Shown piece by piece: positions 1 through 64,000 of a DNA stretch of 64,000 nucleotides. Made by a program: the position numbers and the translations under genes. The notes under the pieces were generated by a model. The model had not been told where the DNA came from. It was given only the letters and a program-made list of their open reading frames with translations, and did not search any database. The DNA lies in contig JAYKKM010000437.1 of assembly GCA_035772405.1 (NCBI GenBank), positions 8,836,501-8,900,500 of the forward strand. The letters run 5' to 3'. The DNA is from Chrysogorgia sp. JL179-B06 (lineage: Eukaryota; Cnidaria; Anthozoa; Scleralcyonacea; Chrysogorgiidae). Each line of letters starts with the position of its first letter. Position 1 is the stretch's first letter.

Positions 1-10
1 CATTTACGAG

Positions 11-262
11 ACCTGTAAACCAGCAAACTAATGCAAAGATTCTCTCCAGGATAACTGGATGAGAGAAACACAGATGAGAGATTGAAGAAAGAACTCGCAG
101 AACCGTGGACGAAACGTCAACATGCAAGCGAATATTTGAAGCGAGTTCGAACTTTCGCTTTATTGACAATGAATCGCAGTTGGAAAAGTTTACCGAGACC
201 TGTAAACCCTCAAACCATTGCAAAGATTTTCTCCAAGATGAGAGAAACACAGATGAGAGATC
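11..262 (+). repeat. Diverged direct repeat, two units
   Basis: A segment of about 70 bp at 11-82 recurs at 199-262 with substitutions and a small deletion; both contain the block gagagaaacacagatgagag. The second unit is open in one frame but nothing known is recognised in the translation. It may be a relic of a repeat-containing exon or a decayed tandem repeat. Confidence 0.6.
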
Positions 263-270
263 AATCATGA

Positions 271-2550
271 AGACGGAATGGACAGCCGAAGGACAGGGAA
301 AATTATATTATGTTGTGTTGACATTTATCCCGTGAAACTCCGTAATATTAATCATTATGAAACGTTGTGTTTTTGTCCGATTTAAATCAATTCTTATATC
401 GAAATGATCTCTTGAATCTGGCGAATCGAACGATGTAGGTTTCGTCTACTTAAAATGAGAAGATCAGATGTTATATGAGAAAATGCGTAAGCGAATAAAG
501 CGAGACTCGTCTTTAAAATCAAAGGACATGGCTTCAAGATCTATTCGTCGTTTACCCGATGATTTAATGCTTTTATGTCCATTAAACCGATGTAATTTCG
601 TAACAGATATGTTTCGTATACCTTGCCGTTGATTTTTATATAAATTTTGACACACGAAGACCTTCAATCGAACAGATAAGAGAAAAAATAGCATTGCCGT
701 GTTTAGTGTTTACATTAAATTTCGTCTGCGTGTCAGGCGTTCTGCTTTTTGGGGGGTAGCCTGCGTGTAGACGCCTGATTTTTCTTCGTAGCCCAACTTG
801 CTTCTAAAAGTTTCCCACTTTAAACGAGCGCTGCACAATGCCTTCAGTGCCTGATTACAGAAATCAATGCGTTAAAAATTATCCTTTGTAATACAAGACA
901 AGTGAGCGGGTTTTCTAATTCCAACTGTCTAACTTGCCACCTCCACAGGCAATATGCGCGCCATGTCCCTGAGTAGCCCGAGTTAACGCCTAGCGGGCAT
1001 CTTGTTTATCATAATTTAGGTCATTTGTCTTTGTTTACTCTGTTGATGTGATAATGATGAGAAATATGCAATGCTCTGCAGACTTGTTCATGTAAAGCAT
1101 TCATCTTAAAAGCATCTAATTCGTAATATATCCATGATTATCTCATATAAATATCTTGGAACAAGTATATATCAAATGCAGTTCTTGACAATTAACCAAA
1201 GCCCTTGTATTTCTTACTTGCGGTAAAATTTAAAGGTGAGTACCAGTGAGTCATCACTGACGCAGGATACCCTACTGAAATAAATTTGATTTGATTTGTG
1301 AGGAAATTCCTTAACATGTGGATTTTTATGCATAAATTTTAATCGAGTTTTAGAACTGGCCAATAAGAATATGGAAACGACCAGCCGATCCTAGGGCAAT
1401 TTTCGCCGACCTTCCTGGAAATTAAAGTGTATTTTCATAACAGCAGGGAAATCTGTTGCGCATGCGTCAGCCGGGAATTACCGGAGGCCGGCGGTATTTT
1501 CCGAAGGGACCGAAGAGAATCCAAATATAAACAAATATGGCGGCAAAATGCCCAGAAAAGGCTTTGCTTTTTATACAGTATTTTTTAAGCATTTTGAAAC
1601 ATAAAGTACATTGGTAAACGGCACATACATAGTTTATAAATTAAAGATATGAAAAAATAAAGAAAACACACGAAGTTGTATATTACGAACATGTGGCATT
1701 ACAAGCACTGGTCGCCAAAATACTGGCAATGACTAAAAAATACAGTTAAATTCCATTTTAAAATTTGCCGACATACAGTAAGTAGATTCACTGCTTCATG
1801 AACTTCATTTAGCAAAATTATAGACGTAAATTCTAAAATATTATTCACAACATAATACGAAACAAGGTGAAAATTATTTGCAATTTATTCAGAGAACTCA
1901 TGGGTCGGAACAATGTCGAACAGAGAAACTCAGCTCATTATTTCATTACCAACGGCAATTTTCACACTATTTTATACCCATCAGATTTCAAGAGCTATCC
2001 CCATACATCTCAAAAATAATCATTATTTTCTGGTGGAAAGGGCTAGATTTCGAGTTATAATCGATTTAACATCGCACGTAAATTTAAATGTAAACAAAGC
2101 AACAGTGGGTTTCAGCAGAAAGTGTTTCGCCGTTTTCGCATCGACAACACAACACAACACCCCAGTAATACTGCTCTCTCAAAACAAGACACTTATTAAT
2201 TAGAAATAGTTTTACCTTTAATTTTGTAGCTAAAATGTTTTGTTCATTTCACAAACAGCCTTTGACCAATGGGTCTTGTCAAAAACTACGCAATAATTCA
2301 TGAACTCAGTGGACGATAAGGATGACCTGAGGATTTTTTTAAATATAGTCAAACCATCAATATTCTGCCATCTAGACATCATTTGGGAAACGCTGGAGTT
2401 TAAGTGAGTGCTGTAACAACACGTAATGTGTATTAGGGAATAAAATGAAATTAAAGTGTATTTTCATCACTCGCCTGTATTTTCGTCCGATGGTAGTTGT
2501 TGAAAGTCCGACAAATGGTTTGCGAATCTCAATAAACTTTTCTTTCCGCA
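271..2550. other. Gene-free stretch
   Basis: No coding region is recognised. Around 1440-1560 there is a GC-richer patch with ATGGCGGC, resembling a YY1 site, which could mark a host promoter. At 1277-1300 the sequence ends in TTTGATTTGATTTG after an AATAAA, as seen at the 3' tails of some non-LTR retrotransposons. Both readings are weak. Confidence 0.3.
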
Positions 2551-2557
2551 GATTGAA

Positions 2558-2810
2558 CATTCCGCCATCTTGGATATGCATATGCGTGACGTCACAACCA
2601 GGGTAGAAATGTTTTTTATATAAGCGATTATCGAGTCATTATAGATGCTAAATCGTAGTTGTTTTGGGTGTTGTATACTTTTAAGTGAACTAGCAATCCA
2701 TTTGAACGCATTCCACTGATATTTGGGCAATTATTTACAACTTTTAGAATGTTTACCCAGGTTTTGACGTCACTTAATTAGATCTAATTATAAAACAAGA
2801 TGGCGGATTG
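2558..2810. repeat. MITE-like inverted-repeat element
   Basis: Two arms of about 55 bp are inverted relative to each other. The left arm (2558-2612) reads ccgccatcttgg then gtgacgtcac then cagggtag. The right arm (2747-2810) carries the same blocks in reverse complement (acccagg, gacgtcac, caagatggcgg). The arms contain YY1-like and CRE-like motifs, so a copy could act as a small regulatory cassette. No coding capacity is seen inside. Confidence 0.7.
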
Positions 2811-3910
2811 CAGATATTTTTGTTCACACATATTTCAAAAATTAAGGAAGTTACGGGGAAATTTTAAAAGGTCTTCATATATTATTTTAAATGTTCTTTC
2901 AAATGAGACAAAACAAATTTTTATTGCCATTTCCCTTTAATCGATAAACGAAGGTTAGATAAGTGATAATTCTCCCGAAATGATTACTCGTTTAATTACG
3001 CTTAAACCACACTTTTATCTAAGATCAGGTTGGACAAATTTATTCAAGCTGTTTAGTTAGTCCGCTTTACATCTTCGTTCTAGCTCCAAACTCGGTCGTT
3101 CTCTATGAAGTAAAGCCGTTCAAGTAAACCAATTTAAAACTCTTAAAGATATACTTCTTATGCCAGGAAACCTTATTTTGTAATTCCTGATCATTTTGCG
3201 AATGGTTTCTTCAGAATACTTTACGCCAAAACTAAGTAACGTCATGAAAACGGCGTCATAAAATAGCCGAGTCATCCAGTTTAACCAAGACGGTTTAACT
3301 TTATATTTATTCCAAGTCTGAATAACAAATATGTTTGAGATCTTGAACAGTTATTCGCACTGTTTCCCGAAGTGTTTCTTCATCATAGGAACTGTGTACA
3401 CTAAAGCGAGATAAGCCATAATACGGCCAAAATTATTGGGGTTCATCTCTTTGTATAGATGTGGTGAAAATACAGGTTCAGTCGAAGGCTGAGACACACG
3501 AGACTAGGGTTAGGGATCGTAAAGGTGAAAGAGGCTTAGAGGTAATTACTTCCGTCCCTCACACGGAATATTTAATAAGGTGACATGCTATGCGTTCGCA
3601 ACGCGTTCGCCACGCTAACAATACTAATTACTTTTTGTGCGTAACGCTCTTTGTTCTGCCCATTGTTCTATATGGGGGTTTACCTACTGCCAGACCTTTC
3701 TTGCTTTTAATCTCATAATTATTATTTGTTATTGTTTATCGTATCGTTGATTGGCTAATTTCTGTCACATGATTATTTTGTTGCGCATAAAAGTTTGATA
3801 CCTGGTTTTTATTTCATTTTACGTTTCACTCTCTCGGTCTACCTACACATTATTTTGGGAGTAGACCAACTTTTTAGAATTTTCAATTTGTTATTTCTCT
3901 AAGACTATTG

Positions 3911-4189
3911 AAAGTACCGATCTCACGTTTGGGGATTTTATATATCCGTAATATTTTCATCTTCATGGAGTTTTTCGCTGTCAAAGTTACCGGAACTGAT
4001 GTCACAAGAGGCATTCCAAACCAATTTTCTGTTGTTACTTGCCACAAAAATTCCTCTTGTGACATCACATCCGATAACTTTAACAGCAAAAATGTCCATG
4101 AAGATGAAATTTTCGGCTGAAAAGGTATGTTATGATTTTGCTAAGGAAGACCCAATATGTAAAATCCCCAAACGTGAGATGGGCACTTT
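3911..4189. repeat. Near-complete palindromic MITE
   Basis: Almost the whole 279 bp folds back on itself. Outer blocks are ctcacgtttggggatttta and its complement near 4160-4180. Inner blocks are the pair around tcttcatgga (3959) and tccatgaaga (4094), and the pair tgtcacaagagg (3999) and cctcttgtgaca (4052). Apparent ORFs here are palindrome artefacts. Confidence 0.8.
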
Positions 4190-4513
4190 AAATTATTGAC
4201 GAAGAGAGAATTATTCAGAATAATATTTTTTTAAATTATCTGACTTCCCAAACCTGGAATAGAACCCAATTTATCTGGTTTAACGTACCACTAGCTACTG
4301 ATACACAAGGTCAGGACACGCGTCCTGTCATCGACGCCGTTCTTTTCCCTAATCTCTACCGGGAGACATCGCATCTACACTTCACATAGAGCTTAGACTC
4401 TCACTTCAAACGATTTCTTTCTATAGCGAAGCTACTCACACCTAGATAAAGGTTACGAAAATGAACAGCGCCGAAAATTTCCGACTGTACTGACTGATTA
4501 CTCGGTAGTTAAG

Positions 4514-4701
4514 CCTGGTTTCCATTTGGTCGCCACAATCGCAACGGTGTCATAGTGGTCGATGCAATAGAGTGTCCATCCATCTCTGTAATCAGTAAAG
4601 ACTGCTTTGCATACAGCAGACAAAAGACAAGATAGATGGACAATGTATTACATCGACCAGTATGACACAGTTGTGATCGTGGCGACCAAATGGAAACCAG
4701 G
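4514..4701. repeat. MITE with perfect 23-bp termini
   Basis: The element begins cctggtttccatttggtcgc and ends with the exact reverse complement, giving a 188-bp foldback with partly paired interior (the tagatgga and tccatcca blocks). No coding capacity. It is non-autonomous; the superfamily cannot be assigned from sequence alone. Confidence 0.8.
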
Positions 4702-5339
4702 TTTTAGAGCACTGATACGTTAGACAAGAGACCTGAACTATTTAAATTGTTTACGAATGCTGTCACCATAAATTCTATAAATATAAATTCTATAAATTCT
4801 GCTCTTGCGCAAAGAGTGTTGAACGTTACTTTTTTTCATGTCGTCTACGTTTTATTTAAAACGTATTCTGGCGTTACGATTATGTTCAGCTTTCGAGGGA
4901 CGCTTCGGACGACAAGGAGTTAAAAAGGACACGTTTGCATATTTTCTGGATCGAGGGAGATCTCTTCAAAAAATGCGTTGTTCCTAAAGTGTGTTAAAAA
5001 TGTGTGTTAAATCCCAGTGTTGTATGGCAGTGTAGAAATACAAATCGAATACCCTGAAAGATTGATGTGCTGCCGAAATAGCGTTGGAGGTTACGTTTCC
5101 AGCCAAGGCCTTTCTTCAGAGAGTTAAAGTAATGTCGTGACATCAAAATACCACCTCCAATTGTTCCACTTTAAACTGAAATAAGGTTAGGGTTAGGATG
5201 GCGGTTAGTGTTAGGAACAGGGTTTGATTTTGGGTTAGTTTTGTACCTAGAAAATAACCAAATAGTATCGAAAATTGTGACGTCACGACACGAACTGCTG
5301 TACAAATAGTGACTCCCTTCGGAAGTCATGCACCAACCA

Positions 5340-5957
5340 CAGGGGAACCCAACTCTGACCCCTGTGATATGTTTCTCTGTTTTATTCTATATTATGGAAA
5401 TTCATTTCTGATGTTTTATATTTAATGTAAGATGAGCGGCGCTTATGTGAATAGCGCTCCGTCGAGATGACGTCAGTACCGATGTTTGTCCGCTTTTACC
5501 CATAATTCTTGCGGCCATAACAAAAGAAATAGCTCATTTGCAATCATTTGTGAGTCAAATTTGGTTTGTTTGTCCGCTTTTTGAGCTATTAATAGCAGCC
5601 AGACTCTACGCTATTGTACGCGCGGTAATTTGAAACTCGAAACAGCGGTCACTGGGTGCCACGTGAACAATACGCGTGCCCCGCGGTGTGATAAAACACG
5701 CGAGGAGAAGAGTGTTTTCCCACACTCACATGAGTGTTGTGTCGTCTCAGCTTTCAGTGCTCGTCACGCGTATTCACGTGGCACCCAGTGACAGCTGTTT
5801 CAAGTTTCAAATTACCGAGACCGCAGCGCTTATGTGAATTGCACACGCATCTCGGACATGAGTCGTCTCAGCTTTCAGCTGTGGTATTCACGCTTTTTCG
5901 AGTTTCAAATTACCGCGTCAGAGAAACACATCACAGGCATCAGAGTTGAGTCCCCTG
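5340..5957. repeat. Nested inverted-repeat element
   Basis: The outer arms pair 5340-5382 with 5926-5957 (caggggaac...ctctgacccctgtgat against its complement). An inner pair of about 50 bp flanks 5622-5819, with cactgggtgccacgtgaa facing ttcacgtggcacccagtg. A third partial copy of the inner arm lies at 5820-5925. The interior around 5470-5600 recurs inverted at 50816-50965, showing a dispersed family. Confidence 0.7.
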
Positions 5958-6187
5958 TGCACCAACGTTTTAGAGTAATCGATTTGTTAAATTACACATC
6001 TTAGGTTGCAAAAAGGTGTGTTAATTGAGGCTTTGATATTTAATGCACCAAGATGTGTTTTTTGACACACTAAGGTGTGTTATTAAAAAATGATTTTTTG
6101 TGTAGGTGTTCTGGGATAGGCTGTTTGGTAACTTTAGCACACCATTAAGGTAGTACTGTAGCATATCCTGTTGGCCTGTTGGGTGTA

Positions 6188-6907
6188 CTATAATTTCCGT
6201 TTCTTCCCGAAAAATCTTTTCTTCGCAAACCTAATTATGAAAACCATCCAAACGACGCTAAGAGAGTACAGGGCCACCCCACCTAGTTTGATCAGTAAGG
6301 TCGGCTTGGACGAAGTCATGGTGCACAGGAATAACCACGCACCCAGTCCAACACGAATGCACAAGAACAGCAGTATGAAAACAATGTCGTTAAGTTTCGC
6401 TAGACGAGTCTCGTAATTCCTAGTCTCGCGAAGGAACCACCTCACTTGGAGACTTGGATTGGATACTTCGGAACCTAATATGGTTGCAATCAGTTCGGCG
6501 CCTGAGCGGTCCAAGTACAAGGATGCCACGAGTCCACATATCGACGTAACGTGATGCAAAAGCATGTCGATTCCTTCAGTTCCCATAAAAACGCACCAGA
6601 TGACATCGAATAAGAAATAGCCGAGTGTGATCACGATGCAAAGAGTTTGAAGAGGTGTGTTTCTTTCGCCCAACGCGTCGAATGGCCACGGGCCGGTGTA
6701 TAAACCACAGTACAGGCACATGGTGACGCTGAGGAGACCGTGACAAACAGTCACCATCCGGCAGTTCCATTCGAAGCTACACCGATTGTTCACGATGCAG
6801 AGTAAGTAGTACAGTGTAGTCCACAGAAAAAAACTTGATGAAACAGCTATTAGTATGGGTGACGGCGAGGTGGCGAGAAATGATGCGGCATTCAGAAAGA
6901 CCACCAT
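6188..6907 (-). CDS. TLCD5: TLC-domain membrane protein, TLCD5/TMEM136-like
   Basis: This is a host gene for a multi-pass membrane protein of the TRAM/LAG1/CLN8 (TLC) family. About 239 aa read from the ATG at 6907, close to the usual TLCD5 length. The core blocks match that family: GPWPFD, NTPLQ, LGYFLFD, a histidine pair in MLLHHV, and GSEVSNPSLQVRWFLRE, followed by several hydrophobic helices and a basic C-terminus (KKRFFGKKRK). The frame stays open upstream to 6985, but the sequence just before the chosen ATG looks like a splice acceptor (tttgtacag). So this is probably the single large coding exon with a 5' exon elsewhere. A LINE copy begins about 100 bp upstream. TLCD5's biochemical role is poorly defined; TLC relatives act in lipid homeostasis. 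Confidence 0.82.
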   Translation of the reverse strand: MVVFLNAASFLATSPSPILIAVSSSFFLWTTLYYLLCIVNNRCSFEWNCRMVTVCHGLLSVTMCLYCGLYTGPWPFDALGERNTPLQTLCIVITLGYFLFDVIWCVFMGTEGIDMLLHHVTSICGLVASLYLDRSGAELIATILGSEVSNPSLQVRWFLRETRNYETRLAKLNDIVFILLFLCIRVGLGAWLFLCTMTSSKPTLLIKLGGVALYSLSVVWMVFIIRFAKKRFFGKKRKL

Positions 6908-7010
6908 CTGTACAAACCAACCAGAACAGTGTCTATACCGAGGTCGGACTTCACTCGGTACCTGCAAAAAATCAAAATAACTCATGGTCAACAATAGACA
7001 CTTCCCGAAT

Positions 7011-8309
7011 TCGCTTCGATAACGTGGATAAAGGTCAAGTAACTGGTGTTGTATATTTGGACTTTAAGAAAGCCTTCGACACTGTGGACCATGTCTTGCT
7101 TTTTCGTAAACTTCGTGCATATGGTGTTACTACAACCTGTCTTACATGGTTCACGTCCTATCTTTCTCATCGTAGTATTTCATCTAGTAAGAAAATATCA
7201 ATTGGAGTGCCTCGGGGATCTGTACTAGGCCCCCTATTGTTTTTGGTTTTCATAAATGACTTACCAAGTTCATTGAGAAATTCTAAAACTATCCTATTCG
7301 CAGATGACACAGCAATATACTATTCTGGTGCGTCTGCCTACGATATTCAGTGCAAACTTAATGATGACCTAATCCATGTTAAATCTTGGCTTAATAACCA
7401 TCGGCTAACCTTGAATATCTCAAAATCAAAATTCATGATTGTTGGTGGAAGCAGAAGATTAAATGATTTTCAAAATTTATCGTTGAAGATCGAAGAAGAT
7501 ACTTTAGAAAGAGTGATTTCTTATTATAAGTATCTTGGAATAGTGATTAATGAGAAGATGAATTGGGAAGATCATATTGATGCACTTCAAAAAAAGGTAG
7601 CAAAGAGACTTGTTATTCTACGAAGAATAAAGTATTTGATTCCTCACTCAGCTAGGATTGATATTTTTAATACTTTGATATTTTTAATACTTTGATATTA
7701 CCTCTATTCGATTATGGTGACATTATTTGGGGAGACAGAAATAACAAATGCTTAATGCAAAGTCTACACGTTCTCCAATCGAAATGTGCTAAGTCAATTC
7801 TGGATTTACCAACTTCCCATTCAAGTTCTGAAGCTTTACGTTTATTGGGTTGGAAACGTTTGGAGGCGCGAAGAAAATTCCATCGCTGTTCCATAGTCTT
7901 CAAATCATTGAAGAAACAGATTGATTTTGCTTTTGATGTCACGGGATCTAGCATTCATGACTACCCAACTAGAAATAGCAGTATTTATCGACTGCCTTTA
8001 GCAAGAACTAATTGGGGTACAAATGTTGACACATCTTTTTATAGACGATTGGAATAAACTTAATCAAGAAGTGTCATCTATGACGACTTTTAAATCTTTC
8101 AGACATAAATTTTGGACAATTTAGCATTTGAATTTTTTCTAGACATATTGTTTTATTATTCGTGTGAGCTGTAAGTAATATTTTTTAATCTTTTAGACAA
8201 ATTTTAGGTAATTTCCTAGATTTATTGTTATTCTATGATGAAAATCATCTTTGGATGACTGGGTTTCCTCTTAAAATAAATGTTTCATTCATTCATTCAT
8301 TCATTCACT
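7011..8309 (+). pseudogene. 5'-truncated non-LTR retrotransposon (CR1/Jockey-like RT), frameshifted
   Basis: This is the 3' part of a LINE reverse transcriptase. Frame one (7011-7695) has the RT blocks VYLDFKKAFDTVDH, GVPRGSVLGPLLF and FADDTAIYY, followed by the thumb region (YKYLGIVI). Frame two (7692-8057) continues with PLFDYGDIIWGD and the C-terminal domain. The frame break coincides with a 17-bp tandem duplication of tttgatatttttaatac at about 7663-7695. The 3' end is a (CATT)n tail at 8285-8308. The 5' end, including the endonuclease, is missing. The catalytic aspartates are present, but the copy cannot make a full RT. It abuts the TLCD5 gene in the opposite orientation. Confidence 0.88.
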
Positions 8310-8350
8310 TGTCATGCAACTCGTCTTGCAACGGCCGATTATGTTGTGCT

Positions 8351-8467
8351 CATAGGCGTAGGAACCGGGGGGGGGGGGGCACGTGCCCCCAACTTTTATA
8401 TAGACAAATAGTACATATCTGTGCCCCCCCCCCCCCCCAAGCTAAACTTGCTTCCTGCACCGTTGGT
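8351..8467. repeat. Short foldback repeat with G and C homopolymer runs
   Basis: It starts cataggcgtaggaacc, runs into 13 Gs, then has a matching run of 15 Cs, and ends in a diverged complement of the start (gcttcctgcacc). Related poly-G/poly-C remnants lie at about 13080-13150 and 16316-16350 (palindrome ggtgcgatcgcacc). Likely a non-autonomous DNA element. Confidence 0.5.
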
Positions 8468-8469
8468 TA

Positions 8470-9190
8470 CACTGGGCAACGTTTCGTGCAACTTGACCCT
8501 CAAAGTATCACCATCTTAGTTTGTGTTTGTGACAAGCGGGATGATTTGTGGGCTCGTAATCCTAATTCACAGGACAGGTAATAAATACAATGAAATCGTA
8601 TAAATACCGTGGACATATTCTTGATGCACAGTAATCGCCTACGCTTGCTATCAAAATTTATACGTGAACATGTTACATCTATCGAGCCAGAGACATTGTT
8701 GGAAATTAAATTCATATACTCTTAAAACTTTTAAAATCCTTTTCGCTTCTTTTATTAATTGAACTTCGCAGCGGCATAGCAAAATGACTGCCTAGCATAC
8801 ACTGTACCTAGCTTTACTTTTAGGTATAACTTAATAAATACAGAATTGTTCCTTGTATATTATTTATGATCATTGATCTCATCCTAGAAAGTTGAAGTAT
8901 CCTAGAAAGTTGCTACACATTTAATTTTCCTTTTCCACTTGAGCCTTTAGGTCTGTACTTGGATGCACATTTTGTGTGATTTTATTGCTATGGATTATAC
9001 TATATTAAAACCAATTTTTTATGATAACGTCATTTATCTTTAACCTTAAGTTAATTATTGATATGCACAATATACTATAATTATTAAATAAATGTTGTTG
9101 TATATTTTGTTTATATTGTATTTTATGTATGTTTTTACATAGAGAGGACACATATTGATAACAGTATTTGTAGTATTTACATATACTGAA
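8470..9190. other. Gene-free AT-rich stretch
   Basis: Nothing recognisable is seen. The stretch ends at a short (TAA)n tract at 9198-9213, beside the 3' end of the minus-strand LINE. Confidence 0.4.
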
Positions 9191-9355
9191 ATGTTTATAA
9201 TAATAATAATAATAATATTTAATATTTATATTGCGCAAATATCTATAAAATATTCAAATGCGCATTACAATACATAGAATAGTAATAATAGTAAAACCAA
9301 TAAAAGAGAACTACAATTTAAAATTATATACATGCAAAATAATCTATCATATTCA

Positions 9356-10642
9356 CTAAAACGTTCTGCAGAATAAAAATGTCTTAACCTTACTTTTAAA
9401 AGTTGTAATGTTATCTAGTTCTCTTATTTTTGTCGGAAGAGAATTCCAAAGTTTAGGAGCTGCAAACATAAAAGCACGATCACCAAGTGTCTTCTTAGAT
9501 TTACAAGAAGGAGTAGCTAAAATTGATCCATTACTATTGCGGCGTAGATTGTAAACAGATGGTTTACTTATACTTAATAAATCACACAAATATTCCGGAG
9601 CCATTCCATGTACAATTTTGAACGTAATCAGTAACAACTTAAATTCAATGCGCGCGCGCACAGGTAGCCAGTGTAATTCATGCAGCAAAGGTGTTATGTG
9701 ACAGAATTTTGTGACGCAAAAAACTAGTCGTGCAGAGGCATTCATTACTCTCTGTAGCTTATGAACTTGGCATTCAGGTAAGCCATAAAGCAGGCTATTG
9801 CCGTAATCAAGTCTGCTAGTATAAGCATGTATAAGTGTTTCGGTACTTTCTCTATTTAAATATTTCCTAATACGCCTTATGTTGTAAAGGTAGAAGAATG
9901 CACTGCTACAAGTCTTCCTGATATGGGTGTTCATATCTAGACAAGAGTAAAACCATGCTCCAAGATTACGCGCTGTAGAAACTGTGTTAATATCCTCCTC
10001 GCCAACCTTGATACCATTGACTGAGATTTTCGCTAGTTGTTGCCGTGTCCCGATGAGCAAAACTTCCGTTTTGTCGTCATTGAGTAGCAGCTTATATTCA
10101 GTCATCCAACTTCTGATCGCTTTTACACATTTTTCCATGTCAGCGACGGCTTCAGCTTGGCTCGTCTCGGAGTTGGGAGAGAAGGAAAGATACAACTGTG
10201 TATCGTCAGCGTATGTGTGTACGTCCGGCAGCTGGTCCTTGACAATATCAAACAGCTTACTAGCGTAGATAGAAAATAATAGTGGACCAAGACAGGAGCC
10301 TTGTGGAACGCCGCAGTTCAGATCAAACGCCCTGGAGGTAGTACCATTAATAGAAACCCTCTGAGATCCGCCATGTAAGTAGGACTTGAACCAAGTAAGG
10401 GCCATGCCGCTGACTCCGAACGATATCGAAAGTCTTTGGAGAAGTATATCGTGAACAAATAACACGAGCAAAGTCACGTGACCTTTATTCATATTCATCA
10501 GTATGTCGTTTTTTACTTTAAGTAGTGCAGTTTCAGTGCTGTGGTGTTTACGGTAGGCAGATTGTAGACCTGGGAATATATTATTGACCACCATATGATC
10601 ATGCATCTGATTCGCAACAGCGCGCTCAGTTAATTTGGACAC
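9356..10642 (-). pseudogene. LINE reverse transcriptase, C-terminal two thirds (CR1/Jockey superfamily)
   Basis: A 428-aa open frame carries RT blocks (FPGLQSAYRKHHSTETALL, GVPQGSCLGPLLFSIYAS, YADDTQLYLS) and a C-terminal domain ending WNSLP...FKSKVKTFLF. The first catalytic block is damaged. Where a DLSAAFDTV-type motif is expected after VTLLVL, the text jumps to FVHDILL. An in-frame deletion has therefore removed the first active-site aspartate, and the protein should be catalytically dead despite its long ORF. The upstream part of the RT is in another frame (10702-11330), so there is also a frameshift near 10730. The 3' end lies near the (TAA)n tract at about 9200. Confidence 0.85.
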
Positions 10643-10701
10643 AAACTGTAAGCAATTAATTGGGCGAAAGTTCTTGAATATAAGGTCAAGACCAGATTTA
10701 T

Positions 10702-11330
10702 TTAGCAGTGGGTTAACAAGCGCCGATTTCCAGTATTTGCAAAATAGCCCGATTGTAAGGATAGGTTCACCATTCGAGTTATCACTGGTAGTAATACTTC
10801 AAGACACACTGGTAGTAACGATGATGGTATGGGGTCGAGAGCGCAAGATTTCTTATTAGAACAATCAATCAATTCCATTACTGCCTCAGATTGGCTCTTA
10901 AAGCTAGACAAAACGATGTCATTCCTACAAGGGGCATCTGCAGGTGTAGATGGTGAGCTGCTACCGGTGGTGATGTCATAAAATTTTGATCTGATGGCGT
11001 CGATCTTCTGGACAAAGAACTCACCAAACTGATTTGCTAGAGAGTAGGAGTCAGTGTGAGGAGGGAGGGCTTTGCCAGTATGCAGGTTTAGCAAGTCCTT
11101 GCTGGCTCTAAACAACTTCCTCTGATCAGATCGATTCTCCTCAACAAACTGAGTAAAATATTGCTTGCGTGCCTCATTCATCAATAATAGCACCTGATTC
11201 CTTTTAGATTTAAACTGGAAGAGGTCCGTCTGCAGCTTGGAGGTTCTCCATTTCCTTTCTGACTTTCTCCTTTCGCGCTTAGCTTGCCGAATCTCATCAT
11301 TATACATCTGTAAATCAGACATCTGTAAAT
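10702..11330 (-). pseudogene. LINE ORF2 fragment upstream of the RT core
   Basis: This is the same retrotransposon as the preceding 428-aa frame, read in another frame. It has a charged linker (KRERRKSERKWR), the region preceding RT (FFVQKIDAIR) and the start of the fingers (CALDPIPSSLLP), and it breaks near 10730. The open frame extends to 11457, but from 11333 on it only reads a (TAA)n microsatellite as a tyrosine run. The element is therefore taken to be 5'-truncated at that tract. The endonuclease domain is absent. Confidence 0.75.
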
Positions 11331-11530
11331 ATTCGTAATAATAATAATAATAATAATAGAAACACGGAACTTTTTCGTCCTTTTTGAAGTCAAACGAAAG
11401 GATACTAAAATGTTTATAAAGTTTCTGATCTTTTAGTACAAAAATCATGATGTACAATTGTCCAACAAATTGATTTTGCTCTCACAATTCAATCGCATTG
11501 ACAGCTGAGAGCGATTTTTGCATATATACA

Positions 11531-12190
11531 TGTAGTACGTATTCCATATAAGGAAGTGCCCTACGAGCAAATACAAGGCATTGACGAGCAAATAGATTGC
11601 CCTCGTACCAGCCCACTGGATGGTCAGCGTTAGATCATATAGAGTTAACGTACAGCCGCGTCTTTGGGACGATGTTTTTTAGTATAACCATAGCGCTACT
11701 TTGCAAATAACCACTAACCCCAAAACAACTTAGATGCTAACCCTAACCCCCGCCTAGTGAGTTTTCTAACCCCTGCCTAATGGCTTTTCTAACCCCCGCC
11801 TTAAGTGTCTTCCTAATCCCCGGCAGTATTTGCTATGGTTATACTAAAAAAACATCGTCCCAAAGACGCGGACTCACTGGATGTGGGATTGTTGACACGT
11901 TACTGAGCGCATGTGTCTAACAGTCAATTTCTAATGCTACATGCTTAGTCTGTCTCACTATTCTACTTCTAGCTCCCCAAATATGGGGAGTGGATGTGGT
12001 GCGAGCTAGAGATGGGCTGAAAACACAGCCAGGGGGGTTAGAAAAACTCGTTAGGCAGGGGGTTAGTGTTGGACCTTTGTTGTTTTGGGGTACGAGGGTG
12101 CAACGTGTTAGCTATTTACGCATTAATTCACTCTATTTGCTCGTCAATGCCTTCTATTTGTGCCTCCTTAATATAAGGAATACGTACTAG
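11531..12190. repeat. Inverted-repeat element with a second MITE nested inside
   Basis: The outer arms are about 11531-11618 and 12095-12190 (tagtacgtattcc, ggcattgacgagcaaatag and cctcgtacc in one arm, complements in the other). Inside, 11656-11871 is a separate foldback with perfect arms of about 38 bp beginning ccgcgtctttgggacgatg. Its interior holds tandem copies of a ctaacccctgcct-like unit. A relative of the outer element lies at 59604-59815. Confidence 0.7.
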
Positions 12191-12304
12191 ATACCCCTAT
12201 CAATTTTTGCGTGAGTAAGGAGAATTTACATTTTCGTAATTGTAATCATTTATTATAACTTATTCCTACGTTTTACCTTAATTTTATAAAAGAAATAGAA
12301 AACC

Positions 12305-12530
12305 CATACAGTCATAGAAACACTGGCGAAAGTTTGGGAGAACTAGGAATCGCAGTGGGAATACTGCCCTTTGGGCTCGTGTTACCATGGTAATTTATCG
12401 TTCTCCCAAACTTTCATTTGTGTTTCTATAACTGTATGGAAATACGAAAGATAAACGTCTAATTGCAAATTCTACAATATAATTGGTCAATCTATGTTTA
12501 CAATATCTATCAATACTTAGCAATGATCAA
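12305..12530. repeat. Foldback repeat plus trailing unit, copy 1
   Basis: Arms gcgaaagtttgggagaac and gttctcccaaactttca flank about 50 bp, within outer arms built on cagtcatagaaacac. The sequence after it (acgtctaattgcaaattcta...tcaatacttagcaatga) is repeated after copy 2, so the mobile or duplicated unit is larger than the foldback. Confidence 0.7.
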
Positions 12531-13424
12531 TCGGTTCGGATATCGGGCCGATATTTCGTAATATCGGGAAAATATCGGACCGGCAACATTTAACAATTTT
12601 TATCCGGTTTTTTTTTACCGATATCCAATTTTAAAGTTTTGCGGTCGAATTTCAAAATTCAGTTGTGTTTCAGCGGCCAAAGCAAAATTTTCGTTGTACC
12701 TGTTGACATTGTTTAATTTGTTTCGGTTTGTTTTCAACCGGGCTATACCTATTCGCCTCAATCATTCCGCGATTTCCGCCCTTCTGCTTAGTTAAAAAAG
12801 AAAGCCTACTAGAGTAGAGCCGCGTAAACTAGAGAAATATTAGTACTTTAGTTTAGTAAAACACTCAGGTTAACATGCAAAGATATTGTGATTATTATTT
12901 TCAATTACTTCTATGACAGTTAAGTTTAACATTAATAGGAAGATGTTATTTTCGAACTTATCATACATTCATACTATTCGAACACAGACATTCGATTAAC
13001 ATATGATTTCAAATACTTCTAGTTCTACTTTCGAATTAAAATTTTTTGCTGCAATTTTTCTTTCAAATTCAATAATGTTTTTTGGGGGGACCGAAAGCTA
13101 TCCGGCCCCCCTTTTTATAATATTGGGGAACGCGGCCCCCTGCTTCCTATGCCCCTTCCTAGTTTATTCTTTAGACGTAGTTTTCCGCGGTGTATTTAAA
13201 TTCATTGGATCTAATGAGATGAATTAAGTTCGACGCAACTTTGACGTCTATTCTAACCAATTTGTAGTTTGTGCAGCGCGTCCTGACGGTCATCATACAG
13301 AATTCTGGTATTTTAGAAAGTGGAACAGAAGCATAAATATACCGCCCATGGCGAGAACCTGGGAGATTTTTAAGACAGATTAGGTTCTACACCATGAGCA
13401 GCCCTGGTGTATCTTTATACAGCC

Positions 13425-14071
13425 TTAAGGTTGTTCGGACGTATTTAGATTTGCATGCTGACCAAGGAAGCTCGAATTAACAAATTCGTTATAGAATTTC
13501 ACAGATTTAAGAATCTATCAAGACAGTCTGTATGTGGTATATGTGGGCGGAACTCTTTCGTTTGGTAATGTCATAATGACGTCATCATGACGTCACCGAA
13601 AAATGAAAATTCCTATAATCTTTGCAGGTTTTTAAGTAAAATTAATTTTTCACATGCGATTAGAATCGGGACTGTTATCTTCAAAAAAGTATGTATGGAT
13701 TTAGAAAAATTTTAAAAAGTAGCCGGGATATCGAATTTTTAAGGTGAGTAAACACAATAAAATATTGATAACTTTATTTAATTTATCAACAAATCCATAC
13801 ATGCTTTATTGTAGAAAGTAATTTAAGATTGTACGACACTCAGAAATGTACTATAATGTCAAAAATGACGAAAATTATAAAGTTTTTATGTTTGTCGGTG
13901 ACGTCATCGAATTACGTCACCAGACAAAAGAAGTTTGCCTACATATTCCAGACATAAAATATCTTGGTTATACCTTGAATTTATTGTCCACTCACGAAAA
14001 ATATTGGCCCCTTGATGACCTGTCCTTAGCAATCGGTTGTCTAGCAATGGAAAACGTCTGAACACCCTTAA
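13425..14071. mobile_element. Non-autonomous DNA element flanked by TTAA
   Basis: It is bounded by TTAA at both ends (13425-13428 and 14068-14071). Just inside are imperfect inverted termini, ggttgttcggacgt on the left and acgtctgaacaccc on the right. TTAA target duplication is typical of piggyBac and Kolobok superfamilies. The interior has gacgtcat motifs near both sides but no transposase. Confidence 0.6.
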
Positions 14072-14699
14072 TCCTCATTGAAGAAAACCCAGTATGCTCA
14101 TAGAACCTTGCAAGATAACAACAAATACACTGAGTCAGCTCAGGGCAATGTCACCAGCCCTGGAAAAGTACTGTACAGGACAAAGTTTTGTGTGATGACA
14201 TTACATGCTAATAGAGCAAGAAAAAAAGAGATGAAACTCGCATCATCTGTACAGTATATCATTGTTATTGCTAAATAATGAAATGTAGTTTGATCAAATT
14301 GTGATGTTAGCTCTCACAGGAACTGGAAAATTGATCCTCAAAGTAAGTGTGGAAGACTGCCCCCTGTGGTGGCATCCTTGCATTATATCTAATATCCCAC
14401 CTAGAATTCTGCTATACCAAAACCATATCAACATAAGCACAGACCCTGGGTGGACAGTATAGGCCTTTACAGATCACTTATAATGATTTTAACTCTTCAG
14501 AATTTCCTTTGTTTTGTAATTCTAATGTACTGTGCAAGCCACATTGTTACATGTATATAGCTCTATTGTTTTCCTTGCATGAGACACTTTCATTGGTTGA
14601 TACATGGCCACATGACATGTAACAAACATACTGTTGCCTGTTAAGGCAATGTGCACATTATATTTTATCAACAACAATAGCTCCATCTTCAACATCCAT

Positions 14700-14965
14700 A
14701 GTACTGTACATTGGGAAATACTCGCGAAAGTTTGGGAGAACTTAGAATCACAGTGGAAATACTCGCCCTTCGGGTCATGTTCCCAAGGCAATTTCTCGTT
14801 CTCCCAAACTTTCACTAATTGTGTTTCCATAACTATATGCAAATACTATAAGATGTTTTATATTTCTTAAATCGTTGCTTAGTATAAACGTCTAATTGCA
14901 AATTCTACAATCTAATTGGTCAATCTATGTTTACAGTATCTATCAATACTTAGCAATGATTATAG
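14700..14965. repeat. Foldback repeat plus trailing unit, copy 2
   Basis: This is the second copy of the repeat at 12305-12530, with the same arms (gcgaaagtttgggagaac and gttctcccaaactttca) and the same trailing block ending tcaatacttagcaatgat. A short internal duplication of tagctctgtctctggttgta follows at 14964-15015. Confidence 0.7.
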
Positions 14966-15149
14966 CTCTGTCTCTGGTTGTATATCTAATTGATAGCTCT
15001 GTCTCTGGTTGTATACAACTGATTGGTATCATATTTCTGAACGATTCAAAACTAAAATTCTTTGTTAAACTAAAATGTCCTGAAAGTTTTTCAAATTAAC
15101 CTGTTTCCTGCCAGCACCTACAGTAGTTTTTCAAAAAGTGATGAAAAAC

Positions 15150-15310
15150 AGAAATATATATTCAAATACATATACAGTATATGGAAAAGTGACTGCCCCA
15201 ACCGGGAATCGAACCCTGGTCTCCGAATCAACGTTTCGGCGCTCTAACCTTTGAGCTATTGAGATACGGTCAAACAGTCAGTCATTTTTTCATATACATA
15301 TACATAAATA
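15150..15310. repeat. Palindromic repeat enclosing a tRNA-like sequence
   Basis: The arms tacatatacagtatatgg...aaaagtgactg and cagtcagtc...catatacatatacataaata face each other around a tRNA-like core at 15193-15266. The structure resembles a foldback element that has captured or derived from a tRNA. Confidence 0.55.
15193..15266 (-). tRNA. tRNA-like sequence (pseudo-tRNA or SINE head), anticodon-loop GTT
   Basis: On the minus strand there is an A-box-like block (tagctcaaaggttagagc), an anticodon stem CCGAA/TTCGG around a 7-nt loop ACGTTGA (GTT, Asn-like), and a B box (ggttcgattcc). The acceptor ends do not pair, so a functional tRNA is unlikely. A weaker tRNA-like block lies at 15555-15620. 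Confidence 0.45.
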
Positions 15311-15629
15311 TATTTTTAAATTTTAACAGGCCTTATATATGATTTGTATACAGGTACTGTATTGGCAAATCTGGTAGTTTAAGTGATATGTTTATGAATG
15401 ATTTATTAACTTCGCCAACAACTACATACAGACGTACAATAACAGCAAAACAAATGGCAGGGACACCGCTACAGAATAGCCAATTACAGCGGACCCAATG
15501 TGCATGCATGTTCCTTAATTGTTGCCTTTAATCTCAAAAATTCCTGAGTCCCTAATGTGAAACGAAACCCGCAACCTGCTAGCAATTATATTGCTGTTCT
15601 AATCATTGAGCTACATAGACTCAGATGGT

Positions 15630-16850
15630 ACTAGAACAAGTACAATGAGTATAAATACTAGTTCAATGTGACATGTATTACAAGTCTTGACATTTCAAGT
15701 GCTGTACATGATTTGTATACATTGGTGAATTTACATGCCACTCAGCCTTCTCAAGATGTATAAACATCCAGCTACATAAAAGGGCCTTCACAAAATGTTA
15801 TTGGTAGACCTCCTACACATTCAATAGGTTTAATATGCTCAGTAGCTTTCTGTATGATCTCTAATAAATAATTTCACAACATTAAAGTTCACACATAAAT
15901 AAGGCCCTTTCAGGAGCTCCTGAGCTGATCAAAAGAGCCCCAGCAGGTTTCCACATTAAAGTAGTTTTAAACCAGCTTCCTTTTAAGATATAGGTATCAT
16001 GTCTTTAAACACAAATGTGAAATGAAAATATACAGCATGGCATTTCCCAGATAACTATAGCATATATTATATAAATATACAGTAGGCCATTCGTCATTCG
16101 ATTCGTTCATGAGGCACTCAGAAACATTTTCTGAGAATTTGAACTTGACGATCGTCCATGTATCGTCTGTCGACTCCAAGGTACATCATCAGTGTTTATA
16201 TACAACATAACTTAGGGTAAACGTACCTGCAATGATGATCTAAACCACAATTTCACAACTCGTGCACTGACTACAGCAAGATTTGATTGTTTACAGTCAG
16301 TATATCAGGCGTACACAGGGGGGTCGGTGGGTGCGATCGCACCCCCCTTTTGCAATTAGTATACATACTGTAAGTCAATAGGTCATCATCGTGTAAATGG
16401 AGGGGAATGGGAATTTTTACATTCTAGTAAAAACCTTGAGTTTTCGTAATAATTTCATGAGAGGTAAAACTAAATAATTAATGAGCTAGGTAAAACGACC
16501 CCTGTTTGAGAAATCCTGCATGTATGCGCCCTTGTTCTGTATAATAGAAAAATTCGGTATTGCCAGTGGATCATGGGTAATCAGGACACATTTAATTAAA
16601 AGTTATGACACGTGCAAAATATAATTAAATTTCAAATTTGTCCTCGTCTATTCAGGTACTAGAGGCAATCCACTGGTGGGTGGGGATAGCTAAAAGGGAT
16701 GACTCAAAATGACCTTTCTGTTTTTGTCTGGTCTTTATTTTTCAAATTCGTTAGGTTAGGTTTAGCTACGGTAGGGGGGGTTAGGATTGAGATTAGAATT
16801 TCTAGAAAATGTGAAGGTCCTTTTAGCACGGTGCCTTTAGCCCTCGGCTA
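15630..16850. other. Gene-free stretch with a dispersed repeat
   Basis: No gene is seen. At 16104-16205 there is a block (aacattttctgagaatttga...cgactccaaggtaca) related to 62655-62720 and, inverted, to 42732-42815, marking a dispersed repeat family. Confidence 0.4.
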
Positions 16851-16857
16851 GGGGCAA

Positions 16858-16913
16858 TTAATTTCCGATTATTGGATAATATAATATTTATCCAATAATC
16901 GGCAATTAATTGC
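16858..16913. repeat. Short palindrome
   Basis: The block ggcaattaatttccgattat faces ataatcggcaattaattgcc across an AT centre (tataatat). No function can be assigned. Confidence 0.6.
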
Positions 16914-17633
16914 CAAATGCTCTTACCAATAATTGGTAATTCCACAACAGTAAGATTCTAAAACCCAACACAAGGGGGGTTACCCCGGCTTCAAATTCAT
17001 TGTAACCCTAACTCCCCGCCTGTGTTTATTTAGAAAATTAAGAAACTTGAATAGTTAACAACTACATTGCGTCTAGTGTTTGCCGTCTATTCAACGCGTG
17101 ATCCCGCATGTATCGCTCGTCAGATCATATGCAAATCAAACCTGAGCGATCGGGCAATCGGACACGTGGGGCCCAAGTACGGGAGGAATAAGGCCAAAAT
17201 ATATATATATATGAACCCTAACCTCGTCCACCTTTACCACCCTATATACCCTAAACCACATTGGTGTAGTTTCAAAAACCCTTAACCATTATTAGTATTT
17301 TATTGAGCCTTAATATTAGTTATCTACGTCACCCACTCCTAACCCTAGATCTCATTAGTATTCAACATGACATTATTCAGCAGTCCTCTCCCGCATGTTC
17401 TTATATCTGTTAATAGTGTAAGAAACGCTACCCTGGTTCCACAGGTTGGTAAAGAAACGCGAACGTATATATGCACTGTCCATCTAGTGGTCAAACTGGC
17501 CTTGTGGGACAGGTAGGCATACAGTGCGCATGCACCGTACATTTGATTTCAGAAGAATTAAGGAGGAATGACGTCATCAATAAAATCACCTTATGCTTTC
17601 GTATTTACGCTTGTCTTGATGATTTACAACAGG

Positions 17634-18141
17634 TTAGTGCCTATGCAATGAAAAATTCAGTTGTAAAATAACTCTTTTGTTTGAAAGAAATCTTGAAACT
17701 GTAAAGACTAACCATTTACAACTTTTTCATATCTCACTTCACTCTTGAGATATTAATATTTGTTTAATGATTAATTTGTTTTATGACATCACACTGCATA
17801 ATAACTTATTGAAAACGCTTACATATCCTGTAGATTATGTAATGAAATATCACTTGAAATACAGGTGCATGTGCGTGGATGTACCCATTAATGACATCAA
17901 ATATGCAACTGTCATCAAACGATTCCATGTGATATTGGTAAAGATGCAAAATTTTTCAATAAGTCATTATGCATTGTGATGTCATAAGTATGATCATTTA
18001 CATATTAAACAAATATTAATATCTCAAGAGTGAAGCGAGATATGAAAAGGTTGTAAATGGTCAGTCTGTATAGTTTCAAGAGTTCTTTCAAACAAAAGAG
18101 CTATTTTATAACTGAATTTTTCATTGCATTATATATAGGCA
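17634..18141. repeat. Palindromic element of about 0.5 kb
   Basis: The arms exceed 120 bp on each side: tagtgcctatgcaatgaaaa and gaccatttacaac-type blocks on the left, complements on the right, with atctcaagagtgaagcgaga facing its counterpart near 17735. A related copy lies in intron 1 of the M13 gene (about 44095-44350). Confidence 0.7.
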
Positions 18142-18479
18142 CTTTAAGCAATCACGTCAACAAACTATAAGCCTTCACAGCATCTACAAGGACATGAACG
18201 GCCCTATCTCGCTTTTACGGAGCCCGTTTAGTGCCATACTAATTTCGTGCAGCTTAGTTTTTTCCTGAGCTTAGTTTTACTTATCCCGATTTTTTCACTG
18301 TGCTTTTCTTTATTGAAGATTACTATTAAAATGTTGTTCTGTGTAGTAGGGAGCAGATTTTCAAATATCGGAAAATATACATCAGAAAAGCTAAACCTGG
18401 CCAGATTTAGGGTAAAGTAAAAATAGCAACTATATAGAAGAAAGATTAACTTATTTTATTACAATAATATTCATACAAA

Positions 18480-19023
18480 AATACTATTTCCAGCATCCCT
18501 ATAACATGCGATGGCAAAAAAGGCTTTCAATAATAGAAGAGAACTGCTAACGCAGAGAATGGATAGAAAGTTGAAAAAACAAATCATAAAATCTGTTGTA
18601 TGGAGTGTGGCATTATATGGATGTGAAACTTGGACAATGAGAAAGAAAGAAGCTGAAAGAATACAGGCATTTGAGATGTGGATATGGAGAAAGATGGAGA
18701 AAATAAGTTGGAGAGACAAGATGTCAAATGAGAAGGTTTTAGGTTTGGTGAAAGAGAAAAGGATGATAATAAATGTAACAATGGAAAGAAAAAAAAGGTG
18801 GATTGGTCACATTTTGAGAGGAGACGGATTGCTGAGAGAGGTGATAGAAGGACGTATCATTGGAAAGCGACCAAGAGGAAGGAAACGTGTGATGATGTTA
18901 AACGACTTATGTGGAGGAATCAACTATGCTGAACTTAAGAGTATGGCACAGAACAGAGAAGTTTGGAGAAACTACATGCCTAAAACCTGCCAACTGGCAG
19001 ATAACCAATGATGATGATGATAT
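18480..19023 (+). pseudogene. RTE-like retrotransposon 3' fragment (RT C-terminal region)
   Basis: A 166-aa frame (18511-19011) contains the C-terminal block common to RTE-type and other endonuclease-RT proteins: LYGCETWTMRKKE followed by FEMWIWRKM, then RWIGHILRGD and the GKRPRGR-type basic block. The sequence ends in a (GAT)n tail, as expected for an RTE-like 3' end. The RT core and endonuclease are missing, so this is a dead 5'-truncated copy. Confidence 0.8.
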
Positions 19024-19056
19024 AACATGAGTCAAATATATTCTCTTAGCAAATAC

Positions 19057-19230
19057 AAATTGTTGTTTGGGCTGCCTGTGGAAAGCCAGACAAAGCGAAA
19101 CTTTCACGTACGGGGTGCAAGATATATACCAGAACTAAAAACGGGAGCTAAAGTGTGGATTCCTGATACAAAGAAATCAGAAATAGTGAAAGAAAAAACA
19201 CTGGCACACGCCGGGATCTTACAATTAAGT
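19057..19230 (+). pseudogene. Ty3-like Pol C-terminal remnant (tentative)
   Basis: Within an open frame at 19027-19377 the translation has ARYIPELKTGAKVWIPD. This resembles the short post-integrase segment of Ty3-type polyproteins, where a PEL..G..VWIPD pattern precedes the C-terminus. The similarity covers only about 25 residues and the flanking sequence is not recognisable. Confidence 0.35.
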
Positions 19231-19389
19231 TCAGACACCCCGGTCAAAATGGGGTTTCCACTATTTATCACCATTATCGCTTCATGGTTAGGGACCATGC
19301 AAACATTACCAAAAGGTTGGGCCGGTGGTAAAAATAAAATTGTACAAAAAATCTTGCCCTCCTTGCTTTCAAGGTAAAAAAATAGGTCC

Positions 19390-21540
19390 GCAATGCGTAC
19401 ACGCGTCTCGGAGTGCTGGCGCTTGCGCACAGAAACATAAAAAATATGTAGGCATGACGTGTACACGTGTGTACTGTCATTTTAAAAAATAGCTACGGGT
19501 AGCGTACGTGTGTCAACTGGTATGAGAAAACTGAAAAGTTTGGACAAAAAGCAAAGCCTATTTTTGGGCTTGGTGTTATGAATATATTATCGATCGTCAT
19601 AATCGTTACATACACATGTTTTATAACCTCTGAGTTATAATAATAGAAATAATAGAAAATAATCTCTGAGTTTTCTGTAATCCACTCAACAAAAATTCTT
19701 CCGTTTAAATATTTTGTAAAAATTTTGCAGTGAACCATATGAAGTATAAATGACAGCTAAAATATAGCAACAGCAGAATAATATGTTGTCAGACGCTGTC
19801 ACAGAAAACATATACCACACAAATTCCTGAATCTATAATACACTTTGATACGCATACTTTTAGTTAATTCTAGATGCGTGTTTTTTAAACAGAGTGAATA
19901 TTCAAAATACACCGTGGGTGGGCTACGCATCGGTTGTTAGGATTTTCGAAATCCGCTGTATTTTGGCAATTTTAAGTTTCAACCACCAACCGCTTTCCCG
20001 TTTTTCTTAAAAGCATAACCGCGTTCACATCACTTTTACCCAGTTTTCCGAAAACCTAACCCTAACCGAAACCGCACGATTTTCAGTTAATGGCAAACTG
20101 CCAAAAAAATTAGAAATATCCCAAACCCTATAATAGACCCCATCTATGCGTAGGCTACTAATCTCTGGCGTATCTAAAATGTTCTCGGTAATTTAATATT
20201 GTGTAGTAAAAAGCATTAAAAAAGAAAAGCCGTGGTGAGTGGAAGCATTGTTCTCATGTAGACAAGGTGAAAAGGATGATAGAAAGTTGGACACAGTTAT
20301 ATGTGAAGTGTCAAGACAGTTAATGTACTAGTCAATTGAACCCCCCGAGACTATGCTTCATAAGTGTTAAAAACCCGGCTCAAAAATACTGTTCAGTTGT
20401 TAAAATACCCGGCTACCCGGGCCTATATTTGGAATACTTCAGGTTGCAACAGTACTGACACAGATAATAAGAAAACAACTACTGATTAAAGGCATGCTCA
20501 AGTGACACAAAAGGCCCATTATTGGCTATCACTGTATTACAATTTACTGTATTACTCACTGTATTACTCACTGTATTACTCACTATATTACAATTGATAA
20601 GTTTTATTATCAGTTGAAACCATCTCAGGCACATCAGTTAACAATAATAAGTCTTGGTTGACAGATCTACTTATACAGCTATAAAGGCTATTACCATTCA
20701 ATATAATATATTTATATTCATAAAGGATGTGTCCCAAATATTAACACACTTGATTTCATTGTAGACAATGGAAGTTAGTGACATTGCTACACATTGTTTT
20801 CAAGCATTTTGACCAAACATGCTTTCATCACCTTACTGAATGATTTCAGTTTTCAGCACACTGTTTCACTTGGATCAATTATTTCATATATAGTTGGTCC
20901 TGGGTTCTCTTCAACATCATTCGAAAGTCTTAACAACAATGCCAACAATGGGCTATACACATTGTAGCACAACATCTGTTAAAACCAAAACCAAACTACA
21001 ACTTCATTCCTGCTTTATATTACAGCCTTTACTGCAGCGTTGTTTTCGACAAGGCATATAAAATACGCTCATATAAAACATAAACAACATTTCATTCCAA
21101 AATGTACCTTTCAGACGACATGAAGCTTCTCTTGCTTTCAGGAAGTTATATAAAAAGCTCAGTAGAAACACATATTTAACCACTGATCAAAGTGTTTGTC
21201 AGTGCAAATACAATGATTCCGTTCTATATTTCTGGATGTCCACACGTAAATAGCGCCTGACCAAACTGTTGATCAGTGCAAACACAATGGCTCCAATAAA
21301 CAAAAACAAATAGTACTTATCCTGCACCAAACGTTATTTTTGAGCTGTCTTTGATCAAAATATGGCGACCATCGGCAAGCTTTCGTTACTTTCCGTAACG
21401 TGTTCGTTTATCACGTGATTGCCATAAAGTCACAATTTCGATAGCAATTCGCCTTCGGACTACGTCCGAGACGCAAAAAGTCTTTGCCCTGCAGCTATCA
21501 ACATTTAGGGTAAAAAGTCAATGCCCTACCGTTGTGTCTT
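19390..21540. other. Gene-free stretch
   Basis: No coding region is recognised. A 12-13-bp tandem (actgtattactc) repeats about four times at 20529-20590. A pair of opposed blocks around 19900-20160 (ctacgcatcgg and atgcgtaggcta) suggests an old DNA element. Confidence 0.4.
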
Positions 21541-21559
21541 AAATCAAGGAAATATATAT

Positions 21560-21670
21560 ATATAGTACAATCTACAGACACGTGTTTCGCTGTAAGCGAT
21601 TGTCAGTGACAACCGCTTGTGGGACAATAGCAGTCATGCGCACATCCAGAGAGCGTGAAGCGGTATAGGG
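21560..21670 (-). repeat. Penelope-like element 3' remnant (tentative)
   Basis: On the minus strand the sequence reads cactgacaatcgcttacagc then gaaacacgtgtc, followed by (TA)n. The layout (CTGA, short hairpin, GAAAC, ACA/TGT, GTC) is that of a degenerate hammerhead motif like those in PLE terminal repeats. The core is CTGACAA rather than CTGANGA, so activity is not expected. Confidence 0.35.
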
Positions 21671-21732
21671 CCAGAGTGCTCAAACTATACCACACATATC
21701 GCTAAAGGACACACACACCAACTTCACAGAGT

Positions 21733-21733
21733 G

Positions 21734-21784
<51 letters not shown>

Positions 21785-21793
21785 ATATATATA
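21733..21793. repeat. (TA)n microsatellite
   Basis: A TA dinucleotide tract with one phase break lies between PLE-derived segments. Confidence 0.9.
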
Positions 21794-21882
21794 CGTGTAG
21801 GTTTTGGTCTACGAAATGCAAAGAGTGCTCAACAACATATAGTTAGAGCAAATAATAGATTTTCGCTTACCTCAAAACTGGT

Positions 21883-21924
21883 CTGCTACAACTTGTTTCA
21901 TCTGTAAAAAGAATCTTCAGGCAG
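21883..21924 (-). ncRNA. Hammerhead-ribozyme-like motif, minus strand
   Basis: Stem I is CTGC/GCAG, the core is CTGAAGA (fits CTGANGA), and stem II is a short TCT/AGA hairpin. Then come GAA, stem III ACA/TGT, and a GTA cleavage triplet. This is the minimal architecture known from Penelope-like elements. It is back to back with the plus-strand copy. Confidence 0.6.
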
Positions 21925-21925
21925 C

Positions 21926-21967
21926 CTGCCTGAAGATTCTTTTTACAGATGAAACAAGTTGTAGCAG
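21926..21967 (+). ncRNA. Hammerhead-ribozyme-like motif, plus strand
   Basis: This has the same secondary-structure elements as its minus-strand neighbour. CTGC is at 21926-21929, the core CTGAAGA at 21930-21936, and GAAACAAGTTGTA is followed by GCAG ending at 21967. Predicted cleavage follows the A at 21963. Confidence 0.6.
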
Positions 21968-22142
21968 ACCAGTTTTGAGGTAAGCGAAAATCTATATATA
22001 TATATATATATAGGTAATATTTGGCATTTCACTCGATCAAACTACATGTTGAAAGGATTTATGGTGAAGGAAAATTTCGAGTGTTGGAATACATACATTT
22101 TAAGACCAAACCGGGACCAGTTGCGAAAAATGCAACTTAGCG

Positions 22143-22216
22143 GCCTTCCGGCTGGAATTGAACCCGCGACCCTGCGATTGCTAGTGCAGTGCTCTGACCA
22201 CTGAGCTACGGAAGCC
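22143..22216 (-). tRNA. tRNA-Ala(AGC)-like sequence, unit 1
   Basis: On the minus strand the acceptor arms GGCTTCCG/CGGAAGGC pair except at one position. The A box is tagctcagtggtcagagc, the anticodon loop is CTAGCAA (AGC), and the B box is ggttcaattcc. The anticodon stem has a bulged C and the T stem one mismatch. It is tRNA-derived, but more likely a SINE-type head or pseudo-tRNA than a working tRNA. Confidence 0.5.
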
Positions 22217-22418
22217 GTTGCCGAGAGCCTAGTCACGAGTTCTGTATATATGGTGGTAATGCCGGGATAAGATTCTGGGTATATTATAGGTAATATTTGG
22301 CATTTCACTCGATCAAACTACATGTTGAAAGGATTTATGGTGAAGGAAAATTTCGAGTGTTGGAATACATACATTTTAAGACCAAACCTGGACCAGTTGC
22401 GAAAAATGCAACTTAGCG

Positions 22419-22492
22419 GCCTTCCGGCTGGAATTGAACCCGCGACCCTGCGATTGCTAGTGCAGTGCTCTGACCACTGAGCTACGGAAGCC
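22419..22492 (-). tRNA. tRNA-Ala(AGC)-like sequence, unit 2
   Basis: Same sequence as unit 1 within the second 276-bp repeat. The tRNA-like part is unchanged; differences between units fall mostly in flanking positions. Confidence 0.5.
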
Positions 22493-22694
22493 GTTACCGA
22501 GAGCCTAGTCACGAGTTCTGTATATATGGTGGTAATGCCGGGATAAGATTCTGGGTATATTATAGGTAATATTTGGCATTTCACTCGATCAAACTACATG
22601 TTGAAAGGATTTATGGTGAAGGAAAATTTCGAGTGTTAGAATACATACATTTTAAGACCAAACCGGGACCAGTTGCGAAAAATGCAACTTAGCG

Positions 22695-22768
22695 GCCTTC
22701 CGGCTGGAATTGAACCCGCGACCCTGCGATTGCTAGTGCAGTGCTCTGACCACTGAGCTACGGAAGCC
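22695..22768 (-). tRNA. tRNA-Ala(AGC)-like sequence, unit 3
   Basis: Third copy, identical in the tRNA-like part to unit 1. Confidence 0.5.
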
Positions 22769-22855
22769 GTTGCCGAGAGCCTAGTCACGAGTTCTGTATA
22801 TATGGTGGTAATGCCGGGATAAGATTCTGGGTATATTATAGGTAATATTTATAGG

Positions 22856-23022
<167 letters not shown>

Positions 23023-23191
23023 AGTAGTATAGCAAGTAGGGCTGCGAGCCCAATCGACGTCAAAAGTGAATATAAACACCAAAACATCACCAAATTTTGC
23101 CAAATCGCGATTCGACAAATTTGACGATGTTTTGGTGTTTATATTCACGTTTGACGTCGAATAAGCTCTCAGCCCTACTTGCTATACTACT
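23023..23191. repeat. 169-bp terminal palindrome, left end
   Basis: It starts AGTAGTATAGCAAGTAGGGC and ends with the complement; the centre is TCGCGA at 23105-23110. The arms differ at several positions (for example gcgagcccaatcgacgtc against gacgtcgaataagctctc), so the two orientations can be told apart. Confidence 0.92.
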
Positions 23192-23471
23192 ACAGCGATC
23201 GTTAGTCAATCTAGACACCCCTCGCACGTTTTCTACTAAATTGATGTCAAACACACGCGAGACTAGCGAAACAATACCAAGTTTATACTAAATTTGACAC
23301 CATTTCAGCCACATTTAAAAAATAGAAAGTGTCGTTTCAAAATTCTCACAAATTACATTTAGGAAAAAATAGAAAGTGTCATTTCAACATTTTCGCGTGT
23401 TAAAAAAATAAAATGTGGTACGAGCCCACTCTCACATATTAAAAAATAGAGAGTGTCGTTTCAACATTTTC
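23023..23471 (+). repeat. Polinton left terminal inverted repeat
   Basis: Matches the reverse complement of 41015-41463 over about 449 bp with scattered substitutions. It comprises a 169-bp palindrome, a unique part with ctagacacccctcgcacgtt, and the first subterminal repeat units. Confidence 0.93.
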
Positions 23472-23693
23472 ACAAATTTGTCGAATCGCATTTAAAAAAT
23501 AGAGAGTGTCGTTTCAACATTTTCACAAATTTGTCAAATCACATTTAAAAAAATAGAAAGTGTCGTTTCAACATTTTCACAAATTTGTTAAATCACATTT
23601 TCACAAATTTGTCAAATCACATTTAAAAAATAGAAAGTGTCGTTTCAATATTTTCACAAATTTGTCAAATTACATTTTTACAAATTTGTGTAT
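23311..23693. repeat. Subterminal tandem repeats, left end
   Basis: About seven units of 40-55 bp, each with AAAAAATAGA(A/G)AGTGTCRT followed by TTCAACATTTTCACAAATTTGT. Similar units occur at 41015-41170 on the right. Such arrays could be sites for integrase or replication-protein binding; that role is an inference. Confidence 0.8.
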
Positions 23694-23768
23694 CGTAAAA
23701 GTGTCTCACGCGTGATAAAATTGCCACCTGTTATGCAAATTAGGTTATTGCCACCTGTTAATAATAGA

Positions 23769-24287
23769 TTAGTCCGTTTGTTCACTATTTTCAGCGTTTG
23801 TCGCCTCTTTTCTAAAATGGTGATCGTACACATACTTCGACGTTGTGATTCCTCCCGACAGCAAGCCCAAGAAAGGCACGTACGGCGTCACAATCGCGAC
23901 AATGCTCTCAACGTCTTTCTTTAATAGCGGGTCTTTTTGCAACTCGTCGTTTAGTTCGTCAGGGTTCTCAATAGCGTTCAACCCATCCAGTAGGCTAGCG
24001 AATTTGCTGATTAGCAAGTCAGTGAGAAAAGCGTTTGCGATTTCCATTCTCTTCAACTCATATTGGCGCCATATCTTATCAATAACCTTTGCGGACGCTT
24101 TTTTAATATACGCTTCAGATTGGCTCACCACACCGTCACCAGACAGTCTAATAAGTTCAGCTCTCCTAACGTCAATGTCGTCTTCCACAGTCGAGGCACT
24201 AGCGGCTTGAGTATCCTCAACTAGTTCCTCAATCGTGGGGTTTTCTTCACTTTTGCGTTTCACCATCACGTTATTACTTATACCCAT
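23769..24287 (-). CDS. Polinton small hypothetical protein, 172 aa
   Basis: No family is recognised. The N-terminus holds a short basic block (KRKSEE) followed by an acidic, helical region; an alternative start is the next Met before KRKSEE. Around residues 136-155 there is a hydrophobic stretch (TPYVPFLGLLSGGITT) that could be a membrane segment. The C-terminus is SEQTD, the same five residues that end the polymerase at the other end of the element. It is the last gene of the minus-strand block, 3 nt downstream of the packaging ATPase, which suggests a structural or assembly role. Confidence 0.75.
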   Translation of the reverse strand: MGISNNVMVKRKSEENPTIEELVEDTQAASASTVEDDIDVRRAELIRLSGDGVVSQSEAYIKKASAKVIDKIWRQYELKRMEIANAFLTDLLISKFASLLDGLNAIENPDELNDELQKDPLLKKDVESIVAIVTPYVPFLGLLSGGITTSKYVYDHHFRKEATNAENSEQTD

Positions 24288-24290
24288 ATT

Positions 24291-24890
24291 TTATTGCGGA
24301 ATAACAACTTCGTGACTGTATGGATAGCGCAGTGAGATTTCAAGTCTAGCGTACTTATTATTTTTTAATGCGGTCACAATCGCCGACGATTTTTCTCTGC
24401 TAATGTTTCCAAGGTAATCGTCGATAACGACCTTCATATCACTCCTACTTGGGCAGTAGAAGCAAACGAGCTTACTAATATTTTCTCTGTACGGTTTTGC
24501 GATCGACGTCAGTTGTTGTGTGATGACAATAACGCTCAACATAAAATGTCGCGCACTAAAAGCCAAGTTGACCAATTGACTAGTCCTATTCTTAACGTCC
24601 TGCCCACTTGCACAGTCGTCCAACACAATCAGAGTGTTAGTGCCTTTAAAAACATTTGTTACACACTTGAGAACAGCGTCGACACTGTCTTGCGCGCAGT
24701 CTATCGCTAACACGTCGGGGTCGCGCACATATTTCCAATCTTGGTACGCTTTGTTCCACTCGAAAGTAGGACAAATCAACACAATGTAGTCAAATTTACT
24801 AAAGTACTCAGATTCCAATGTTTCCAGCAAATAATGCGTCTTACCACAAGCTGTCATACCAACAATTAGCATATTAAACGGAGTCTCCAT
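24291..24890 (-). CDS. Packaging ATPase, A32/FtsK-HerA type
   Basis: This 199-aa P-loop ATPase is expected to pump element DNA into preformed capsids. Walker A is at residues 11-18 (GMTACGKT) and Walker B at 87-92 (LIVLDD). A sensor-like ITQQ lies at about residues 140-143. The size and layout are those of Polinton and NCLDV A32-type genome-packaging ATPases. It follows the capsid gene with a 15-nt gap and precedes the 172-aa gene by 3 nt, so the three are likely co-expressed. The start ATG at 24890 is the first in frame. Both Walker motifs are intact. Confidence 0.9.
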   Translation of the reverse strand: METPFNMLIVGMTACGKTHYLLETLESEYFSKFDYIVLICPTFEWNKAYQDWKYVRDPDVLAIDCAQDSVDAVLKCVTNVFKGTNTLIVLDDCASGQDVKNRTSQLVNLAFSARHFMLSVIVITQQLTSIAKPYRENISKLVCFYCPSRSDMKVVIDDYLGNISREKSSAIVTALKNNKYARLEISLRYPYSHEVVIPQ

Positions 24891-24905
24891 TAACTCACGT
24901 TTGAT

Positions 24906-26144
24906 TTAATACTGGATTGACTGCAACCCATTGTTCATGAAGTTGACCAACCCATCACTCATCACAAACACCCTACACATGACATTTGCAGTCGTCGCTT
25001 TCTTAGTGATTTCAAGAAGCACGCCGGATTGTGTGTTTACAATGTTCTTGCCAGTGGCGACATTGCGATTATCTTGAACGCTCCTCAAGTCGATGACCAA
25101 CGCGAAGCCATCTTTATAGAACTTCTGTATGGTCATGAACTGAGCGTGTTCTTCACCCAACCCAAACAATCGTTTCGCTTCTGCATAGAACTTCGACTTT
25201 GGGATGCCTTGTGAGTACACACTATTTGGCACACCTTCAATTGTGACTCTAATATTCTCAATATTTGGGTAAAGAAACTCCTCGCTGTCTGTTCGCACCT
25301 TATTCGTGAATAGCAACACAATTGCCTTCATGCTTTTTCTTGGCAGATTGACGTTTTCATTCACAATGGTTGTACCTTTGTCCCATTCGGTGGTTTTCAT
25401 CAACGTAACGTGCTCATATGACAAACTACGACCACTTGCATAGCCCGACGCTATTTCGTCAGCGAGCTCCTGGTTATCAATCGTTTCGTACTCAAGCTCG
25501 AGGTTCTCCAGAGTGTACCCACCCACAGCGCTACCGGATTGTGCCACCATGATGTCTGCGGCCTTCGGAAGTGTGATCACATACTGCAAGTTGTTGTTCA
25601 TGCTAAAAGGAGCGTACAATCCATGGTCATTCATGATTTTACCAAGCTTAATCCGCTGTTTCGTCCCAATCACACCAAACATTAACGCGTCACTAACTTT
25701 AGCAACGTTCCCACTCGTCGCACCACTGTCATCCTTAGAGACTAGCTTTCTCAAGTTCTCACCACCAATACCATAGTCAATCATTTGGTCTCGCGCAGTA
25801 ACACTTTCCCAAAGGTCGCGATAAACACCAGTGTAATTTTCCCCATTGTTGTCATACACAGTTTCCCCAGCTAGTCTCACAACAAGTTTCTCAACCAACA
25901 ACTTGCTGACATTGTTCAAGAACCAGCTTTTGGCGTTTGCATTCTTAAAGTCGAACACTAGACCCAACGATCCAGGCACCAAACAGCTACTAACCTTGAG
26001 CTTCGGTATATCAATGTAAAGTTCCTCGCCAGGACTGACTTTATTAGGGTTCAACGTGATCACATGCTGTGTTCTCACCCCTTTTATGACACCCATGGTC
26101 GCTCGTCTAAAACCAGGGCTCAACTCTGCCGACGTGGTGTTCAT
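24906..26144 (-). CDS. Major capsid protein candidate
   Basis: This 412-aa protein lies directly upstream of the packaging ATPase, the usual place of the capsid gene in Polintons and adintoviruses. The sequence is beta-rich with no membrane segments or long coiled coils. Internal blocks fit a jelly-roll shell protein (LVVRLAGETVYDNNGENY, LQYVITLPKA, YETIDNQEL, MKAIVLLFTNK). The length suits a compact double jelly-roll (bacteriophage PRD1-like capsid proteins are near 400 aa) and is short for classical Polintons. The call rests on synteny and composition; a structure prediction showing two jelly rolls would confirm it. Confidence 0.7.
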   Translation of the reverse strand: MNTTSAELSPGFRRATMGVIKGVRTQHVITLNPNKVSPGEELYIDIPKLKVSSCLVPGSLGLVFDFKNANAKSWFLNNVSKLLVEKLVVRLAGETVYDNNGENYTGVYRDLWESVTARDQMIDYGIGGENLRKLVSKDDSGATSGNVAKVSDALMFGVIGTKQRIKLGKIMNDHGLYAPFSMNNNLQYVITLPKAADIMVAQSGSAVGGYTLENLELEYETIDNQELADEIASGYASGRSLSYEHVTLMKTTEWDKGTTIVNENVNLPRKSMKAIVLLFTNKVRTDSEEFLYPNIENIRVTIEGVPNSVYSQGIPKSKFYAEAKRLFGLGEEHAQFMTIQKFYKDGFALVIDLRSVQDNRNVATGKNIVNTQSGVLLEITKKATTANVMCRVFVMSDGLVNFMNNGLQSIQY

Positions 26145-26167
26145 ATACCTTTACATATGTTTTATCG

Positions 26168-27511
26168 CTACCGTTTTAGCTTGTAATAATCATAAGCAAA
26201 CCACGCGAGTACCACCGCGAGTACCCAGAGATTTTGAGCCAACCAAGCGAGACCCTTTGCACCCAACGTCAACATATTGTAAACTAAATTAGCCAGCCCA
26301 ACAGCCCATGGACCCATCTTCGTTATCGCGTTCTTAACAGCCTGTGCGAATGACCTCGTGGCAATAGCGCCTTTCATAACAGCAGACCTCCCAGCGATAA
26401 TAATTGTTGTTATAATCCCAGCCATTGAAATTGCTACAGCACTCAACCCAACCATATTTTCTTTAGCCCATTTCTTGAACCTCTGCAACCTGTCAATGTC
26501 GACTTCTTGCTGCTCTCTAACTTCTTCAAGCTCACGCTGTGCCAAGGTTTTGTCTCTGGCTCGCTCGAGTCCTCCCACTCTTTCATACACAGCAGAGTAG
26601 TCTTGCTCTTCGTTACTCGTGAGATCACTTTGGTTATCTTTTATGTCAAGCTCCGCCAATCCCTCATTCACCCCATCTATCGTTTCTTGAAAGTGGTCTG
26701 CCTGCGCTTGAAGTGCGCCATCGTCACCTATTCTCGATTCACGCAACACGCTATCGCTTGGGTTAAGCACACCATTCAGCTCGCGGCTCTCGTCTGGTGT
26801 TAATCCAGGTATGTCGTCGTGTTCCGTGTGTGTGGTGTCCAACAACGGCATACTCCTCACAGTTTTCCCACGGTCTTTCAAGTTGGTTAGGATTTTACGT
26901 ATAAGGGTTTTAAATTGGTTAACTGAGCGTTGCGCGATATTAGCGTCGTTGTACTGCAGAGCACCACCTTCTCCACGTTTGAGAACTATTTGCTTTTTAC
27001 CAAAATCGTTACTATTGAGCCTGGGTCTGAATTGTATGTTGTTACTCTTGTTTGTTGACGTTCTGTGTAGCAGCGTTAACACGTCGGGGTCATGATTGTC
27101 AAGTTTGAATTGCATCCCAGTTTCATTACTAATGAACTTTTCTAAGCTTATCAAAATTTGGTTCTCAGGATTCGATGGCAAATCGTCGACACCAAACGTT
27201 GGGACTTCTGTGTTGGTGCCCCCCCTTATTGTCACCGTTCTACCATCGTCAGTGTCGATAAATGACGTCTCTTTTTTCCCACCTCGCCTTCTAGCTAGCT
27301 CACTTCTTATCTTTTTTGCGTCGTCGCGATAGTTGTCATAATTAACACGAACGTCTCTCGGCATCTCACTCGTGTTGTGCTCGAGGGTTGTCTTGCTGAG
27401 CAACTCATTAGTCTTGGTGAGCTCTCCTTCTAGTTGCTCATCACTCATGTCTTTGTACTTATCGAAGTCCTCCATCTCGATCTTGTCGTAATCTCCCCCA
27501 CCTTTAGCCAT
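26168..27511 (-). CDS. Polinton membrane protein A, 447 aa (paralog of 27570-28520)
   Basis: Family not recognised. The order is an acidic, coiled-coil-prone N-terminus (ELTKTNELLSKTT); a unique middle section at about residues 85-215 (PTFGVDDLPSNPENQIL, LVLKRGEGG-like text); a conserved LLDTT..E..DIPGLTP..SREL block; and a charged helix (REQQEVDIDRLQRFKKWAKE). At the C-terminus are two or three hydrophobic segments (VAISMAGIITTIIIAG, GPWAVGLANLVYNMLTLG, LWVLAVVLAWFAYDYY). The C-terminal third is nearly identical to the neighbouring 316-aa protein. A virion or membrane role is plausible from its position between capsid and integrase genes, but unproven. Confidence 0.8.
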   Translation of the reverse strand: MAKGGGDYDKIEMEDFDKYKDMSDEQLEGELTKTNELLSKTTLEHNTSEMPRDVRVNYDNYRDDAKKIRSELARRRGGKKETSFIDTDDGRTVTIRGGTNTEVPTFGVDDLPSNPENQILISLEKFISNETGMQFKLDNHDPDVLTLLHRTSTNKSNNIQFRPRLNSNDFGKKQIVLKRGEGGALQYNDANIAQRSVNQFKTLIRKILTNLKDRGKTVRSMPLLDTTHTEHDDIPGLTPDESRELNGVLNPSDSVLRESRIGDDGALQAQADHFQETIDGVNEGLAELDIKDNQSDLTSNEEQDYSAVYERVGGLERARDKTLAQRELEEVREQQEVDIDRLQRFKKWAKENMVGLSAVAISMAGIITTIIIAGRSAVMKGAIATRSFAQAVKNAITKMGPWAVGLANLVYNMLTLGAKGLAWLAQNLWVLAVVLAWFAYDYYKLKR

Positions 27512-27517
27512 ATTACA

Positions 27518-27568
27518 CTAGCTCACATTTTGAGCGTCACTTTCCGGCGTCCATAAGTTACGTTTGCT
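27518..27568 (-). pseudogene. Remnant of the integrase 3' end between the duplicated membrane genes
   Basis: The minus strand reads SKRNLWTPESDAQNVS then stop, matching the last 16 codons of the integrase (SKHNSWIPESDIQNVS, stop at 28527). It sits right after the stop of the 316-aa gene, in the same place the real integrase tail occupies before the 316-aa gene start. It is therefore the scar of the tandem duplication that made the two membrane-protein paralogs. Confidence 0.88.
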
Positions 27569-27569
27569 T

Positions 27570-28520
27570 TTAGTTTAAATAATTGTACGCAAGCCACGCG
27601 AATGTCACCGCAAACACCCACAGATTTTGAGCTAACCAAGCGAGGCCCCTCGCGCCTGTCACCAGCGTGTCATAAACTAAGTTCGCCAATCCAACAGCCC
27701 ATGGACCCATCTTCGTTATCGCATTTTTAACAGCCTGTGCAAACGACCTCGTGACCATAGCGCCTCTCATAACATTAGACCTCCCAGCGATAATAATAGT
27801 TGTTATAATTGCAGCTATTGCAATCGCTAAAGCGCTAGACCCAACCATATTTTCTCTAGCCCACTTCTTGAACTTCTGCAATCTGTCAATATCGACTTCC
27901 TGTCGCTCTCTAACTTCTTCCATTTCTCGCTGTTTAATAATTTTGTCTCTAGCCTGTCTAAGTCCAACCATTCTTTCAGCTAGATCGATATACTCTTCGT
28001 TCTCTGCGATCGTGGAGCCCTCCCTATCAAGCTCCGCCATTCTTTCGCTCGCTTCATTTATCAAGTCTTGAAAGTGGTCCGCTTGTATTTGCAATGTGCC
28101 AGTGTCGCCTACTCTCGACTCAGACGTCACACTCTCGCTTGGATTGAGCGCGCTATCCAACTCACGGTTCTCGATTGGTGTTAGCCCAGGTATGTCAACG
28201 TACTCTGCACGTGTGGTGTCTAACAATGGTACACTCCTCGCGACGTCTTCACGATCTCTTACGATGTCATTAACCCGCGTTGTAATATCGTTAAAATCCT
28301 CCTTCATGTGTTGGCGAAATCTTACATCACGTTCACGCCTCAGTCCACTCTCCACTCTAATTAGTCTAATTTTCTCATCGACTGTGACGTTTGGATCGTT
28401 CCGAGATAGTTTGCGATCTTGAGTGGCTTTTTCGAGACTATACTTTAGTTCGTCGTCAGTGACATCTTTGTATTCGTCAGATCTCTCCACCTCAAGGTCG
28501 TCGAAGCCACCCTCAGCCAT
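27570..28520 (-). CDS. Polinton membrane protein B, 316 aa (paralog of 26168-27511)
   Basis: This is the shorter paralog of the 447-aa protein. It has the same acidic N-terminus (YKDVTDDELKYSLEKA), the LLDTTRAEYVDIPGLTP block, the helix with QEVDIDRLQKFKKWARE and the same C-terminal hydrophobic segments (LAIAIAAIITTIIIAG, GPWAVGLANLVYDTLV, LWVFAVTFAWLAYNYL). It lacks the roughly 130-residue middle insert. It starts 6 nt downstream of the integrase stop, so it is likely co-expressed with it. Membrane insertion is well supported; the function is unknown. Confidence 0.8.
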   Translation of the reverse strand: MAEGGFDDLEVERSDEYKDVTDDELKYSLEKATQDRKLSRNDPNVTVDEKIRLIRVESGLRRERDVRFRQHMKEDFNDITTRVNDIVRDREDVARSVPLLDTTRAEYVDIPGLTPIENRELDSALNPSESVTSESRVGDTGTLQIQADHFQDLINEASERMAELDREGSTIAENEEYIDLAERMVGLRQARDKIIKQREMEEVRERQEVDIDRLQKFKKWARENMVGSSALAIAIAAIITTIIIAGRSNVMRGAMVTRSFAQAVKNAITKMGPWAVGLANLVYDTLVTGARGLAWLAQNLWVFAVTFAWLAYNYLN

Positions 28521-28526
28521 ATTACA

Positions 28527-29630
28527 TTAGCTCACATTTTGAATATCGCTTTCTGGTATCCATGAATTATGTTTGCTCTCATAACCCAACCATTTGACCA
28601 GCGCCATCTTCTTCCCTCTGACTTTCTCTCTTTTCAACACCTTTTCAACTCTGTACACATCGTCACCATGTTTCTTATTGACCAGCGATAATTCCTGTTC
28701 ATAAAATTTACCAATAATCTGTTCACCACTTATGTCCTCAATTTCATACACATTTGGATCACCGCGAATAACTTTCACCACTTTAAACAGCTCTTCAGTG
28801 AAGTTGGCTTCATAGCCCTTTGTGAACACGCTCTTGTATTTACTAATTCTCACTGACTCGCCAACTCTAAACTTTGGCAATGGGGTGTCTGCAAAATGAT
28901 GACCAAACAAAGTGGTCCACACTTCACCCTCATTTGACTTATTGACATCCTTCGGCTTCATCATAATGCTTCGATTCACATTGCCATTGTAATTGCTCAT
29001 AAACTGGTCAAGAACGTCAATCCATTTATACGTTCCACGGGTGTAAAAGTACTTCCACATAATACTCTTCAGACTTCTATTAAAACGCTCAACAACAGCG
29101 GCCTTTTTATCACTCTTAGTGCTGAAATATTCAACACCGTGTTTTTTCAGCAAACTTTTCACACCAACGTTATAGAACTCAAGTCCGTCGTCAAATTGCG
29201 CTAATTTAGGCATGGTTCCAAACCGATCTTTAAAGTCAACCAACAATTTTCCAACAGCCTTAGTCATGTTCTTAGCGTCTTTTCTATAAACTGCGATTCC
29301 AAAAGCGTATCTACTCAATATTTCAATGCCTGTCAATATCCAATAATAACCTCCATTCTGTTTTGAGTACTTACTCATGTCCACTAAGTCCATTTGGAGC
29401 TCTTCACCAAGAAATCCGACGAGGGTAGCACGGAATTTATGCCTTCTCACGATAGGTTTGTACCTAGTGTAGGTGTCCTGCGCTGTCAACCATTCTTTCA
29501 CTGTTTTTCTAGTTACTTTCAATCCGTCTCCCAACGCACTTTGATACAGCCTCTCTGCACCACTGTACCCTGTCTTAGGATTATAATAGATGTCTCTCAA
29601 CCCTTGCTCTGTCTCCACACCAAGCTCCAT
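28527..29630 (-). CDS. Retroviral-type (rve/DDE) integrase with C-terminal chromodomain
   Basis: This is the Polinton integrase, expected to join element ends to host DNA. From the ATG at 29630 it has 367 aa. (The open frame runs back to a GTG at 29639, which would overlap the upstream stop.) An N-terminal helical region precedes the catalytic core. Acidic residues are seen at about 81 (QMDLVD), 147/148 (QFDDGLEF) and 181 (VVERFNR), the DDE triad of the rve family. A linker with VGESVRISKYK follows. The last 55 residues form a chromodomain (YRVEKVLKRE, VKWLGYESKHNSWIPESDI), which may guide insertion to marked chromatin. All catalytic residues appear intact. Confidence 0.93.
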   Translation of the reverse strand: MELGVETEQGLRDIYYNPKTGYSGAERLYQSALGDGLKVTRKTVKEWLTAQDTYTRYKPIVRRHKFRATLVGFLGEELQMDLVDMSKYSKQNGGYYWILTGIEILSRYAFGIAVYRKDAKNMTKAVGKLLVDFKDRFGTMPKLAQFDDGLEFYNVGVKSLLKKHGVEYFSTKSDKKAAVVERFNRSLKSIMWKYFYTRGTYKWIDVLDQFMSNYNGNVNRSIMMKPKDVNKSNEGEVWTTLFGHHFADTPLPKFRVGESVRISKYKSVFTKGYEANFTEELFKVVKVIRGDPNVYEIEDISGEQIIGKFYEQELSLVNKKHGDDVYRVEKVLKREKVRGKKMALVKWLGYESKHNSWIPESDIQNVS

Positions 29631-29635
29631 ATAAT

Positions 29636-30346
29636 TCACACAATATACAGTTCCAATAACACCGCGCCAATTTTGAGATCGTCGTTATTTGGTTTGACGC
29701 GAAACGTCATACTTGAGTAAACACCCTTTTTAATACCCACCTTTGACTCAATGTCTACATGGCGTTGCACTGACCCTTTCAATGACTGTTCGGTAGGTAT
29801 TGGCAACGTTGTGATCACATCGCTACGCTTCCCATCAATACCCACGTCGCTCTCCGTCTCAACGACGTCACACGAAACTTCTATGTACTTCAGACCTTTA
29901 TACATGTCGACCTCGTTCGGGCTAGTGTGCCACTGTGAGTCATTCTGAATCACCTCACCCTTCGCGAAACCAAGTAGAGGCCCAATGGTGTCTAACACAG
30001 CTGAGCTACTAACCTTGACCCTACATTTGCCTGTGGGCACTAGTTTCTCTATCTCAAGATCCACCCTAAGCTCGCTAGACTCGTGTTTCAAGACTTTGAC
30101 CAATGCGTCGAAGCTAAAGTACCCTTCACCCACTTTAATCTTTTTAAAAGAGCCTGCCCTAGAGCTATCCAGCGTGAAGACCTGAATGCTGTCGTCATTT
30201 GTTGTGTTATGATAGTCCCAAAACACAGTGGCTGTCTTGACCACAATGTATGGGTTATCATGTATGACCATCATCGCGTTGTCAAAGGACACAACTTTTT
30301 CCGCACCTTCAATGAACACTGTCAACTTTCGCGTCATGTATAACAT
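29636..30346 (-). CDS. Penton-like minor capsid candidate, 236 aa
   Basis: The sequence is beta-rich and soluble, with no membrane segments. Features are a turn-rich start, a VGEGYFSFDALVKVLKH block, TIGPLLGFAKGE, and a YIEVSCDVVETESDVGIDG segment, ending in alternating hydrophobic strands (IGAVLLELYIV). This arrangement resembles the single-jelly-roll minor capsid (penton) proteins of Polintons, and the gene heads the structural minus-strand block next to integrase. The first Met is at 30346, a second at 30337. It faces the plus-strand block across a short AT-rich divergent promoter. The family call is an inference needing a structure prediction. Confidence 0.55.
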   Translation of the reverse strand: MLYMTRKLTVFIEGAEKVVSFDNAMMVIHDNPYIVVKTATVFWDYHNTTNDDSIQVFTLDSSRAGSFKKIKVGEGYFSFDALVKVLKHESSELRVDLEIEKLVPTGKCRVKVSSSAVLDTIGPLLGFAKGEVIQNDSQWHTSPNEVDMYKGLKYIEVSCDVVETESDVGIDGKRSDVITTLPIPTEQSLKGSVQRHVDIESKVGIKKGVYSSMTFRVKPNNDDLKIGAVLLELYIV

Positions 30347-30407
30347 ACAGTATATTATATGCAGAAAGCCCTTCGTGAGTACTATGGAAAGTACTACAAA
30401 CTCGCGA
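30337..30407. promoter_or_regulatory. Divergent promoter between the two Polinton blocks
   Basis: Minus-strand genes start at 30346 or 30337, and the plus-strand gene at 30359 or at the second Met, 30407. The only shared non-coding DNA is an AT-rich core, tatattatat at 30351-30360, a TATA-like candidate. Using the inner Met on each side would leave about 70 bp for control. Confidence 0.4.
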
Positions 30408-31846
30408 TGGCTAACACATCAAAGGCTACACACAACGCAAAGGCAGACCTCATCAAAAAGTACCCCCACGCTACTTTAAGCAAATTCGAGTTCTATCCAA
30501 ATATTTCACAAGATGGTAAAATCATGAGTGTTGACGTGTATTTCAGAAACAACGACATCCTTAGCACAGACATAACCAGCGCAACCTTCAAAAATAACAA
30601 AAACATGTGGAAGTGGTTACACAATAGCAAGTTCCCAATAATATGGCAAGGTGGTGGGACTATCCAACCATTGCCAAAAGGTCATAAGAACCACTGGGGG
30701 CTTTGGGATGGCTATCCAACAGAAAACGTGTTGAATTATCCAGTGAATAACTTCAAAGTTTTTGTTAACCAGAGTAGCTACTTCATGTCAAAGCTACCAG
30801 TCTTACAAATCACCACGTCAAAGACAAAATCAGAGTGGGATGACAACGAATCTTACTACCGTTGTGTGTTTGCAACGTATTGTGCGAGTTTCTGTTGTGG
30901 GGTGTCATTGCAACATTTATCAGTGTCACAAGAAGTTCACCCCGTGGTCACAAGTGTGATGAGGTTTCATTTGTACTTCACCATTAGAAGACTTCTTAGA
31001 AGAATGGAGGGTGGTGAGACAATGAAATCAATAAGTAGAGAATTCAACGCTTCCGAATTGTATGGTAAGATTTCCAAGATTCCCAAAAAGCATTACTACC
31101 AGAATAAAGTCCTGAGCGATGGCACAACAGGTGAATCCAGAGTCTTCACACTCAACGACATCCACAACGATTACAAACGATACGTCGCACGACTCTCAGA
31201 CGGCTTTACCAACATTGGACTGCAATATCTAAATCAGAGCATAGAGTCCTTTGTGTACTCCACACTTGGTGCGCAAGCGAGAACACGTGTATCAGTCGTT
31301 GGTGGTTCTGCAGGAAGTCTAGAGACCCAACAAGAATTCCGCAAGTTGTTTTCTGACAGTGTTATTCAGTATGACGTGTCGACATGGATTCTCAACATGA
31401 ATAAATCGATTAGAGACACCAACGTTGTTCAAAATCTTGCAGTGTCGCCAAGTACATGGTTGATGCCAAGTAACGTGGTGATTCTCAAGAATAAAATCGC
31501 TGGGTACAACAACTTATTAAAGGTTGCTACAGAGTCCATGAGATTTGGAGTGAACACTAGCTTGAATGCAACAACACCAACAATTACGGCTAAAAAAGTC
31601 CACCAAGAAAATGTGGTGACTCACTCCCTAGTAGTGCCAACGACCGTGAAGAAAAAAGCTCACCAAGAAAGTGTGGTGGCACCAACGACTGTGGCTAAAA
31701 AAGTTTACCAAGAAAATGTGACACCACCTCCTGTGAAAAAAACAGTGGTCACTACCACAAGCGAGTCAGACACGACAACGCTGGTGATAATCTTGGGGTT
31801 CTCAGCAGTCTCTGGCTATCTGTTAACCAAATACACCTTGAAGTAG
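30359..31846 (+). CDS. Polinton large protein with C-terminal membrane anchor, 495 aa
   Basis: Family not recognised. The N-terminal 380 residues are mixed alpha/beta with WKWLHNSKFPIIWQGGG, a Cys-rich patch (CVFATYCASFCCG) and RFHLYFTIRRLLRRMEGG. Residues about 410-465 hold three degenerate repeats built on KK(V/A)(H/Y)QE(N/S)V, separated by Thr/Pro/Val-rich linkers, a stalk-like region. The last 22 residues (LVIILGFSAVSGYLLTKYT) form a single membrane segment with a very short tail. The layout is that of a stalked, C-terminally anchored virion protein. An alternative start, MANTSK at 30407, would free the promoter. The next gene begins 2 nt after the stop, consistent with co-expression with the fibre-like protein. 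Confidence 0.75.
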   Translation: MQKALREYYGKYYKLAMANTSKATHNAKADLIKKYPHATLSKFEFYPNISQDGKIMSVDVYFRNNDILSTDITSATFKNNKNMWKWLHNSKFPIIWQGGGTIQPLPKGHKNHWGLWDGYPTENVLNYPVNNFKVFVNQSSYFMSKLPVLQITTSKTKSEWDDNESYYRCVFATYCASFCCGVSLQHLSVSQEVHPVVTSVMRFHLYFTIRRLLRRMEGGETMKSISREFNASELYGKISKIPKKHYYQNKVLSDGTTGESRVFTLNDIHNDYKRYVARLSDGFTNIGLQYLNQSIESFVYSTLGAQARTRVSVVGGSAGSLETQQEFRKLFSDSVIQYDVSTWILNMNKSIRDTNVVQNLAVSPSTWLMPSNVVILKNKIAGYNNLLKVATESMRFGVNTSLNATTPTITAKKVHQENVVTHSLVVPTTVKKKAHQESVVAPTTVAKKVYQENVTPPPVKKTVVTTTSESDTTTLVIILGFSAVSGYLLTKYTLK

Positions 31847-31848
31847 TA

Positions 31849-32799
31849 ATGAGTCTAAACTACGGGTATGAGTCTGACGACCCTCACGATAAAATACTAA
31901 AGAGAACGAAAAGGCATCTGGACGAAGATCCTAAATTAAGCGCGACCGGTGGAAGGATGTCTGGAATAATAGACATGCAAGGCTCAGCGATAAAAAACGT
32001 AGCAGACCCAGTCGATGACTCAGATGCTACCAATAAAAGAACTCTAGAGCGATTGCTGTCAGGCTACCTCAAGAGTCAGTCCTACAATGTTGTGCTCGAC
32101 TTCAACGTTAGCACACACGCCTTGAAAAATGTGGAATTTCACACCAATGGTTCAAACAAAGTGAAAGCCATTGGTGAAACAAGTAAATTAGTGCAGAACA
32201 ACCCGGCTTATGGTCCTATTGTCGGCATCAGCGGTGTGAGTCAAAGTTTTCTATCCCCCGTGTTAACACCAATCCCACTTGAGTCAGGTCTCCATTTTAA
32301 TTGCCCCAGTATGCAGTGGTGTGACCTCTCTATTTTTGTTGTGGTGAGGTTACCAATGAGAACCGCTGGATCAAATTGGGAGACAATTATATCAAACGAC
32401 GATGGTAGTTGGGATAAGTTCATAGGGTACAAGACTGGTGTGACCAACAAGCTCGCGTATGGTGGTAGCATCCCAGCGATGGAGAAAGTATGCACTATTC
32501 CGAGTGGTGTTGACCTCACAAAAATGCATATGATATCGATACACTGGCAAATGAGCAATTCACATGTCAGAGTCAACAACGTTAAGTCAACCGATTCAGA
32601 CTTCATAGCAAATATGAAAAAGATAGGCGCACCCTATGGAACAATTTTTGGAATACATCGACCAAGAATACCACTCGCACCTTATGCGCACCCATCGTTG
32701 ATAGAATTCTACGGTGTGAAAATCGTGAGTGGTTACATGACAAACCGAGACATCATAATCATGGGTGGAGAAATGATGAAGGAATATGGTGTAAAGTAA
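31849..32799 (+). CDS. Fibre-like protein with phage-tail-fibre-type N-terminus, 316 aa
   Basis: Residues 28-67 read GGRMSGIIDMQGSAIKNVAD then DSDATNKRTLE. This is the pattern repeated in many phage tail-fibre and virus spike shafts (G.MSG.I.M.G..I.N..DP...DAVNK). The rest (about 75-316) is beta-rich with WETIISNDDGSW, FIGY, MISIHWQMSNSHVRVN and PSLIEFYGVKIVSG, reminiscent of a concanavalin/LamG-type lectin sandwich. Together this suggests a receptor- or glycan-binding spike. It sits between the anchored 495-aa protein and the myristoylated small protein; its stop abuts the next ATG. The shaft resemblance is seen in sequence; the lectin head is an inference. Confidence 0.65.
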   Translation: MSLNYGYESDDPHDKILKRTKRHLDEDPKLSATGGRMSGIIDMQGSAIKNVADPVDDSDATNKRTLERLLSGYLKSQSYNVVLDFNVSTHALKNVEFHTNGSNKVKAIGETSKLVQNNPAYGPIVGISGVSQSFLSPVLTPIPLESGLHFNCPSMQWCDLSIFVVVRLPMRTAGSNWETIISNDDGSWDKFIGYKTGVTNKLAYGGSIPAMEKVCTIPSGVDLTKMHMISIHWQMSNSHVRVNNVKSTDSDFIANMKKIGAPYGTIFGIHRPRIPLAPYAHPSLIEFYGVKIVSGYMTNRDIIIMGGEMMKEYGVK

Positions 32800-33009
32800 A
32801 TGGGAGCATGTATTTCGAGACCTCATGAAACATATAAGATAAATAAGACGACTGATCACATGTTCAAAGCTGGTGGATCATTTGGTCGCGGTGACATAAC
32901 TCTCGAGCTCCACGCTGAGATTGGTATGAGGTCTAAAAAGACTTACGGCGAACCTATTATGATACCCGCAGAATCAGACAAAGTAGGAGTGGTAGGAGAC
33001 GTGACCTAA
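32800..33009 (+). CDS. Small protein with N-myristoylation motif, 69 aa
   Basis: It starts MGACISRP, a good N-myristoylation signal (Gly2, Ser6) with Cys4 available for palmitoylation. The rest is short and polar, and no family is recognised. The ATG follows directly on the stop of the fibre-like gene. A dually acylated small protein in a capsid/spike cluster suggests membrane targeting during assembly or entry, as an inference. Confidence 0.65.
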   Translation: MGACISRPHETYKINKTTDHMFKAGGSFGRGDITLELHAEIGMRSKKTYGEPIMIPAESDKVGVVGDVT

Positions 33010-33015
33010 GTTAAA

Positions 33016-33156
33016 ATGGGTTGGCTTAGAAAGCTGGTTCGTAACATTAGAAACTTTTTCAGACGACGTAGAAAACTGAGGACTAATAAAACGTATTTGC
33101 TGCATTGGTACACAACAAACCAGATCTATAAAAAACCTGACACCTATGTCGAGTAG
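33016..33156 (+). CDS. Small basic protein, 46 aa
   Basis: A short frame beginning MGWLRKLVRN with an arginine-rich patch (FFRRRRKLRTNK), ending YKKPDTYVE. It starts 6 nt after the preceding stop and ends 27 nt before the Bro-N gene, which fits the tight spacing of this block. The charge suggests nucleic-acid or membrane binding, comparable in kind to small core peptides of adenovirus-like particles, but homology is not shown. It also begins MG, so acylation is possible. Confidence 0.5.
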   Translation: MGWLRKLVRNIRNFFRRRRKLRTNKTYLLHWYTTNQIYKKPDTYVE

Positions 33157-33183
33157 TTTTTTTTGCGAGGCTATAATATAGTG

Positions 33184-33951
33184 ATGACTTCCATAGCGCC
33201 CCAACTATTTGATTTCGATGGTCACCAAATCACGACGGTTAATCACAACGGTGAAATATGGTTCAAAGCGAAAGAGGTCGCGAGCGCTCTAGGTTATGCT
33301 CGACCAAAAGATGCAGTCAACGACCACGTCGAACCTGATTGCAAAATGAAGATAGAGCAGGCCTCGTTTATCAACGAACTTGGGGTCTACTCATTAACGT
33401 TCTCGAGTAAAATGGAGCGTGCGAAACACTTTGGAAGGTGGGTGCACTCAGAGGTCTTGCCAAGCGTTAGAAAAAGTTTAGCTGACGTTGGTCTCAAACA
33501 CAATCAATTCGTAATGATCACTGAGTTCGATCTCCACACGAAAGTTGTTGGTTTTCTTAGGAAATATTATCCAGAGGCTATTTTGATAGCTGCTTGTGGT
33601 GAAAATCAAGACACTTCGAGTAAAAGAATAAATTCGTGGAAAAAAGGTTACCAACGTGGAACACCTGACTTGATTATTGCCAATGCAAACCGACAGCACA
33701 GCGGGCTTGTGATTGAGTTCAAGAACCCGGGTGGTACAGGCAAGACGTCCAAAGAGCAGGAGTCTCTGTTGCTCAGATATAAATCCGCTGGTTATCTAAC
33801 ATTGTTGTGCGACTCGTACGACGACGCTATTACCACAGTGATAAAATATTTCTTTGACGTTGGGTTTCAGTGCTCTCACTGCCTTCGTAAATTTAAAAAT
33901 AAATCAGCGTTGAGTAACCATGAGAGACGTTATTGTAAAGAGACTTTTTAG
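33184..33951 (+). CDS. Bro-N / PD-(D/E)XK nuclease / C2H2 zinc-finger protein, 255 aa
   Basis: Three parts are visible from the ATG at 33184. Residues about 8-97 match the Bro-N domain of viral and phage regulators (IWFKAKEVASALGYARPKDA, then INELGVYSLTFSSKM and FGRWVHSEVLPSVRK). Residues about 110-215 look like a VRR-NUC-type nuclease (KGYQRGTPDLII, then VIEFKNPGG with a Lys, then QESLLLRYKSAGY), supplying the D, E and K of a PD-(D/E)XK site. The last 30 residues form a zinc finger (CSHCLRKFKNKSALSNHERRYC). Bro-N fused to a nuclease is known from large DNA viruses; its role here may be DNA processing or regulation. It is the last gene of its block. Confidence 0.82.
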   Translation: MTSIAPQLFDFDGHQITTVNHNGEIWFKAKEVASALGYARPKDAVNDHVEPDCKMKIEQASFINELGVYSLTFSSKMERAKHFGRWVHSEVLPSVRKSLADVGLKHNQFVMITEFDLHTKVVGFLRKYYPEAILIAACGENQDTSSKRINSWKKGYQRGTPDLIIANANRQHSGLVIEFKNPGGTGKTSKEQESLLLRYKSAGYLTLLCDSYDDAITTVIKYFFDVGFQCSHCLRKFKNKSALSNHERRYCKETF

Positions 33952-34186
33952 ACAGCGAGTAATGAGTCGAGTTAGCGCTCGTTCTCGTTGTTGAGACGAC
34001 GTCTGAAGCGACAACCGCTCTAGCATTTTTTTAAAGACGTTTTTAACTTGATAAAGGTGTCTGCGAAACTTTCTCTATTTACTTCACAAACCTTCTGACC
34101 ACTGTGTGAAAAAATGTTTCTATGACATTGGACGCTTCATGTGACCAATGTCTAAATTTTAAAAAGTGGGGTATCCGAGAACACCC

Positions 34187-34759
34187 CTAATTTTGTGTGG
34201 AAGGATGATGACGTCTGCACACTGCGCGATATTGCTCAGCACCACCAACGAATGATGGTCCTGGGTTGTATCTCCAATTGAATGGCGCTTCGACAGTCGT
34301 TCCGTAAGTGTCGCGACAAACGGCGCAATACGCTTTTAGAAATGTGATGTCGTCTGCCACTGGGAACAGTGTGTCGAGCTCACCAAGTCTTTTTAAATGC
34401 TCTGTTGTTATGAGACCACAAATAATGACGTGAATGCCAGCTTTAATGTATTCGTGAGTAACTGGGAGTAACCCAGAGTACCAATGGCCTTCGTCAATTC
34501 CGATGACGTCGTAGCCAGCTAGCTCGAAAGAACTCGGGAGGTTGGTGATTAACTTCGCAGGTAAACTGTCTGATCCGACAACAATGGTCTGACGATGTGT
34601 GGAGAACGCGTGGTCAGTTCGTCTGGTGTCACCTGCGTTGTTCATGTAAAGGACTTTGAGCCCTGACTTACTTAACGTGATTAACCTACGAAGAGTCTCT
34701 GTTGTTTTTCCTGCAAACATGGGACCAATCACGATTTCTAGTTTACCGATTTTCTTCAT
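34187..34759 (-). CDS. tk: Thymidine kinase, TK1/type II
   Basis: A 190-aa type II thymidine kinase, phosphorylating thymidine to supply dTMP for DNA synthesis. The P-loop is at residues 12-19 (GPMFAGKT), the Walker B/catalytic glutamate in IDEGHW at 88-93, and the lasso/substrate region near PFNWRYNPG. Cys pairs (CAVC; a later C plus HH) probably bind the structural zinc. The length is normal for the family and all key motifs are intact. Its 5' end overlaps the 3' end of the upstream 244-aa gene by 17 nt on the same strand. TK is common in poxviruses and other large DNA viruses but is not part of the core Polinton set, so it looks like an acquired accessory gene. Confidence 0.93.
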   Translation of the reverse strand: MKKIGKLEIVIGPMFAGKTTETLRRLITLSKSGLKVLYMNNAGDTRRTDHAFSTHRQTIVVGSDSLPAKLITNLPSSFELAGYDVIGIDEGHWYSGLLPVTHEYIKAGIHVIICGLITTEHLKRLGELDTLFPVADDITFLKAYCAVCRDTYGTTVEAPFNWRYNPGPSFVGGAEQYRAVCRRHHPSTQN

Positions 34760-35477
34760 GATTACTATACCTCCAGAGAAATGTTCTCTCCTGTTGCGGC
34801 AACTGTTGCTCGTTGTTGAATATCCGCCGAAGCTCTAAGTTTTTAAGATGAGTCTGCGAGCTCTCATGTCTCAAGCGATGCAGTGGGTCGTTGGTGACCA
34901 CACCGCATGGGTGACAGGTGTACGCGTTTTCGTCTCTCGCAAAGTGCCTGTGGGCTGGCGAGAGTACGTGGTCCCTGATATCGTCCGCGCCTAGTATTTC
35001 CTCACACCCAACCTTGCAAACGTGAACGTCGCGGTTTGCGGCGAGCTCTAGCCACGCTTTGGCTTTGGTTGGGCATGGTTTCCACATAAGGGTCGCTAAG
35101 AACACTTGGAGGAAGTTACCGAGTAATGTGGCGTTGGACTCACTAGGGTTGCTCAAGTAGACATCACTCGCTAACATAAGGTATTTGAATGGTGAGTAAC
35201 ACCACACAGGGATTATGCTAGCTAACATACCAGCAAGCTCGTTGGCTCTTTCCTCTCGAAGATCGATCCAAGCGTCGAGAAGATACCTCGTATGGCGGAT
35301 CTGAGAGCCAAGCCGTTTTGGTGGTCCTTCAGGGTCAGGGTCGAACATTGTGTATGTTGAGAAGTACTCGTTTAAGACGGTAGGTCCAGAGGCGCCTTGT
35401 AGGGTGGGCACACTGATAAAGGCTGTTCTCAACATGTTGGCAATATCTTCTTCGCTGATTTCTCGGGCTTGAGTCAT
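34743..35477 (-). CDS. Hypothetical protein with C-terminal zinc-finger-like motif, 244 aa
   Basis: No family is recognised. The first 170 residues are largely helical (YLLDAWIDLREERANELAG). Then come two Cys/His groups: VCKVGCEEI...HVLSPAHRHF, and CHPCGVVTNDPLHRLRHESSQTH, which has C2H2-like spacing. The C-terminus is polar. It overlaps the thymidine kinase by 17 nt and is transcribed toward it, so the two probably form a unit expressed from the 35478-35608 promoter region. A nucleic-acid-binding role is plausible but unproven. Confidence 0.7.
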   Translation of the reverse strand: MTQAREISEEDIANMLRTAFISVPTLQGASGPTVLNEYFSTYTMFDPDPEGPPKRLGSQIRHTRYLLDAWIDLREERANELAGMLASIIPVWCYSPFKYLMLASDVYLSNPSESNATLLGNFLQVFLATLMWKPCPTKAKAWLELAANRDVHVCKVGCEEILGADDIRDHVLSPAHRHFARDENAYTCHPCGVVTNDPLHRLRHESSQTHLKNLELRRIFNNEQQLPQQERTFLWRYSNHEENR

Positions 35478-35527
35478 TATGTTATACTCTCAGAAAAAAT
35501 CCTAATTTTTTAGTGCGTTTGGTCTGG

Positions 35528-35582
35528 AACTGTGAGATACCTGTGAGGTCAACTGTGAGACACCTGTGAGGTCGACTGTGAG
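35528..35582. promoter_or_regulatory. Direct repeats in a divergent promoter
   Basis: A 23-bp unit (aactgtgaga(t/c)acctgtgaggtc) occurs at 35528-35550 and 35551-35573 with a partial third at 35574. They lie between the divergent 244-aa (minus) and 114-aa (plus) genes. The position suggests binding sites for a regulator of both. Confidence 0.55.
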
Positions 35583-35608
35583 TAAGATAACACGTGATAG
35601 TGTATTAG

Positions 35609-35953
35609 ATGGTTGAGGACTCACAGACGGCTGTTGAAGCGAAGATCACGGCTGATGTGAAAAGTGTTAAGGTGAAGGACCCAAAGCGCGTCGCTGCTGG
35701 TAAAAAGTTGGCTGAGATATCGAAAGCTGCGAAAGAAAAGAAAATGCGTGAAATGATAGTTAACGAAGAACAGGGTGGTGAGTGGAGCTATGGTTACATT
35801 GTTGGAACACTCGGTGTAATCATCGCTGGTGCTTCACTATGGTACACAATTAGCAATGAAAAAGAGACACAACTGGAGCCTGCGAGCACTGTGGCTAGCG
35901 CGTCAGAAAATCGTAGAACTTGTCGTCCAGCGCTAGACACGTTTGATTCTTGA
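35609..35953 (+). CDS. Small single-pass membrane protein, 114 aa
   Basis: Family not recognised. The N-terminal half is charged and lysine-rich (KVKDPKRVAAGKKLAEISKA), followed by one membrane segment at about residues 62-82 (YIVGTLGVIIAGASLWYTI) and a short tail. It is the first of a run of three small membrane proteins in the plus-strand polymerase block. Confidence 0.7.
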   Translation: MVEDSQTAVEAKITADVKSVKVKDPKRVAAGKKLAEISKAAKEKKMREMIVNEEQGGEWSYGYIVGTLGVIIAGASLWYTISNEKETQLEPASTVASASENRRTCRPALDTFDS

Positions 35954-35976
35954 ACAAAACACACGACAATGTATAT

Positions 35977-36213
35977 ATGTCCGCGATCGATCGAAAAGAA
36001 CTTATGAATGAACTGTACGACGCGTTACTTGTCACGACTGGTGCTGTGGCAGTGAGTATGATCTCTAAAAAGGCTTTGGGAGAACCATTGGGAACACCAG
36101 AGACAGTGAAAGGTACAGTGAAACTTGCTGCAGCTGTTGGTGCAGGAACGTTGTTAGTAAAATGGATGCAATCAAAAAAGTGGATACCGACAGATCCATT
36201 CAAATCAACGTAA
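35977..36213 (+). CDS. Small hydrophobic protein, 78 aa
   Basis: From the ATG at 35977 (the frame runs back to a TTG at 35950). It contains two weakly hydrophobic stretches (LLVTTGAVAVSMI and VKLAAAVGAGTLLVKWM) around a Gly/Pro-rich turn, so one or two membrane passes are possible. No family is recognised. The next gene begins 4 nt after the stop. Confidence 0.65.
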   Translation: MSAIDRKELMNELYDALLVTTGAVAVSMISKKALGEPLGTPETVKGTVKLAAAVGAGTLLVKWMQSKKWIPTDPFKST

Positions 36214-36217
36214 GTTA

Positions 36218-36637
36218 ATGGCGAGTGTTGTGGCTGGAGGGATATTTAATGCAGTGGCTTTTGCAGGCGCTGGCTTTATGTTTTCAAAGTTTAATCATTC
36301 AGGCTATGAAGCTGAGATGAAAAGACATAACCATGCGTTGGAACAGCTAGCCAGTGCGAAAGAAGTGTGGTATGAGAATGAAGTCGCTAAGAAAGATAAG
36401 ATCCAGCGTTTGCGACAACGGCTCTCTGACGCTAATGCTGACATCAATGACACAAACCACGCGTTGGAAGAACTTAGAAGCGTAATGACCATACAGTACA
36501 GCGGACGAGTGTTCACTAACTCCCCGAAGATTGCGGATTACTACCAACCGAGTGCGGAAATGGAGGAATACCAATTGTTGTTTGTTAGCGCGTTAGGTTT
36601 GGGTAGTGGAATAGTAGTGTGGGTACTCACTCGGTAA
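36218..36637 (+). CDS. Membrane protein with central coiled coil, 139 aa
   Basis: An N-terminal hydrophobic segment (VVAGGIFNAVAFAGAGFMF) is followed by a heptad-rich coiled coil at about residues 30-90 (RQRLSDANADINDTNHALEE) and a C-terminal membrane segment (LLFVSALGLGSGIVVWVL). The hairpin layout would place the coiled coil on one side of a membrane. No family name can be given; proteins of this shape recur in such elements. Confidence 0.7.
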   Translation: MASVVAGGIFNAVAFAGAGFMFSKFNHSGYEAEMKRHNHALEQLASAKEVWYENEVAKKDKIQRLRQRLSDANADINDTNHALEELRSVMTIQYSGRVFTNSPKIADYYQPSAEMEEYQLLFVSALGLGSGIVVWVLTR

Positions 36638-36662
36638 AAAATGTTGGAGTAGTATAAGAGTG

Positions 36663-37241
36663 ATGGACAAACTTATGAGGCAGATGAGTTACGGCTGCAC
36701 AATTGACGAAATCGCGAATGAGACGCAAATTGAGTGTGGAGGCACCTTCAGGCTTTACTACTGCTCGGATTGTGACGTTGTGAAAAATGTGACTGACTGT
36801 GGTGGGTACGCATGTCCAAAGTGTGGCGACACCGAATGGGGCTACACTCAGAGTTACAGCGACATGAGACTCACACGACTAAAAAGCGTTCACAAACGGT
36901 CTTGGTGGATGGGGAGGAGACTACGGAACGTTGTGAAGGGTGAGCACCTTGAGTTGATAAAAGAGGACTTCTTGAAAGTTGTCAACGTGTTGCACTCATG
37001 CAATTTGATAAAGGGTAGAAATGTCAGCAGATACGGATACTACATTATTAGGTTGTGCCACAGAAGACGAGTCAAGACACTCAAGAAGGTGTCAGACCTC
37101 AAAGACGGGAAGGTGAAAGACTTGTTCGACGACAATTTGTTTGGGGTGGTGTACCCAAAGCTAGGATGGTGTGAAAGTGGCGACAATTATTACAACGAGT
37201 GGTTTAGGAAAAAAACAAGTGTAGTATATAGAAGCCAATGA
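36663..37241 (+). CDS. Zinc-ribbon protein, possibly VLTF3-like late transcription factor, 192 aa
   Basis: From the ATG at 36663 (a GTG precedes it in frame). Residues about 33-56 form a zinc ribbon with two CxxC pairs (CSDC and CPKCG). A basic/aromatic region follows (RSWWMGRRLRNVVKGEHLEL) and then a helical C-terminus. The ribbon followed by a conserved helical domain recalls poxvirus-type VLTF3 late transcription factors, but the resemblance is weak and only a profile search would settle it. The stop overlaps the polymerase ATG by 4 nt (ATGA), so the two are likely translated from the same transcript. Confidence 0.7.
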   Translation: MDKLMRQMSYGCTIDEIANETQIECGGTFRLYYCSDCDVVKNVTDCGGYACPKCGDTEWGYTQSYSDMRLTRLKSVHKRSWWMGRRLRNVVKGEHLELIKEDFLKVVNVLHSCNLIKGRNVSRYGYYIIRLCHRRRVKTLKKVSDLKDGKVKDLFDDNLFGVVYPKLGWCESGDNYYNEWFRKKTSVVYRSQ

Positions 37242-40200
37242 GTCGGACTGTGAGGAACCCGCTGAAAAAAAGACGGGCGCATAAGACGAGTGCAGCCGTT
37301 GTCAATTCACTAACAGATGAAGCGACCAACGTTCACGGCTTCTTTAGAGACCAAGAAACACAACCTCTAGTCGAAGACCTCGCACCGTCAACGCATCTGT
37401 TGGATCGAGCACTGAGAGGGTTCACAAGGTCCTATGGAGTCGAAGTAATTGACGACAGAGACATCAATCAGGTAAATGGTAGTAGAAGCGCTGTCACTAA
37501 CCTTTTGAGACGTGAACTAGGTGAGACCAACGGGATGAAAGTGGTGGAGACAGTCAAGGTCACTTTTGAGAAAGTTTTAGAACTCGATAAGACCACGTAC
37601 AAAACTGCCTACTTTAACAGCGAGACGTTCGTCGTCATTAACGAGCATGACATCGAGGGTGTTGCCAACCGTGGATCGGAACAGATTTTGACGCGGATAG
37701 CTGGGTGGTTATCTGAGGGGTCTGGATGGACTATCGACAAAATAGACGCGCACTACGTCAATGTCGCTATTTACAGACCTTTGCATGGGAGTAGCTACAT
37801 TGCGTTGCCAAAGGAGCTGCGCAACAGTATGAAGGGTCTGATAAACGTAAATAACGATGATGACAACGAGTGCTTTAGATGGTGTCACCTAGCGCATAAG
37901 TTTCCTGTTGGAAAACACTCCGATAGAACGTCGAAGTACGCTAGGCATGCCAGTGAGTTGAATTATGACGGAATTGACTTCCCAGTCACACTCAAAGACT
38001 ACAACAAGATCGAAAAGGCGAACGATATTAGCATAAATGTTTTTGGGTATGAAAATAAGCAGCCATTCCCTGTGTACGTTTCTAAGGAGGCGTATCCTGA
38101 CCATATGGACCTACTGTTGATAACTAATGACGCGGGCAACAAGCATTATGTGTACATTCGCGATTTTAACAAGTTCATGTACCGTCAGACAAAGTATAAG
38201 GCGAGAAAGCACTTTTGCAGGTATTGTTTGCAGTGTTTCACCCGCGCGGATGTGCTTGAAAGTCATATTGAAGTGTGTTTGGTCATCAATGGGAAGCAAG
38301 CTATTAAAATGCCACAAAAAGGTGCGAAAGTGAAATACGAGAATTTTAGTAGACAGCTAAATGTGCCATTTGTGGTGTACGCAGACTTTGAGGCTATCAC
38401 ACAGAAGGTGCACACAGCGACACCATCAAGCGAGTGTAGCTACACAAGTGCTTACCAGAGGCACGTTGACTGTGGTTATGGGTATAAACTGGTTTGTTGC
38501 TACGATAACGAGTACAGTAAGCCAGTAAAAGTGTATCGCGGTGAAAATGCAGTCAACAAGTTCATTGGGGAGATGCTAGAAATTGTCGAATATTGTAAAG
38601 AGACATCTGAGAGTCATTTTAACAAAGAAATGGTGTTGACTGACGACGATAAGAAGAATTTCGACGAGGCTAAAAGTTGCCATATTTGCAGTGTTGAGTA
38701 CACTAGTGCTGACGTTAGAGTGAGAGACCACTGTCATGTCTCAGGTAAGTACAGAGGGTCTGCGCATCGTCAGTGTAACGTGAACTTTAGATTGACTGAT
38801 AAAATTCCTGTGATCTTCCATAACTTGCGCGGTTACGATAGCCATTTCATTATGCAGGAGATTGGCAAGTTTGGTCAAGACATAAATGTGATACCAAACA
38901 ACATGGAGAAGTACATGGCGTTCATGCTTGGAAAAAACTTAGTATTTTTGGACAGCTTCCAGTTCATGAGTAGTGGTCTAGACAACTTGGTGAAGAACCT
39001 ACCAAGGGACGCTTTCAAATACACGTCAGAAGTGTTTCGTGACGACGGGTTGGCACTTATGACAAGAAAGGGGGTCTATCCTTATGATTATATGGACTCC
39101 TTTGAAAAATTCGACGAAAGCGAGCTACCCTCCAAAAAGGACTTCTACAGCATTCTGAACGATGAGCACATCACGGAGGAAATGCACGAGCGCGCCATCG
39201 ACGTGTGGGACTACTTCGACGTTGAGAGTATGGGTGAGTACCACGACCTGTATTTGAAAAGCGATGTGCTCTTGCTTGCCGACGTTTTTGAGAACTTTAG
39301 AAAGACATGCCATCGCGAGTATAAATTAGACCCTTGCCATTATTTCACATCGCCTGGATTGGCTTGGGACGCCATGCTAAAGATGACTGGAGTAGAGCTC
39401 GAATTATTGTCCGACATCGACATGTTCCAGTTCGTAGAACTAGGTATGCGTGGTGGTGTGAGCTACATATGTAACAGACATGGCGTGGCGAATAATAAGT
39501 ACATGGAAGGGTATGACAAAGAGCGAGAGTCGAAGTATTTGATGTACCTTGATGCCAACAATCTGTATGGATGGGCGATGAGTCAAAGTTTACCTACGGG
39601 TGGCTTCAAGTGGTTGACTGAGAAAGAGATAAAAAAAGTTAATCTATGCGACTATCACGACGGTAGTAAAAAGGGTCTGTTGCTTGAAGTCGACTTGGAA
39701 TACCCAGACCATTTGCATGACCTACACAACGACTACCCGGTGGCTCCTGAGAAGATGGAAATAACTGTCGACATGTTGTCGGAGTACTGCACGAAAATTA
39801 AAAATAAGTTTGATGTGAGTGTTGGCGGTGTGAAGAAGCTGGTGACTAATTTGATGAACAAAAAAAAGTATGTGTGTCACTATAGAAATCTGCAGTTGTA
39901 TGTAGATCTTGGATTGAAAATCAAAAAGGTGCATAGGGTCCTACAGTTTGACCAGTCCAAGTGGTTGGGTAAGTACATTGACTTTAACACAGTCAAAAGA
40001 ACTGCGGCTAAGAACGCTTTTGAGAAGGACTTTTTCAAGTTGATGAACAATAGTGTGTTCGGAAAAACGATGGAGAATTTGAGGAAGCGTGTGGATGTAA
40101 GATTAGTGACCACCGAGAAAAAGTTAGAAAAGCTTGTCTCGAAGCCGACGTTTGTGTCTTGCAAAATATTTAGCGAGAACTTAGTCGCTGTCCACAAAGT

Positions 40201-40849
40201 CAAAGAAACGCTGACATTAAATAGACCCGCATACGTGGGTATGTGCATACTAGACTTGAGCAAAACGCTGATGTACAATTTTCACTATAATTATATTATG
40301 AAAAAGTACTCTAGCGACACCTGTAGATTGCACTTCACTGACACTGACAGTCTGTTGTACTCAATCAAAACTGGCGACGTCTACTCTGACTTTATGATGG
40401 AGCGCGAAAAGTTTGACAATAGCGATTACCCCGCAGACAGCCCATTCGCTTTTAAAGAGAATAAGAAAGTTATTGGGAAGATGAAGGACGAGTGCGCTGG
40501 AACACCAATTATTGAGTTCGTTGGGTTGCGCAGTAAAATGTATAGCTATTTGAAAGAGGGTGGGGGTGGTGGGAAAACCGCTAAAGGCATTAGAAAGAAT
40601 ATAATTAAAAAAGTAATCAGACACGAAGATTACAAAAGTGTGTTACTTGAGCAGAAACAATTGCGACACACAATGAAGACCATTAGAAGTGTCAAGCATC
40701 AGATTGGTAGTTATGAAATTAATAAAGTATCGCTATCCTGCTTCGACGATAAACGATACCTTTTAGAAAATGGTATTGACTCCTATGCATATGGTCACAA
40801 AAACATTGTAGTGAGAGACACCACTGAGAGTAGTGAGCAAACGGACTAA
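37238..40849 (+). CDS. Protein-primed family B DNA polymerase (pPolB), 1203 aa
   Basis: This replicates the element from its termini with a protein primer. An N-terminal extension of about 320 residues holds a zinc-finger-like block (CRYCLQCFTRADVLESHIEVC, about 326-347). The 3'-5' exonuclease motifs are YADFEAI (about 381), HNLRGYDSHF (about 527) and YLKSDVLLLAD (Exo III). Between Exo I and II is a Cys/His module (CHIC...DHCHVSGKYRG...HRQCN, about 480-515) like the endonuclease VII-type insert of this family. Polymerase motif A is YLDANNLYGWAMS (about 770), motif B KLMNNSVFGKTMEN (about 934) and motif C TDTDSLLYS (about 1033). All catalytic residues are intact. The C-terminus is SEQTD, shared with the 172-aa protein. 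Confidence 0.95.
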   Translation: MSRTVRNPLKKRRAHKTSAAVVNSLTDEATNVHGFFRDQETQPLVEDLAPSTHLLDRALRGFTRSYGVEVIDDRDINQVNGSRSAVTNLLRRELGETNGMKVVETVKVTFEKVLELDKTTYKTAYFNSETFVVINEHDIEGVANRGSEQILTRIAGWLSEGSGWTIDKIDAHYVNVAIYRPLHGSSYIALPKELRNSMKGLINVNNDDDNECFRWCHLAHKFPVGKHSDRTSKYARHASELNYDGIDFPVTLKDYNKIEKANDISINVFGYENKQPFPVYVSKEAYPDHMDLLLITNDAGNKHYVYIRDFNKFMYRQTKYKARKHFCRYCLQCFTRADVLESHIEVCLVINGKQAIKMPQKGAKVKYENFSRQLNVPFVVYADFEAITQKVHTATPSSECSYTSAYQRHVDCGYGYKLVCCYDNEYSKPVKVYRGENAVNKFIGEMLEIVEYCKETSESHFNKEMVLTDDDKKNFDEAKSCHICSVEYTSADVRVRDHCHVSGKYRGSAHRQCNVNFRLTDKIPVIFHNLRGYDSHFIMQEIGKFGQDINVIPNNMEKYMAFMLGKNLVFLDSFQFMSSGLDNLVKNLPRDAFKYTSEVFRDDGLALMTRKGVYPYDYMDSFEKFDESELPSKKDFYSILNDEHITEEMHERAIDVWDYFDVESMGEYHDLYLKSDVLLLADVFENFRKTCHREYKLDPCHYFTSPGLAWDAMLKMTGVELELLSDIDMFQFVELGMRGGVSYICNRHGVANNKYMEGYDKERESKYLMYLDANNLYGWAMSQSLPTGGFKWLTEKEIKKVNLCDYHDGSKKGLLLEVDLEYPDHLHDLHNDYPVAPEKMEITVDMLSEYCTKIKNKFDVSVGGVKKLVTNLMNKKKYVCHYRNLQLYVDLGLKIKKVHRVLQFDQSKWLGKYIDFNTVKRTAAKNAFEKDFFKLMNNSVFGKTMENLRKRVDVRLVTTEKKLEKLVSKPTFVSCKIFSENLVAVHKVKETLTLNRPAYVGMCILDLSKTLMYNFHYNYIMKKYSSDTCRLHFTDTDSLLYSIKTGDVYSDFMMEREKFDNSDYPADSPFAFKENKKVIGKMKDECAGTPIIEFVGLRSKMYSYLKEGGGGGKTAKGIRKNIIKKVIRHEDYKSVLLEQKQLRHTMKTIRSVKHQIGSYEINKVSLSCFDDKRYLLENGIDSYAYGHKNIVVRDTTESSEQTD

Positions 40850-40933
40850 TTCGTAGAGTAGTTGGCTATTTGTTAGCTAACGTTGTTAGCCGATCAAAAG
40901 AGCACCATTTTGCTATCCATTTGGATAAACATC

Positions 40934-40965
40934 ACCACTAGAATCAAAATCTAGTGGTTTTTTTT
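40934..40965 (+). terminator. Stem-loop followed by T run after the polymerase gene
   Basis: The stem ACCACTAGA/TCTAGTGGT encloses the loop ATCAAAA and is followed directly by a run of eight Ts (40958-40965). It sits about 90 bp after the polymerase stop. It looks like an intrinsic-type terminator or an RNA 3'-end hairpin. The stem-loop and T run are clear; the function in a eukaryotic host is an inference. Confidence 0.5.
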
Positions 40966-41014
40966 CGCGCGTGAATTGAGAACGCGTCGGTCGTAGTTTG
41001 TTGAACAAAAATGC

Positions 41015-41461
41015 GAAAATGTTGAAATGACACTCTCTATTTTTTAATATGCGAAAGTGGGCTCGCTCCACATTTTATTTTTTTAACACGCGAAAATGTT
41101 GAAACGACACTTTCTATTTTTTCCTAAATGTAATTTGTGAGAATTTTGAAACGACACTCTCTATTTTTTAAATGTGGCTGAAATGGTGTCAAATTTAGTA
41201 TAAATTTGGTATTGTTTCGCTAGTCTCGCGTGTGTTTGACATCAATTTAGTAGAAAACGTGCGAAGGGTGTCTAGATTGACTAACGATCGCTGTAGTAGT
41301 ATAGCAAGTAGGGCTGAGAGCTTATTCGACGTCAAACGTGAATATAAACACCAAAACATCGTCAAATTTGTCGAATCGCGATTTGGCAAAATTTGGTGAT
41401 GTTTTGGTGTTTATATTCACGTTTGACGTCGATTGGGCTCGCAGCCCTACTTGCTATACTA

Positions 41462-41463
<2 letters not shown>
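41015..41463 (-). repeat. Polinton right terminal inverted repeat
   Basis: Reverse complement of 23023-23471 with scattered substitutions (for example cgaagggtgtctag against ctagacacccctcg). It ends AGCCCTACTTGCTATACTACT against a (TA)n tract. Confidence 0.93.
41295..41463. repeat. 169-bp terminal palindrome, right end
   Basis: Same length and arms as the left palindrome. Read from the outer end, it shows the same arm order (gcgagcccaatcgacgtc outside, the diverged arm inside), so both ends are in the same isomer. Confidence 0.92.

Positions 41464-41526
<63 letters not shown>
41464..41526. repeat. (TA)n microsatellite, right flank of the Polinton
   Basis: About 60 bp of TA between the Polinton right end and the terminal repeat of a Penelope-like element. 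Confidence 0.9.
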
Positions 41527-41529
<3 letters not shown>

Positions 41530-41548
41530 CGCTTACCTCAAAACTGGT

Positions 41549-41590
41549 CTGCTACAACTTGTTTCATCTGTAAAAAGAATCTTCAGGCAG
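41549..41590 (-). ncRNA. Hammerhead-ribozyme-like motif at PLE 3' terminal repeat
   Basis: Minus strand: CTGC, core CTGAAGA, short stem II (TCT/AGA), GAA, stem III ACA/TGT, cleavage triplet GTA, then GCAG closing stem I. Same sequence as the motifs at 21883-21967 and 42435-42476. Confidence 0.6.
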
Positions 41591-41599
41591 TGACAATAT

Positions 41600-42434
41600 C
41601 GAAAGAGATGACCGCTTATTTATAGGCTTTCTGCCGGAAAGTGGGGGCGTGTGTGGGAGACAATGCATGGATGAGTCATGGCTTTGTTTGCGTTGATTAC
41701 GCGAAATTTATTACGATGACGGCACTGTGAAATTATTTCCGCTCTTTTGTTGAGTAAACTATTCTTATTTTTTTCTTTCAAAATACAAAATTTTTCTTCT
41801 AAACATAAATTGCATCGTTTTGATCCTCCTGTGTACGAAATAGAATGTTTTAGAATTTGCCAATTAATACTGAAATCTTTATTGTTTTCTTTCAATGTCC
41901 AAATATATTTCGAAAGTTCGGTGTCATTTTCATGCTTTTTATGTTGAAAAGATTTAGTGTCATTACTGTCACTGTTGCTTTGTATACTATGTCTCTAGTC
42001 ATGCATTGTTCTTGAAGCGGGCAAATGGTGTTCTCTCTACAACTGCAATTAGTAGCGTCCCTATCCTGCGGTTTGATGTTCCTAGCTATGCGTGCATTGT
42101 GCTTAGTGATTATTGACTTAACATTGTTCATGCAGCTGTAACTTACTTTAACTGTATTTCTGTTAAAAATCTTATGGAGCTTGTGGTGCGGAGGGAAATG
42201 TTTGTCAATTTAGGCTAAGGAAATTACGTCCTATGTTAGTGCTGACACTCTTGCTAAATGGTGGGTTGAACCAAATGATATTGCGTTGCCTATTCCTGCG
42301 TGGTTGTTGCGGTGTATCATGAGTGTAGCTAAGTTCATGATTAAAGTTGCTGTGCCTAAGCGCGTTCTGATATAAGGGTGCAGATTCCTGAAAAGTTTGC
42401 TCATCTGATGAAAGGAGTTTAATGCGTTTGTTTA
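41600..42434 (-). pseudogene. PLE polyprotein remnant (RT C-terminus to GIY-YIG region)
   Basis: Read 42434 to 41600 on the minus strand, several frames are needed. They give KRIKLLSSDE...FQESAPLYQNAL, then RNRQRNIIWFNPPFSKSVST, then MNNVKSIITKHNARI, a Cys block (CSCRENTICPLQEQC), the stretch DIVYKATV, and finally WQILKHSISYTGGSKRCNLC with LNKRAEIISQCRHRNKF. This order is that of PLE proteins from the end of the RT through the GIY-YIG endonuclease. The catalytic GIY-YIG core appears deleted: the text passes from DIVYKATV to the C-terminal IN-WQIL block with little between. Frameshifts and stops make it non-functional. Confidence 0.8.
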
Positions 42435-42476
42435 CTGCCTGAAGATTCTTTTTACAGATGAAACAAGTTGTAGCAG
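42435..42476 (+). ncRNA. Hammerhead-ribozyme-like motif at PLE inverted 5' repeat
   Basis: Plus strand: CTGC (42435-42438), CTGAAGA (42439-42445), GAAACAAGTTGTA, then GCAG to 42476. Predicted cleavage follows the A at 42472. It is in the opposite orientation to the motif at 41549-41590. Confidence 0.6.
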
Positions 42477-42561
42477 ACCAGTTTTGAGGTAAGCGAAAAT
42501 CTATTTGCTCTAACTATATGTTGTTGAGCACTCTTTGCATTTCGTAGACCAAAACCTACAC

Positions 42562-42710
<149 letters not shown>

Positions 42711-42724
42711 GTGGTGTAGTAAAT

Positions 42725-43260
42725 GTGGTAGCTTGGAGTAGACAGTCAATACATGGGCGATCGCGTAGTCTAGCTCAAATCCTCAGAAAATGTTTCTGAA
42801 TCCCGGACGTTGATCGAACCTGTAATCTTGCCTTAATTGCCTTCTGATAGATTATCGTAATTTTGTTTTATTTGAATTTATCTATTTTATTAATGTTTAA
42901 AATTATTTACTTGATCACACGAAAAGTTAGTAGATGGGAAGAAATTTCAGTTTGTTTGTGAAAGCCCAGGAAAGGAGTTAAGCTTTTAGCGTATTTTGTC
43001 CAAGCATAAGCTTATCAATGACAATCTCCCCGCACATATTTAATGATTCATTGGTTTTGTTTTCGTTTTGGTACCAGTTACCGTGAACTGTTGACCCGTC
43101 TGTGACCGCGACTTGGAGAAAAAGCGGTTTTATAAAATTCATCCCTTTCGACTGGCTACTGATTACGGAATTTGGATCAGTAAATCACAGATTCACAAGT
43201 ATAACTAACGATTGTATATCGCGACATTAACTATTGCAACTAATCCTCATGTTTAGGTTT
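42725..43260. other. Intergenic stretch upstream of the M13 gene
   Basis: Holds one copy of a dispersed repeat (42732-42830, inverted relative to 62655-62720: cttggagtagacagtcaata...tcctcagaaaatg). Otherwise nothing is recognised. An AT tract (aaaataatatatatatata at 43265) lies about 40 bp before the M13 start codon. Confidence 0.4.
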
Positions 43261-43306
43261 TTATAAAATAATATATATATATACATATCAACTGGACAAC
43301 ATCAAA

Positions 43307-60634
<17,328 letters not shown>

Positions 60635-60639
60635 GTAAG

Positions 60640-62380
60640 TGTATTAGCCGTTGCATTAGTGTGTATATAAGTAAACAATTATTGGATGAGGCTGAGCATG
60701 ATATCAAGAATTATGCAGACCGAGGTCAATGTTATCAGCCGAAGCCGAAAGCTGAGGCGGATAACATTGATAGAGTTCTGCATAATTCTTGATATCATGT
60801 GTAAGCCGATTCCAATAATTGTTTTATTATACAATTATAAATGTAGAAGCCTAATTAGGAATTAGGAAGTAAGCCACGTAAAGATAATTACGTCACCAAC
60901 AGACAATTTTTTGATATTTTGTAGGTGGCAAGACATCAAGAATTGTCTGTAGGTTTTTTAGCCAATCACAATCGAGATTGTAGCAGTATTGTATAATAAA
61001 TGAAAATTATTAGTTTGTCTTATTGGTATATATGATTATGAACTTTTAAAAGTAAGTGATATTAATGTCGTTTAACACACTTCTATATCTCACTCTGTCA
61101 TGGCGACATTCAGATTTGAAATATATGCAACTAAGATAACCAATAACGTAAAAACCTTGACACAACCTTTTTATTTACTGTGTAATCCAGTTTATCTTCA
61201 CAATTATTTTACCAAATTATGTGAAACTTGGCACATAGTTTCCATAATTTCCCGGACCCTCTCAAACATAAAAAATAATTTATTTATTTCGTTCCGTGTC
61301 ATGTCATTGACATTTGTTTTGTTTTTGGTGTGCATAATTTCTTTCCTATAATTGCTTTTATTATACAATACTCATACAATCTCGATTGTGATTGTGTAAA
61401 AAACCAACAGACAATTCTTGATGTGTTGCCACCTACAAAATAACAAAAATTGTCTGTAATTATTAATTATTCGAGTATATAATTTTTACAAGCTTTTCTT
61501 AGCCGGTAGTAATGTTAAAAGGCTTCTACATTTATAATTGTATAATAAAACAATTACAGAATTCGGTTTGCGCATGATATCTTGTGTTGTCAAGCCTCGG
61601 TTTGTGTTATCCGTCTCATATTGATCGGCATATAACACAAACCTCGGCGTTGATAACACAAGATATCATGCTCAACCTCATACAATAATTGTATATTATT
61701 TATTATACAATACTCATATAATCTCGATTGTGATTGGCTAAAAACCTACAGACAATTCTGGATGTCTTGCCACCTACAAAATATCAAAAATTGTCTGTAG
61801 GTGACGTAATTGTCTTTGCGTGGCTTACTTCCTCAACTTCCTAAAGGCTTCTACATTTATAATTGTATAATAAAACAATTATTTGATTCGGCTTACACAT
61901 GATATCAAGAATTATCCAGACCTCTGTTATCCAATGTTATCCAATGTTATCCGCCTCAGCCTTCGGATTTGGCAGATAACATTGACCTTAGTCTGGATAA
62001 TTATTGATATCATGCTCAGCCATGATAATAATTGTTTAATATCACCCATAAGTTTAACTTGGAATATTGTTGAATATTGAAAATTTTGTTTAATATTACA
62101 GAAATAGTAATATGTATAATATGTCATTTTATGAAGAAAAGAGTCTGGAAACTTATGTGCATGTATGGGAACTGTGTATATGTGGTAATATTGTTTATTT
62201 AAATAATTCCTATTAATGTGCCAAGTTTCGCATGATTTGGTACAATAATTTTGAAGATAAACGGGATTACACAGTAAATCAATTAAAATGTTGTCGTTGG
62301 TTATCTTATTTGCATATCTTTCAAATCTGAATATCTCCAGAACGAAGTGAGATATATAAGTGTGTTAAGCGACAATGTCC
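60640..62380. repeat. Cluster of three related inverted-repeat copies
   Basis: Copies at about 60655-61030, 61360-61690 and 61690-62040 share tgatatcaagaattat, caattataaatgtagaagcc, ctacagacaatt and atctcgattgtgattg in varying orientation. A separate outer pair (acactt.tatatctcact...tcagatttgaaatatatgca at 61077 and its complement at 62290-62368) encloses the last two copies. Confidence 0.65.
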
Positions 62381-62454
62381 CTTACTTTAAAGAGAAACAA
62401 TAAGACAACAAACTTAATTTTCGTTTCATATACTCTTTAATATACATGGACACA

Positions 62455-62755
62455 AGGACCTCTGCATGGACAATCGTCAAGCTCAAATCCTGGAGGATTC
62501 TGATTGCCGGTGACACGCTCTAACCATTGAGTTACAGAGACGAAGAGGGAAGGTTACTTTGATGTACTGGTTCGATTGATATATGTGTTGCCTAAGTGAT
62601 AGCCACTATATATCAGTAATGCTTGGGTGTGTCCTGTCCGGAACTGAAAAGCATTTTCTGAGGATATGAGCTTGGCGATTGCTCATGTATCACCTGTTTA
62701 CTCCAAGTTCCCACATTCACTGCATCAGTGTATATAGATTACAAAACAATTGTTA
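62455..62755. repeat. tRNA-like SINE fragment and dispersed repeat
   Basis: The minus strand of 62500-62545 has an A-box-like block (taactcaatggttagagcg). 62655-62720 matches the repeat at 16104-16205 and, inverted, 42732-42815. Confidence 0.45.
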
Positions 62756-62889
62756 TTATTTTATCATTTCAACCTTTTCTATTAGTATTTCTAATACTCA
62801 ATGATGTCAAAAATTAATGGGCGACCACATTCGCCCGCAATAAGAACAAAAATGGCGGTCTTCAATTTTTTTAAAACTAAAAAGATTTT

Positions 62890-64000
62890 TAATTTTTTAA
62901 TTTAATTTAATTTAATTTAATTTAATTTAATTTAATTTAATGAATATTTAACCAGGCAGCCTACCCGCAAAGCGATTTTCAGTAGGGGCCTAGAATAAAA
63001 TGCTTAAAATAATAAAAATTACAAAAATATATAAAGTAAAGTAAAATATACACAAAAGACATTACAAAAATAGTTAAAAAGAAATTACAAATAGTTAAAA
63101 GTTTCATAGAGAAGTATAAAAAGTTAAGGTATGGTTTCACACTATGCAACTCAAAGTTAAAATAGTCTAGGACAGACTAGAACTAGAATGAGATATAATA
63201 TTTTTCAATCTAGATTTAAATCGGGACATCAACAATCGATGGTAGTTCTCTAACCTTGTTTTAGTATCCAATGAGTGGAGTCTTTGGCAGCATGAAATTT
63301 ATAAGAGGAAGATGCAAATTGTTCTTATTACGTGTGTCATATGAGTGAATCATGTTATTAAACGTTAAGTTAAAATCGTAATCAAATGAATTGCTAAGGC
63401 ATATGCAAACCATTGTACAACGGTGTAGAAAGTGCCTGTCAGACAGTGGGGTAATGTTGAGCGTTTTTAGGGCATCAGAGGCTGAGTTCCAATTAAAAGT
63501 GGTGGTAGGTCCAGTATTGTTTTGGCTACTTTATTTTGGAATACTCGTAAGTGATTCATAAGAGTTATATTCTCTTTGTCACCCCATATGATGTCTCCGT
63601 AGTCAAACAACGGCACGATCAAACTGTTATACAGAGTAAGTCTAGTGGTAATAGGAATGAGATGTTTAATCCAATAATGAATAATAAATAATAATGGTAA
63701 TTAATCCAATCCTCTGATTGATTTTTTTGATAATGGGATCCACGTGATACGACCATGACATAATGCTATTCACAGTTACTCCAAGATACTTGAAAGAATC
63801 TGTTCGTCCAATTACTTCATTGTTAATATTAAATGTAAGTAGGGTTTTCTGAACTTTCAACAATCTTTGTGGGCTAGCCTACCAAAGATTATGAATTTTC
63901 ACTTGGAGTAATTGAGTGTCAGAAGATTTTTTTGGAACCATTGAGAGGTTACATGTAAATCTGAGTTAAGAGTATTTTCGAGGTCTTTCAAATTTTTCGA
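62890..64000 (-). pseudogene. LINE 3' region (CR1/Jockey-like), runs off the right edge
   Basis: Minus strand: the (AAATT)n tail at 62890-62941 marks the 3' end. RT thumb text FKYLGVTVNSIMSW lies at about 63760-63790 in a 65-aa frame, and LTLYNSLIVPLFDYGDIIWG near 63580-63640, with frame breaks between. Similar to the LINE at 7011-8309 (PLFDYGDIIWGD shared). Confidence 0.75.

What the first reader, a model, noticed from the sequence alone, without database searches (positions are those of the whole stretch)
23023..41463. Complete, apparently intact Polinton/adintovirus-like element inside a TA microsatellite
All recognisable core genes are uninterrupted and the roughly 449-bp TIRs differ at only a few per cent of positions. 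This suggests recent insertion or ongoing activity as a virus-like element. Both termini abut (TA)n, so the target was a TA repeat and the target-site duplication is masked.
Basis: partly seen in the sequence, partly recalled or inferred. Interest (0 to 1): 0.85.

Follow-up and report, generated by a model that had tools for sequence, protein, structure and literature searches.

The report
Intact Polinton in a large family
This is a complete virus-like jumping element of the Polinton kind, one of well over a hundred related copies in this genome, and the copies look like a virus that kept its shell genes working and swapped its vertex-protein genes between insertions.

Summary
The element is real and the coordinates are exact: 23023-41463, 18,441 bp, 459-bp TIRs, (AGT)2//(ACT)2 ends and 16 open reading frames, none broken. 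It is a Polinton/Maverick by integrase with chromodomain, A32-type ATPase, double-jelly-roll capsid protein, penton-like protein, TIRs and (in siblings) 6-bp duplications; PolB is putative and no Ulp1-type protease was recognised. It also carries a thymidine kinase and a BroN/VRR-NUC gene. The genome holds 262 exact copies of the 29-nt terminus and at least 101 open capsid genes at 98-100% identity. In 12 of 12 paired siblings there is a perfect 6-bp duplication at a different, non-TA site, so the (TA)n target is incidental (2 of 28 elements). TIR divergence does not mark this copy as recent: 10/449, against 0/449 in 9 of 12 siblings. Against the window, five backbone genes differ at synonymous sites (dS 0.08-0.42) but little in protein (dN 0.002-0.039), while penton, u447 and u244 alleles are swapped between copies. 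The best reading is repeated integration from a recombining, virion-forming lineage rather than one passive transposon. Each TIR begins with a conserved 169-nt palindrome. Host unidentified; the named capsid relatives listed are octocoral.

The parts
23023..23481 (+). left TIR (459 bp)
41005..41463 (-). right TIR (459 bp)
23023..23191 (+). terminal 169-nt imperfect palindrome (75-nt arms, 19-nt loop)
   Evidence: I20; DNA fold of 171 nt -69.9 kcal/mol, z -19
41295..41463 (-). the same palindrome at the right end
   Evidence: I17
23017..23022 (+). TATATA, left flank: masked 6-bp TSD candidate
   Evidence: 6-bp TSD in 12 of 12 sibling pairs
41464..41469 (+). TATATA, right flank: masked 6-bp TSD candidate
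23769..24287 (-). u172, function unknown
   Evidence: no Pfam or PHROGs match
24291..24890 (-). A32-type packaging ATPase (PF04665, 2.7e-16)
24906..26144 (-). major capsid protein, double jelly roll (412 aa)
26168..27511 (-). u447, hydrophobic C-terminal part (by eye), variable between copies; candidate minor capsid protein (inferred)
27570..28520 (-). u316b, tandem paralogue of u447
   Evidence: 76% over 685 bp
28527..29630 (-). rve integrase with C-terminal chromodomain
   Evidence: (Chromo 1.4e-10, rve 5.2e-6)
29636..30346 (-). penton-like / minor capsid protein
30359..31846 (+). u495, unknown
31849..32799 (+). u316, weak tail-fibre-family match (5.1e-4)
33184..33951 (+). BroN + VRR_NUC + C2H2 protein
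34187..34759 (-). thymidine kinase (PF00265, 1.4e-27)
34743..35477 (-). u244, allelic in three classes among the copies compared
35609..35953 (+). u114
36218..36637 (+). u139
36663..37241 (+). u192, two CxxC pairs (by eye)
37238..40849 (+). putative PolB (1203 aa) with an endonuclease VII-like zinc region; the PolB call rests on motifs read by eye (recalled), not on a profile match

Best explanation
It is an integrated copy of a Polinton/Maverick-kind virus-like element. Shown here: element limits, TIRs, ends, intact ORFs, a DJR capsid model and a penton-like model, integrase, ATPase, thymidine kinase, and 6-bp TSDs in siblings. Inferred: the linear DNA is replicated by its own protein-primed PolB from the TIR ends, whose conserved terminal palindrome probably serves as an origin or recognition site. 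The DNA is packaged by the A32-type ATPase into a capsid of the MCP and penton. After entering a germ-line cell it is joined to host DNA by the rve integrase at nearly arbitrary sites, with a 6-bp duplication. The many copies in this genome are most simply repeated integrations from a lineage that keeps forming particles and recombines, exchanging penton, u447 and u244 alleles. The (TA)n at this site is just where this copy landed.
Against: No particle, transcript or read data. No Ulp1-type protease was recognised. PolB has no PolB profile match. Seven of the nine siblings examined show a stop, frame break or insertion in at least one gene, five of them with identical TIRs (C142, C193, C263, C321, C9), so 'intact' and 'young' do not go together; assembly errors were not tested. 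Purifying selection could also act on a long-lived element complemented in trans for some genes.
Confidence: 0.75

Rival explanations
1. Purely intragenomic transposon: copies multiply inside the germ line with no virions; the capsid genes are kept because the copies are young or by hitch-hiking.
For: Many closely related copies in one genome; a nested copy inside another (C10); no particle evidence.
Against: MCP, INT, ATPase, TK and PolB proteins are conserved (dN 0.002-0.039) while synonymous sites differ (dS 0.08-0.42) against the window, and TIR pairs of most of those copies are identical: the lineages diverged under protein-level selection before inserting. The penton itself is variable, so this argument is weaker for it.
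Confidence: 0.2
2. Site-specific insertion into (TA)n microsatellites, with a masked TSD.
For: This copy and the C23 copy abut (TA)n: 2 of 28 elements (for 16 of the 28 only one flank was read).
Against: 12 of 12 sibling pairs with both flanks read lie at non-TA sites with 12 different TSDs. Pure TA tracts of 20 bp or more make up 280 of 49,028 flank bases of the other 39 TIR hits (C23 included) and 724 of 45,569 bases of the window outside the element, so about 0.16-0.44 of 28 is expected; 2 is at most a mild excess.
Confidence: 0.03
3. Terminal palindrome used as in parvoviruses: hairpin-primed replication with flip/flop resolution.
For: 169-nt palindrome at each end; reverse-strand hits of query positions 1 to about 170 at 40 of 40 scored TIRs.
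Against: The outer arm has the same variant in 40 of 40 TIRs; no flipped form was seen, though these 40 are the best matches and the whole-genome test did not complete.
Confidence: 0.07
4. Assembly chimera at the TA tracts.
For: Long (TA)n on both sides; reads not available.
Against: The 18.4-kb TIR-to-TIR length is the common one: 36 of 47 pairs formed from the 100 places listed of 262 are 17-19.5 kb; gene order is the same in the fetched parts of siblings, apart from one or two u447-type genes and a second penton in some. A misjoin outside the TIRs cannot be excluded here.
Confidence: 0.05

Closest known systems
Polintons/Mavericks (class Polintoviricetes)
   Same: rve integrase, A32-like ATPase, DJR MCP, penton-like protein, long TIRs, 6-bp TSD, (AGT)2//(ACT)2 ends
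   Different: no Ulp1-type protease recognised; thymidine kinase; terminal palindrome (whether other Polintons have one was not tested); MCP/INT/penton block leftward, PolB block rightward, accessory genes between
Cnidarian-type Polintons (Paramuricea clavata capsid proteins)
   Same: MCP 57-66% identical over 93% or more of the length in the listed hits
   Different: no annotated element was available to compare gene content
Adintoviruses
   Same: integrase with chromodomain (defining feature as given in PMC11071296, passages read)
   Different: MCP relation seen only by fold, to one adintovirus entry (named penton there) at 8% identity; the OTU-like PolB domain was not tested
Vertebrate Mavericks
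   Same: end motif, TSD, size range, purifying-selection argument (PMC8097293, passages read)
   Different: intact elements reach at most 38 per genome there; here at least 101 open MCP genes, which is a count of one gene and not of whole intact elements

Membership tests
Polinton/Maverick | rve-type integrase | tested here: met
   rve 5.2e-6 (27.1 bits, below Pfam's 32.6 cut-off), Chromo 1.4e-10; transposase family 5.7e-9
Polinton/Maverick | protein-primed PolB | tested here: inconclusive
   1203-aa ORF, no PolB profile match; motifs recognised by eye only (recalled)
Polinton/Maverick | packaging ATPase | tested here: met
   Pox_A32 2.7e-16
Polinton/Maverick | double-jelly-roll major capsid protein | tested here: met
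Polinton/Maverick | penton / minor capsid protein | tested here: met
Polinton/Maverick | Ulp1/adenain-type cysteine protease | tested here: inconclusive
   no match; an H/C motif in u495 is not kept in copy C193; no positive control was run
Polinton/Maverick | long TIRs | tested here: met
Polinton/Maverick | 6-bp target-site duplication | tested here: met
   12 of 12 sibling pairs; at the window copy itself only compatible (TATATA in TA)
Polinton/Maverick | (AGT)2//(ACT)2 ends | tested here: met
Adintovirus | integrase with C-terminal chromodomain | tested here: met
Adintovirus | hexon recognisable by BLASTp to adintovirus hexons | not testable with these tools
   I held no reference hexons; fold match only
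Adintovirus | PolB with N-terminal OTU-like domain | not tested
Parvovirus-like hairpin telomere | flip/flop isomers of the terminal palindrome | tested here: inconclusive
   40 of 40 unflipped, a biased set; whole-genome search not answered

The most novel reading that the evidence does not exclude
A large, still mobilisable endogenous virus population in one animal: hundreds of Polinton copies act as a shared gene pool in which a conserved backbone is recombined with a set of divergent penton and minor-capsid cassettes (serotype-like), with replication started from a conserved terminal hairpin.
Probability: 0.3. Interest if true: 0.8.

Novelty: new variant of a known kind. Interest (0 to 1): 0.55.

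Why it matters
Particles of vertebrate Mavericks had not been observed as of PMC8097293 (2021; passages read), and whether such elements spread as transposons or as viruses is argued from sequence. A genome with many closely related copies, identical TIR pairs, protein-level conservation of backbone genes and shuffled penton alleles gives a tractable natural case: insertion polymorphism, transcription and particles could be looked for directly in the host.

Tried and rejected
TA-tract targeting: rejected as a rule. Protease in u495 (H-W ... C pattern): rejected because the residues are not kept in copy C193. Longer copies as cargo-bearing variants (48, 31, 26, 21 kb): insertions inside genes account for the ones read; in the 48-kb copy one of them is a second Polinton and about 13 kb between u244 and u114 was not identified. 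Relatives in IMG/VR: none for MCP, TK, MCP alignment or PolB (short peptide patterns, so weak). Relatives of PolB in phage records: none. PDB sequence searches: nothing useful. TIR dating: if 10/898 were neutral change since insertion, about 7 stops would be expected in 15.9 kb of coding sequence and none is seen; either part of the TIR difference is older or clustered (6 of 10 differences lie in positions 359-436), or it is chance; the window's left and right TIRs both have C142 as nearest relative elsewhere, at 3 and 7 differences, so the right TIR's changes are not shared with a listed sibling. Host identification was not achieved. A paper search for Polinton with microsatellite gave 48 papers, 20 listed, listing only; nothing was taken from it.

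Full report
Observation. The element runs from 23023 to 41463 (18,441 bp). Its ends are AGTAGTATAGC... and ...GCTATACTACT, each against a TA tract: TRF gives 22858-23022 and 41464-41526. The TIR is 459 bp inside the element, and left and right differ at 10 of the first 449 positions. Sixteen ORFs of 114-1,203 aa, 5,297 codons, are open. Composition shifts at the ends (GC 0.40-0.47 from 24 to 41 kb, 0.33-0.38 in the adjoining kilobases).

Thymidine kinase. PF00265 1.4e-27. The closest database protein is 82-83% identical, three more are at 56-57%, and the rest of those listed that cover most of the length are at 40% or less (120 of 303 listed). In a 49-row tree the window and these four form one clade (100/99) on a long stem, so this is not a recent capture from any named TK in the set; animal host TKs were not in it by name, and the tree has long branches. 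TK is in nine of nine other copies examined. A paper search for Polinton and thymidine kinase gave five papers (listing seen; passages of one, PMC11071296, read without its single TK mention being shown); I make no claim that it is unreported.

Family. The window lies in G000, 780,986,399 bases in 522 contigs. A TIR search scored 40 of 2,837 candidates, 40 of 40 full-length at 98-100%: 28 elements, 12 with both ends. All 12 pairs have a perfect 6-bp TSD at different sites, none in TA; the C23 copy is the only other one on (TA)n, and for 16 of the 28, the window included, only one end was in this set. The exact 29-nt terminus occurs 262 times (132 + 130; reversed control 0). Of the 100 places listed, 47 pairs form, median 18,534 bp, 36 of 47 between 17 and 19.5 kb. 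An MCP search scored 101 of 4,057 candidates; 101 of 101 are open at 98-100%, a top slice that favours intact genes. Of the 44 of these on contigs C1-C216, 8 lie next to an exact terminus, which would give a very rough total near 700 copies; the two samples are not independent, so only 'hundreds' should be taken from it.

Age. Sibling TIR pairs differ at 0/449 in 9 of 12, and 1, 1 and 3 in the rest; the window at 10/449. The siblings were chosen by similarity to the window's left TIR, and pairs with both ends in the top 40 favour similar ends. Even so, the window copy is not the young end of the family. Its ORFs are nevertheless all open, while tblastn shows stops, frame breaks or insertions in at least one gene of C10A, C142, C193, C263, C321, C475 and C9 (7 of 9; no stop seen in the fetched parts of C100 and C10B). 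Base errors in the assembly were not tested.

Selection and mosaicism. Against the window, backbone genes differ mainly at synonymous sites: MCP dS 0.17-0.28 / dN 0.007-0.015; INT 0.27-0.42 / 0.025-0.032; TK 0.16-0.26 / 0.022-0.039 (9 of 9 copies each); PolB 0.27-0.35 / 0.018-0.029 (8 of 9, 915-1,203 codons); ATPase 0.08-0.19 / 0.002-0.023 (7 of 9, 80-199 codons). Penton dS 0.24-1.32 / dN 0.03-0.30 in 8 of 9; the ninth value (C9, 1.71 / 0.42) is set aside because its broken penton was probably mixed there with the copy's second penton gene. u447 0.53-0.95 / 0.25-0.38 (paralogues may be mixed where a copy has two), u244 0.13-0.60 / 0.04-0.25; u495 is divergent in C193 (1.79 / 0.49) and moderately in C263 (0.36 / 0.11). 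Four of nine copies carry a second penton-like gene (33-36% to the window's). Pairwise DNA identities disagree between genes: C10A/C10B MCP 99.8, penton 100.0, INT 93.3; C10A/C9 INT 99.2, penton 75.6; C100/C9 penton 99.7, u447 84.5; window/C475 penton 93.5, u244 87.7; window/C193 u244 94.1, penton 79.0. Such discordance is the mark of recombination between lineages; no formal recombination test was run. Purifying selection on virion genes was used for vertebrate Mavericks as evidence for reinfection (PMC8097293, passages read); the same argument applies here, with simple NG86 pair counts rather than tree models, and less strongly for the variable penton.

Ends. The first 169 nt of each TIR form an imperfect palindrome (75-nt arms, 19-nt loop), with reverse-strand hits at 40 of 40 scored TIRs. 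The outer arm carries the same variant in 40 of 40 (the script's position label misses one, L026, whose coordinates are those of the outer arm); the inner arm has small variants in four (L024, L031, L032, L034). I take the palindrome as an origin or a recognition structure for integrase or terminal protein (inference). A search for Polinton with 'terminal inverted repeat' and 'palindrom' gave 18 papers, listing only; one paper found by another search and read in passages says that bidnavirus ITRs do not form parvovirus-like hairpins (PMC4061559).

Verdict. A known kind of element by class, unusual by scale and by its mosaic population structure.

Noticed in passing
21735-21924 and 42435-42622: The host flanks on either side of the element carry a 190-bp inverted repeat (98%) with TA tracts, so the insertion lies inside an older repeat-rich composite.
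   Followed up: partly
21855-21995 and 41521-42504: Left flank has a near-perfect 70+70 nt palindrome; the right flank has the same 70-nt arms separated by about 840 bp, like a small TIR element and its internally deleted form.
   Followed up: partly
22003-22850: 276-bp tandem repeat, 3.1 copies, with three tRNA-like sequences in register.
   Followed up: no
23770-23800 and 40830-40849: u172 and PolB end in the same residues (SEQTD) because a short inverted match lies inside both ends.
   Followed up: no
33184-33951: Fusion of a BroN/anti-repressor-like N-terminus, a VRR nuclease and a C2H2 finger.
   Followed up: no
L041-L045 (C10:717243-765649): One Polinton nested inside the u192 gene of another; the inner copy must be the younger.
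   Followed up: partly
C100, C142, C263, C9 copies: A second penton-like gene, 92-97% alike in DNA among these four and 33-36% in protein to the window's penton.
   Followed up: partly
23432-23689: Tandem array of 54/77-bp units related to the inner TIR; other copies show repeated weaker hits of the same TIR part just inside their TIRs.
   Followed up: no
54109-54679: Minisatellite with a 21-bp unit, about 27 copies.
   Followed up: no
6820-8057 and 9356-11481: Reverse-transcriptase-like ORFs, probably LINE remnants (recognised by eye).
   Followed up: no
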